A DNA stretch of 64,000 nt from Liolophura sinensis (taxonomy: Eukaryota > Mollusca > Polyplacophora > Chitonida > Chitonidae). The stretch spans positions 4,280,001 through 4,344,000 of the forward strand of contig NC_088304.1 of the NCBI RefSeq assembly GCF_032854445.1, read 5' to 3'. The translations under genes and the position numbers were made by a program. Shown here piece after piece: positions 1-64,000 of this stretch (the first letter of the stretch is position 1; each line of letters begins with the position of its first letter). The notes under the pieces are model-generated. The model was given only the letters and a program-made list of their open reading frames with translations, was not told the DNA's origin and did not search any database.

Positions 1-625
1 TATTCAGTTTGAAAGGGAAAGGTAAGAAGAAGTCTTCATCATTAGACACCTGAAATGAGATATCTACAAAATACATTTACTCATTTTTAAATATTTTCGT
101 CAGTAGAATAAAATGCATTTAGATATTTAAATTCGAACTTTAGGTCGCATGAACATTTTTTTTACCTTTACGTTCCTTGTGAAACGCCTTATGTAGTTGT
201 ATGTATAAATGGACTGTACAAGGCGTAATTTACACTCGGAGCGAAAATCAAAAATGCTTGTGGTGGCATTGTCGCCATCCAAACGCTATCAGTGAAAGGG
301 TCCATCAATGTAATTTGAAAAACAACAATGAACTGTTTTATATTTAGTACCACTTTTTATTTAGTGCCAATAGTACATGTAAATACGAGAGATTGTTCTA
401 CGGTACAATGAGCGAATAATTTATTTTCAAGTCAATTGAATGAAGTCAACAGATCGATTGACGGAGTAAAACACGATCAAATGTTGGGGGTGATATACCC
501 TCATTATGACATAAACAATGATGAATACAATCCACCGTAGAACTGCAACATCCTATAACATAACAGCTATTTAATGCAGGGCTTAACAAGTCATAGAGAA
601 AAAATTTATATCAAATATCTATCTG

Positions 626-792
626 GTAGATACGTGGGAAGGTCTGCCATCAACCTGCGGATGGCCTTGAGTTTCCCCCGGGTTCTGCCCGGTCCCCCCC
701 CCCCACTATAATCCTGGCTGCCGCCGTATAAGTGAAATATTCTTGAGTACGACGTAAAACACCAGCCAAATAAATAAATAAATAAATAAATC
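626..792 (+). mobile_element. tRNA-derived SINE (main family), 5'-truncated
   Basis: It matches the body and tail of the family copies at 30.7, 37.6 and 53.7 kb: ACGTGGGAAGGTCTGCC, the CCCGGGTTCTGCCCGG block, GTATAAGTGAAATATTCTTG, then a (AAAT)n tail. The tRNA-like head is missing. Confidence 0.8.
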
Positions 793-1961
793 TAGTAGTG
801 GTTACTTACATTTCTAAATGGTATATTCCTTTCTGTATGTGTTGTTTGTTTTAAAGTTTTACTTAAGGGGAAAGACCGCGGAAAAGTTGATATCTGACCT
901 CTCAGAGAGAGTCTAATCTATGGGAATCCAGATGGTCAGGACTGCAGCGATTTTTTGTAACTACATGTAGTAGTGAATTGAACTGGGGCCTTCGTTTAGA
1001 TCTTAAGTCAGGTGACCGAGTACATCGCTTTCTTCAGTCACAATAATAGTGTTTTGCCCCTATCTGTACTTCTTACTTGCTGTGTGGCTAAATGTAGGCC
1101 TACACGTTAAAAGGTAATTATCGTTAGATTTAAAATGTTGAGTAAAACATTTTTTAATTTCGCGTAGAGATCTTTACTTGCATTGACTTTTACTTTAAGT
1201 TAAATATACTTGATAAGAGCACTGGGTGATTTGTTAATATGTTTGAGTTTCACTTATCTATAATTGTCTGGAACTCTGTGTGACGTGAATATCTTTTAGA
1301 AAACAACACGAACAGCTGCAGTTGAAGTACATTACAGTGTGCATAGCGTCTCTCTGCAAGTGATTTAGTTTACAGAGAGGTCAACTTTAATTCCTTTGCT
1401 CTGTAGACATTCATACTGGAGCTTACATAATCGGGTGGGCCTTTGCTCAGTATTGGCTTTACTATATAAATATACCTTATACATGTACATACAACGCTTA
1501 TGACGCTTACTTATAGACATGCGCAGTACACGCCGAGCATTATCTATGTATTGGACAGTCACTGTCACCCTAAATTCACAAGCTTATCTATGAATTTGTT
1601 TGATTGAAATTGTTTTGCCAAATTTATGATTGCGTGTCGTCTGTACCTGTAGGTTGATGATGGTGGACAATCAAGTAGAAACATGCAAAATACACCACTC
1701 GGTTAATGTATATACTGTTTAATGCCTTGTATACGGAAGACTTTTTCATTTATCTGCATACGACCGATCATTGGCAGGTTACTGACAAACTTTCCCTCGT
1801 TGCAAACTTGCTGGTGGAAAACAAGTGGCCTGATTATGATGTTAAACCATCAATTAATTCATATAACTAGTTAAATGAGCGAAATATGTCACCGGCTGAA
1901 CGGAGAATCTATCTGAATATGAAAAAGACAGAATGTCTGTTTTAAGAGAACTAGTTAAGTC

Positions 1962-2535
1962 CAATGTTCAGTTCTCCTGTGTTTCCTCTTACGATTCATG
2001 AATATTCTTTCCTGTTTCCTCCAAACTCTTTCATGTTTCCCCCTGACTCTGTCATGCTTCTTCTTGACTCTCATGTTTCCTCCAGACTCTCCCATGTTTC
2101 TTCCAGATTTTATCATGTTTCCTTCACACTCTCTCATGTTTCCTTCACACCCCCACATGTTTCCTCCAGCCTATCTCATGTTTTCTCCAGACTTTTCCAT
2201 GTTTCCCCCCAGGCTTTTTCGTGTTTCCTCCAGGCTCTTCCATGTTTCTTCTTGACTCTCTTATGTTTCCTCCAGACTCTCCCATGTTTCTTCCAGATTC
2301 TCTCATGTTTCCGTCACACTCTCTCATGTTTCCTTCACTCCCACATGTTTCCTCCAGCCAATCTCATGTTTCCTCCAGACTTTCCCATGTTTTCCCCTGA
2401 CTCTCCCATGTTTCTTCCGGACTCCCTCGTGTTTTGTCCAGACTCCCTAGTGTTTCTTCCGGGCTCTCCCACGTTTCCTCCAGACTATCTCGTGTTTCCC
2501 CCAGGCTCTTCCATGTTTCCTCCATGTCCTTCCTT
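1962..2535. repeat. Pyrimidine-rich minisatellite
   Basis: Irregular units of about 21-27 bp built on CATGTTTCCTCCAGACTCTC are repeated more than 20 times. Both strands stay open over several hundred bases because of the repeat composition. The frames (rich in MFPP/CFLQ) are not evidence of a gene. Confidence 0.85.
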
Positions 2536-3142
2536 CAGTTGAATATATGTCTTTATTTCACTGTTTTTTAAAGCCGCACTCAAGAATTTGTACATAATTA
2601 CACCAAAAACGACAAACGAAGTGAGAAAATTATTAGCCTTCATGATATTCTGTTACAGCTGAGATCATAACCTTAGGATGAGATTATCAGCGTCTGAAGA
2701 TAATAAGCCATAGGGCAGCTGCACCAAAGAGCATTCATGTCGTCATGCTTATAAGCATGCAGCCTTGTGAGTCTACCAGTTCCAGTGGGCATGCACTTAT
2801 AATAATATTTTAAACACGGAAACAAAAAAAGGCATATAACGTCAGTGTATGTAACATAATGTATGTTATTATGAATATGTTACGGTTAATTGTTACTGTT
2901 CCTTAATTTTTAGGTGTCTACAATATATCGTCCAAATTGCTCAAAGAATACCTTCCGCGAAGTCGTGTCCCTGGTACAAAGCGGTGGATTGTAGAAAGTT
3001 TGCCCAACACAAACTTTGTCTGACCGTAACCTGGAGACGTGTATCCTGTTTGTACACAACACTATATATACATATATACTCCTGTTCACATTTTGGGTCC
3101 ACATGCACTTTGTGAGAATATCAGGCAATAGCTTGGAATAGG

Positions 3143-3255
3143 GGGCCTCCGTGACCGAGGTGGGTTAGCGTGCCAGCGCGGCGCAAAGGCTTAGGAGCCT
3201 TTCATTAGTGCCGTCGCTGTGAGTTCAAGTCCAGCTTATGATGGTTTCCTCCTAC
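3143..3255 (+). mobile_element. SINE head, main family
   Basis: The tRNA-like head GGCCTCCGTGACCGAGGTGG with box A (GGGTTAGCGTG) and box B (GAGTTCAAGTCC) is present. After about 110 bp it diverges into unrelated sequence. Confidence 0.7.
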
Positions 3256-3619
3256 CGTAATGCCGTTATTTATCCATTATTTCATCTTCGTTTTCGGTCA
3301 GGAAGATTGGACTTACAAGATGACATCCACCGCCCATTGCCAGGTACATATCTAACCTCCTGATTCAAAACCGCAGATAAGCTATGGTATGAGTCACCAC
3401 GGACTACCCGTATACAGCTCCCTGTCACCCTGCCAACCGTGGGAACAATTCCGCCAAAAGAAATTCAGTTCTAGTAATGCTGTCTCTCTATCTGTGCCTT
3501 TCAAATAAATGGCTGTTGTTCGTGGCCCAGCCTTGAGGGAAAGAACACGTATTTTTCGTTAGAAAGTGTGTTAAGTAACAGTATGATCGTTAGGGAGCAA
3601 CTTTCTGAATATAGCACAG

Positions 3620-3920
3620 ATTCTTGTGCTGAAAATTGGCTGAGACCTCTGTGGGTTTCGAACCAGCGACCTCAGAGTCAGGCACCAAATCGCCAGCAGT
3701 GTCTGATATATCCACCTAAGGGAGTGGTGTCATTCGTGATCATCAGAGGGGTAATGCATGTTCGCTGTAAAAGTCTACCGGTCAGCTACCTTCTATTTTT
3801 GTGGAAGGCCTGTTGGTCGAGTGGTCTAGACAGTTAACATGTATTGCTGGCGATTTGGTGCCTGACTCTGAGGTCACTGGTTCGAAAAACACAGTGATCT
3901 CAGCCAGTTTTCGGCATATT
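3620..3920. repeat. Inverted pair of tRNA-like SINE heads
   Basis: About 75 bp at 3625-3699 reappear inverted at 3845-3920. Both arms contain the block TGCTGGCGATTTGGTGCC (on opposite strands) and a GGTTCGAA box-B-like element. The right copy is preceded by TTGGTCGAGTGGTCTAGAC, a good box A. This looks like two copies of a second tRNA-derived SINE inserted head to head about 145 bp apart, or one copy duplicated by inversion. Confidence 0.65.
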
Positions 3921-4379
3921 ATGGTATCGCATAAAGGGCGTATTATAGCATCGTATAAAGGGCATGTTAAGATATGCATACATTCAAACTTAAAAACACT
4001 GACTTGAATGCCAAAAATATATGGCGTATATATAAAATATATATAAAAAAATATTGAGTGCAGTTTTACCAAATAAACAACCAAATGAAAGTCAAACTTG
4101 AACTTTAAACACAAATGTGTTTGCAGTTTTATAACACGTAGTTTTACTCCTGTATTCTCCCCTCAACACCTGCGTCACTGACGTTACAAGCGTTATTCCA
4201 ATTACATAATTACAGGTAAACAGCTCCTTACCTCGCGCTCACGTGAGCCATAACGGCATCAGATTGAGTAGAGAGTCCGTGCTTAGGCGTTAAGAAGACG
4301 TTACACAAAACCGTCCAGATAACAGACCAAAAACGAATACCAGTGTTAACATGTCACGAAACAACTCAACCTGTTTGGT

Positions 4380-4560
4380 CTGTAAAGAATATGTATGGAT
4401 GTATGTATCCTTGGGGTTTTAAGTCGTACTTAGCAAGACATAAGACGACAAGGAGTCATTAGATGTGTGAACGTATCAGTGGCAGATTAATGTGAGAAAG
4501 AGTGTCAAATACACTGTCAGAAAAATTATGCGAGGATGGATGTCATGTTCAATGTAAGAG
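4380..4560 (-). mobile_element. Second SINE family, fragment
   Basis: On the reverse strand this resembles the 3' portion of the copy at 6218-6505 (ATGACTCCTTGTCGTC, then TAAGTACGACTTAAAACCCC). It is diverged and truncated. Confidence 0.5.
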
Positions 4561-4644
4561 CGACGTGACGAGGAAAGATGTCATGCCCTGTGTCCAACGG
4601 TGTCGTGTTTTGTATTAAGAGTGCCAATTTTTATTTTATGTAGA

Positions 4645-4742
4645 GGCGGTCTCCATGGCCGAGTTGGTTAGCACGCCATGCGGCGCAATGACCCCCAAAC
4701 CTCTCACCAACTGGATCGCTATGAGTTCAGCTTGGGTGAAAC
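4645..4742 (+). mobile_element. SINE head, main family
   Basis: GGTCTCCATGGCCGAGTTGG and TTAGCACGCCATGCGGCGCA match the family head, followed by a diverged box B (GAGTTCAGCTTG). The body and tail are absent. Confidence 0.6.
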
Positions 4743-5318
4743 AAACACTTTTCGCAGAGCATGATCCAGTATCACAATAAACGTCCTATACATGTTACTC
4801 GCTTATTGAATCTCATCGCACGTCCGCTGTTCATAGGCCATCATCAGTCATTCCGGCATGCAAGGCCTCACTGGTTTCTTTTCACAAAATCTACAGTCCA
4901 TATTAAAACCAACGACTGAATGAGGAGCAGAGTTTTTCTCTATTCCCTTTGCATGCAGCCAAGCACAGCGAAAGTAATCCCTGAATCTGATAACTCACTC
5001 GGGGACTACTTTTCTTGTGCTATTCGGGTGAAGTGCTTGTTCAACGACAAACTCTTTCAGCCCATTCTGATTATCTGTGTCCACTTTCACGGACTATGCT
5101 CTATGGTCAACTCACCATCCTTTCAAGATCTACATTAAACAGGTACAGAAACAACCCTGGGCACGCCTGTATGATTGTGAAATACACCTATAAATGGATT
5201 TTTCATAAAGTTAGAGATGTGGAGTACAAAAACTATTCTGGCTATTTTCACGAGTGTATGCCATATCCAAGTTGAGGACATACGGACCCACTGAAACCAA
5301 AGAGAATATATATATTTG

Positions 5319-5428
<110 letters not shown>

Positions 5429-5947
5429 GGGGGCAAATTATAAACCAGTTAGGCTTATGTAGATATCGCCTCGAACCGTTCTGTGTGGTTTCATCCGCAG
5501 AGGTCACAAAGGCTAATTTATTTGACTTGCGTTTGACGCCATACACAGCAAGTTGTCATGCGATGGCGGTAACTTTTATGGATCGGTTGTTAACCATTGA
5601 ACATTGGCAAGTTACTGACAAACTTTCAGTGTGTCTGAAAAACGCAGTCATTGAAACGTACACTACGAGGAGAATTGATGTGTGGGCGAAAATCACACGT
5701 CTTGAAAACCGCAATAATAAAAAAAATAGAAAGAAAGGCAAAAAACCTATACAATGACAAGTGACATTCACCAATAAAATGAACGCCGTCCAAACTCACC
5801 TGTTTTACGGTCCCAAGCAATCCGAAGGGTGTCAGAAAAAATGTATATATTTTATTCTAGTGAAGTGAATCAGAAACTGTTCGATGAAAGATGCCCTGAT
5901 AAAAAAAGAGATGTTATTATGCATCGTTAAATTAATAATCAATTTGT

Positions 5948-6199
5948 TTATTTATTTCAATTATTTATTTATTTGGTGTTTTACGCCGTATTGAAGAATA
6001 TTTCACTTACACAACGACGGCCAGCATTATGCTGGGTGGAAACCGACAACCATGCGCAGGTTGATCGCAGACCTTACCACGTACGACTGGAGAGGAAGGC
6101 AGCAAGAGCTGGACTTGAACTCACAGCGACCGCATTGGTGAGAGGCTCCTGGGTCATTGCGCCGTGCTGGTGCTAACCACCTCGACCACTGAGGCACCA
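5948..6199 (-). mobile_element. Near full-length SINE, main family
   Basis: In reverse orientation it has the A-rich tail (read here as TTTATTTATTTGGTG), GTTTTACGCCGTATTGAAGA, the GACTTGAACTCACAGCGACC box B complement and the head complement CTAACCACCTCGACCACTG. It is essentially complete. Confidence 0.85.
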
Positions 6200-6217
6200 G
6201 AATTTATTTATTTAAGA

Positions 6218-6505
6218 TCGGTTGCCTAATGGTTAGAGCATCCACCTCGAAGTCGGGAGACAAGGGGTCAAACACGGATCAGGTCATACCGAAGAGTTTA
6301 AAAATGGTAGTTGGTTTTCAGAGATTATAGCAGAGAGACTTGAATGGTTGGCCAGGTATCAGTATAGTGTGATGCTTTAGTGGCAGCACTTTGGTGACAT
6401 GGACTCACCCTGCCACAAGAACACACAGTACATGTACAAACACCTTCATATGAGTGAAAAATTGTTAAGTACGACGTAAAACCCCAAACATACACACATT
6501 TATAC
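6218..6505 (+). mobile_element. Second tRNA-derived SINE family
   Basis: The head GGTTGCCTAATGGTTAGAGC (box A) and GGGGTCAAACACGGATC (degenerate box B) is followed by GTCATACCGAAGAGTTT and a 3' end ATGAGTGAAAAATTGTTAAG, ACGACGTAAAACCCC. Related copies lie at 33.0 kb (+), 57.7 kb (+), and 4.4 and 18.4 kb (-). A second 3' piece follows at about 6552-6645. Confidence 0.7.
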
Positions 6506-6659
6506 ACATATCCTCAGCATTGAGAGGCAATCAGAGCAAGGAATCATGACTGGTTGCGTCAACATAATTTGACTAGGAGGGTGTCATCTCTGATGTCTTC
6601 GTCGTCATATGACTGACAAATTGTTAAGAACGATGTAAAAACCAAAGCATAAATGCAAT

Positions 6660-6715
6660 CATTTATTTGTTTTTGGCATTTTACGTCGTCTTAAAGAATT
6701 TCACTTTTCACTTTT
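6660..6715 (-). mobile_element. SINE tail fragment
   Basis: TTTATTTGTTTTTGGCATTT, ACGTCGTCTTAAAGAATTTC is the reverse complement of the main-family 3' end only. Confidence 0.5.
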
Positions 6716-7415
6716 CTGTACTCCTGCAGGTAACCAAAAGTTACGTATCTTTGAAATTTAACAACATAGACTGCTGTTAAGGACCTCACAAATTATGTTG
6801 TATTGTGGGGCCTAAAAATATTTCATCTGTCAGGTTGCGCAAGAATGACGAGGATTTCTAGAGAAATTCGTACTTTCACAATTGTTCTCAAAACATTCCC
6901 AAGGCAAGGACACGCCAAGAAAATAAACTGGGTTAAATGGTTTCTCACATTGGGGTCAGAGGTGAGACATACAGATGTGCTTACAGGTACGCACTTCTTC
7001 TCGCATCGAGTGACATACACTTCTACTGATAGTTAAGATCAGGACCAAGGACGAGTCGGCAATTAGAGCACCCCACCGAAACACCTCTGTGCATGACCTT
7101 GCACAGTATACATATACAGGCTTAGTATATTCATCTCTTAATTAAAAAAATGTACAATTTTGACAACGACTTTCATCTTCTTTGAATACATGTCTTTTGG
7201 GGTAAGTGCGTGTGAATATATGTTTCACCGGGCCGGGTTCTGTTTGGGTCGTTAGAAGTGGGCAGTTGGAGTAGGGTGAATTAAGTCCGCGCACACTTAA
7301 ACTCGAGCTGTGTCCTCTCTAAAGTGCTACGGACTGTGTCGCTGGGTTTAAGGGAAGTAAATGAAGTCGGTGAGCGCGATACAAAAGACGGTTCCAGGCG
7401 TGGCTTTGCATGGAA

Positions 7416-7423
7416 TATAAAAG
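7416..7423 (+). promoter_or_regulatory. Candidate TATA box
   Basis: TATAAAAG lies 280 bases 5' of the signal-peptide ATG at 7696. It would place a start site near 7445-7455 and give a 5' leader of about 250 bases. This rests on motif and position only; no transcript evidence is available. Confidence 0.4.
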
Positions 7424-7695
7424 ACAGACGATATGTATTTTATACCCGATCTTTCCCATTGTGCGACGATATAGCGTGGTAGGCAAGATTCATTGCCCAC
7501 GACACCACCCCCACCCCCTATTACCCTGCCAGAGTTGACCTAACTCTTGCAACAAGGTTCTCCATGCGTAAGCATGGACTAGCGAACACACAGACGGATT
7601 AACGACGTCTTTGCGACCGGACAGGGAATTACCAATCTACTGGGTTTTATATCTGTCTGCGGCCGTACCGAAAACATCCCGACCCCTGGGGCATC

Positions 7696-7783
7696 ATGGG
7701 CCCGTTGGGTAGCAGACACGGCCTTCTGGTGTCCTTGTTACTAACGGCTAGTGCATTCTCTCAGGTGTCTCCTCATTCTACAG
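7696..7783 (+). CDS. Exon 1: signal peptide
   Basis: The ATG is followed by 29 codons reading MGPLGSRHG, then a hydrophobic core LLVSLLLTASAF and SQVSPHST. This is a typical Sec signal peptide, with cleavage likely just after the A-F-S stretch. It ends at CAG|GTAAGA in phase 1, which is the phase needed by exon 2. No better upstream ATG in this frame was seen. It is 6.9 kb from the next exon found, so an intervening phase 1-1 exon may have been missed. Confidence 0.72.
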
Positions 7784-10700
7784 GTAAGATTGTTTTAACG
7801 TTCCACGTGACAATGATGATCCTATCGCAGAGTATTTCGTAAAGAATCGTCCACCATCTGTTTTTTTCTTCTTTTTTTAAAGATAATACGCAACGTAATA
7901 CGACCATTTATCTTTTTAATAATAGAAGTGTGTCGTGCAATATGTACAACAAAATAATAATAATACAGTAGTAGCAACAAGTAAGGTGACCATGTTGAAT
8001 CTAACACACCTCAACTATAATGACTTTGCCAACCGACCCGTCACCAATGAAGTGGTAGGTTCATATCCAGCTCAGTTCCATTGCATCTTTTTATGTCAGG
8101 AAGTCGGCCATGTAGCAGAGCATTTGGATCCTTCTTCCATTAAATCGGATTGCCGTCGTATATAGTGAAACACCCTAGCGTACGAATTCAAACACCAGTC
8201 AAAAATAAATAAATTATTTAATTAATAAAAATAAAATAAAATAAATAAATAAATAAATGAACGAATGAATAAACAAAGAAACAAATACAGAAACAAAGAG
8301 AAAAAGAAAGAAAATAAATAAATTTAAAATATAAATAAATAAGTTAAATAAATAAAATAATAAATTCCACGTAAAATTTGAACAAGTGTTATCAAAGTAC
8401 CGGACAAATGACGCCAGGAAAGCGATCGTTAAAAATACATGCCATGCTACGGTTTTGTTATTTGCCGATATGACTGTTAAGGACTTTCTGCACGGTATAC
8501 ACGTAAAATGTACTTACGGCCATAGACCAACCGAAGCTGGATTCGAACTCTTGACACTCATAAACGTTTGCTTATGTCAGGTATTTATATGGCAGTTATT
8601 TGTATTTATTTTATATATTTTTTCTCACACATTTTACATTGAACTTGAACTGATTTTGATGGAGGCTCCATTTTAGAGAAGGAAGAGTGTGAAGGTTCAT
8701 TTTCAGAACAGATTTTATGTAAAGTCGAGTACTGCTTATCTAACTCAATAATGAGAGCCTCCGTGGCAGAATGGTTAGCGTGCCCGCTCAGAGCAATGAC
8801 CCAGGAGACTCTCATCAATGGAATCGCTGTAAGTTCAAGTCCAGCTCATACTGGCCTCTTCTCCAGTCGTGTGTGTGAAAGTATTGCATCAGCATGCGGA
8901 TGGAAGGGAAGAAAAAGAATTAAAAAAGGTTGCCATTTATCTGTCAGGAATTCAGTGTTCAGATAGACCCATATAGATGCACCATTTCTAGCTTGTTTTT
9001 AGCTAGATCTGCCTTTTCAAAATGATTTAATTTCTCGACGAGAATTATATGATTCGTGAAATCCATGAAATAGAATAATACAATTATTGATAACAAAAAG
9101 AACGGCTATGCGATACACTCGTATATACATGTAGATACAAATCTTTATAACGGTTAGGTACTTTCAGATTTTCCTGCTTGCGCAGTATCCCGTGACTTTC
9201 GTTGGTTGTATTTTGGCAAGTACGTGTGCAATTTTGTACCTAACCATGTAGTACCTATATATGCCTAACGTACACATATACCGAAACAACTCTATGGATA
9301 CAGGTCGTACATGATCCCGCTTGTCTCAAGCCAACTCTGGGTTATGGTGTATGCACGGTATAGGGTCAGTCAAGTCACCTGAGCGTGTTAAAATGAAAAG
9401 AGCTCGTTTTATAAAAGCCTTTCTTCTCAATCCCTCCCGCCTCCGACTTATCAGCGTATCGAATGACAAGAGATTGACTGTGTCCGCTATTGGGACACTT
9501 GCGACAACTGTGTACAGTAGGAATGCCATCGTCTCGGTCATTGCATAAGTTGATACGTGGTAGCCACGTTCTGACCACATGCCAAAATATAGCTATTTAA
9601 TTACATACTTCTGATGCAGTTGTCACAACAATGTGCATCATCTCTGTTTGGGCTTGGAGTGGGCCAAATATTCAGATTCACTCACAACATTTCCCTTGTA
9701 CAGTTTGATGGAACACTGCATGTTTAGTTGGCTTATTCTGTACAACAACATTTGACGTGTTAGGTGGCATTATGCGTATGTTTCTCGTTCAATATGCATT
9801 TAATGAGCTGTCGAAAAACCTGTAAAGGCCTATTTTTTAAAAGTAAATTTAACACAATATTTGTTATTTACACCACAGATTTACGTTGTAATAAAAGCAA
9901 AGTGTAATTTTCTCACATAAATCACCTTAATTTGTCAGTCAGGCTGAAATTATATAACTTTTGTTGATTTAAATAATCTTTGCGCCTGGATAATCATATT
10001 TTGTCAAACATTTTTGTCCAAGTACTTGCAAAGTGAATAATTTATACTCATATAAGATCATATTTTTTTTAAAAATGTCTTAAAACGTGACAAACTTTGG
10101 TTTGTTTAACAGAGAAGCCTACATGAGAGAAACTGAGAATTTCATTGATGTTGGCGACTTCTTAAGTGTGTTAGACCAAGGATGAAAAATGTTTAACACC
10201 TGGCCTTATGAGTATGGTTTAAACATTGAATTTGTATGAAGAATGAGACTTGTTTAAACTGTTGCGTTACATGAGTGATGAGAATTGTTTAAACTGTCGC
10301 GTTACATGAGTGATGAGAATTGTTTAAACTGTCGCGTTACATGAGTGATGAGAATTGTTTAAACTGTCGCGTTACATGAGTGATGAGAATTGTTTAAACT
10401 GTCGCGTTACATGAGTGATGAGAATTGTTTAAACTGTCGCGTTACATGAGTGATGAGAATTGTTTAAACTGTCGCGTTACATGAGGAATGAGAATTGTTT
10501 AAACTCTTGCGTTACATGAGTGATGAGAATTGTTTAAACTGTCGCGTTACATGAGTGATGAGAATTGTTTAAACTGTCGCTTTAAATGAGGTTTGAGAAT
10601 TGATTAAATGTGAAATAAACATGAGAAATTAAAATTGTTTAAACTTTCGAATTTTGTTACATGAGGAATGAAAATTGTTTAAACTGTGGCATTAGATGAG

Positions 10701-13700
10701 AAATAAGAATTGTTTAAGTTCTCGAGTTACATGAGGATTGAGGATTGACTAAATTTTAGCGTTTCATGTGAAATAAAACTTGCGCTACACGAGGAATGAG
10801 AATAGCTTAAACTTTTGCGTCACTTGAACCATGACAATTAACTTTCGCGTTACATGATGGATGAGGTTTGGCTTTTCTTGGGAAACGAGATTTGCAGTCT
10901 GTGAGGAATGAGAATTTTTTAAACTCTTGCGTTTCATGAGTAATGAAATTGCTTAAACGTTCGCGTTACATGAGGACTGGAAATTGTTACATAAATAATG
11001 AGAATTCATTAAACAGTGACTTTCCGTGATGATGAGAATTGCTTAAACTCTCTCGTTATATGAGGAAGGAGAACTGTTTAAACTGTCGCGTTACATGAGG
11101 AATGAGAATTGTTTAAACTCTTGCGTTACACGAGGAATGAGAATTGTTTAAACTCTCGCATGACACGAGGAAAGAGAATTGTTTAAACTCTCGCATGACA
11201 TAAGGAAAGAGAATTGTTTAAACGGTCGCTTTACACGCGGAAAGAGAATTGTTTAAACTCTCCCGTTACACGTGGAATGAGAATTGCTTAAACTCTCGCA
11301 TGACATGAGGAATAGAATTGCTTAAACTGTCGCGTTACATGAGGAAAGAGAATTGTTTAAACTGTCGCGTTACATGAGGAAAGAGAATTCTTTAAACTGT
11401 CGCGTTACATGAGGAATGAGAATTCTTTAAACTCTCCCGTTACATGAGGAAAGAGAATTGTTTAAACTGTCGCGTTACATGAGGAAAGAGAAGTGTTTAA
11501 ACTCTCGCATGACATGAGGAAATAGAATTGTTTAAACTCTCCCGTTACATGAGGAAAGAGAATTGTTTGAACTCTTGCGTTACACGAGGAATGAGAATTG
11601 TTTAAACTCTCGCATAACATGAGAAAGGAGAATTGTTTGAACTCTAGCGTTACACGAGGAATGAGAATTGTTTAAACTCTAGCGTTACACGAGGAATGAG
11701 AATTGTTTAAACTCTAGCGTTACACGATGAATGAGAATTGTTTAAACTCTTGCATAACATGAGGAAGGAGAATTGATTAAATAATGACTATATAAGGAAT
11801 GAGAATTGTGTAAACTTTAGCCTTAGGTGAACGCGGAGAATAAATACAGACGTGCAACTGGGTATCATGACTTTTTACTCGGTGGAAAGTCTATATAATT
11901 AATTGTGTACCTTTTTGCACAATTTTTTTATACTCTTGTAAAGTGCCAAAAAAGTAATTTTCAGATTTAGAAATCTGTTTTATGCAGAGGTGGATTATTA
12001 ATTTAATAAGCCGTGGCTTTTAGCCATGTTTCACGATGAAAAAGTGAGAAAGTTGGTCTTTATAGTCTTGAAAAAAGCAGTATAATCTCAGTCAGCACCG
12101 ATACCAGGCCACTAGTGGAGATCTGGTGTGACTGATAGGTTGTAACGAAACATTTCTTTTTATTATGGAAGGTATATGTAGGACAAAACACAAATATCTA
12201 AAAAGTGAAAAATGTGCCATAGCTGAGTGCATTGTACCGGGAATGGCGGTCCTTGGTCTCAACCATGTGGGCGTTTTTATAGAGGTGTTGTAGTGTTGGG
12301 ATTAACCTTGAGTATCTGTATAAATATATGCTTATACAAAATGGAATTCACCTTCCTGTAAATCACTCAAGGTTATGTGGTTTATATGCGGGTTGTGGGA
12401 TCGCCAGTACTGTTGAATGAGTACAGTTTACCGGCATTGATAAACTTTTATACGTATAATGTGTTATTTGTTACGAGGATGTAAAACGTACCTGGTTGTA
12501 AATGTCGCTAGTCTCAGTTCGTACGTACCTACCCCCGCCCAAAGACGTCCTTGAAAGCCTTATTCAGTTTTACATAGGGCCTATACATTGATAGATTTTA
12601 TGGAGCTCTTTTATACTCATATAAAAAGACAGCATTCTTTAAACAGATGTCCGCCAGATACTTGACCGCATTTGGCCCAAAATACCGTTCTGTTGTATAT
12701 ATGGTCTACTTACAAATAGCAAATAGGTCTTTATGGGAATTTGATGTAGTGGTAATTGTGACAGTATTATATATGTGGAACTAGTGAATGCTGTGGGAAA
12801 TTTGCTGCCTCCCATAAATTGCCATTTTATGGCACTAAGGATGAGCGCTTTCTATAGGCTACACACCATAGATCCGTTTTTAATCTACTTAATTTGAACA
12901 GTTAAATTTATAATAATAACGATATAAATGATGAATTCAGCAATAGGGCCTACGTATTTGTTTAGTCAGTTAGCTAATATTATCAGTGTACACCGTAATA
13001 AAGAATCTTTCACATATATATGAACACAGTGATGGTCAGTTTTATCTGTGAAGGAAACCATCGCACTATTCTCACGAACCACCTGACTTAATGCGGCAGC
13101 CGATCCATGTAACGAGAGCTGGATTCGAGCCTGCGGCCTTACTGGTCAGCGAGCGGTCAACTTCGGTGACAACAACGCCTTAGCCCACAAGACCAGCAAG
13201 AGACCATAGTTCATGTATTATGCTGTCTGTTCTCTCTCAAAACTCAAATATCAAAATGGCATCAGTTTCCAAGGGTTAAAAAGATATACGACATGTTAAA
13301 TGCTGCAAGTTGTCAGTGCCAACGTGCATCTAACATACCGTTAGATCAGAAGATGTTAACAGATATAATGGCAAACACTACACCTACAAGTGTTAGTTTG
13401 ACATAAGATAATCTTAGATTACAACATTTTGTATATAAAGTGCAGAATTTTCAATACTTTATACAGAAAGCGGTCCTCTATAACATTACTAATCAACTCT
13501 CCCCACCTTCACTCAATCTCGGCTTTCTAAATTAACAGTATTAAAATTATGTAAACATTTCTGTTTAAGATAGTATGTCCAGATTGGAAACTTGATCCGC
13601 TGAGGGACATTAGGAATGGAGAACCCCGTGAGGTAGCCTAGATAGTTGGTATTCTGAAGAAGTCATTATTGAGGTCGCGTGAGATCGTCCGGGGTAAAAC

Positions 13701-16700
13701 ATCGTTCATTCATGATAAATAAGAGATTTTTCCAGCTGTTATTTATGTAAATGAGATGTAAAAGAGGTCACACGAGGTCAGAAAGGGGGCAAACATCATT
13801 CAAAGCTTGTCATTATATTCCGGTCTGTTGGAAAAAGGTTTTTCTAGCTGCCATTTATGTAAATTTTCAAAAAATCCCCCCCACCAAAAAACAAACAAAC
13901 AAAAAAAAAAAACAAATGCGGAGTACTTACCAAAACCAATTATTACATTTAGTACATTTATGGCACTGCGATGAAAGATTTCAACAATGTTTGGGGCAAA
14001 AAAAACCCGTTTGAGTAAGCACTGTAAAGAAGTCGTATGAATGATAAGGACATTTAAAAATGAAACAGTTAGTTTATTTATTTTACCATTATAAATTGCA
14101 ACATTTATGAGCATGTAACCTAAAAGATGGCGGCTTTTCCAACTGACTCCAACATTACACTCAAACCTTAAGAAAAAAAGCCTATAATTCCATACACACA
14201 TGTAATTGTAACGTAATGGTTGTTTGGTAGGTGAAGCTGTACAATGCGTTCTATACTCATGTAATTATGTACCGTAATGGTTGTTTGGTAGGTGAAGCTG
14301 TACAATGCGTTCTATACTCATGTAATTATGTACCGTAATAGTTGATTGGTAGGTGAAGCTGTGCAGTACATTCTATACGCATGTAAGTATGTACCGTAAT
14401 AGTTGATTGGTAGGTGAAGCTGTGCAGTACATTCTATACGCATGTAAGTATGTACCGTAATAGTTGATTGGTAGGTGAAGCTGTACAGTGCATTCTGTAC
14501 TCATGTAATTATGAACCGTAATTGCTGTTTGGTAAGTGAAGTTGTGCAGTGCATTCTATACTCATGTAATTATGTACCGTAATTGCTGTTTGGTAAGTGA
14601 AGTTGTGCAGTGCATTCTATACGCATGTAATTATGTACCGTTATTACGGGTTGTTTGGAAGGTGAAACTGCGCAGTACATTCTAAACGTATGTAATTATG
14701 TACCGTAATTGTTGCAGGTTGTTTGGTAAGCGAAGCTGCGCAATGCACGCGTGACTGCGTCCGGCTATCCATGACAGCGCTCCTGAGTCCTGCAGGCTGG
14801 GACAGAGTCGAGACATGCAGGTAAGCTATCTCCTGTAATGAACCTTTCAAGATACCTTCCACGACCGCCATATTGGATACCAATATTTTTGCGATTAAAG
14901 AAACTTGGCTTAATTATTTGTTTAAAACAAAAGTTAAAATGGAGTCAAATGATGAAATGCTTAGGTCGGTAATTAACGTCGCAAATTTTTTTACGTCCCA
15001 AACTCAATATTTAAATGTTGCAATAGCTCGTTTTTGTGCCGAAGTATAGATCTTTTTTGTGCCAGAGTATAAATTTTTTCATGCTCATGTATACATCGTT
15101 TTTGTGTTCATTTTTAAGCACAAACACACATAATTTTTGGACTCCAATAAGCATCGTTCTTGTGCACAAGTATACATCGTTTTTGTGTTCATTTTAAGCA
15201 CAACTAGACATAATTTTTGGACTCCAGTAAGTATCGTTTTTGTGCACAAGTATACATCAGTTTTGTGTACAACTATACATCGTTTTTGTGCACAAATGTA
15301 CATCGTTTTTGTGCACAAGTATACATCGTTATATAATATACAACTAAAATGTCCTGCAAAGGTAAGAGATTGAAAGTAGAAATAACCGGTGTCGTTTCAA
15401 AAGCCTCAAACACCAGTTTGATCAGTTTATGGATGAATTTAACTTAAAAAACAAAATAACGGTATTTTTTTTTCATCGATACTGTGTAGAAATTTGTAAA
15501 TCATCACAAAATATATACACCACCCTTGCACCATTTTGCGTTCAAATTTTAGCGTAGATCCAAAATTAAGAAACAGAAAAATGGCTTTGCAGAGAGTTAC
15601 CACACTCAGGTGACTGCGCACAGAATAGTTTGACTTCAACCAAAATTGAAAGGTTACCCTAAACGACTTTAGAACGAAAAAAAAAATGTTTCATTGACAT
15701 ATGTCAGTATTATGTACGACTCGTGAACGCAGGCCTATACGTGACACGTAATCAGTATGACAAACATGTACCGTTTATCACACATGTCAGGCATACGTCA
15801 TAGGTTTACACGTCACAAAAGCGACAGGTAACATCGATCACGGCGGGTGCATTTTGTGCACAGGACACATGCATGGGAAGATTTTTCGATGAAGAGATAA
15901 GAGCTAGTAACCTATCTCGATTTTGTGGAACTCGATATGCACGCTTTTTGAAATATAACTCAAAACTTAAATGATCCAAGGAGCGGAAAGACTTTCTGCA
16001 CTATCGGCCAACTTTACCACGCACTAAAGGAGACCTATTTTTTCACCCACGGCCGTTTAACATCTATTTATCCTATTATATGTGTTCTTGTAGGTGAGAT
16101 TTTAGGATGCTGTGTAGGTGGTTTACCGTGTGATTAAAACATATCGAATTACGTACATTGAGCCCCAGTTCCTATAACAGCAAAGCGAGTGCACTGATGG
16201 GGGTCATCCAGGAAGAGAAGTGGCGCCGGCTTTGCTCAATTTCCTTGGCCAGCAGTTACCTTTAACCCTTGTATCTGCTCCAAAAACGAGCTACCAGAGT
16301 GAGAGCTTTGTCCCCTGGACTTCAACAAACTGAACCTCTATTTATGACATTGGAAATACTTAACATCTTTAAGCTAAACATTTTGGTCAAATCTTACAAC
16401 CTCATACACGACCCTACACCAACTCCCCACCGACTTCGTCGCCAATTTATAGAAGACAGAACGAAACCCACTTTCATCCCACAATATCAATCGCCACAAT
16501 ATCTACCAAGGTTTTTTTTTTCATATGACCAATAACCTTCGCTTAAATCCGTTGCCGCAACATCACCATTCAAAAGTAAAATAAAAGAAATTCTTGTAAA
16601 GAAAAAGTAAAGGAAATGACTGCCATTCGTGTTTCCCTCGTTCCCCTATATCTTGTTATATGTAAATTTATATTTATATCTATAAAGGTACTATAAAACG

Positions 16701-19700
16701 ATGAGTATGACGAAAGTGAAGAAAGACATGACAGAAAGCTTAGAGAAAAAATTCATTTTTTGAAGCACTCTCTTTGAGGCACATTTTCCGCCAGTTATCG
16801 GAAATGTTCGGAAATGACGTCATCGATGAACACACTTGGAGCGGGGGACCAGCTTAGGAAAACTGTTAGTTATATCCACTTTTACGCCCCACAAAGAAAA
16901 CGGAGAAGCTTTTATTCTACTGTTATATATTAGGCCACATGGTATATTCCGTATTAAGAAACGAAAACTAAGCGATTCACGTATCATTTAAGACAAGGTA
17001 ACATTTCTGGTTTGAAACCTGTCTCAGACACTGGGAATAATTGATGGTATGAATAATTAATAATTATCAAATAATGTTTAGTTAGTGTCCCTCCAAGAAA
17101 ACTTGGTGCACCGATGTACTTGCTTGAATCTGATGTTTCTTGGAACACCACAAATTTAAGTGCTTATAAACACTTCAGGTTTCGAGCCATCGGCCTCACA
17201 GCTAAGTTCTTAATCACCAGAACTCATATTTATCAAACGTCATGTAATCAAACACAACTACAGTTAAACTGTTTTGTTCTAGGAAGTTTAAAATTTGTAC
17301 ACCGGTTTTTACTGCATTACAATGTACCAACCGCAAATTGGTTTATTTCCTTTTCCCCCGCTGGCTTAGTTGTCTAAAGCACTTTTATCTGTGTACTTAT
17401 TTATTTTTTATTTCACACGACACTCGAGCATTTTTCACTCTTGGAGATCCATTGTATGTGTTAAGCCAAAGCGCTCGACTTAAACCACAGACCTTTGGTA
17501 AGTCACTGATGAACTTTCTGTCGACTGTGACGTTCAGATTTGTACATCATATTGTTGAAAACAAGTGATCTTCAACGCCGGAACGTTAGAGTCGGTAAAC
17601 GGCCAGTCGGCCACTTATTTAGTTAGAAGTTACAAGTTGTAACTTATAATTTTACACTTGATTTAGTTTACCTGTTTTAGTTTGAAGTAACATTTTACAA
17701 CTTGAACTTTAGCTTGTGACTAAAGGTCCCTATTGTTACCAAGAAGAGAGAATAACAAGCTCCCTGTCTAGTTCAAACGACCCCAGAACGGCGAGGTGGT
17801 AGGCTCGAATCTAGCTTTCGCTGTTTTCCTGCTGTTTTGGCAGGTGGTTGTTAGGTATCCGTAATGAATGGGGATGATTTAGTCATGGCACTCCATTCTC
17901 CTCTATTGATTCAAATTAAATTATTGAGTAGGCCTACAGACCAATCAAATTAATAAGAATTTTGGTGTAATTCGAAATGTCATAATTGCAAGAAAACAAT
18001 TACATAATTTAGCTATATATCCTCAGTCTTAAAGATTTTAAAGCAACTTGACGATGGGTTTCCCCTGGCTCTGCCCGGTCGTTGTATAAGTGAAATATTC
18101 CTGAGTAATGCGTAAAACACAAAATAAATAAATAAATAAATAAAGATTATAAATGAAAAATATGATAATATAAATAAGAAATGACGCAGGATTTAGTGTT
18201 TATAGAGCTGTTAATCTTTCCAGGTTTTGTTGTGTACTGACACTGAGCGGCTGTTTGCGTTTGTGATCGCATGACATGTGACCCAACCCATATTACGTTA
18301 ATTCATCCACTGAACGCTAAGGACGTTGTTTAACGACGTGTGAATAAACAAATAATATAAAACCGAGTCAAGAATTCGGTCAGCCGTCAATGAATAATTG
18401 TTTACCGGTTACTATTTTCATTTTTTGTGTTGGGATTCTTCTTTTTAATATGTGCGCTTGGGGTTTAACTTTGTACTTAGCAATTTTTCAGTCATAGGAC
18501 GACGAGGAGTCATTATGTGTGTGTATGTGTGTATACACATACTGTGGCGAGTCCATACCGTCAAAATGCAGCCACCACTGAAGTATCACGCCGAAGACAT
18601 CTTACATGACTGCCCGACCAGTCACATTATACTGACAGGAACATGCATATAGGCAAAACACCAACCAAATAAGTAAATAAATAAATTACCGTGCAGAAAG
18701 TGCATATATTTCAATATATATCTTTGCTAATGTGGATAAATATAACCGCCGAGTCCAAGATTTATATATACCATACATGAAAAAGCGTTCCAAGTCGATT
18801 TCCAAAACAGCCTATAACACCATTTCCCAAACGAATATGTAAGAAATGGCGCTTCCGTAGCCGAGTGGGGTAACACGCTAGCAAGGCGCAATGACCCAGG
18901 AGCCTCCCACCAATTCGGTCGTTGTGAGTTCAAGTCCAACTCAAGCTGGCTTCCTCTCCGGTTGTGAGTGGGAAGGTCCGTACAAGTATATTGTTGATAT
19001 AATAAACACGAATGCTTTTAATATCCTATATAGACGTAAACATCAAAAATCGCGAGATAATATTAACATTTTGGGCTAATTCTTGCCTATTATTTTTTTC
19101 ACGTAAAAAACAATCGAGCTGAATGAGTTCTGTTTAGAAAGCCATACTTGGAAACGTCGTATTTATATTTTTTTAAAACAGATTTCGACTTATTTTTGTA
19201 TAATGACTTTCACGTTTATCGTCCAGAACCTTACGAAAAGTGTGAGCAAAAGGGTCTATCTACAGACTGGAAACGCCTTGCTGTACGACCAAACACTTGC
19301 GCGCCCCACCTGGGGCGCACTGGTATATCAAACCGGTGCCAAGTGGCACCTACATATAGACATATTCAATTATCTGCACTAATACAGATTTTTCCTAAAA
19401 GAAAAATGCTGACGATGCAGACGCACATATGTAGAATATGACTATATACACAAATAAAAGAAAAATTGTGTTGAGGTTATTGAAAGGATCCAGTACGGTA
19501 AAGCCTACAATGAGTCCCAGAGATGTACAGATCAACGGTGAAGATCAGATGAAGATCAACGTTAACCAGAAAATAACTTTACTGAAACCTTCATGTTTGC
19601 ATTTCCCCGTGCTGTCAAAGTTTCGTTCTGGTTAACGTTGGTCTTCATGTGCAAATTATTAACTTTATAATTTTATCAGTTTTGTCATAATTTGGCAAGT

Positions 19701-22700
19701 TTAAAATTCGTATTTCAGCCATAATCTGTCAGGCATCCTTCATAGTACAGTGATATTGTGAAGTCAGTATGAAGAGTAGGTAGTATTTCGAAAAAGAGTT
19801 CGAATCTTTTATTTCTTTGTCAACGTGCTTTTTGTGTGAGAAAAGATGTAGGCTGTCTTGCATTAAATAAGTGTTATCATGAATTAGAATGGATGATTGT
19901 TAAGTTACGGTATTAACGTGTGGCTACTATAGCGGAATCATAGGTGAATCCTGGTTGAGATAACGTGTGGTCTCTTTGACTCTATAACTATATGCATAGA
20001 TGCAAGACACAATATTGAAAAGTTCACAAGGTCAGTGACGCCTTATGGAGTTTACGTTTTCTCTCTTGTGAGGATAATTTAGGTCGTAAATATTCAATTT
20101 TTCGTGATATTTCACACACAACTAGTTCCCCCGTCATTTTGTCAAAAATGTTCATCACCCGCTATAGACTTAATGATGTTGAGCTTTGCCAGCTTGATTA
20201 AATGCTGATGGTCCCGCATGCCGCATTCCAATAGAGCGACGTTTGTCTTCGATGTGTTCTAGAGATGCATTATATCCACCACATATTACTCGGAAATAAC
20301 TTCTAGCTTTACCACCTGGAGTTCTACCACAGCTACATGGTTTTCACTTCACTAAAGTCCTGGGTGCGCGATGTTCGGTTGTTCGAATTCAACTCTTACT
20401 TCTCTAGAGCTTCTCGCCAATACGCGAATCCGGAGTAGAGGTCCTGCTCATGCTGACTTCCTCCCCTATCGTACGTGAGAAGGTGCCTCAGCAGCCTGCG
20501 GATGGTCATCCGGCCTCATATGTATAACTGAAATAAAACACAACTCAAGGGAAAAAATGAATATATACATTTATGCAAAAATTCAATCGGGTGATATTTT
20601 GTTTCAGAAACCTGCGTGATTCCTGGAACTGTATTGACAGGAGCCTAGCCTCGTGCAATGGCCAGCAAAGCTACAGGGAACGTTATGTGTCACTTGTGTT
20701 AGGGGACATTCTGACGGCCATCTGCAAAGGTATGTGCTATCTATACCCATACTTACCTTAAAATACTGTGGGTAAGCATATTACACGATGGGAGAGTGGT
20801 TATGAGAGGGTGCGGTATGGTGTATTGCTCTCTGGGATCGCAGGTTTGAACTTAAGCTGCAAGTCTGGAGGTCTATCTGGTATCTGGAGAAGGTTTGCGA
20901 ACTGTGGATTGGTCCGTCAGCCAACTCTGGATTGGTCCGTTAGCCAACTCCGGATTGGTCCGCCAGTGAACTCTGGACTGGTCCGTCAGTGAACTCCGGG
21001 CTGGTCCGTCAGCCAACTCCGGATGGTCCGTCAGCCAACTCCGGACTGGTCAGCCAACTCCGGATGGTCCGTCAGCCAACTCCGGACTGGTCCGTCAACC
21101 AACTCCGGACTGGTCCGTCAGCCAACTCCGGATTGGTCCGTCAGTGAACTTATAAACTATTCTAGAGTACGTTCTTAAATACCGGTGAAGTAAAGTAATG
21201 TTTTTTACATAAATGTCCTAGCATGAAGTCACTATAATAAGAATTGCTGTGACTTTAAGATATATGAATGCATTAATTATTCATCACACCTGTGCTTTTG
21301 GTCGGTATTGTAATAAATACGTTCGCTTTATTTGCAGAAATTGTGAAGTATATATAAGCACTTATCGACTTTTTGACCTGCTAACCGATACATTATGCTT
21401 CAAGTTGATTAAAAAATGAAAAATGAAAGAAACTGAATTTTGTCTTTTCGTTCCAGGCGTTGGAGGCGAAGAGCCCGGTGTGAAGCCGATAGAGTTACCA
21501 GCGGGTCAGTACAACTACATTTATCGATACTTCTATAGCCCCTAGTGCAAGGATCAGTTTTGCTACAAAAGCTAGGCCTACCACGAGTGTCGTAGACCTA
21601 TGTCCAAACTGTTGAAACTCAGATATCGAAGAATATCAGATTTATCATTGTTTGTTTGATTGTTCATCTATATTGATTTACAACGATCGTTTTTACCGTG
21701 CTTTTTCTTTTTATTGTGACTTACGACTGTTTTATCTTATTTCAATGCAGAAATCCGATCGACATTTTAGGTTCTATGGTACTGCCTGAGGTTACGATCG
21801 GTCACACTTTGCTGAACCAACAGATTTCACAACGACGAATGCGAATAAAATGCGAATACACATTTGAGGCAGTTTCCCTCGTTAACTGGCAACTGATTGG
21901 TCGATAAGACAAAGTCTACCCCACATCCGCAACTAAACACTTAAAACACTAAAGGTATCCTCTACCTAAAATTGAGTTGGGCATTAAACACCTCTAAAAT
22001 ATATAAACAAAATCAAATTTGAAAAAATACCATAATACATGAATGAAAAAAGTAACACACTTTTTGAATGGCAAAATAGACATTCAGAGCTGGACCGGAC
22101 AAATTTGACTATTAGCATTATCCCCCTTAAAACGCAAAGATTTGTCCAGCAGGTGTAGCCCATATGTCTACGCGGTCTATTTGACAAGTGTGTATTTTCG
22201 ATTTGTTTCGCCACAAAGAATACGGCTGTCATTTTTTTTGTTGACGTTAACTTTGTGTCGTGAAGTAGTTTTTGGCAAGGGTGGGATTTTTCTCCCATGC
22301 AACTTCGCTGAAAGTGACGAAAAGTAATCTACATCTAAATACGCCTTCTTTTCTACTACAACAACAACTCCATGATACATTAGCCCTGGATGACTACGAT
22401 ACGTTCTTTTGTATTTGTGTTAAAGCTACGCAAGCGTCAATACAAATGTGAAAGAGCGTCGCGCAGTCATCCAGGGCTAATGATACATCAATTTCAATAA
22501 CATCAATATAAAGTTTGTCTCTCTGTATAGTTTTGACTTGACACAGAGTGATATCTCCTTGTTGAATGGTATTCCTGGGTGAAAAATACCTTCCTCTCAA
22601 CAACAACAGCAAGCTCCCAAAACACCTTATTTAATTTGGTACTGCCAGGGGTAAAGCAAACAACTAAAATAACCAATGGAATATATTATAAATTGATCCC

Positions 22701-25700
22701 AGTCAGCCCTTTCTTCCTTTATGGGGAACCAGCGCTGTTTCAAGTCGATGAAACCCCACTTGTGTTTTCAGATACGTCCATAATCCTGTTGAAACTGATA
22801 TTAAAGCCCAGAGAAAATAAAATAAAGTGAACGCATTTAAAGAAAAAAAAAAGAAAAAACAAGAAAACAAAAAACAACTCAAGAATGTATTTTAAATATA
22901 TATTAAAACTGATGAAACCTTCACCATATTGTCTTTTATTATTGTTTCAGAATCTGACAGTTGTCATTTAGAAGTGGCCTCAGAATGTATCTCTGGGCAT
23001 GTCCATCAGGTTCTGAAGGACCCATTCTCATCAATATGCAGGTATGGTGTTAATGAACGTAGTTTCAGTGTTTTAAACTTGAGTATTGAAAAAAACAAAA
23101 CAAAAAAACAACAAAAAAACAAAAACAAAAACACAACAAAACAACAACAACAACAAATGTAAATCAGATTTATATCTGGTGGGCAAATACCATGTAGTGC
23201 AGCATACCTCTAGCTAGGCTTTTTTTAGAAGGGTGTTGCAGCCATCCCCAAAATAGTGCACTTTGCCCCTTTTGCGTCAGACACAGTGATAGCGACAGAC
23301 ACCAATCAAATAAATAAATAAAGAACAAAATAGATTGATAGCTTGTATTAACAGTGTGAAGGCCCTGTTTTTGACAACCAAGAAATGAAAACATGAAAAT
23401 TTTCATATCTGTCTTATTTTAGACACCTTTTATGCTGTACCATGTTCGTCTTCATTGGGATTTCATATATATATAGGCCTATATACATATGTGAAATTGT
23501 TCTTTAAATTTTTCTATTTATTTGATTGGCGATTTATGTCATACTCAAGAATGTTTCACTTATACTACTGCAGCCAGCATTATGGTAGGAGGAAGCTAGG
23601 CAGAGAATGAGGGAAACCCACGACTGTCCGTAGGTTGCTGCAGACCTTCCCATGTATAACGTGAAGTCTGCAAGAGCTGGATTTGTTCTTTAAAATATGA
23701 TGGTGATTGTCATAACTAGTATTATTAAAACCACGTTTCTGACAACCACCAAATTGTTATCTTTGTGTCATTTCAGAGACCTATCAGGATTTGCCTCTTG
23801 CGTGAGCAGTGCTACAGAGAGCTGCTCTCGAACACGGAGGACAATCCTAATGGTGTCAGTGGAGAGGTTTTTGGCCTTCCAGTTGTCTGTGTGTCCTGTA
23901 GCAGACGAGTCACCTATCTGTCATGTGACTAGGGCGGCAGACTGCATTTCCAGTTTCGTTGAAGCCTACGAACAGGCATTGGAGCAATCACTGAGCAACT
24001 GGAGCAGCATTTGCATGTAAGGAAATCCCATTGTTTGGTATTCAGTGATCAGCTACCCATTGGGTAGGGGCCCCAAGTAGCGCAGTTAACTTTATAGTGT
24101 CTGTAAGTTTGTCTGTCCATGGGCAATTTACGGATATCCTGAAAAGTCATTGGAAGCCATTCAGGGCTGCAGTTATATGACATTACAAACATTGATTTTT
24201 GCTTAAGTCTTTTAGTAAGAAGCTTGAGTTGGTAATAATTACTTTTTTTTCACTTCCTGAACATGAAAAGTTACAAAAATGGATTTACAAAGTAATATAT
24301 AATTTAAAATGTAATTATCACTGTGCAACGTTGCAAACATTGATTTTTACTTAAGTCTATTAGCAAGGGTTGTTGACTGGGGAAAATACCCGATAAACTA
24401 TTTTCGCATCCAAGAGAAGTTCCAAGGAATGGATTTACAAGACTTTGTTGATGTACTTTTTGTGTACAGGCCATTGATGTTTAACCAAACTGTTCTTCCT
24501 TTTTGTAAAATCCTTTTTATGATTTTTGTAAAGAAATTGTCTTTTTGATTTATCACTTTTTACCAGGGAGACTGAGAGAGCCATACATTGTGTGGAAAAG
24601 AACATGGATGACTGTCCAGGGTTTGTGGCTGACCGACTTAGGACAAACCTACGTGATGCTCTCAGCAAAATCGCTCTCGTCTGTGACAGCAGTGAAATTG
24701 GTGACCATGAAGATGAGTTTAAGACAATTGATAAGTGCTATGAGGAATTTGTTCACGTTATAATGCAAGTGTTTGGTGGTGATCGAAAGGTGAATGGAAA
24801 AACGTGTGAAAGAAAGGATAAAACTGAGTCAAAGGATAAAACTGAGCCAAAGGATAAAACTGAGTCTAAGGACAAAACTCATTCAAAGGATAAAATTGAG
24901 TCAAAGGATAAAACTGAGCCAAAGGATAAAACTGAGTCTAAGGACAAAACTCATTCAAAGGATAAAACTGAGCCAAAGGATAAAACTCATTCAAAGGATA
25001 AAACTGAGTCTAAGGATAAAACACATTCAAAGGATAAAACTGAGCCAAAGGATAAAAACTCATTCCAAGGATAAAACAAAAAGCAAGGATAAAAGCCTGG
25101 GCAAAGGAAAAACGGAAGAAAAAGAAAAATCGAAAAAACAAAACTAAAAGATCAGCCAGTGAGGACAATTGGGAAGAAGATTATTCCAGGGAAAATCCCT
25201 ATGATAGCCATGAGCACATGGCCCTGGACAAAAGCAAGGAGAAGGGCAATTCAAAGGGGGATAAATCTAGCGAGCATTGTGAAGATCCCAAGTTCCAGAA
25301 AGTAGACTGCTCTGATGTTGATGATGCTCTGGGTTGTCTGGAGAGCAAGCTTGGTTCTCTCCCTGAAGCTCTGCAGGAACCGATATCAGAGGCTGCTGAA
25401 ATGCTGGCCACATTCTCCAAAGGCCACTGTGAAGGTGAGAGACTATGGGCAGTTATCACAACAGCCAGGGGTGAAAGGATTATTCATTTATTTCTGTTTG
25501 ATTTTGCTAAAAATTGAGAATTTATTGAGTTGGTTCAGCCAAATACAAAAATAAGTTTTAGTGAGTCTTAATGTCAGTTAAAGGAGAAGAAAATTTAAAT
25601 ATCAATCAAATAGCATTGAAAAGAGTTCGCATTTCCTCGCAGGTGCATGCCATAAAGAAATTTTGATATGTACCTCAAGTTGATAAATTATAAATAAAGT

Positions 25701-28700
25701 CAGCGCCAAAATCCACTGTGAGCTACTTCATATTGCCTGAGAACTAGTCCTGAAGTCTTCTGTGTTAGGAGGAGAATTGCCATTGGACACCGCCGAAGTG
25801 CAGTTCGTACATTTCCGGTGGAACTCTTCTTCCCAGAAGGTAGCAAACAATACGGTTTGTTTTCCGCTTGATGAACGGGAAACCGGAATGTTGGATGTGG
25901 GTTCTGAGTTTACATGGCAGTTTTAACGACTCTCACTGGCTGAGAGGCAACACACCCCAGCATAAATTACAGGGTGTTAAAGATGGAGGACCCGATGGAC
26001 TCAGAGATTTATGCCAGCTTTGCCGTTTTCAGACTTTACGTGTATGGCGAGGAAAAATCGCAAAATGATGCAGCAGGCACCGCCAGATAGAAAAAAATGT
26101 GCTCTTTGAGCCTATATTGTCATGTTGTTAGGTTTTCTTCTCCTTGAAGTGAATTGATTTATTATTTATTTGACTGGTGTTTTATGCCACCCTGAAGAGT
26201 ATTTCACTTATACGATGGCAGCCAGCATTATGGTTGGAGGAAACCAGCCTAAGCCAGAGGGAAACCCACGACCATCCACAGGTTCCTGGCAGACCTTCCC
26301 ATGTACGGCTGGAGAAGAAACAAGCATGAGCTGAATTAAGTGAATTACAAGGGAAAATCCACCACTGGTTTGAACTGTTTGCCTGACGAGATAAAATGCA
26401 AATGAGGCAGCACAGATTCCCATAATGCAGCGTTCATATTGCTGTCTGTAAATCACATTTTTGCAGGTGTACAATTTTGCAGAATGTATGTATCGTAAAT
26501 ATTTTAGGTGTATCTCAGATATGTTTCAAATGTTTAGCACATATTTTTTAATACTGTATTTCACGTTTGTATTTTTGAGTTGTATCTCCACTGTGTCTCA
26601 GATGTTTTTCAGGTGTATCTCATATGTTTTAATGTTTGTTCCCCTGACAGCTACCTCTGACCCTGAGCCCGCGGGTTGTGTCTTACAGAGAGTAACTAGG
26701 TGTGTCACTAATTACATCCACAAACTGCTCACCATGGACCTTGAACAACGCACTTTCTGCAGGTATGCGCATAGATTGTTGCCGAGGATATTCTTTTGAT
26801 GGAATATGAACTGATTGTCACTTTCCAAGAAAACACCAGGAGAATACAAAATGAACTGTTTTATCGTATGTGTTTAATAAGATAGGAAAACACTATCACT
26901 GCTGGAGTTCAGGCTGAGAGTAGAGGCATTCATTCATTTCTCTGCATATACTGATGAAAATAACCCTGATTAAATTCTTGGACGTTTTGTACCTAAATTC
27001 AGTGCTATGACTTTAAGAAAAACTTAAGAAAACTTTGGCAACTTAAGAAAAAACATATTTGAAAAGGACTGATATTGATGTCAGTATTTCGATATTCTAT
27101 ATTTCAGTGTACATGTACCTATGTAGCCATCTTCAGAAATTGACCATAGAAACTGTGTTCAGGCTTATATACAAAGAGCAAAGAGACAGGATTGTCTGAT
27201 AAAGTTTGACACTAATGCTGGGACTTTAAAGAATTTAACATCGGGAGAAAAACAAAGAAGTAATTCTATCACAAATTCAATGAAAGGTTTAGATTAAAGT
27301 CATTTTTGGAAAGCCGTTCTGTTTATCCCTAATGAACATGTTTGCAATAGCTAGATTTGCACAGGAAGCTGACGTGGTACATATAGCAATCAAATGTATA
27401 TGGTCACCCTTATTTTGAAAAATTGTTAAAGTTTTTTGTCATTCAGTTTGATAAAATAAAACAATGTTTTATTTTTTTGTCCTCTTCAGCGAATGTGACG
27501 ATGTACGGAAATGTATGAGCGAGGCGTCGGAGTACTGTTCTGATGAGGTGAGGCAGGTGTACAGCACTGTGGTGGACAGACTGGATGCGATTCATGACAT
27601 GTACTGTGGTGAGGTTGAGGCTTGTCAGCCCCAGACGGCCCTCAGGTGTGTCTTGACTCTGTCATCACTCACCTGGTCTCTCCACCACAATCAGGAGGCT
27701 GTCTGCAGGTAAACCTGAGGAAAACATCCATGTACCTTTCTTACCTGTCTTAATACATTATTTACTTTATTTACATTAAAACTGTACCGGAAATGTAGGC
27801 CAGATGCAATCATAATTTTGATTATGACTAAATTTGCTCATTTAGCCTTATTCCAAGAGTCCATTTAACCTGGGGTTATTTGGGGGGAGAGGGAAGTAGA
27901 GTGATATCCTATTGGGAAATTAGAGGTTTTAAGGTCTAACAGTTATATACTATAACAGTTATTTACCTCAAGAGAATGCATTTTTTCAGGCAAGTTTCTA
28001 AGGCAAATATATTGATAACATTGAAGCTTGGCGGTGTATATAATGCTTGGAAACTGACCAGGTGCTTGGTCATGCCAGTCAAACCTTGAAGGAAGGTCAT
28101 AGGGGTCAGTGTTGTGTTAATTCATGAATGTACCTTTAAGACTTAAGATCAGCAAATCTTTGTACATGTACAGTCTTGATTTGCTCTCAGGAGACGCAGT
28201 TGTGTTTTAGCAAATTGTGAGTCTCAAATTTGTGCCACTTGCCCCGATAGCTCAGTCGGTAGAATATCCGCCATTGTTTGGGGGGGTATAAGCAGGGTCA
28301 ATCCTGGGCTGGGTCACACCTAAGACTTTAATTGCACTCATTCTCATTTTTATGCCTGATTGGATCTGTGGATTTCTCTTTCATGACAGTCAAGCTAACA
28401 TCACCGTGGAATGTGTGCAGCGATTTACAGCAAGTTGCTCTGACAGACAGAGGGAGGAGCTTGATGACATCTGGCTGTCACTCGACACATCTTTGGCAGT
28501 CATTGGCAGCTATTGCCCAACCCTCCGTCGGCCTTACAACTGGGATAAGTCTTGTAGTGGAGGCATGTCCATGGATGATGGCCGCTCGGCAACATGTGAC
28601 AGTGTTGGGGTGTCTCAGTGTGTAGCAGACATGGGCAACATCTTTGAGCAACGCTCTTTAGGCAAAAAAGTTCTTTGCAAGTAGGTTTGACTATCTCTGG

Positions 28701-31700
28701 AAAAAATATTTAGGACGCTTGATTTGTGGGAAGGTACATGCTTTTGCATTAATCTAATTTTGCTTGATAAGTGAAACAATCCTTGTAACTAAAGTCTAAA
28801 TCAGCTGTTTCATTATTTTTTGTTCGTGAAAATTTGTATATGTGATAGGCTTGCTGCTGGTTTGCCCTGTGTTTCCTCCAACTGTAAACTTGACTAATGT
28901 CAAATGTAAGTGAATACAAAAAAAAGATTAAATTTGTAAATTAATAAATATAAAGAAATAAAAAAACCCTGTAAAATAGTAAATAAATCTATTCAGTGAA
29001 TCACTAGATACATCTAATAAATCAGTTTAATAATTACATCAGTTTATCAAGTCAAAGAAATCAGTTAATCAGAAAGAAAACTTTATTGCATGAATAAATC
29101 AAGCAAAAAACATGAAGTACACTGCTCTTTTTGTCCTGCCCAGTCATGTGATCCAAATGATGCGTTGTGTGAAGGGGAACAGTACGGGCTGTAGTTACGA
29201 CGAGGAAATGAGATCTGCAGAAATCTTGTCTGCTGAGCTGGAGAAGGTCAGGGAAGACTGTGGGGATGTGCTGGGTGAAGAGTCCAGAGAAGAGGAGAGA
29301 TGTGCAGCAATTCCACGACCCTGTCACATGGAGCGTGCACTGGCGTGTGTGTCAAACTTCACCACAATTGCGGGACCAGGAGCAGACTGGAGTGAGCACT
29401 GCCTGTGAGTATGCCAGTTCCTTCATTTATTCTTCAAAAATTTCAAGAAAACAATTAACCTGCAAAGGGATTGAAGTGAAAAACAAAGTCATGAAACTAA
29501 AAGTTTTCTGCAATGTTACCTTAGATGAGAATCACAGAAGTAGAATAAAATGTCTTCCATGGTTTGAAAATAATTCCATGTCTACCTATGCAAATTTTTG
29601 AGTTAAAAATCAAAGAGAATTTGCTGTGGATTATCCCTCTTTGTCTCCTCTCCTTTGCACAGGAGAGCAGAAAGCATGCTGACCTGCTTCCGCATGGAAA
29701 TGTCCGGCTGCTTGTCGTCTCAGATGTTACTGGGACGCCACTTTCTACAAGAGGCGCTTGACTTGATTGGCTCAAACTGTGACAGTGTTGATCTTACCGA
29801 GTTCATGGTAACCAATCACATAGCCCGACCGGACTCCACCTATCTGCTTCTCCATCGTTTTTCTAAGGCCGTCTCAGTTTTCCTCCGAGACGTTCGTTTG
29901 GAGACAGACGAGACAAGTTATCTTTTCCTGCTGAACAAGCTGAAAGAGGTAGAAGCTGAGGCTCTAGATGACCCTCCGTCCACTTTGGTGAAGGTTTTAC
30001 TGAACAAACTCAGCATGCTGATGCGACCATTGAACATGGCCATAACAAAACATCTGGAGGGTAAGTCTGCTATCTACGGTTTCATGTTGTTTTATTTTAG
30101 ACTGTCTAAATTTTAATGCATTGTGTGATATTCCTAGTGACTAGTTGGGGGTTTGGTTGGGGTGGGGGTGGTTGTGGGGGTGGCGGACTGGAAAGTCTTC
30201 AGATGTTCTTGTGAATGCTGTTAAACACCTGTCAAGTCACTCATTATCTTACTGACAGGAGAAGGTATATTATGTATACGGGAAGAGTGCTTGAGTGTTG
30301 TGTATTGCATGGATTTGTTGACTGTTATTGCATACTTGCGTACACAAACAAAGATGCATGTACAGTTTTAAACTTGTATTTCCAACAGATTCACAAAGCA
30401 TTACCATTTCTTTTCGCAAACCTGGCACAACCCGATCTTCTGTTTATTTATTTATTTATTTATTTATTTGATTGGTGTTTATTTCAGTTGTTACATGAAC
30501 TTTCAGTCATCATGCCGAGATCCTTATCAAATGAATAAAAACGTGGATTTCAAATAAAATGAAACGAATGATATACTGTACAGTGGAATATGTTCGTACT
30601 TAGCAGCCAGCCAGTTTTTCTGTGAGATAAACAGATATTCACTTAATAATGATCAGGGCAAGAGGATCAGAAGCTTGTGTCATATTTTAAGCCTACAGAT
30701 GAAGTAGTATGTGTATGTAATTCCTGGGGGCCTCCGTGGCTCAGTTGGTTAGCGAGCTAGCACAGTCTAATGACCCAGGAGTCTCTCACCAATGCAGTTA
30801 CTGTGGGTTCAAGTCCAGCTCATGCTGGCTTCCTCTCCCGCCGTACGTGGGAAGGTCTGGCAGTAACATGCAGATGGTCGTGGGTTTTCCCCAGGTTCTG
30901 CTCGGTTTCCTCCCACCATAATGCTGGCTGCCACCGTATAAATGAAATATTCTTGTGTACGGTGTAAAACACCAATGAAATTAATAGATAAATAAATGTG
31001 ATTCCTGTTGTTTTGACAGAGAGCCGACAAGGGAGTTGCCCTGTCCTGGATGATGATGTGGTGGGTGTCTGCGCAGAGCTGTGCACTACAGATGCTGACT
31101 GCGAGGGACATCAGTTGTGTTGCAGCAACAACTGCGGCCACTCCTGTCAATACCCATCAAGTGAGTGTGGCTCAGCCTCAGCCTCTGGCCATTTCCTCCA
31201 AGCCAGTTTTCACTTTATAAAGTATAATGAAATGAAAGGTTTTAAATTCTTAATGGTGTACCCAATAGCAAACCTTAACAGACAACAAACCTGTTTGATA
31301 AACCAAAGCAGAATTGACCCATGTGATAACTGGCAAACGGACACACGTACATGTAACCGCTAAAAAGCGGCCTGTTGTCAATTGGCCTGTTACAGTTTTA
31401 ACTTTTCATGTCAATGCTTAAATAGTAGCAAATTACAAACCCCCTAACACAGTGACTTCAGCAAGAGTAGGTAATGGAGTTCTAGATTCTTAGCAAACCA
31501 TATTCCCAAGGGGCCAAATTATCTCTCTGTTTACACCATCAAACTTTACATCGCAGAGCCTGTATTTGGTGCCTGTCCCCACCCTGCTATGCCATCCATG
31601 GTCCAGAAAGAGTGTGACAGAAACTGTACGTCGAATGAAGACTGCTCGGATGAAGAGCTCTGTTGTACCTCAGAGTGTGGACAGACCTGCCAGCAAGCTG

Positions 31701-34700
31701 TGGGTAAGCCAAAACCATTTGCTTTACATTCATGTTACAGAGCGGATTAAGCAGGAGTGGAGATAAACAATATGTACAGAAATGAAACTTACCAACAGTA
31801 CCACTCTCCTCTGAGATCTGCTGGAGCTTCCTCCATATTAGCTGGGCCATCAGTATAGGAAAACTGTCCAGTGGTGTTTTCATCTTATAGGGTAGCTTCG
31901 AGCTTGTTGTTAAAGGTATTAAAAATAGTCCTACTGTATCATGTGACCTGTGAAAAATGTTAGCAATGTTTGTTGACATTATTTATCGATTACTTTACTC
32001 ATTGTGCTCTGGAGGCACAAATGACACAGATTTTCCTTCAGGAACTTCTTCCAGTTCACAAACTTTCAACACCTCAGTTCCTACTGTAAATAGCTTTTTG
32101 TGTAACTTTTTTCAAAAGCCTGTGTCATTGTAGGTGCGATCAGTAATAGTTGCCCTCAGTTGGTTAGTGCACTAGCGCAGCGTAATGACCCAGAAGCTTC
32201 TCACCCAATGCGGTCACTGTGAATTCAAATCCAGTTCATGTTGGCTTCCTCTCTGGCCGTACGTGGGAAGGTCTGCCAGCAACCTGGTCATGGGTTTCCC
32301 CCGGGTTCTGCTCGGTTTCCTCCCACCATAATGCTGACCGCCGTCGTATAAGTGAAATATTCTTGAGTACGGCGTAAAACACCAATCAAATAAATAAATA
32401 AATAAACAGTAATAGTTGCCTAACATTTTTGACATGTTACATGACACGATAGGACTTTGTTTTCAGCTTTACCTAAAAGAGTTCTTTCTTAGAACTCCCC
32501 TATTGAATTGAACTGGGTTTAGTAGAATCTATCTTTTTAGATGATTGTCTATAAATGTGGGTACAGTCAACTGTTGACCATATATTACTTTTGTGAAATT
32601 GAAAGCATGGCAGTTCACCTGTAAGGGAGATTATGGGTTGACCAGGCTTGTCATTGATTTATTTAATCGTATAATAGGGTTGCATATTATTGTGTTAATA
32701 TTTAATTTTTTTTTTTGTCTTTTACAGTATCAGAGTTGAGAAATGAATCACTGCCAGGTAAGCCAATACAATCCTTCTACAGACAGTTAGAACTCAAGCA
32801 ATCATTAAGTGTAGGCTTATAGGAAAACTTACAATAAAATGCCAGTAGATCGGCCTTGGACAAATGAGGTCACAGGTTCAAATCCATCTGTGGCTGGTTT
32901 TGTCATGGCTTTTATGTCAGGAGGTTTGTATAAAGGTTCCTTACAGATGCTAGTGGTTTGTACTGGACCCTGTAGTTTCCCCCACCCATAAACCTAGCTG
33001 GTCTCCGACAAGTAAGCGAAGTTGGGAGACATGGGATTAAACCGGGATTGGGTCATACCAAAGACTTTAAAAATTTTACTTGTTCCTACCTGGCTTGGAA
33101 CTCAGGGCTGAGAGGTGAAGGCAAGGAAATAGGACTTTTTGGTCCTGTGTCGGTATAACGTGACTGGGTGGGGTGTCATGCTTGGTGTCTTCAGCATGGT
33201 ACTTCAGTGGTGACAGCACTTTGGCAGCAAGAGGATGTTTATTATATAAACACAACTAACGACTCCTGGTCATCATATGAGTGAAAAATGACTAAGTTGG
33301 AAGCAAAAACCCAAGCATACATACATGCACACATAGACAAGCAAAATTGTAGACAAAAAAATCACCCTAACACTGTGTGTGCAGCGTATCAGCATGGTGT
33401 TTCAGATGTCCCCTGTCTTCTTCTTTTTAGATTCTTGTGATGTTGAAAGTGCTACAGAATGTGTTCAGACATTCCTGACATCTATTGTAAACAGCTTCTT
33501 CATCCCACTGTCATCGTTTGATGATTTGGTCTGCAGGTAAGTCTGCCCCTGTGATTCTTCTTTGGTGATATTTGAACAGTTCCTTCCTCCTTCTGTCATC
33601 ATTTGATGACTTGTCTGCATGTAAGTTGTGTCTGTCTCTGTGACTCTTTTTGGTAATATCTGAACAGTTTCTTTATGCCTCTGTCAGTGTTTGAGGATTT
33701 TTCTGCCCATAATTTGTGTCTGTCTCTGTGACTCTTTTTGGTAATATCTGAACAGTTTCTTTATGCCTCTGTCAGTGTTTGAGGATTTTTCTGCCCATAA
33801 TTTGTGTCTGTCTCTGTGACTCTTTTTTGGTAATATCTGAACAGTTTCTTTATGCCTCTGTCATTGTTTGATGACTTTGTCTGCAGGTAAGTTGTGTCTG
33901 TCTCTGTGACTCTTTTTTGGTAACATTTGATGATTTTCCAAGGTGTGCGAGCAATACTGGTGTTTTTATCACCTTCAGCCTTTATCTGTACTCGCGTAAA
34001 TTTGTTATAGTTTTTGATGCTGTTAAGAAAGAGGTTGATTATAACCTTTTTCCAGACATAGCAATCAAGAACACAATTACATGAAAGTTGTGTTACATAC
34101 ACTTTTACCTGAAGCCAATTGCCAAAGTTACAATTGTGTTGCACCCTGAACTTCACAGCACCTAACTTATGACATGAAGTGCTGCATGGGCTAATACCAT
34201 GGAGCTGATTTTGCAATACACATTCAAAGTTTTTCACTGGTGTTCTTTTATAAACCTTTTCAAGCTGTAGAAAGTGAAAATATCATTTTACAACTTTATA
34301 TTCAGGGATTTATTGGATTCTTTTCATAAGTATCATGTTGATTACGATAAGTGACTTTTATTTTTATAAGCATCATGTTGATTATGATAAGTGACTTTTA
34401 TTTTTATAAGCACCATGATGATTATGATAAGTGACTTTTATTTTTATAAGTATCATGTTGATTACGATAAGTGACTTTTATTTTTATAAGCACCATGATG
34501 ATTATGATAAGTGACTTTTATTTTTATAAGCGTCATGTTGATTACGATAAGTGACTTTTATTTTTATAAGCATCATGTTGATTATGATAAGTGACTTTTA
34601 TTTTCATAAGCATCATGTTGATTATGATAAGTGACTTTTATTTTTATAAGCACCATGATGATTATGATAAGTGACTTTTATTTTTATACGCATCATGTTG

Positions 34701-37700
34701 ATTATGATAAGTGACTTTTGTTTTTATAAGCACCATGATGATTATGATAAGTGACTTTTATTTTTATAGGCATCATGTTGATTATGATAAGTGACTTTTA
34801 TTTTTATAAGCACCATGATGATTATGATAAGTGACTTTTATTTTCATAAGCATCATGTTGATTACGATAAGTGACTTTTATTTTTATAAGCACCATGATG
34901 ATTATGATAAGTGACTTTTATTTTTATAACCATCATGTTGATTACGATAAGTGACTTTTATTTTTATAAGCATCATGATGATTATGATAAGTGACTTTTA
35001 TTTTCATAAGCACCATGATGATTATGAGTCAGTGACTTTTATTTTTATAAGCACCATGTTGATTATGATGAGTGACCTTTACTTTTATAAGTATAATTTT
35101 GATTGTGATAAAAGACCTGGTTTGAAGCATGGGACATATGAGAATAGTTCATTTTATCTGTGTGTTCTGTGAGATTTGTTTTACCTATTTCAGAGGATTG
35201 ACCACATTGGAGGAATGTACAATGAAGAGCATTCCAAGTTGTCCTAGTCGAATCAGACGTCGGTTTATCACTATCACAGATTGGGTTGCCATGGCAACCA
35301 ACACACTTTGTGTCTTCGGAACTGTTCCAAAGCCAGTCATAGAATCATCAGTCTGCATGCCGCATGTCGCACATCGCTGTATTGAAAGTTTGAGGTCCAA
35401 ACATTTCCATGCTAAAACGACAGAGGACCAGACTGCTGTTTGCGAGTGAGTTATCTCCCCTTAAGGATGTCGTTTTGCTATGCAGCGAAGTCTCTGCATT
35501 TGGGAAAAGTTAATTGATAATTTTTAATTGAAAAGAAAAACTTTATTTATTTAACTCTTAAAGACACTTCTATGAAACTGGGTGCCCTCTGCTAGAAATC
35601 AAATGTACTGTTTCTCCTGTTTGATGGTACATGCTGTGTTACTGCTCAAAGCTTGGCATTAATGTGTCTCTGTGCTGGCAGACTGGTAGACTACATCCTG
35701 GAGTGTGTTCAGAAAACTGGGATGACTTGCACTGGGTCGGACCTCAGTGATATCCAGACAGCCTTGACCTTCACCCTCCGTCTCATAGGCGACAACTGCG
35801 AATACAATCTGGCTGATTTTTCCCTTGGCTCATTCTTTGACCTTGCGTCAAACGTTTGCTCGGTGCGGGGTTTTTGGTCTTGTGATTTTACGGCAACAAA
35901 TTTCTGCGGGTGAGTGAAGGAAGCCATGAATTTTGAACATTATCTCAGTTAATGGAGACAGTAGATGGTTTGAAAGAAAAAGTTTTTTTACATATATCTG
36001 AAACATTTACAAAAAATCTGCAAAGTGAGTGGACCAGTAGATGTTTGAAAATGATGCAGATTTTTATTCCTGTATATCAGCATGTAATATTTCTTTGTTG
36101 TAGCAACATTCAGCAGAAATTTGGCTGCTATTCTCAGAATCTGGTGGGCTGTCCTCTGTGGCAGTCTGCAGGCTTCACACTTGACCTTCTCTCTGAAGGA
36201 GCATTCCTGGATGAGTGTGGTGTACAGTTATCTTTGCCCTCTTTCCCCGATGACCCCACAGGCCCGGCATTCAAATGCCTGAGGACATTTTCTGATAGCT
36301 TCACGGAGTCTATTCATCGTCCGGCACACGGCGTGATTGACATCTGTCGTCACATTGATGCGTTGACCTTGTGCACGTCTGAAGCTGTCAGAGCAGATGG
36401 TTTCCCGCATGAGGTCGGAAAAGCGCTCACGCACACAGTGAAAATGCTCGTGGTGGCCTCTAGTGCTAGGTGTGAACAAGAAAGTAAGTCCAATGTTCTA
36501 AGTGAAATGCATGAAGGCAGCGTACCTAAGAATCATGTACTTGTTTCAGGTTTGATTTATGGCTGTAGTATCAAAATCAAAATTAATGTCTGGACCCTCA
36601 AAAGTTGTTTGAAAGCTTTAAATATTAGTTAGTGTTCTTACTGGGTCAACGTGGTGTTGGATTTTTTGTTAAGAAGTTTTTGTCCTAAGTCCTGGGCACT
36701 CTGCTTTCCCTTCACCCAAAAAGCTTAGTACCGTCAAGTGAGAGTCAAACAGCACTCAAATAGGTAAATAATATCTGACTGTATTCACTGCTCTGAGTCA
36801 TTTTCCATATTGAATGTAGCACATACTTGTGTTTGCTTGCGCTCATATTTGGCAGTTAAATTCTGTTCTGTCTGTCTGTTGAATTTGGAATGCTACTCAT
36901 GTGTACAAACAAATTATTTAATATTCAAAAACAACACTCAGTATAAAAGTAGTTTGTATGTAGTGTATCAAGCTGTAGCAGTAACTTTGAATGGTTTAAA
37001 GTAGAAAGCAGTCTAATATGACCTGATACATTTTTGTAAACCAAATTAAATTAAATTAAAATTAAACCAAATTGTCAGCTGGATTTAATCCAGGTTGAAC
37101 ATGATGTAGTATGTTCAGTGTAGACCAAAAAGCTATAGGTATAGACAAATTAATTTATATTCAAAGACAACCTCAGCATAAAAGCAGTTGACTTCAAAAG
37201 TTTGTCTCTTGTGTATTAAGCAAGTGGAGTAGATTTAATGTATAACAGTGTGGTACAACTGCGTATTTTTGTGAACTGAATTAAGTCCAGGTCAGATATG
37301 CTGTAGTCTGAAACGATCTTTGTATTTAATAACTCTCTCCCATTTGTTGGTAGAAATGCAGATCCCACTGGTGTGTCACAGTTGCCATGGCGACGCTGAT
37401 CAGTCATGTGAAGACACAGAAGTTTGTTCTAGTGACCAACGGGTGAGTGAGAACTAAATCAGCCTCTAGTGTGGCGTGTTGTAGGGCCTACTGCTAAAGA
37501 AGTGGAGGATATTCTGTATAATTAAGCCACAACTATTGACATTCTTCTTTATCTTTAATGAGATAAGGGGCCTCCGTGGCTCAGTCGGTTAGCGCGCTAG
37601 CGCAGCGTAATGACCCAGGAGCCTCTCACCAATGCGGTCGCTGTGAGTTCAAGTCCAGCTCATGCTGGCTTCCTCTCCGGCCGTATGTGGGAAGGTCTCC

Positions 37701-40700
37701 CAGCAACCTGCGGATGGTCGTGGGTTTCCCCCGGTCTGTGCCCGGTTTCCACCCACCATAATGCTGGCCGCCGTCGTATAAGTGAAATATTCTTGAGTAC
37801 GGCGTAAAAAACACCAATCAAATCAAATTAATGAGATAAACAGGTTGTCAGTATTAAACACGTCCATGAAAGGAATTGAGTTTTGGACAAGTTTTAGCGA
37901 AAATTTCACGTCAAATGTATAAAAACTAAAGGACAAGTTTGAATACTAATTTTGAAATGTGCCTCAAAATCGAGAATTACAATCATGTCATGTTTACTAG
38001 TCATGATATTCCTTATTCATCCAATCGTAACTTCAAGAAATAGCCACGATGAGCTGTTTGACTGGAATATCGCCAAATTTTTTGGAATAATATCTAAATT
38101 CTCCAGGGTTCAGTCGTTCATCACAGCCTATAAAAGTTCCTATTTGTAGGAGCTTAATGGGGTCACATGATCCCACCTTTATTCACGTAAATTCTGACCC
38201 ATTTTCTCACTAGCTCACCACAAGTGAACTTGTAGCCAACTAATGGCCTTCCATTACTGTTCCCTTATATAACTTCATGTTGTCATAAACGTTACAATGG
38301 AAGTGATTCTGTGGATATGATAACCAGCTTCAGATTTATTTATTTATTTATAAGTGAAAGAAAACTATAAAACAAGTATTAGAATATGAGGTCTTCGTAG
38401 ATGACCTTTACCCTAATTTCTCAGGTCACAGTTCATATTTGGCTATATTTCACTTGTATGTGTTCAAGTATTGAAAAAAAAAAATGAAGTGATCACAGTA
38501 AATCTCCATAAATGAGTTGTTTGAAGCTCCATGCCCTAATCAGATTGTAATCAGTGCAAATGACCCTTTTTCCTCCTTTCTCAGTTTATTTTTGGCTCTC
38601 TAGCTTTCGTTTCAAAGACAATGTTCCAAATCTGCATATAAGGCAGGTATCTAGTATTTGGGATTGGGTGAGGGGAATGTCCAGTTGTGATGGGGGTTTG
38701 GCTTTCGCTCTTTATCATGTCGTGCATTTTCTACCCCTTCAGTCCTGTATCACTATCAGAGACGAGGCTGCGGGCTCTGTCACACGGGGATGTTTGGAAA
38801 CGGAGGCCTGTCGTAACCGTTGTCAGGGACGACACGGCGTGGATCGTCAGTGCTGGGAGTGCTGTGACACCCCGGGCTGTAATAACCCTAACAATGACAC
38901 TATGCCCGACACCGATCGTCTTCCAGAGTCGTTTCTGCCAAAGTTGATTTTACCTGAAGGTAATCCTTAGATCCGAAAACAGGCTCTTGCTTGTTCATCG
39001 AAAGCAGCTGATCACCCCTTCACTGATCAGGTTGCTGGATCAAATCCAGCACTGGATGATTTGGCTGTGGCTTTAAGTCAGGGGGATATGTTAGAAGACT
39101 GTAAACAAGACTGTTGTCGCCTAAGTGAAACTACCCTGAGTATGTTATTAGGTACCAAACAAATAAACAAATTTACAAACATTGTAACACAGTTTTTTGG
39201 CTAATTTTTTGAGAAGAGCTTTTCCGTGTAGGTTTGTGATCATCTTATAGCACATTTTTGTCTCTGTCAGCTTGTTGCAAGAGACAGAAAAGATATTACC
39301 GTTTAAAATGGGTAAATGGTAAGTTCCTAAGAGTTATAAAACAGGAGCAATTACATATTTAGATATTTTGAGAAAGGCAGTAATTTGAGCTATTCTTGGT
39401 GAATGCAGAAATTTAATTTCATAAGCCAGTGTGAATTTATAATTTTTTGCTAAAGGTCGCAGATATAGCATATTACTACTAATCCGATTTTGTACGCACT
39501 TTCTTACCGCTGTTTTCAGTGGTCTGATGAACCTTACAAACATTGCGTTATTGTTTTTCATTTTTACCAGATTTTTGGAAGTTGAACTGCTGCTGATATA
39601 TAAAAAATACCCTTAATCTCTATAACTATAAAGTTACTATTATTCTGCTCATGAAAGTTTTGTTTATGACCTCGGCTTGGTTTATATGCCTTTTTATATT
39701 ATAAAGCAAACAAGTGGAGAGAAAGTATTAAATAAAAACCTACTTTATCTTTGTGTTTCATAGAAACCAGCTCTTGTCCTGTGTCCGTCTTTGCCAAGTG
39801 TGTGACGAGGTTTGTCACATTGATGTTGACATCTGGGGTTTACTCACAGAGAGACAGGGGGATCCAGTGTGGGTAAGTATGCCAGATGAATTTGAAAATG
39901 TTTTCCTCAAATGGTAACAAGATTTATTCAATGCGCTTTTTTTTTATATCTTTAGGCATTCATGTTTGAAAGGTTTTTGGTAGCTGCTACAACAAGTTAC
40001 TGTTATTTTGATTCAAGTTTAGGAAAGGAGTAAGCTTTTTTAAAAGGGAAAGTTAATAATGATGTACATTTCACGCATGTACAGTTATAAAGCTCTTATC
40101 AAATTTTCCCACTGAACAGTCTGTTCCATTGAGCAAACTGGACAAGGCCTTTATCAGATAAGTTAGGACAGACAGAAATGTGATTTAAAGTTTGCAAATA
40201 AAAACCAGAATGTGGTCCTGTTAAAATTCTTATTTACCAGCATTTTATCTTGCCAAAATGGGTGTCTTCCACAATACTTTTCCCTTAAAGTTTTTTAAAT
40301 GACCCTTTGAAAGAGTTTTGCTGTAGGGATTGATGACTTGTTAGCCCAGTGTCTCAAAGTAACAGGAGTAGAGATCAGGATTCCTCGTTTTGTAATGAAC
40401 CACAAGTACATGTTTCAACAGATCTTTTTGGCTGCTATTGTTTCACGGGCACTTCAAAAGTAAAAACTTCTGTAAGGAAAACTTTTATTTACGTAAACAG
40501 CAACTTTTTTTTTTTTTACGACTTTAATTTTTTTGAAACTCTTGTATTGGGCGACAGTGAATTTCAAACAAATAAGTATTATTGTATTACTTTGATGATG
40601 ATGTTAGTGTATAAAACAGGGTGATCTGTAAGCGCCACTAAGCTGAGGGGAATTTGACTCCTTTAGCCTGGTGGTAGAAGTGTGGACTCCAAACAGGAGA

Positions 40701-43700
40701 TCACTGGTTCAAATCCTCAGCTGGTAAGCCCTATAACATTACTATTCCAGATGTAAAGCTTGCATTGCATTCACTTGATGAGGACCTTTAGACGGTGAAG
40801 TAATGGAGTTCCATTCTTTTTTTCAGCAAACTAACAGAGGAGGCACTTCGTTCTTGTTCAGACTCCCTTAGTGATTGCCCAGACGTTCTGAACAACCAAG
40901 TGCAGATAACTCTGAGCTGGCTGTTACAAATCCGCAGCAAACTGTGCTCTAGTCATCCTGCTGAGTTCGAATGTGATGTGGAGGCAGCATTTTCATGTGT
41001 TCAGTCTCATGCGTATTCTGCTGTAGAGCATTTGTTGGGCGAAGAGGATGTTTGTCTGTGAGTGATCATTTGAAATTTGGTAGATTTTCACCATAGGATT
41101 TTATTATGATTTTTGCTTATTGTGTTCCGTAAAATCTAGACCCTTGTGAAACTATTTTGTTCAATGAGTGGTGTTTTACAACACACTGAAACTTAGTTTG
41201 TGTGCACTTGAATGATTAAGTGGGCAAAATTTAGTCCTGATTTTGACCTTAAAGATAAAATGTGGCTGGGGCATCCGTGGCTCAGTTGGCTAGCTTGCTA
41301 GCGCAGCATAATGTCCCAGGAGCCTCTGACTAATGTGGTCGCTGTGAGTTCAAGTCCAGCTCTGCCCGGTTTCCTCCCATCATAAGGCTGGCCGCCGTCG
41401 TATATGTGAAATATTCTTGAGTACGGCGTAAAACACCAATCAAATAAATAAATAAAATGTGGCTAGGTTTGCTAAATTGCATGCACGTAAATGCAAATGT
41501 ATGTTACACAGACTGACTTACTGTTATTTGTTTATTCAGAACCAACCAGTTGGATACATGTATGTCAGATTGTTTCAATCTCTGTGACTATAAAATAATG
41601 TGCAGCCTTTCTAACCAGTGGTACTCAGTTTGAACCGTTAAAAAATGTCTTGTATGTAGTATGATGTGATTTGTCAGATATGTCAGGAAAGCATTTTTGA
41701 TTACATACATATATGCTATAACATGGACATCTGAAGTTTTGCCGAATTATTTAGAGGCGATAAACAGTGAATCCAGAAACTTGCACAGTTGAACGTTTGT
41801 GAACTTAAGAAGTTCGAGACGAAAAGGAGTGTCGTATATGCTGGTGAAACGCAGCAAGACAGATTATTGGTAAATTACTCTCAACCAAATGTGCCTGACA
41901 TTTTTGATGCTGTAAGACTTTTTTTACCTTTACCAACAAAAGAGTTCAACCACTAAACTCCTCACTTACTGTTCTTATTCAGTGTGTGTGATAACCAGAC
42001 CCCACTGAATCCCTTGTGTCCCATGATTTATATCATTGTGTATAATTTTCTAGACTGACAGAGACATCCCTTGCTGACACGATCCACTGTATCAAAGAGA
42101 AGACAGCGAAATGCTCTGGGTTTGTTATGGCAGGAAAGTCTTTAGAGTCTGTCCTACAGGAAGTGCTTCTGTACACAAGTCAAGGCTGCTCGGTCCATGT
42201 TCCTAAACCTGCCACGTGTGAAGAGGCAAAGGAACCAGGGGATGAAAAGGGAGAAAACTCCATGAGAGTGGTGGTAAGACAAAGGAGAGTGGTGGAAAGA
42301 CAAAGGAGAGTAGTGGAAAGACAAAGGAGAGTGGTGAAAGACAGAGGAGAGTGGTGGTAAGACAAAGGAGAGTAGTGGAAAGACAAAGGAGAGTGGTGGA
42401 AAGACAAAGGAGAGTAGTGGTAAGACAAAGGAGAGTGGTGGAAAGACAAAGGAGAGTGGTGGTAAGACAAAGGAGAGTGGTGGAAAGACAAAAGAGAGTG
42501 GTGGAAAGACAAAGGAGAGTGGTGGAAAGACAAAGGAGAGTGGTGGTAAGACAAAGGAGAGTGGTGGAAAAACAAAGGAAGGAGGCAAGACAAAGGAGAG
42601 TGGTGGCAAAGCAAAGGAAGGAGGTAAGACAAAGGAGAGTGGTGGAAAAACAAAGGAGAGTGGTGGAAAAACAAAGGAAGGAGGTAAGACAAAGGAGAGT
42701 GGTGGAAAAACAAAGGAGAGTGGTGGAAACACAAAGGAAGGAGGTAAGACAAAGGAGAGTGGTGGAAAGACAAAAGAAGGTGGTAAAACAAAGGAGAGTG
42801 GTGGAAAGACAAAAGAGAGTGGTGGAAAGACAAAGGAGAGTAGTGGAAAGACAAAAGAGAGTGGTGGAAAAACAAAGGAGAGTGGTGGAAAAACAAAGGA
42901 AGGAGGTAAGACAAAGGAGAGCCACGGTGGTAAATCGGGTGGAGGGAGCTCAGCGTGGACCCCAAAGGCCAGGTGTGGGTCCAGGAAGCCTGGATATGGG
43001 GAGATTCCAGTGTTTGATAAGTACAAGAAGCATGTGAACTGCGATCTGGATACAGCTGCTGTATGCCATGAGAACCTGAAATGGATGGTTGGACAAGCAT
43101 GTCTGGGGACAAGGACTGGGAAATGGTATGCAGGTAAGCATATGATCATACATACATGTTACCGGTATATGTACCGGTAGTTCCAAGTAATTCCATACAG
43201 GTATTTACAGGTAGTTTGCAAACAGGTAGTTAACTGTAGTCACTTGTTCATATGTTAATCTTCTGGATACCTATCACTTCTCTCTGCCTCTAAGTTCTTT
43301 GCTGATGTGTAGCTAACATATACATGTACATCATACAGTATGTACCTCTGCAGCTTTTGTATTATATCTTTCTGTGAAAAGGTATCAAAGTTTAAACAAA
43401 CCAAATCCATGTGAAAGTTCATCATATGGACATTTTGATGGTTTATCAAAAGTTTTTAATGAGTTTTTAAGCTGCTGTCAGCCCATTCGATCTAAGTAAC
43501 CATGAGGCCTAATTATCTTTCATACGCCATTTCATTAAGGGATACAAGAAATGTTTGGGTTTTATTTCTCAGAACATAGTAGAGGATGTGTCCCGAGATA
43601 TGAAAGTATTTATTTTTTGATTGGTGTTTTCGGCCGTATGCTGAATATTTCACTCATACGACAGTGGCCAGCATTATGATGGGAGGGAATGAGGCAGAAC

Positions 43701-46700
43701 CTGGGGGAAACGACCATCTTCAGGTTGATACCAAGAGGCTTTCCTGCTTTCTTTTTGGGACGTAAAATGACCTTAAGTTACAGTTTTTTCAAAGGCCCCC
43801 ATTTGGTCAGTGTGGAAATGAATAAGTCTAGTGGAATTGGTGACATCTGCGGAGATAGCTGAAAAAGAAATACCCGTGCGTGTGCATGACGAGGGGGTGT
43901 GCTTGGAGACGTCCGGGGGGGGGGGGGGGGGGTGAGCAGTTTGGTGACTTAAGAATGGGTTGTACTAATCTGGCCCAACATTTCCGCATAAAACCATAAT
44001 TTTCGATTCTTTTCATGGATTGTTGAATTGTTTTAAAAATCTGATTGATTCTACAAAAATTCCTGAATCCTACATGAAGTTTAGTACAGTGTCAGTTGCT
44101 TTGCTAATGGGTAGATATTTCTGACATCTTTTAACTCTCTGTTGCTTTCTTTGATATTTCCAACATTCATTACGGTGATTGAGTCATTTTGCTTTGTACT
44201 CGGTAGATATTTCTAACATCTATTTATCTCTCGATTGCTTTCTTAGATATCACAAGAATCTGCACTTTTCTAACTGTCTTCTTTGCTTGGAAATTCCTAA
44301 ATTTCCTATCCTCCGTAGAGGAGTCCTGTCTCAGGTATGTTGCGTCAGATTCGTTCATTGAAAACAATGAAAGTACATATGTGTGCCTAATGAATGGTTA
44401 TGGAATGGTTATGGTTTATTGAAATTTTATTGAAGTTCACAATGAGATACCATGATTTCTGCATTACTATCACCACTACCAACTTTACCGACAATGAGCC
44501 AGAAGTATGTGTAATGCCTGTTGGTAAAGCTTGCATACGATACACCAGGTATGAGTTCAAAACCAGTCAAAGACTGGCATTTTGTGGATTCCCACCGTCC
44601 TCATTGTTGTTAAGGTTGAGGACGTGATGAATTGATAATAAACATTCAGCGATGTTTTGGCGACTGTTTGCGGTGTCTAACATTCGTTGAAGACAGGTGC
44701 TTGTAACCAGGATGATGAAATTTCAGAAGTTACACGTTAATTGACAAATTTACCATCAGGAATTCTGGTTTTCTCTATCTGTATTCTATTATCGTTTTGG
44801 TGTTTGGTTGATGCTAAAACCTGTCCTTTGTTTCCTACAATGTGTGGCATGGAACATTCTGCTCTTGAAACTTTCCATTTTATTCAGGCCTAGTTGATGT
44901 GTACTATGTTTGTGTTAAAAGAAAAGCGAACACTAAACATAATGTATATAGGTATCGATTCAGTACATGTGTCTCGTATAAAGATTAAAAAGCAAGACTA
45001 TTTATTTTGTGATGTTACATAACTGAGATGTTGCGCTTGAAAATAAGACAAATTACGCACATTGAGAAAATCAAAAGTGCTGCTATTGGGGCTTTATTTA
45101 TGGTACGGTTAAATTATTTGTTCTTTTGATAATTCATTTTGCCTGATTTTGAAAGTTCTGTTGATCTTAGACAGTTGTTCTGAGGTGTGTTTTTAGATGG
45201 TAGGATAACATTCTATTGAAAAGGTTTGGTTTTAACAGAAAAGGTAATATTTTATGATTTTAAAAATTCTCTTTGTTGGGTGAATTTTTAAGGCAAATGC
45301 AATATATGCATGTCTTCTTAATGCTTTCAGTATGATTCCGAAATCGGTAACATGTGTGCGCGACCACACTCGGAACTGCCTGTTTTCAGAGCGCCTCCTG
45401 GTGGACACTGCCCTCGTCATGCAGCTAGGGAAATCTGACGCTGCATGTGCGAACGTAACCCTTGAGGATCAGTGTGAGCCGGAGAAGCGGTGTAATGTGA
45501 AGAAAGCTGTTTCTTGTGTACATGATCTGAAAGACCTGCTAGTTGAAGACGATACTGAATCCTTCACGGACACTGATGTCCTTTGTAGGTATGTACATTC
45601 TGCTGACCAGCTGACAAGTCCATTATGAGAGCCAACTGACCAATGCATCCTGCTGAGCAGCTGACCATTACATTCTGCTGACCGGCCCACCATTACATTC
45701 TACCGTCCGACTGATCATTACATTCTGCTGACCAGCTGACCATTACATTCTACTGACTGACTGACCATTACATTCTACTGACCAGCCCACCATTACATTC
45801 TACTGTCTGACTGACCATTATATTCTACTGACCAGCTGACCATTACATTCCACTGACTGACTGACCATTACTTTCAGATGATCAACTTAGGAATACAGCC
45901 TGCTGACCAACTGACCATCACAGCCTGCTGGCCAACTGACCATAACATTATGCTGACTCACTGACCATTACATTATACTGACTAACTGGTTGCTGTGAGT
46001 TCAAATGCGGTTCATGCTTGTGTCCTTTCTGGACGTACCAGGGATACCTGGGAAGGTCTGCAAGCAAGTTGCAGATGGTTGTGGGTTTCTTCCCACCATA
46101 CTGCTGGTTGTTGACGTGCAGGTGAAATATTCAAACACCATTCAATAAATAAATAAATAGATCAGTAAGATGACATTTAGTACTTCTTCGCCTCTGGCTT
46201 AAAATCAGGAGGTTTGTCAGGTACATGTGCCTGGCAAGTGTGGTTTACTTTGGTTGTCTTGATTTCATCCACTCACAGCCCTGACTGCTACCGTATAAGT
46301 GAAAAATTCGTGTATTTAGCATTAAACATGAAATAAATTCACAAATCAGTTTGGTAACATTTAGTTCAGTTACATGCATATTCAATGAAGCCTCATAAAC
46401 TTCTGAAACCAACATGTTTTGAGATTTGCTACGATCTTTGGTTACCTAATTCCGATCAAGCCGTTGTGCTAGGAGAAGTCTTAGTTGCTACTTTTTAGCA
46501 TTACTGAGGTAACGACAGTGGGCCACATTTCAGCGGTTACATGTGTATGTGACCATTTACCTATAGCCACACTGTCGTCGTTGCTCTGGTTTACTTACTA
46601 TGCTGTAGCGACACTGTAGCCTTTTCTGTTTCATTTTTCCACAGGCAAGTCATTGACACAAAGACCTGTGTGTACAAGCACATGAAGGAGTGTGGGGAAT

Positions 46701-49700
46701 TAGAACAACTGTCAGTAGATAAGGAACTTGGCTTGGTTTTGGAGCTTGTGTCTGATCAGTGTGATGACACAATTGACCAGTGTCCAGCCCTGCTGACTGG
46801 TTTAGTGGACCAGATTCTCTTGCTGGATTTGAAGCCTGGAAGCAAAGAGAAAGAAAATAGCAAGGAGAAAGGACCCAGCAAGGAGAAAGGACCCAGCAAA
46901 GAGAAAGGACCCAGCAAGGAGAAAGGTCCTAGCAAAGAGAAAGGACCTAGCAAGGAGAAGGGACCCAGCAAGGAGAAAGGACCTAGCAAGGAGAAGGGAC
47001 CCAGCAAGGAGAAAGGACCTAGCAAAGAAAAAGGACCCAGCAAGGAGAAAGGACCTAGCAAAGAAAAAGGTCCTAGCAAAGAGAAAGGACCCAGCAAGGA
47101 GAAAGGAACTAGCAAAGAAAAAGGACCCAGCAAGGAAAAAGGTCCTAGCAAAGAAAAAGGTCCTAGCAAAGGGAAAGGTCCTAGCAAAGAGAAAGAACCC
47201 AGCAAGGAGAAAGAACCTAGCAAGGAGAAGGGACCAAGCAAGGAGAAAGAACCTAGCAAAGAGAAAGAACCTAAGGATGACCAGCATCTGGCAACATTAT
47301 GTCATTCAGCAGAAGTCAGTTTCCACTGTTTCCTCGAGCGTCTTGAGGAGGTTACAGATGACATTTTGCGAGCAAAGATCAGCAACATTTTGACGCTTGT
47401 GTGGGGATTCACAGAGCAGAAATGCCATCAAGTCAGCAAAGGTGAGTGCAATTGGTTATGATGTCTGAATTTTTTGAGCTGATTAATCAATTGATTGGTC
47501 CATTAAGTAATAGACTGCAGTAGTTAGCAAGCCAGCATGGTGCAATGAGCAGGAATCTCTCACCAATGCAGTCACTGTTCATGCTTGTCCAGCTCATGCT
47601 GGTTTCCTCTCAGGCAGTGTGCGGGAAGCTCTTCTAGCAACTTGCTCCGGGCTCTACCCGGTATCTTCCCGTAATGCTGGCTGCAGTTGTATGTGCGAAA
47701 TATTCTTGACTACACCAAGGAAATAAATTGTTGAGTTAAAATAATATGAATGTCATTCAACTGCAAGGTCATTTAATGTATTATAATAATGTTTATTAAA
47801 CTGGTATCCAGATAATTGGTACTCAGTGACTCAAGTTTATATTGATATCCAGATGTTCATTGCAGGGGTGAGATTAGTTAGATTCCCATCACATTGTGTA
47901 AGTCATTATTTCATCTCCTAACAGATGACTTTGTACTTCAAATGCTTTTTGGCTCAATTTCATAGACAAAAAGCCCATTATTTGTCAACAAGTTGAAATC
48001 TGTCATTGGCACTTTGTATACAGGAGAGTCAGAATTAAAGTGCCTTGCCGGGTGTTGTCCATTCAGTGTTGTGATTGGTTAAATTCAGCATGATCTTGGT
48101 TACACAAAGCCGGAGGTGTCATTAGATGGAAAACATGGCTTTTCCATTAAGACTTACAGTGTAAGATCAAGGCCTTCAGCAACCTGTGGATTGTCGTGGA
48201 TTTCTCCCAGGCTCTGCCCAGTTTCGTCCCACCATAATGTGGCCACTGTCATATACTTCTATTAATAAAGTGAAATATTCTTGAGAATGATGCAGAACAC
48301 CAATCAAATAAATAAATAAATTGGGCTGTTTCATCTACTTTTGACTTATGGCCATTTTTCTACTGTTTGGACTGAAAAAAATTGATTAAGTAGATACAAA
48401 AAGATTGTTTTGATCAGGCTTGTTGATGTGTGTGGCGATGTTAATACCTTCGTGTTTGACTTGTAGAGCCAGAGACCTGTCTTCAGCATGAAGCTTTCGG
48501 TTGTATATTGGGATTCCTGTCAGAGGCGGTCCTTGTCTCCAAGGACAACACTATACTGTGCAGGTAACCATGGCAATGTATAATCTGCATGATATTGTAT
48601 TTCCGTCTCTGGAAACAGATGTTGGACTCACAATTTCTGTCTTACATGTACTTTTTACCTCTTTATCGGTGAAAATATTCAAGAAATGTTATAATGTTAC
48701 ATACATGTACATGAATGTGTGTAATTAGTGATGCCTTTCGAGAAAATAGGAGGGAGCGATATTGAAACGCACGTTGAAAACGCACATCTGTCCATTCACA
48801 AAACTTCTATAACTAAACAATCCACCCATTCAGTTCCGTCTTCTCTTTTTCAGTCACCACAGTTTCGATTCTATAGAGCTCTGTGTACGGAGATCCATCC
48901 TGAAGTGTTCGGATGGTTTCAGACTGGAAGTGGGTGCCCTAATGGCGACGTTTGAACATGTACATGGATACTTCTGTCCAGTGGAACCAAAGTGTGAGGC
49001 AGAACAAGCTGTGCATTGTCTGCAGACCTTCTCTCTTCTTCTCTTTAATCGCGTGGAGACATCGGAAATGTGCTCGTAAGTTTGCGTAAAACTTAAGATT
49101 GTTTAAATTAAGAAGTCTGTATTATTTAAAGTAGAAGGAAACATAAAAATGAGGTCACAGTCATACGAAGGGGGTGAAATCAAATTGGCAAAAATGTTTT
49201 TTTGGATTTTTGCTTTCAGAAAAAAAGGGTATGTTAAAAAAAATGTTTGTATGCTGAGTATTTGGGACTACAATTTGGTATATATCCTCTTTGCATAAAA
49301 ATGTTCTAATTAAGGATGTGATGCTTGCCTAATAAATTCATTTGAATATTAATTTGTGGTTTATACCCAAACACTTGAATTTAATCTGAATAATGATAAT
49401 ATATATGAATATCTGAAAAGATCAAATTCTAGTGTAAATATATTTATTAAATGTGTCACATCTTCATCTATAACAATTTTATGCAAAGTCATTATACACC
49501 AAGAGGTAGTCTCAAATACCCACCATTCGAAAATTATTTTCCAGTGACCTTTTCTCTTCAAAGAAAAATTGAGAAGAAAAGTATGAAGATCACATTGTAC
49601 AACTTTATTAAACTATCTGATTAGTGTGTTTTCTCCATCTTTAAGAAATTCAAGAGTTTAGCAAAAGTTACTTTGAGCTGTGTGGGGATTGCATTTAGAT

Positions 49701-52700
49701 GAAAGTTGCTCTGAATGGGTTGAGCTGAAATCTCTGTGGATTTATTTATACATAAATAGATACAAATATCACTGAATCACAGTCTCAGTATGAAGGTATA
49801 AATAAAATCAAATATTTTGTATGCAGTCTGCATTCTGATTTATTTTTAAAAATGGTAACTTGACCAGAATCACAGGTTCAGTACTCAAAATTTGTCTAGG
49901 GTAAAGCATAGCACTGTTGAATCACAAGTGGATTTCGTCCTTCGCCCAGTTATTCGAGAGTGTGATAGTTTATACAGGTATTAAGTCATATTTTAAGTTT
50001 AAATTCTAGCCAAATGCAGTAGCCAGTGCACTTCGAGTCAAAGTCAAAGTATATCAGCAGCAACTTCAGTCCATATTTAATATAATATTACGCATTTTTT
50101 TTTTTAGGCTAAATACAAAATTGAAGACTATATTTAAAGATAAATATGGTATTAAGTCTTAAACAAGCTTTGAACAACCGGGCCCATGTCTTTATAGTTG
50201 CTCATTCTGAAATTTCTGTTCATCTTAATTAGTTAATAAATTTTGAGGTTCATTTGGAATGTAGAGCGATATCCTGCTGAAAATTTCTGCGGGCAAATGT
50301 AATATTTTATGACATTTATTTTCCATTTCTTTGGTCGCAGCTTTAAACCGAAGATTTTGTGTTTGCAGAAATTTGAATGCCAGTTTGGAATGTGTGAGCA
50401 AACACACGACGCACTGTGATGACCAGGAACTTCTGGAGGCAGGTATTTCTGAGTCTGTGCGCTTCTTCAAGAGCCTAATGGGGTCATGTAGCTGTGATGT
50501 TGACAGGGTCGCGGTTTGCGATATGAAGTCCGTGCGGGAATGTGCGAGCAAAGAGCGCCTTGTGACATCGGGAGATCAGTTTTGCACGTAAGTACATACC
50601 TATGTACAAGTACATGTTAAAGCAGTGTAAATGATATGGTAAAGACAGTACTGGTACAATGTTGTGTCTTTCTTCTGCGCCATTAATTTGATTTCCTCAT
50701 TCTGACATAGGGGAAAATTTAGCCTTCAATAATTTTGTACTTTTGGTACCTCCAGTTTTGAAGAGCACACATGACGGCTGATGCAAACATTACATGAGGC
50801 ATCATAAGTTGATTATTATAAAATGTGATCTAGATGAACTGGCTAACTCCCTTTATTTACTTTTTTCTCTGACTCGTTAGCGCTTTAATCTAAATACCTA
50901 ATGTCTTAGTATTCGACAAATCCTTTAACTCATTTTGTACTTTTAAATTTTGCTTTAATGCATGTCCTTGCCATGCTTCAGGTCTGTGAATAATGCAGTG
51001 GAATGTGCACTGGAGACTACGTCACATTGTCTGTCTATCCAAGGGGCAATAACTCTGCACAGCAATGTCGGCACTTACATCTCATCAGCACGCGCTGTCT
51101 GCCCAGGCACGCTGCAGGGTCTCGTCCCACTTCTCCCACCAGATATGTATGTTCCGCTGGCAAATTGTGCAGTGGAGTTTTTAGATGTTGGGTTTAGCGG
51201 TGCCATCAATAGCACATCTGACTTCACCACCACCCAGTGCAGCGCACTTCGAGAGCTTGTGAAGTGCCTGGAGGAGAAATCTCAGGCATTACCACAGATA
51301 ATCCTGACATACCTGGGGCATGATCTGCGAGCTGCGAAGCGCCACATGGAGTCAGAGTGTGCGCCAAAAGATGCAGGTATTAACACCAGATTCTAAGTGA
51401 ACAATTTTTAGCAGATGCAATGTATTGAGCTGAAGTTTTATGTGCATGTAAAGCACAATGACAAGTTAGTTCCATCGCTTGGGCTCTGTGAGCATATCAC
51501 TGAGTCCTGGAGTCTTTGAGCTCAGGTTTTGCATACAGGTAAAGCACAATGACAAGTTGATGATGTTCCATCACTGGGGCTCTGTGAGCATATCACTGAG
51601 TCCTGGAGTCTTTGAGCTCAGGTTTTGCATACAGGTAAAGTACAATGGCAAGTTGATGAAGTTCCATCGCTTGGGCTCTGTGAGCATATCATTGAGTTTT
51701 GCATTCTTTGAGCTCAGGTTTTGCATACATGTAAAGCACAATGACAAGAGGATGATGTTCCATCACCGGGGCTCTGTGAGCATATCACTGAGTTCTGGAG
51801 TCTTTGAGCTCAGGTTTTGCTCGCATCTTTCATGCTGGTAGAGATTCTGTATTTGATGTTTTGTTGGAATCTTTTGACAGGACCTCCACCACTGACATGT
51901 TACAGATGTCACAGATTGTCATCCAATGAGGAGTGCAATGAAGTTACAGAGGTTTGCCCTCATAATAAACAGGTAAATCTATGATCATGACAAATAATAC
52001 TGTTATGTTTGTACTTTTTTAAGCAATTTTTTAATTGTGCTTGATTTTGAATGATTCATCCACCTTTATATGGGGCACTTAAAGTTTTTAGTAAAATGAA
52101 GTGGATTAATTTTTTAAATGAAAAATGTAAAAGTTGGTGCCAGAAGTATCATTTGAAGCCATTATATGCCCTGAAAGTGCTTTTTTGAAGGTCAAAATTT
52201 AGGTAAAATATTGTAAACAATTAAATGGTGAGCATAAAATTCAATAAATGGTTAAACGTTTAGTGTACCTAGCCAGGTAATAACATGGCTGGTATCACAA
52301 ACGTAATACTATGCAGTATGAAGTAAGCGTACATTCAATATTTTCCAGGCCTGTGAGACTGTAATAGATGACAAAGGAAGTGGTAACATTCTCATCTCTA
52401 AAGGCTGTAAAAACCCAAATGCTTGTAAGTCAAGGACGAACGGCAGTGGGAAGAAAACTTGGCACTGTTGCCGTGACAATCTGTGTAATCAACCTGACGG
52501 ACTACCCCTGACAACACCTGTGCAGGTGGTTGTAATGCCAGGTGAGGTTGTAATAAATACAGCTATGAATACATTCACCAAATGGAACTTGGAATTCAAG
52601 TCCAAATTATCAGACATCCATTTCTAGGTTTTAAATGCATTTTACCTGGTTTGAAAATTTCCTGAAGGCAAAATACATTAAAGTGAACATAAAGTCAGCC

Positions 52701-55700
52701 ACTAAAGCTGAGTTAATTAATAAAGTAGTATTCCAAAAAGGTTCTAAAAATATTTTTAAGAAGTCTACACTGCTTATCAAGAAAATAAATAACAAACAAT
52801 CGTCAGTACCTAGCAACCTAAGCAGTGACGCCATTTGCCATGTGATATCTATTTAGAGTGACGTCACAAAACCTAGTATCTCTCCCATATCATCGATGTT
52901 AAACAATGTGACAATGAGAAAATACAAACAAAAACGCCTGATATTGAACCAAAGAGTATCAGCTCTGTTCTGTGTTCAAAGGGTCAATGTTTCTTTTAGT
53001 TTGGTGCTCGGTCAGGGCGATGTTCATGGGACCATGTGTCATGTTTTACCGGTCTTGCTCGTCCTTGTCCTGCATGGGTGTAAGCATTAGGCCTAGCTGG
53101 TTGTACTGACTTCAGGAAATTTACAGAACATAGCAGGACCTTCTGATTCATAAAAAACTCTTTCATTCAGATCTGGAGATGATATTTTTGTAATAAATCA
53201 TACTATTCTAAGGAAAACAGATGCAAAAGCACAATATTTTTCTTCAAAGCAATGACTCTTCCGAGGCAGTTTTCTGGCCAGCTCATCCTGACAAGTTACT
53301 GCAGTATCCGGCCCAACATGTATGCATTGTGACACCGGCTGCTGTTCCGTGCTCATAAATGTGTGGTCCAAAATGCATCAGTTTAACACTTAAACCAAAC
53401 ACAAAATCCAATTTATTGCACTGATATCTGTTTATCCTCTATAAAAAAGCACACTAACAATCGAGAGCTAATAGATTTTTTGATGGTGACAGCCAATTAT
53501 GACGTGGAGCTTTCAGCGCTAGTGATTGGCCAACTTCATAAATGCTTCTACAGAATGGCTACTCAGAGTGAATTGTCCGTCAATACCATATCCCCAGTGC
53601 TGAACTTCATCTTCTTGGCTTTCAATACTTTATAGAATTTTATACATTTTTTTCTCTGATAACTATGTCCTATGACCTTTTTACAATGATCTTGTGGTGG
53701 GCCTCCGTGGCTCAGTTGGTTAGCGCGCTAGCGCAGCGTAATGACCCAGAAACCTCTCCCCAGAAACCAATGCGGTCGCTGTGAGTTCAAGCCCATCTCA
53801 TGCTGGCTTCCTCTCCGGTCGTAAGTGGGAAGGTCTGCCAGCAACCTGTGGATGGTCATGGGTTTCCCTCGGGCACTGCCTGGTTTCCTCCCACCATAAT
53901 GCTGACCGCTGTCGTATAAGTGAAATATTCTTGAATACGGCGTAAAACATCAAATCAAATAAATAACAATGATCTTGTCTTCCATCTGATGCATACTTTA
54001 TTTTAGTGTTTTCTTTGCATTTAAAGATCAACGTCACCTTTTGATATTTCTTTGCTGTCACATGGAAGACTTATAATGGAGGAAAGATAGTAATATGAGA
54101 TGATATATTATATGAAATGCTGTAAGTTTCTTTTCCAAAATGCGGCAACTTGCCATATTAGCCCATGACAAAATACACGAACCTGCCATATTAGCCCATG
54201 ACAAAATACACGAACCTGCCATATTAGCCCATGACAAAGTGGATAAAAATCTTGTCTAGTTCCAGGTTGAAATGATGCATTAACATTTTCTATTTTATTT
54301 TTTTTTTTAAATATATGTATTTTGTAATCAAATACCTTTTTGGTTTCTCGTTACTCCACCCTGGTGATTCAGAGCCGTCATCATGTGACTTGAGTCTGGT
54401 GTCCCAGTGTCTACAGACCTCCTCGCTTCAGCTCTGGTTCTCATCAATCCTCCCCTACTGTGATATCGGAGGCTGTCTGTGAGTATTGCTGTTCTTCAAG
54501 AATATTCACAATTCCACACAGCCATTGCATACATGTAATGTAAAATTCAAAGTACAGTTGTAGAAGTTATTTGGAGGGCCATTAAATTAAAACTTTGACA
54601 AATGTATCGAAATGACAACTTCTAGTACTAAAAACTAAGCTTTGTGACAAGGTCTTAAATTTTGACTTAGGTCAGAAATGTCTTTGTGGAATCGGTCTCT
54701 GTTTTCATTATCTCATTGTTGATAAGGTGTTCAATGAGGCACTAAACTAGGAATTTAAATTCTTTCACAGCGTTAATATTTATAAGATATTTCAAAGGTT
54801 ATCATATAAGAACTATGATTTTTAAATCTGTTGTACCTGATTTTTGTTTACTTTAGTTAGGTTATAAATCTTCTGCTTCCAGAGTGTTCTGATTTTGAAT
54901 GATATCATTTATCAGAAAAAAGTCAACTGTTTTCTTGCTCTAACATGTTCTTACCATGATGTGACACATATTCTACCAGTTTACCATTAAGCTCTAATTA
55001 TTCGTTCATTCATATTGTTGACAGTTAGTCTCTGCCTAAAACTTTGAATAGCTTGTATTCTTTGGAAATCACTCAAAAGTCATCTTGATTTGATCAACAG
55101 AAAACAGCGTAATATTTAATTGATTTATTTGATTGGCATTTATAACAGCTTTAGATTTAATTGATGTGCACTGGCAGAGCGTAGGAGAAACCCATGACCA
55201 TCAGTAGGTTTCTGGTAGATCTTTCCACGTACGGATGGTGAGAAAGCCAGCATGAGCTTGACTTGAACTCGTAACAACCGCATAGGCTCCAGGGTCATTG
55301 TGCTATATCCTGTGTTTTTTGAAAGTGGTTTCGAAATGATTATGTCTTATGAGTGTTTTTTGTGTGATTCATTGTAATGTCCACTTTAAACTTATCCTAA
55401 ATGACGTTTTAATGTCAGCCGTAGCGAAGATTGTTTTGCCCGATTTTGAGAATTCTGTGGATTTTAAAATGGTGTTTGGAGTAATTTGAAAGATAGGAGG
55501 AAATCACATAGGGAAAAAATAAGTTTCATCACCAAAAATATCACTGTATAACATTTAAAAAAAAATGCACTGTTTTGGAAAATATCTTGGTCTTTTGGGG
55601 TATCTACTACTGTCTGTGATATGATGTACCCTCAGATCACAAAAGACTTGTAACACATAACTGTAAAAGAGTCTCTCACCAATGCAGTTGTTGTGAGTTC

Positions 55701-58700
55701 AAGTCCAGCTCATGCTGGTTTCCTTTCCAGCTGTATGTGGGAAGGTCTGTCAGCAACCTGCAGATGGTTGTGGGTCACCCCAGTGCCCTGCCCGGTTTCC
55801 TCCCACCGTAATGCTGGCCACCATCGCACAAGTGAAATATTTTTGAATACGGCGTAAAACGCCAATCAGTAAATAAATAAATATATCAGTAAAAGAAGGT
55901 TGAGGTAAAGGGAGGATTGAAATTAATGGGATGTTTAACATTTAATTAATGTATAAAAATGTGTAACACAATACTGATGAAGTATACAAACCTTCTGGTT
56001 GTTTTATTTTGTTTCTTATAGTGAGCTTCAGCGCAGTGAGCACTGCATACGGACAAAAGTATTTGACTGTTCTGTGAGTACACAGAGGTTCTACCTGGAC
56101 CAGATAAAAAACCTACAGGCTAAGGCCATAGAACAATGTGTGGATGCCCCTAAGCTTCCAGAAGAGCCGTCTTGTTCTGTCAATGCGGCCCAGGAGTGTG
56201 TTAGATCCTTCACAGCAAGTCTGGGAGTTTCTGTCCTTATGGATGAACTTTGCATGTAAGTATGCCACAGTGAACCAGACTTTTAGAATATTTAACACTT
56301 GTAAAAGATAAAATCGAAAATGTTCACACTGAGAATCTTGATATTTGGGTGGTAAAATTAATTACTTCTTTATATGAGTTTATATTTCAGATACATTTCA
56401 TTACAAATCATTCCGTCAATGTTTTGAGATTTATATTTGTCAGCGATATCCACCAAATGTTTATAAATATGTAAGATAATATATTTGAAGATGTGTTTGC
56501 GCATGTGTCATTCTCTGTTTTGTGCAGATAAAAAAGGTGTCTGTAAAGCACACTTTCATGTAAATAGACATTTCCCATGCCAGGAAATGATGTAACTTTT
56601 AGTGTTAAAACTGAATTGGTCAGAATTTTGAAGTTTATCTTTCATTATTGCTTGTATTTATATATTGCAAGAAATTTCAGTTCTTACTGACAAACATTGC
56701 CTGCAAGTAACCATTTTGGATGCCTGGAAATGTATTTATATTTTATGGAAAGGTATTTGTATTTAAACTGTGTTATATGTACAGATTAATCAGTTTCTGT
56801 ATTAATTACTGTGGTACTGAGCATTTGAGGATAACTTCACAATTTAGATATTAGAAATGGGTTTTCAACCTAATTTTTAACTTAAAATTTTGTATTTTTT
56901 ATTTTTTAAACAGAAATGTCAACTTGACCCTTGACTGCATACAAACCCGTACAGCGTTGTGCTTGGATACTCAGAAAGAGGCAGTGTCCCTAGTGTATGA
57001 GGCTCTGCGTGTGGCGCTGAGCTTGGTGGGCGGGGTTTGTGTGTATGACCCCTTACCCCCAGAGGTCGGCCCTGTCTGTCAACTGAGTGACGGGAGGGAA
57101 TGTGTTCAGGACTTCATTGATTGGATCCTGAAACCAGAGGTCAGGACAGATGAGGAGATCTGCAGGTAGGTTTCATTAAACAATATGCAATAATGTCTGA
57201 TTTCTAATTCATGTAACAACAACAACTGCAAAGCACATCATTTGAATAGAATGTCAACTTTTGTGATTATGAGAGAGATTAGAGTGGTTTAGATGTTTGT
57301 CTTTCAGTGTCTAGAACACAAGAGGTGCAGGTATTAACATGGAAGATCCATCAACAGTTTCCTATTATAACTGACATTCTCGTCCGTGAATGTATCTTTC
57401 CATCTCTGGGCCTCTCTGACCATCTGAATGTAAACCCCAGACATGACCTAGGTAAATTGAAATCCTATGCCAGTCAAAAAATCTATACAAATTCAAAGTT
57501 TAGCCTGTGAAGCGCACTTTCAGACACACATAAAGGATTGAAAACGATACTGTTGATGCCAACATTAAAAAAATTAATCAAACGTCATAAAAAGTGGTCT
57601 CATAAGGTAGATGAATCAATCAGAAAAAAAAGTTTCTTGAAACAAAGGTAAACTTTAGGTGAAATGCATTCACTACAGTGTTCAGAAAAACATGAAGACT
57701 TTGATTTACTGATTATTTCATATAATTTTTTATTTGTGTGGCCAAATGGCTGGAGATGTTCTCATCAAAGTCAGGAGACAAATGTGGAATCAAACCAGGG
57801 TCAGGTTATACCAAAGACATGTTGAGTGCAACATTAAACTTACATACATACGAACATGTAACGTCTTACTATTTACGTACATTTTGTAAGAAAATGAAAC
57901 TATGGGAAATTTTTTGCTGATCTTCCATGATATTCTACTACATAATTGGCTTCTCCTGTCTTAGTGGATTGCAGCTATAGCCCAGGCACACTGAAATCTT
58001 GTGCCAGTGGCTGGTAGCAGAAAGTGTTTACAAGGAAACAGAAACTCAACTGGTTCATGTCCTATGTGCAGAATTTTGGACATTTGTCACACAAATACTT
58101 ATTATGAATATGGGTTAATAACCTAATCTTAGTTCATACCCAGGTGGGAAGACATGCAGGTGAAAAATTCCATAGAATTAGAGGCCATTAAGTGAAAAAG
58201 AACCTTCACATAAACCTTTTTAAAGTCTAAGTTCTATGAAGCCTGTTGCAGTTATATACATTGCTTTCTTTATGTTTTCAAGCATGACTAATGAGACGTA
58301 CAGGTGTATCTCCGAGCATACTGCAGGCTGCAACTCTGTCCAGGTGGCTCCACTGGTGAATGAAGTTAAGCTGTACTTGACAGAGGTGGAGGTGGAGTGT
58401 TTGGACGTAGATCCTCCAAAACCCGGGGACAAAGACGAACTGATTGAGCTTCATCTCTGCACGGAGTCGCTCGGTGACGAGCTGACGATCGCGCTGGCAA
58501 ACCCTATGGGCCGTGGTAGAATCTGTGATCTCATCGTGGAGTTCCGTGAATGCCTGGATAGCATCCCCTCTGGTCAGATGTTGGAGATCGTCACAGACCA
58601 GGTGGACAGACTGACCCCTGTGGTACAGAGTATCTGGGATGAGCTTTGTGAGAACAGTAAGTATTGCTGACAGTGTGAAGCATCAGTGTTTGCTCCATCA

Positions 58701-61700
58701 ACAACATGTTGTCCACAACAGCTTTTCAGTTGATATGCCTTTGTTCCAGGGGAATAGATCATCAGCTGTTTCCAGTACTGGCCATGAACTGTGTCCAGGA
58801 CAGCACTGGCCATGAACTTTTTCCAGGACAGTACCAGCCTTCACCTGTTTCCTGGACAAAACTGCCCAGTTTTGACCGTGAACTTTTTGCAGGGCAGTAC
58901 CAGCCATGAACTGTTTCCAGGACAGTACCAGCCTTCACCTGTTTCCAGGACAGTACCACCTATGAACTGTTTCCATGACAGCACTGGCCATGAACTGTTT
59001 CCAGGACAGTGCTGGCCCTGAACTGTTTCCAGCATAGTCCTGGCCATGAATTGTTTCCAGGTCAGTGCTGGCCCTGAACTGTTTCCAGGATAGCCCTGGC
59101 CATGAATTGTTTCCAGGACAGTATTGGTCCTGAACTGTTTCCAGGACAGTCCTGGCTCTGAATTGTTTCCAGGACAGTATTGGCCCTGAACTGTTTCCAG
59201 GACAGGGCTGCCATGAACTGTTTCCAGGACAGTCCTGGCTCTGAATTGTTTCCAGGACAGTATTGGCCCTGAACTGTTTCCAGGACAGGGCTGTCCATGA
59301 ACTGTTTCCAGGACAGTGCTGGCTATGAACTTTTTTCAAGACAGTACTAGCCTTCACCTGTTTCCAGGACATTACTGGCCATGAACTGTAACCAGGACAG
59401 TGCTGGCCATGAACTGTAACCAGGACTGCTGGCAATGAACTTTTTCTAACACACTCTTGGCCATGAACTGTTTCCAGGACAGTACAGGCCATGAACTGTT
59501 TCCAGGACAGTGTTGGCCATGAACTTTTTCCAGGACATCACAGGCCATCAATTTTTCCTAGTTCTGATAACCTTTTATTCCCATTATAGATCATCAACTA
59601 TTCCTGGTAGTGGCTACCAGTGGTGTCCAGTGTAGTACAGGCCACCAAGTGTTCCAGGTTTGATAATCCAATGCTTCCAGGAATGCATGGTTATCAAACT
59701 TTCCCAGTTCGCTTTGTTCACTTCTTAGGTCTCCAGTGTATTGCTGAGTTGAAAAAACAAAAACAACAAAACAGTGCACAGTTTTAAAGGTTTAAGTTTT
59801 AGGAAACTTACAGCTACATACATTTAGTTCACTCAGAGACATGATGGACTGTAGCAAAAATCACAACTCTTAGTCATTGGTCATCCTTAGTAACACCTGT
59901 TATGTATGGAAACTAGAATATACTCTGATATGGTAAATCTCCACCACAGCTAAATGTGCAGATTCCTTCACCACAGACAGATAATTTGTATTTATGTCCT
60001 GTCTGTTAGCGGAGAAGAATGTTGTAAAAAATAACAATTCTTGGATCCAAATCGCAATCTGAGCCATGACCAAGGCAATCATGTGCATGAATAGATTCAT
60101 TCAGATCACTGCATAATTGCTTTTGTAAAATTGATGCATTTTCAGAGATAATGAACCAGAGAATTGATTGAAGTATGTTGATTTTATCATCATTGCCCTC
60201 TTGTGATTACAGTACCTGATCCAGACAATACAACAGTTATCCCCCCTGAACAAGGTAAGATGGTGGCCTGTGGGTAGAGCTCATGATTTCCCACCAATCT
60301 ACATGCACTTTTAGTTGGCTTAGCTTTCCCATGACGTTCCAGAAAACTTGTTGATTTTTTTTCTATGCATTCAGAAAAAGCATGAGTGTTATTCTAAGTG
60401 TCCAAGATTGTTGGGTTTATTCAGGTTGCCCATTGTCTGCACACATACATGTGTATGTAAGATGAATTGGTACCAGTCACTTGTAAAATGTCCATTTTAG
60501 ATTTAGTACTGTAAATCACCTACTAGTAGAATTTCATGGAAGTTTGGTTGGTGAAAACTCATCTGAAGATGTTTGATTTACATTAAATACGGTGCAGCTT
60601 CACATGGTTTTTCAACAACTGATACCCCTTCTGTGTAATTAGTTTGTACAGTATGTTGATTAGGAGGTGGAAATTTCCATGATATTGTAAATGATTTCTT
60701 GCAGTTGTTTTTTTTTTTCACCGTGTTTAGTTTGTTTTAATGATCAAACTTCCAATATGCACTCCAATGTATGTAGACAAATAATTCAGAACATGCTGAA
60801 ATTAAGAACGGATTTCAAATCTAATGTATCAGTGTGTGGATTTACTTGATGGATTTGGTGTCATTTATGAAAATTTTATTAATTCACAGAGCCTGAAACT
60901 TGTCGTCTGAAGAAAGCAACTCAGTGTATCACGACACAAATCTCTGAGCTGGTGGCCTACGGCGTGAATCCAATCAGTGATAGACTGGTCATTTGTGGGT
61001 AAGCCTTTGTAGTAAACAGTCACTTGCTCTATTTTAAAATCTTCACTTTTAATTTTCTGTGTGGTATGATGTATTGTGTTCTACTTTACATACTGGTAGC
61101 TGATTGGATGGTGAGATTCGTGAATATGAATTTATAGAATGCATGTAATTAATTATAAATTACAGTTAGTAGAAGGAGAATTATCCAGCATTGAGACTTA
61201 TAAAAATGCGAAAAAAAGAATCTTTATATATGTTCCAGTGGTTTTTGATACATGTTCAATTTTTTCCAAACTGAAACAAAGATTTATTTAAAAACATGAT
61301 GCTCAATCCTGCAATCAGATGAATGACAATTGCTGAGATGGAAATTCAGGAGTAGCTCCGAACTGCAGTCATGACACAGTTTTTTAGTTTTATGGAAAAC
61401 TCTATAAAGGGAAAAAAAAAATTGAAGTAAACACCTCTTAAAAACTGTTGTATTTGACTTAAAATTTTGATGCAAAAAAGTTATTTTTTGGAGCCAAATA
61501 GATGTTTAAAAACACCTTTAGTGAAGTATGATATTCATCATTTTACCTTCCAAACAGACCAGAAGTCATCTTTTTATCACGAATAGAACTCCCAGAATCC
61601 GGAAAAAATTAGTAACTTAGTTGTGAAAGAAATTTTAGGTCCAGTATCGTATATCCAAAACTGCCTTTACATTTTAGTTTTTTGACACTGCTGGTCATTG

Positions 61701-64000
61701 ATCGCCTTCTGTATGTGTTGATTGTCATCAGAAAGTACGAGAGAACCAAGGAATGCGTGGAGACATCCAGCTATAACTGTTCTAGCCAGAGGAGAGACTC
61801 ATTCAGGGATGCTGTCAGATGGGTGGAGGTGATGACAGAGACCCGCTGTGAGAAAGCCTGTGTCTTTAGCGATATTTTTGATTGCTCCTCTGATTTCTCC
61901 ACACTCCTCGCCACGGCAACCTTGGAAGGAACACTCTTGTCTGAACAGATATGTCCGTTAGTAACACTTTTTTATTATTATTTTGTCGTTAAATAAAAAT
62001 TCTGAAAGTATATGTAGCCAGAAATGAAGAATTGGAGATCATGTGTGGTCATTTGAAAATTATCATGTTGATGGCCAGTAATTTCTCTTTCTTTGAGTCG
62101 CAGTTTGAATTGCTAAATATTTTATGGGTGTTACTTGATGTCTTCTTTCATAAACCTATATTAGTACCAGGCACCTGTATATTTTACCTTAAAGATGAAT
62201 GACTTTTAAAGTTTAAATGTCATGTTTAGACCAAGAGAGGTACAAATTATTCAAAATTTGATCCCATGGGGCTAAAACCCTTTGAGGTATTAAGTTTTGA
62301 CTGACGTCAAAAAGGTCTTAATTTCAAATGTAACTGACATGGCTGCCTTTACTAGGTATTGTTCGCCGTGGTCACCTGCGAGTAATGCTTCAGGCATTTG
62401 GCAATTCCAGGATCTGTTTTTGGAGACAAAATTGATATCTTATGGTTTTTTTCCCCCAGATGGTTTTATTTGATTTATTTGCCAAAGGACAATGTAGGAA
62501 TAAAAATGCATCTTGAATATTTATTTATTTATTTGATATGGTGGAAGGAAACCATGCTGAGCCAGGGGGAAACCCACAACCGTCTGCAGGTTGCATCTTG
62601 AATATGAAGGAATGATTAATGTGTGCAAGTTTCTATATAAAGGAAGTGGATTTTTAAAACATGGGTCACCTTTACCTCTGATGTCATGTTTCAGAGCTTT
62701 AGATTCTGCCTGGGAATGCGTGGAGAGGTACGTTTCCTCATGTGATGCCGAGCAGAGCCCTCTGGTGGAGGATGTGCGTCAGCGAATCCACTCGGCCGTG
62801 GAGACTATTGGTGACCTGTGTGTTGAAGAGCAAAACTGTGATGTAGATGGGTCTGAGAAGTGTCTCTTACCACTGGTGGAGGGGCTGTTGGAGATGGGAG
62901 AAGAGGAGAAGCTGTGTCGGTAAGTGAAGTAACCAGATAGGGAAAAGCCAGTAAAACAGTCAAAATATCAATCTTGTTGGATGTGTACACCTGTTTAGAA
63001 AGTTCCCCAAGAGTGTATTTGTTGACACTGTTTTCCTATCCATTCCTTTTTCGCTCGCCCTACGAAATCATTCATTTACCAAAGTGGTTTCTGACAATCA
63101 TTTGTGGTTTTCTTCAGATTTCGTTATCATACCTGATAAATTTAGTTAGTGAGAATACAATGAATCCAATCAGTGATAATGTCATTTACCTGTACTTGTT
63201 TTCTGTGTAGTGATGTGGCCTCCGCTTTTACCTGTGTGGTCTCCATGACAACGGATTGTGGAGAAGACGAGATGAAGCCTGTGAAAAAGTCTGTGGAGTT
63301 TGTGTGGAGTATTGTGGGAGGGACCTGCCAGGATGTGACTCCGCCAATTCCCCGCCCAGGTGTCTGCCGCATCTCCGTCACAGAGCAGTGTGAAGAGTCC
63401 TACACAGAGACTGTAGCCCTGGGGCTAAGCGGAACATTGAATGATGATTATTGTGTGTATGTGTCTTCTCCTTACCTTTTAAGTGATGATTTATGAATGG
63501 CAGTGATTGTGCCTTTATTTATGAGCACAGATAACTTTCTTTCTCTGAACAAACAGCTTTGTGTTCACTTTTAAGATGTTTGACACAGATGTTCTTGTCT
63601 TTGTTCTCATAATGGGTGCTTACATCAGTACATTCATTAATTCACACTGCCAATCAGACAACAATGCATGCTCATTTGAACATTTACATACCGACACAGG
63701 GTTTCTGCTAGGTCCATTTTGCATCTGGTAAATGTACCCATCCTCTGGAAATGGATCCCCCTCAGACACAGAAAAATGTGAGAAAAAAAAAAGAATTGTC
63801 TTTTCAATGGCCTGTGGAATATTTGAATCGTTTTATAGATATTTTGATGGTAATAAATATAGTTAAACACCAAACAAACCAATCTGCACACTTGCCAAAA
63901 ACTCTTGTGTATTCGCTACATCACGGACGAGTCACGTTTTGCATCTGGTCAAAGTCTCTATTTTTGGTATGTCTGTGTTCGATACGGATGACCTAATGCA
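7696..64000 (+). CDS. Giant secreted multi-module Cys-rich protein (42 exons found, 3' incomplete)
   Basis: This is the span of one gene inferred from the exon chain listed below. The chain begins with a signal peptide and continues through nine arrays of a repeated six-cysteine module (two halves, each with a C-x7-C pair), two WAP domains, two Ly6/uPAR domains, three short linkers and three lysine-rich repeat inserts. About 3,350 codons are visible and no terminal stop is seen, so the gene continues to the right. Every exon has canonical AG/GT borders, and the phases agree throughout except inside exons 7 and 24. The product should be exported and heavily disulfide-bonded. No transmembrane segment is visible. 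I do not recognise the main module. Its helical look and Cys spacing could be compared with the insect 27-kDa hemolymph glycoprotein family, but that is a guess. Where arrays meet, a split into two genes cannot be excluded. Confidence 0.75.
8754..8925 (+). mobile_element. SINE, main family, 3'-truncated
   Basis: GAGCCTCCGTGGCAGAATGG head, GAGTCTCATCAATGG-type middle, GTAAGTTCAAGTCCAGCTCA box B, then decay after GCATGCGGATGG. Confidence 0.75.
10195..11815. repeat. 35-bp tandem array, about 45 copies
   Basis: The unit GAGAATTGTTTAAACTGTCG, CGTTACATGAGTGAT is nearly perfect at 10250-10570. It becomes more variable to about 11050, then homogeneous again in a second subfamily (GAGGAA/GAGGAATGAGAATTG). 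Each unit contains the palindrome GTTTAAAC. It lies inside intron 1. Confidence 0.93.
13085..13200 (-). mobile_element. tRNA-like SINE remnant
   Basis: GAGCTGGATTCGAGCC is the complement of a GGCTCGAATCCAGC box B, with head-like sequence downstream (AAGGCGTTGTTG region). This is a fragment only. Confidence 0.4.
14213..14720. repeat. 61-bp minisatellite derived from the 5' end of exon 2
   Basis: About eight copies of a 61-bp unit (GTACCGTAATGGTTGTTTGG, TAGGTGAAGCTGTACAATGC, GTTCTATACTCATGTAATTA) run up to the acceptor of exon 2. The last unit is the exon 2 boundary itself: GTACCGTAATTGTTGCAG, then GTTGTTTGGTAAGCGAAGC. The upstream copies lack the TTGCAG acceptor. Confidence 0.85.
14718..14820 (+). 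CDS. Exon 2: opening half-module, array A
   Basis: After TTGCAG| it reads GCLVSEAAQCTRDC... ending ...VETC with AG|GTAAGC; phase 1 in, phase 2 out. It has the C-x7-C pair (CLVSEAAQC) and the distal Cys just before the donor that mark the first half of every module. One extra Cys (TRDC) is unusual. Confidence 0.72.
15040..15335. repeat. Minisatellite ATACATCGTTTTTGTGCACA
   Basis: Units of about 23 bp, some expanded by an insert (AGCACAA...CATAATTTTTGGACTCC), repeat about ten times. The open frames on either strand here come from the repeat. Confidence 0.8.
16195..16545 (+). mobile_element. Non-LTR retrotransposon fragment (RT C-terminal region)
   Basis: One frame reads LLQKRATRVRALSPGLQQTE, PLFMTLEILNIFKLNILVKS, YNLIHD and continues to a stop at 16533-16535. 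The QKRA-R...H/QTEPLF..L.IL.I..L...... pattern is the typical tail of LINE reverse-transcriptase ORFs (the segment after the RT fold). No RT catalytic core or endonuclease is present, so this is a dead 5'-truncated copy. Confidence 0.65.
18055..18145 (+). mobile_element. SINE 3' end, main family
   Basis: GGGTTTCCCCTGGCTCTGCC, GTATAAGTGAAATATTCCTG, then (AAAT)n. Head missing. Confidence 0.7.
18440..18660 (-). mobile_element. Second SINE family copy
   Basis: The reverse complement resembles 6345-6490: both contain the GTGATGCTT/GGTGGCAGCA block, the ATGACTCCTCGTCGTC-type block, and an end running into GTTAAACCCCAAGC. Confidence 0.55.
18847..18990 (+). mobile_element. SINE head, main family
   Basis: GCGCTTCCGTAGCCGAGTGG, CAATGACCCAGGAGCCTCCC and GTGAGTTCAAGTCCAACTCA match the family. 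It breaks off after GTGGGAAGGTCC. Confidence 0.75.
19549..19648. repeat. 100-bp imperfect palindrome (hairpin/MITE-like)
   Basis: Arms of 23 bp, ATGAAGATCAACGTTAACCA at 19549 and its inverse ending at 19648, differ at a single base (GATC versus GACC). The inner sequence is also partly self-complementary. No clear target-site duplication was seen. Confidence 0.6.
20445..20545 (+). mobile_element. SINE fragment
   Basis: GCTCATGCTGACTTCCTCCC, CGTACGTGAGAAGGTG and CAGCCTGCGGATGGTC match the central part of the main family. It is diverged, with the tail reduced to ATAACTGAAATAAAACACAA. Confidence 0.55.
20608..20729 (+). CDS. Exon 3: closing half-module, array A
   Basis: TTTCAG| precedes NLRDSWNCIDRSLASC, and the exon ends ILTAIC-K with G|GTATGT; phase 2 in, phase 1 out. 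C-x7-C (CIDRSLASC) and a final Cys 23-24 residues later complete the first module. Unlike other array-closing exons it has no cap, so array A is a single module. Confidence 0.8.
20890..21155. repeat. Minisatellite GGTCCGTCAGCCAACTCCGG
   Basis: About ten copies of a 22-24-bp unit start 160 bp after the donor of exon 3, inside intron 3. Confidence 0.9.
21457..21504 (+). CDS. Exon 4: short linker
   Basis: A 48-base phase 1-1 exon between CAG| and |GTCAGT codes VGGEEPGVKPIELPAG, an acidic, proline-containing spacer with no Cys. Its phases fit between arrays A and B. Because it is small and the donor is weak, it could be optional. Confidence 0.5.
22381..22479. mobile_element. 99-bp MITE with 9-bp target-site duplication
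   Basis: Terminal inverted repeats TAGCCCTGGATGACT are perfect over 15 bp and the internal sequence is also largely palindromic. The element is flanked by the direct repeat ATGATACAT at 22372-22380 and 22480-22488. A 9-bp duplication suggests a Mutator-like (MULE) mobiliser; hAT elements usually give 8 bp. There is no coding capacity. Confidence 0.8.
22951..23041 (+). CDS. Exon 5: opening half-module, array B
   Basis: TTTCAG| then ESDSCHLEVASECISGHV... ending SSIC with AG|GTATGG; phase 1 in, phase 2 out. The CHLEVASEC pair is the standard C-x7-C. Confidence 0.85.
23515..23685 (-). mobile_element. SINE, main family, diverged
   Basis: In reverse orientation: TTTGATTGGCGATTTATGTC, CTTATACTACTGCAGCCAGC, GAGGGAAACCCACGACTGTC, CAGACCTTCCCATGTA. 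The head is lost. Confidence 0.7.
23777..24016 (+). CDS. Exon 6: closing + opening halves, array B
   Basis: A phase 2-2 exon of 240 bases, TTTCAG| to TGCAT|GTAAGG. The first half has CVSSATESC and a Cys at QLSVC; the second has CHVTRAADC and ends WSSIC. It closes module 1 and opens module 2 of the array, and it is the standard unit from which longer arrays are built. Confidence 0.88.
24567..25434 (+). CDS. Exon 7: array B closing exon with KDKTES repeats; frame interrupted
   Basis: It starts METERAIHCVEKNMDDC (C-x7-C) and closes the module at IALVC, then enters a cap: DKC...GKTC, lysine-rich (KDKTES)n from about 24815, then an acidic/Ser segment, a Cys pair CSDVDDALGC (C-x8-C) and GHC before G|GTGAGA. 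The repeat unit is 18 bp. The frame does not stay open: the first frame stops at TAA 25072-25074, the KDK pattern continues in the +1 frame from an extra A near 25055 to a stop at 25145, and the cap lies in the third frame. Total length conflicts with flanking phases by the same amount, so two one-base insertions (assembly or genuine) best explain it. Confidence 0.72.
25435..26650 (+). other. Intron 7
   Basis: Apart from a minus-strand SINE at about 26155-26335, I see no structured element in these 1.2 kb. Confidence 0.5.
26155..26335 (-). mobile_element. SINE, main family, head lost
   Basis: TTTGACTGGTGTTTTATGCC, ACTTATACGATGGCAGCCAG, GGGAAACCCACGACCATCC and CAGACCTTCCCATGTACGGC are the complement of the family body and tail. 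Confidence 0.8.
26651..26762 (+). CDS. Exon 8: opening half-module, array C
   Basis: CTGACAG| then ATSDPEPAGCVLQRVTRC... ending QRTFC with AG|GTATGC; phase 1 in, phase 2 out. CVLQRVTRC is the C-x7-C pair. Confidence 0.87.
27490..27708 (+). CDS. Exon 9: closing + opening halves, array C
   Basis: CTTCAG| SECDDVRKCMSEASEYC... to EAVC AG|GTAAAC, phase 2-2. Pairs CMSEASEYC and CQPQTALRC; an additional Cys near the start (SEC) is unusual. Confidence 0.88.
28239..28330 (+). mobile_element. tRNA-like element (SINE head or tRNA pseudogene)
   Basis: GCCCCGATAGCTCAGTCGGT gives a good acceptor-strand/box A start, with GGGTCAATCCTGG as a mutated box B. The anticodon region is disrupted by a G run (GGGGGGG), so it is not a functional tRNA. 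Confidence 0.45.
28390..28680 (+). CDS. Exon 10: closing + opening halves, array C
   Basis: GACAG| SQANITVECVQRFTASC... to KVLC AA|GTAGGT, phase 2-2. Pairs CVQRFTASC and CDSVGVSQC. The linker between halves is longer than usual and holds two extra Cys (SCSGG and SATC with intervening acidic residues), suggesting an additional disulfide. Confidence 0.87.
29144..29404 (+). CDS. Exon 11: closing + opening halves, array C
   Basis: CCCAG| NHVIQMMRCVKGNSTGC... to SEHC CT|GTGAGT, phase 2-2. Pairs CVKGNSTGC and CHMERALAC, with an extra Cys (ERC) in an acidic linker. NST and NFT are possible N-glycosylation sites. Confidence 0.88.
29663..30060 (+). CDS. Exon 12: array C closing exon with a cysteine-free cap
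   Basis: GCACAG| LRAESMLTCFRMEMSGC... closes the fourth module at GSNC, then continues for about 90 residues to KHLEG|GTAAGT (phase 1) with no Cys at all. The spacing of the cap is kept but its cysteines are replaced: Tyr where the first and second cap Cys fall (STY, TSY; both TAT codons, one step from TGT), Glu at the third. The helical leucine pattern remains. Confidence 0.83.
30727..30995 (+). mobile_element. Full-length SINE, main family
   Basis: GGCCTCCGTGGCTCAGTTGG, box A TTAGCGAGC, ATGACCCAGGAGTCTCTCAC, box B GGGTTCAAGTCC, GTACGTGGGAAGGTCTGGC, GTATAAATGAAATATTCTTG, then AAATAAATG. It ends only about 25 bases before the acceptor of exon 13. Confidence 0.93.
31020..31160 (+). CDS. Exon 13: WAP domain 1
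   Basis: TTGACAG| ESRQGSCPVLDDDVVGVC, AELC, DADC, HQLCC, NNCGHSC, ending PSS A|GTGAGT; phase 1-1. Eight cysteines with the central CC and the closing C-x3-C define a whey acidic protein/four-disulfide core domain, typically a protease inhibitor or antimicrobial module. The whole domain is one exon. Confidence 0.93.
31557..31703 (+). CDS. Exon 14: WAP domain 2
   Basis: TCGCAG| KPVFGACPHPAMPSM..., KEC, RNC, EDC, ELCC, SECGQTC, then QQAVG|GTAAGC; phase 1-1. The eight-Cys WAP pattern is complete. Placed directly after WAP 1 with matching phase, it is probably a duplicate exon, though now diverged. The residue before the closing loop does not identify a target protease. Confidence 0.93.
32143..32406 (+). 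mobile_element. SINE, main family, 5' end degraded
   Basis: GCCCTCAGTTGGTTAGTGCA, AATGACCCAGAAGCTTCTCA, GTACGTGGGAAGGTCTGCCA, GTATAAGTGAAATATTCTTG, AGTACGGCGTAAAACACC, (AAAT)n. Confidence 0.9.
32728..32757 (+). CDS. Exon 15: short linker
   Basis: A 30-base phase 1-1 micro-exon (TTTTACAG| to CCAG|GTAAGC) codes VSELRNESLPG-like spacer sequence. Both splice sites are strong and the phases fit, with NES a possible glycosylation site. Confidence 0.6.
32845..32998 (+). mobile_element. tRNA-like SINE remnant
   Basis: GAGGTCACAGGTTCAAATCC supplies a box B, followed by GGCTGGTTTTGTCATGGCTT, TATGTCAGGAGGTTTGT. Similar pieces occur near 39.0 and 46.2 kb, so a third family is likely. Confidence 0.45.
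33000..33345 (+). mobile_element. Second SINE family copy
   Basis: AAGTTGGGAGACATGGGATT, AAACCGGGATTGGGTCATAC, CAAAGACTTTAAAAATTTTA and the 3' end ATCATATGAGTGAAAAATGA parallel the copy at 6218-6505. Confidence 0.65.
33431..33536 (+). CDS. Exon 16: opening half-module, array D
   Basis: TTTTTAG| DSCDVESATECVQTFL... ending DDLVC AG|GTAAGT; phase 1 in, phase 2 out. CDVESATEC is the C-x7-C pair. The last 47 bases and the donor belong to an 88-bp tandem repeat that continues into the intron. Confidence 0.9.
33490..33915. repeat. 88-bp tandem repeat made from the 3' end and donor of exon 16
   Basis: About five units. The first includes the exon end GTTTGATGATTTGGTCTGCA|G and donor. Later units carry GTTTGAGGATTTTTCTGCCC (donor lost), and the last recovers TTTGATGACTTTGTCTGCAG followed by GTAAGT at 33887. 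A duplicated canonical donor therefore exists 350 bp downstream of the true one. Confidence 0.85.
34310..35115. repeat. 40-bp minisatellite, about 20 copies
   Basis: The unit GATAAGTGACTTTTATTTTT, ATAAGCACCATGATGATTAT is tandemly repeated with two main variants (CACCATGATG and CATCATGTTG) that tend to alternate, suggesting higher-order 80-bp units. It ends about 80 bp before exon 17. Confidence 0.94.
35194..35445 (+). CDS. Exon 17: closing + opening halves, array D
   Basis: ATTTCAG| RGLTTLEECTMKSIPSC... to TAVC GA|GTGAGT, phase 2-2. Pairs CTMKSIPSC and CMPHVAHRC, with a closing Cys at NTLC. Confidence 0.88.
35682..35909 (+). CDS. Exon 18: closing + opening halves, array D
   Basis: CTGGCAG| ELVDYILECVQKTGMTC... 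to TNFC GG|GTGAGT, phase 2-2. Pairs CVQKTGMTC and CSVRGFWSC. The opening half is unusually short (only 8 residues between its second and third Cys). Confidence 0.86.
36104..36483 (+). CDS. Exon 19: array D closing exon with intact cap
   Basis: TTGTAG| NIQQKFGCYSQNLVGC closes the module at DEC, followed by the cap: FKC, 24 residues, IDIC, RHIDALTL, C (C-x8-C) and SSARC about 31 residues later. It ends GAA A|GTAAGT in phase 1. This is the clearest example of the cap, C-x24-C-x8-C-x31-C, uninterrupted by low-complexity sequence. Confidence 0.85.
37354..37442 (+). CDS. Exon 20: Ly6/uPAR domain 1, N-terminal part
   Basis: TTGGTAG| KMQIPLVCHSCHGDADQSC, EDTEVC, ending DQR|GTGAGT; phase 1 in, phase 0 out. 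L-x-C-x2-C followed by two spaced Cys is the start of a three-finger (Ly6/uPAR) domain, and an intron at this point is common in that family. The same split and phases are found in the second domain at 51881-52541. Confidence 0.85.
37568..37830 (+). mobile_element. Full-length SINE, main family (near consensus)
   Basis: GGCCTCCGTGGCTCAGTCGG, GCGCTAGCGCAGCGTAATGA, CTGTGAGTTCAAGTCCAGCT, GGTCGTGGGTTTCCCCCGG, GTATAAGTGAAATATTCTTG, AGTACGGCGTAAAAAACACC. Among the least diverged copies here. Confidence 0.95.
38743..38959 (+). CDS. Exon 21: Ly6/uPAR domain 1, C-terminal part
   Basis: CTTCAG| SCITIRDEAAGSVTRGC, EAC, NRC, DRQC, WECC, TPGCNN, then a tail to LPEG|GTAATC; phase 0 in, phase 1 out. The terminal CC-x5-CN signature completes the three-finger fold. 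The tail of about 22 residues is a linker, not a GPI signal, so the domain is internal. Confidence 0.88.
38990..39165 (+). mobile_element. tRNA-like SINE remnant
   Basis: CAGGTTGCTGGATCAAATCC is box-B-like, followed by TTTGGCTGTGGCTTTAAGTC, AGGGGGATATG and a CAAACAAATAAAC tail. Resembles the third family at 32.85 kb. Confidence 0.45.
39764..39872 (+). CDS. Exon 22: opening half-module, array E
   Basis: TTCATAG| ETSSCPVSVFAKCVTRFV... ending GIQC GG|GTAAGT; phase 1 in, phase 2 out. Pair CPVSVFAKC. Confidence 0.87.
40665..40735 (+). mobile_element. tRNA-like sequence
   Basis: AGCCTGGTGGTAGAAGTGTG and ACTGGTTCAAATCCTCAGC give recognisable A and B boxes about 35 bases apart. No cloverleaf I would trust; a SINE head or tRNA pseudogene. 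Confidence 0.35.
40827..41057 (+). CDS. Exon 23: closing + opening halves, array E
   Basis: TTTCAG| GKLTEEALRSCSDSLSDC... to EDVC CT|GTGAGT, phase 2-2. The closing half has C-x6-C (CSDSLSDC), the only closing pair in the gene that is not x7. The opening pair CDVEAAFSC is normal. It contains no in-frame ATG near its start, so a simple ORF search would miss it. Confidence 0.85.
41270..41457 (+). mobile_element. SINE, main family, internally deleted
   Basis: GGCATCCGTGGCTCAGTTGG head and GTGAGTTCAAGTCCAGCTC box B join directly to TGCCCGGTTTCCTCCCATCA and the normal tail. About 75 bp of the body is missing. Confidence 0.9.
42054..43133 (+). CDS. Exon 24: array E closing exon with KTKESGG repeats; frame interrupted
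   Basis: TTTCTAG| LLTETSLADTIHCIKEKTAKC closes the module at QGC; the cap begins at ATC and runs into about 30 copies of a 21-bp unit coding KTKESGG, then SHGGKSGGGSS..., KARC, VNC, CDLDTAAVC and GQAC before GCA G|GTAAGC. The frame fails twice: the module frame enters the repeat out of register (near 42246-42263) and stops at TAA 42358; a one-base loss near 42335 shifts the repeat into the frame that is open to the donor. Length conflicts with flanking phases accordingly. Sequencing or assembly error, or a damaged allele. Confidence 0.7.
43134..44502 (+). other. Intron 24
   Basis: It holds a minus-strand SINE at about 43606-43745 and an uninterrupted run of 18 G at 43915-43932. Otherwise it is unremarkable AT-rich sequence. 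Confidence 0.5.
43606..43745 (-). mobile_element. SINE, main family, head lost
   Basis: TTTGATTGGTGTTTTCGGCC, ACTCATACGACAGTGGCCAG, GGCAGAACCTGGGGGAAAC are the complement of the family body and tail. Confidence 0.75.
44503..44614 (+). CDS. Exon 25 (tentative): opening half-module, array F
   Basis: An exon with phase 1 in and phase 2 out is required between exons 24 and 26. This frame reads EVCVMPVGKACIRYT... FC, with a C-x7-C pair (CVMPVGKAC) and a third Cys 16 residues on. The only phase-compatible limits are GCCAG| and AAG|GTTGAG, giving 112 bases, a normal size. Both splice sites are weak, and a stronger donor inside (CAG|GTATGA at 44549) would lose the third Cys. Confidence 0.45.
45331..45588 (+). 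CDS. Exon 26: closing + opening halves, array F
   Basis: CTTTCAG| SMIPKSVTCVRDHTRNC... to DVLC AG|GTATGT, phase 2-2. Pairs CVRDHTRNC and CNVKKAVSC with one extra Cys (DQC) in the linker. Confidence 0.88.
45595..45985. repeat. 25-27-bp minisatellite beginning at the donor of exon 26
   Basis: Units of ACCATTACATTCTACTGACC, AGCTG repeat about 14 times, starting within ten bases of the splice donor (GTATGTACATTCTGCTGACC). Confidence 0.88.
45985..46160 (+). mobile_element. SINE, main family, diverged
   Basis: GTTGCTGTGAGTTCAAATGC, GGAAGGTCTGCAAGCAAGTT, GGTGAAATATTC, (AAAT)n tail; the head is replaced by the minisatellite. Confidence 0.65.
46200..46345 (+). mobile_element. Third SINE-like family fragment
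   Basis: GGCTTAAAATCAGGAGGTTT, GTCAGG, CGTATAAGTGAAAAATTCGT, TTAGCATTAAACATGAAATA; resembles the piece at 32.85 kb with a related 3' end. Confidence 0.4.
46645..47441 (+). CDS. Exon 27: array F closing exon with intact KEKGPS repeats
   Basis: CCACAG| RQVIDTKTCVYKHMKEC closes the module at SDQC. The cap starts DQC-PALLTGL, then (KEKGPS)n runs for about 23 copies of an 18-bp unit from 46848 to 47275, followed by CHSAEVSFHC (C-x8-C) and EQKC, ending AAA G|GTGAGT. The entire 797 bases stay in one open frame consistent with phase 2 in and phase 1 out, which shows such inserts are tolerated in the protein. Antisense frames of 160 residues here are repeat shadows. Confidence 0.9.
47515..47730 (+). 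mobile_element. SINE, main family, diverged
   Basis: AGTTAGCAAGCCAGCATGGT, AATCTCTCACCAATGCAGTC, CCAGCTCATGCTGGTTTCCT, GTATGTGCGAAATATTCTTG. Confidence 0.75.
48170..48322 (+). mobile_element. SINE 3' part, main family
   Basis: AACCTGTGGATTGTCGTGGA, GGCTCTGCCCAGTTTCGTCC, AGTGAAATATTCTTGAGAAT, CACCAATCAAATAAATAAAT. Confidence 0.8.
48467..48563 (+). CDS. Exon 28: opening half-module, array G
   Basis: CTTGTAG| EPETCLQHEAFGCILGF... ending TILC AG|GTAACC; phase 1 in, phase 2 out. Pair CLQHEAFGC. Confidence 0.86.
48854..49075 (+). CDS. Exon 29: closing + opening halves, array G
   Basis: TTTTCAG| SHHSFDSIELCVRRSILKC... to SEMC TC|GTAAGT, phase 2-2. Pairs CVRRSILKC and CEAEQAVHC. The coding frame differs from the longer open frame over the same bases (48728-48955), which is a shadow. 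Confidence 0.86.
50369..50587 (+). CDS. Exon 30: closing + opening halves, array G
   Basis: TTTGCAG| NLNASLECVSKHTTHC... to DQFC AC|GTAAGT, phase 2-2. Pairs CVSKHTTHC and CDMKSVREC; CSC at the module junction. Confidence 0.88.
50982..51376 (+). CDS. Exon 31: array G closing exon with intact cap
   Basis: GCTTCAG| TSVNNAVECALETTSHC closes the module at RAVC; the cap reads ANC, 23 residues, TTQC, SALRELVK, C (C-x8-C), then ESEC, ending GCA G|GTATTA in phase 1. Same cap as exon 19, without low-complexity sequence. Confidence 0.88.
51450..51830. repeat. ~95-110-bp tandem repeat, four units
   Basis: Each unit contains AAAGCACAATGACAAG, TTCCATCACTGGGGCTCTGT, GAGCATATCACTGAG and TTTGAGCTCAGGTTTTGCAT followed by ACAGGTAAAG. 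The last piece is a donor-like CAG|GTAAAG, so several decoy donors follow the true donor of exon 31. Confidence 0.9.
51881..51972 (+). CDS. Exon 32: Ly6/uPAR domain 2, N-terminal part
   Basis: TTGACAG| GPPPLTCYRCHRLSSNEEC, TEVC, ending NKQ|GTAAAT; phase 1 in, phase 0 out. L-x-C-x2-C-x8-C-x6-C matches exon 20, including a shared TEVC. Confidence 0.87.
52349..52541 (+). CDS. Exon 33: Ly6/uPAR domain 2, C-terminal part
   Basis: TTTCCAG| ACETVIDDKGSG..., KGC, NAC, WHCCRDNLCN, then a Pro/Val-rich linker to MPG|GTGAGG; phase 0 in, phase 1 out. CC-x4-CN completes the three-finger domain. As in domain 1, no GPI-type hydrophobic tail follows. Confidence 0.9.
53699..53968 (+). mobile_element. Full-length SINE, main family
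   Basis: GGGCCTCCGTGGCTCAGTTG, TTAGCGCGCTAGCGCAGCGT, a 13-bp internal duplication around CAGAAACC, GTGAGTTCAAGCCCATCTCA, GTATAAGTGAAATATTCTTG, then the tail. Confidence 0.93.
54140..54235. repeat. Three-copy tandem repeat
   Basis: CCATATTAGCCCATGACAAA, ATACACGAACCTG repeated three times, the last copy diverging at its end. Confidence 0.85.
54373..54478 (+). CDS. Exon 34: opening half-module, array H
   Basis: GATTCAG| EPSSCDLSLVSQCLQTSS... ending GGC CT|GTGAGT; phase 1 in, phase 2 out. Pair CDLSLVSQC; an extra Cys (PYC) just before the last one. Confidence 0.86.
55120..55310 (-). mobile_element. SINE, main family, degraded
   Basis: TTTGATTGGCATTTATAACA, AGGAGAAACCCATGACCATC, GATCTTTCCACGTACGG and CTTGACTTGAACTCGTAACA are the complement of tail, body and box B. 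Confidence 0.65.
55665..55890 (+). mobile_element. SINE, main family, 5'-truncated
   Basis: GAGTCTCTCACCAATGCAGT, GTGAGTTCAAGTCCAGCTCA, GTATGTGGGAAGGTCTGTC, AAGTGAAATATTTTTGAATA, CGGCGTAAAACGCC, (AAAT)n. Confidence 0.88.
56022..56255 (+). CDS. Exon 35: closing + opening halves, array H
   Basis: CTTATAG| LELQRSEHCIRTKVFDC... to DELC AT|GTAAGT, phase 2-2. Pairs CIRTKVFDC and CSVNAAQEC. Confidence 0.89.
56914..57165 (+). CDS. Exon 36: closing + opening halves, array H
   Basis: AAACAG| NVNLTLDCIQTRTALC... to DEEIC AG|GTAGGT, phase 2-2. Pairs CIQTRTALC and CQLSDGREC. NLT near the start is a glycosylation candidate. Confidence 0.89.
57735..57850 (+). mobile_element. Second SINE family fragment
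   Basis: AAAGTCAGGAGACAAATGTG, GAATCAAACCAGGGTCAGGT, ATACCAAAGACATGTTGAGT follow the order of the copies at 6.2 and 33.0 kb. Confidence 0.55.
58283..58656 (+). CDS. Exon 37: array H closing exon with intact cap
   Basis: TTTTCAAG| SMTNETYRCISEHTAGC closes the module at EVEC, then LHLC, 21 residues, GRIC, DLIVEFRE, C (C-x8-C) and DELC near the end, AAC A|GTAAGT in phase 1. The acceptor is AAG rather than CAG. Confidence 0.87.
58657..60212 (+). other. Intron 37
   Basis: Its first 900 bases are occupied by the 28-30-bp minisatellite described separately. The remaining 650 bases show nothing recognisable. Confidence 0.55.
58775..59545. repeat. 28-30-bp minisatellite TGAACTGTTTCCAGGACAGT
   Basis: About 27 copies with spacer variants (GCTGGCCA, ACCAGCCT, CTTCACC). 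Each unit carries GTTTCCAG|GACAG, an acceptor-like string, so intron 37 has more than 20 decoy acceptors. Long open frames on both strands over this region are repeat artefacts. Confidence 0.93.
60213..60254 (+). CDS. Exon 38: short linker
   Basis: A 42-base phase 1-1 exon (TTACAG| to CAAG|GTAAGA) codes PDPDNTTVIPPEQG preceded by a split Ile codon. Proline-rich with NTT, a glycosylation candidate. Strong splice sites. Confidence 0.62.
60890..60998 (+). CDS. Exon 39: opening half-module, array I
   Basis: TTCACAG| EPETCRLKKATQCITTQI... ending LVIC GG|GTAAGC; phase 1 in, phase 2 out. Pair CRLKKATQC. The EPETC start matches exon 28. Confidence 0.88.
61732..61956 (+). CDS. Exon 40: closing + opening halves, array I
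   Basis: CATCAG| GKYERTKECVETSSYNC... to EQIC CC|GTTAGT, phase 2-2. Pairs CVETSSYNC and CVFSDIFDC; closing Cys at ETRC and an extra one at EKAC. Confidence 0.87.
62517..62600 (-). mobile_element. SINE fragment
   Basis: TTTATTTATTTATTTGATAT, GGTGGAAGGAAACCATGCTG, AGGGGGAAACCCACAACCGT: complement of the main-family tail and mid-body with an internal deletion. Confidence 0.65.
62695..62919 (+). CDS. Exon 41: closing + opening halves, array I
   Basis: TTTCAG| ALDSAWECVERYVSSC... to EKLC CG|GTAAGT, phase 2-2. Pairs CVERYVSSC and CDVDGSEKC. Confidence 0.89.
63211..63456 (+). CDS. Exon 42: closing + opening halves, array I (last exon found)
   Basis: GTGTAG| RDVASAFTCVVSMTTDC... to DDYC GT|GTATGT, phase 2-2. 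Pairs CVVSMTTDC and CRISVTEQC. Because it ends in phase 2 with an open module, at least one further exon must lie beyond the window. Confidence 0.87.
63457..64000 (+). other. Start of the next intron
   Basis: No acceptor followed by a C-x7-C half-module is visible in these 544 bases. Nothing else recognisable. Confidence 0.5.

What the first reader, a model, noticed from the sequence alone, without database searches (positions are those of the whole stretch)
7696..63456. Giant secreted protein built from an unrecognised six-cysteine module with near-invariant C-x7-C pairs
About 23 copies of a module made of two halves, each opened by a C-x7-C pair and closed by a Cys about 16-24 residues later, can be read across 42 spliced exons. 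In the 23 closing halves only one (exon 23, C-x6-C) departs from x7, while almost everything else has diverged. I know of no named domain with this exact arrangement. Combined with a signal peptide, WAP and Ly6 domains, this is the best candidate for an undescribed system in the window. A matrix/biomineralisation or defence role is inference.
Basis: partly seen in the sequence, partly recalled or inferred. Interest (0 to 1): 0.88.

Follow-up and report, generated by a model that had tools for sequence, protein, structure and literature searches.

The report
Chiton giant six-cysteine repeat protein
A chiton (armoured mollusc) gene encodes a giant extracellular protein made largely of dozens of small cysteine-rich helical beads that no family database recognises confidently and that look like distant relatives of the growth-factor-binding domain of repulsive guidance molecules.

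Summary
The window lies on contig C10 of a 609.46 Mb, 632-contig assembly matching the chiton Liolophura japonica. Spliced exons give 22 complete six-cysteine units in the window; in 20000-63500 the half-module pattern occurs 44 times on +, 0 on -, at most 7 in 100 shuffles. Tandem copies show dN/dS 0.20-0.30, so the exons code. Read across introns, the unit is C-x7-C-x~18-C-x8-C-x7-C-x22-C; in that register it is predicted as a compact helix bundle (pLDDT 91.9). The gene does not end at 63456: about 84 kb more carry further arrays, two VWD/EGF cassettes and a predicted membrane segment. No unit passes a Pfam cut-off. The one recurring lead is the RGM N-domain: top PDB profile hits (E 0.004), same C-x8-C-x7-C spacing, six weak Pfam matches all in one register. 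Fold searches did not list RGM (inconclusive), and some controls are weak. Most likely: a membrane-anchored or shed extracellular scaffold of RGM-N-like beads. The RGM BMP-contact motif is absent from 24 of 24 units; function is untested.

The parts
7696..7783 (+). first exon: start codon and signal-peptide-like segment, donor phase 1
   Evidence: translation, donor score 7.3; hydrophobic core mean KD 2.3 over 10 residues
14718..20729 (+). array 1: exons 14718-14820 and 20608-20729, one six-Cys unit; the first exon abuts a 61-bp tandem repeat and is the least certain
22951..25434 (+). array 2: two six-Cys units, then a terminal unit interrupted by an 18-bp-period Lys/Asp/Glu-rich tandem repeat (24813-25077), at whose end the open frame changes
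26651..30060 (+). array 3: four six-Cys units and a Cys-free terminal stretch (29780-30060)
31020..31703 (+). two WAP domains, exons 31020-31160 and 31557-31703
   Evidence: Pfam WAP E 2e-12, two stretches
33431..36483 (+). array 4: three six-Cys units and a 4-Cys terminal unit
37354..38959 (+). Ly6-like domain, exons 37354-37442 and 38743-38959
   Evidence: own reading of the letters; Pfam gave no hit for this copy
39764..42273 (+). array 5: two six-Cys units (one with the x6 exception); a 21-bp-period Lys/Glu/Ser/Gly-rich tandem repeat 42264-42921 follows
45331..47441 (+). array 6: half unit, one six-Cys unit, terminal unit carrying an 18-bp-period Lys/Glu/Gly/Pro repeat (46858-47273)
48467..51376 (+). 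array 7: three six-Cys units and a 4-Cys terminal unit
51881..52541 (+). Ly6-like domain, exons 51881-51972 and 52349-52541
   Evidence: Pfam PF00087 (three-finger family) E 1.7e-7
54373..58656 (+). array 8: three six-Cys units and a 4-Cys terminal unit; exons 54373-54478, 56022-56255, 56914-57165, 58283-58656
   Evidence: dN/dS
60890..63456 (+). array 9, continuing past the window: three complete units; exons 60890-60998, 61732-61956, 62695-62919, 63211-63456
   Evidence: AlphaFold of unit 62837-63328

Best explanation
One chiton gene of about 140 kb encodes a giant extracellular protein. Shown: exons and coding constraint, the six-Cys unit and its register across phase-2 introns, and Pfam-level WAP, Ly6, VWD and EGF domains. 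Predicted: each unit is a compact helix bundle, and the chain has a signal peptide and a C-terminal membrane helix. Inferred: the units are divergent relatives of the RGM N-terminal domain, amplified by tandem exon-block duplication into rigid beads; 4-Cys units end most arrays, WAP, Ly6 and charged repeats lie between or in them, and the VWD/EGF cassettes lie next to the membrane. It most likely works as a long multivalent surface or shed scaffold (matrix, mucus or cell coat).
For: Spliced stretches of 1468, 1983 and 640 codons without stops. dN/dS 0.20-0.30 in all six comparisons between tandem copies (two exons of copy B broken by single-base insertions were left out, and B against C has only 8 differences). 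23 of 23 phase-2 donors follow a Cys codon, background 10% of 532 (exons came from a finder trained on Cys-rich cores, some edges chosen by motif). Cc-x8-Cd across the intron in 19 of 22 units. AlphaFold of a unit in that register: pLDDT 91.9, pTM 0.75. RGM lead: the profile of 24 units finds five PDB sequences at E up to 10, all RGM, best 0.0041. RGM_N is the commonest weak Pfam hit, 5 of 24 units and 1 of 7 further ones; in 6 of 6 the match starts 3 residues later in the unit than in the profile, as expected for x7 against x4 in the first pair (two of the six units are copies of one block). RGMB scores 20.8 bits against at most 19.5 in 200 Cys-preserving column permutations. RGMs also have a VWD-like part after the N-domain (chiton RGM; kinship of that part recalled); here VWD (E 1.7e-8) and EGF follow the units. 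The RGMB N-domain is three helices with three disulfides (PMC7354924, passages).
Against: No unit reaches the RGM_N cut-off (best 18.1 bits against 24.2). Profile-profile comparison is weak: local probability 3.5-32%, global 0.4-1.2%; 5 of 60 and 6 of 60 permuted controls reach the real score in the one direction tested. The chiton's own RGM scores only 5.7 bits and 26 of 200 permutations do as well. Adding five units did not strengthen the RGM match (0.013, with chance hits from 0.11). DSSP gives four helices in the unit model, the first two short. Foldseek/VIA did not list RGM (inconclusive). The BMP-contact motif is absent in 24 of 24 units. No RNA evidence; 42273-45331 and frame changes in repeats are unresolved.
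Confidence: 0.6

Rival explanations
1. The module is an independent, lineage-specific disulfide-rich helix bundle; its likeness to RGM N-domains is convergence of Cys spacing.
Against: RGM sequences lead both PDB profile searches, 0 of 200 Cys-preserving permutations are as good for RGMB, and 6 of 6 RGM_N matches share one register.
Confidence: 0.3
2. The module belongs to a wider secreted six-Cys helical superfamily (RGM_N, CPG4, DUF1397), and is closer to CPG4 or DUF1397 than to RGM.
For: CPG4 hits 2 of 24 units (best 0.00039) and DUF1397 2 of 24 (best 0.014); the DUF1397 matches and one of the two CPG4 matches start at the second Cys region, as the RGM_N ones do.
Against: All below cut-off and few units; genome searches gave one CPG4 place, rejected by eye, and two sub-threshold DUF1397 places that I did not read.
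Confidence: 0.2
3. A multivalent BMP/TGF-beta-family trap or co-receptor built of RGM-like beads.
For: RGM N-domains bind BMP2 and GDF5 (PMC7354924, passages); the RGM lead above.
Against: The R-G-D/N-L contact motif is missing in 24 of 24 units; no binding data.
Confidence: 0.1
4. Two or more genes: a module-array gene and a separate VWD/EGF membrane protein gene.
For: Linking exons between 96207 and 100201 are uncertain in the home-made model.
Against: Before each VWD cassette the same kinds of exon follow one another: unit half, then the same next domain, with the same phases for cassette 2 and fitting letters for cassette 1.
Confidence: 0.2

Closest known systems
RGM N-terminal domain (PF06535; RGMA, RGMB, hemojuvelin)
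   Same: helical, six Cys; C-x8-C-x7-C then x21 (unit x22) to the last Cys; in the same protein a VWD-type part follows
   Different: first pair x7 instead of x4 (chiton RGM); no RGD/RGN-L motif; tandem arrays; WAP, Ly6 and EGF domains and a predicted membrane helix
CPG4 (PF15481) and DUF1397 (PF07165)
   Same: weak profile matches over the middle four Cys
   Different: below cut-off; nothing more compared here
VWD+EGF proteins (VWDE-like; recalled name)
   Same: VWD and EGF domains in the C-terminal cassettes; a related VWD cassette lies at C6:75683477, with no six-Cys units seen by eye in the 8 kb read upstream
   Different: giant N-terminal module arrays

Membership tests
RGM_N (PF06535) | score above the Pfam gathering cut-off (24.2 bits) | tested here: not met
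   the six matching units gave 13.3-18.1 bits; the chiton's own RGM gives 52.7
RGM_N (PF06535) | six Cys in RGM spacing | tested here: inconclusive
   C-x8-C-x7-C the same, last gap x21 against x22, first pair x4 against x7
RGM_N (PF06535) | three-helix bundle with three disulfides | tested here: inconclusive
   model with four helices, the first two short, and six Cys, pLDDT 91.9; RGM not listed by fold search; pairing not seen
RGM_N (PF06535) | BMP-contact linker R-G-D/N-L after the fifth Cys | tested here: not met
   0 of 24 units; motif from PMC7354924 passages and PDB alignments
RGM protein | one N-domain, VWD-like C-domain with GDPH, GPI anchor | tested here: not met
   many units; VWDs read ADPH and NDPH; EGF and a predicted membrane helix. 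GPI anchor and GDPH as defining features are recalled; the chiton RGM shows GDPH
WAP (PF00095) | Pfam cut-off | tested here: met
   47.6 bits against 20.8
three-finger / Ly6 (PF00087) | Pfam cut-off | tested here: met
   32.3 bits against 21.2 for the copy at 51881-52541; the copy at 37354-38959 gave no hit
VWD (PF00094) | Pfam cut-off | tested here: met
   35.3 bits against 22.9 for cassette 1; the part of cassette 2 scanned gave 21.4, just below
CPG4 / DUF1397 | Pfam cut-off | tested here: not met
   CPG4 best 21.3 against 32.7; DUF1397 best 15.2 against 25.7

The most novel reading that the evidence does not exclude
The RGM N-domain is one branch of an unrecognised secreted superfamily (with CPG4, DUF1397 and this module). 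In chitons it was amplified into a giant membrane-anchored array upstream of VWD cassettes, a relic of the same N-domain-plus-VWD architecture as RGM, acting as a multivalent ligand-binding coat.
Probability: 0.15. Interest if true: 0.75.

Novelty: new variant of a known kind. Interest (0 to 1): 0.5.

Why it matters
RGM N-domains matter for BMP signalling and iron metabolism. Units that look like them, in tandem by the dozen with VWD domains in a mollusc, would give that fold an evolutionary context and a natural repeat scaffold. The gene also shows giant proteins growing by duplication of exon blocks of matching phase, with one copy pair only about 1% diverged at synonymous sites.

Tried and rejected
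Pfam on six exon-register stretches: one chance hit, DUF4456, 0.2. NCBIfam on 24 units: four unrelated hits, best 0.03. Single-unit PDB search: two entries of one unrelated protein at 0.77-0.79. Fold searches with both models: generic helix bundles only; RGM chains were not among the 32 and 132 chains compared, which I take as inconclusive. Fold of a 4-Cys terminal unit: pLDDT 73.7, three helices. Other genes with the module in this genome: none found beyond this locus with three queries. One search also gave weak places at C6:35636358 (read and rejected) and C5:18907437 (not read). CPG4 place C5:19075271 read and rejected. A candidate exon at 44508 was dropped for lack of splice sites. Disulfide guess: of 43 C-x8-C anchors, 28 have both first and fifth Cys, 11 neither, 4 one only. 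By eye, 3 of the 11 are Ly6 or false anchors, and the 4 single cases come from false anchors (2) or loops too short for the scan (2); this leaves 8 terminal units in 6 families lacking both. Literature: searches found no papers; the lists (10 of 192 shown; 10 of 68; 8 of 329; 10 of 644) showed no paper on such a protein. This does not show that none exists.

Full report
Source. The window is G000:C10:4280001-4344000 of a 609,464,459-base, 632-contig assembly. The Liolophura japonica assembly is given as 609,495,693 bases in 632 scaffolds (PMC11068029, abstract and passages), 31 kb more. The mitochondrial contig reads under invertebrate code 5; that its gene order is ancestral-molluscan is my recollection. 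I take the animal to be this chiton.

Gene model. I wrote a simple splice-aware finder, trained on Cys-rich cores, and curated its output by hand. In the window 41 exons join in two open stretches, 25 exons for 7696-42273 and 16 for 45331-63456. The exon phases are regular: a 1-to-2 exon opens an array, 2-to-2 exons extend it, a 2-to-1 exon closes it. Of 29 listed module exons, 23 have a phase-2 donor, and all 23 follow a Cys codon at once, against 10% of 532 background donors. The region 42273-45331 has no satisfactory exon chain, and the open frame changes at two tandem repeats, near 25056 and 42250-42340; I leave these open.

Unit. Joining exons shows the repeat as Ca-x7-Cb-x~18-Cc-x8-Cd-x7-Ce-x22-Cf, with the intron after Cc. 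In 22 hand-checked complete units in the window: Ca-x7-Cb 22 of 22, Cc-x8-Cd 19 of 22, Cd-x7-Ce 21 of 22, Ce-x22-Cf 15 of 22 with 3 more at x25. Apart from the Cys the alignment is divergent (mean column identity 30% over 24 units, five of them from downstream). The constant x8 across the splice site also supports the junctions. Most arrays end in a unit lacking both Ca and Ce (8 cases, 6 families, read by eye), which suggests a Ca-Ce disulfide; array 3 ends in a Cys-free stretch (29780-30060).

Coding constraint. Blocks recur downstream. The pair 62658-73499 / 71313-82158 is 98.7% identical over 10.9 kb; copies B and C differ at dS 0.011; dN/dS in six pairwise comparisons is 0.20-0.30. Copy B carries three single-base insertions in two exons that are otherwise identical to its sister; these two exons were left out of the dN/dS count. 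Assembly or read error there is possible, and the very recent duplication should be confirmed.

Whole protein. Fetched DNA shows that the gene goes on past the window: further arrays and Ly6-like exons to about 99 kb in window coordinates, then two cassettes of unit half, a stretch I read as beta-like, VWD, a helical-looking stretch and EGF, then a hydrophobic segment at 147431-147560 (mean KD 3.0 over 19 residues) read as a membrane helix. Basic motifs follow each VWD (a furin-type reading is inference). The pieces I spliced or listed add up to 1468 + 1983 + 640 + 1811 residues, with 71-84 kb not included.

What the unit is. Pfam: none above cut-off. Among 24 units the commonest weak hits are RGM_N (5), CPG4 (2) and DUF1397 (2), ten other families once each; among seven more units (five six-Cys, two 4-Cys) RGM_N hits one. 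Scanned singly, the six RGM_N matches score 13.3-18.1 bits against a cut-off of 24.2, and in 6 of 6 the match begins exactly 3 residues later in the unit than in the profile; two of these units are copies of one duplicated block. Whole arrays gave no RGM_N hit at E up to 1. PDB profile search: five sequences at E up to 10, all RGM; with five more units RGM still leads at 0.013, followed by chance hits from 0.11. RGMB aligns as C-x22-C-x8-C-x7-C, and the chiton's own RGM (C8:49075191, 52.7 bits) reads C-x4-C-x27-C-x8-C-x7-C-x21-C. Controls: 0 of 200 Cys-preserving column permutations equal the RGMB score (a 70-residue piece), but 26 of 200 do for the chiton RGM; hhalign is weak, with 5 and 6 of 60 permutations as good. 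AlphaFold on 17 window units gives pLDDT 91.9, helices 3-8, 11-18, 23-41 and 46-66, the linker before the last helix holding the fifth Cys; in RGMs the linker before the third helix follows the fifth Cys and carries the ligand contact (PMC7354924 passages). Foldseek and VIA do not list RGM, which the tool calls inconclusive. I therefore hold RGM-N kinship likely but unproven, and do not file the unit as an RGM_N member because the cut-off and the contact motif were tested and not met.

Function. Nothing here tests function. Repeated disulfide-rich beads with charged repeats, WAP and Ly6 domains, and VWD/EGF cassettes near a membrane helix fit a long extracellular scaffold or coat best. BMP trapping is the RGM-inspired alternative, weakened by the missing motif (0 of 24).

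Noticed in passing
14199-14714: A 61-bp tandem repeat just upstream of exon 14718-14820 whose unit resembles the start of that exon, as if part of the exon had been amplified into the intron, or the exon had been misread from the repeat.
   Followed up: partly
24813-25077, 42264-42921, 46858-47273: Three coding-looking tandem repeats (18, 21 and 18 bp periods) rich in Lys with Glu, Asp, Ser, Gly or Pro, beside or inside array-end units; the open frame changes at the first two.
   Followed up: partly
window coordinates 62658-82158 (mostly beyond the window end): An approximately 8.66 kb exon block in tandem, 98.7% identical; one copy has single-base insertions that break two exons.
   Followed up: partly
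L041 4610-8779 (C6:75675001-75685000): Another gene with a similar beta-like stretch plus VWD (GDPH form) cassette, without six-Cys units seen in the stretch read.
   Followed up: partly
window coordinates about 169968-173532: Open frames beyond the gene that look like a mobile-element DNA polymerase; impression from the letters only.
   Followed up: no
G000:C99 and C632: Mitochondrial COX1 appears seven times in contig C99 at about 15.5 kb intervals and once in C632, as if mitochondrial copies had been assembled end to end.
   Followed up: no
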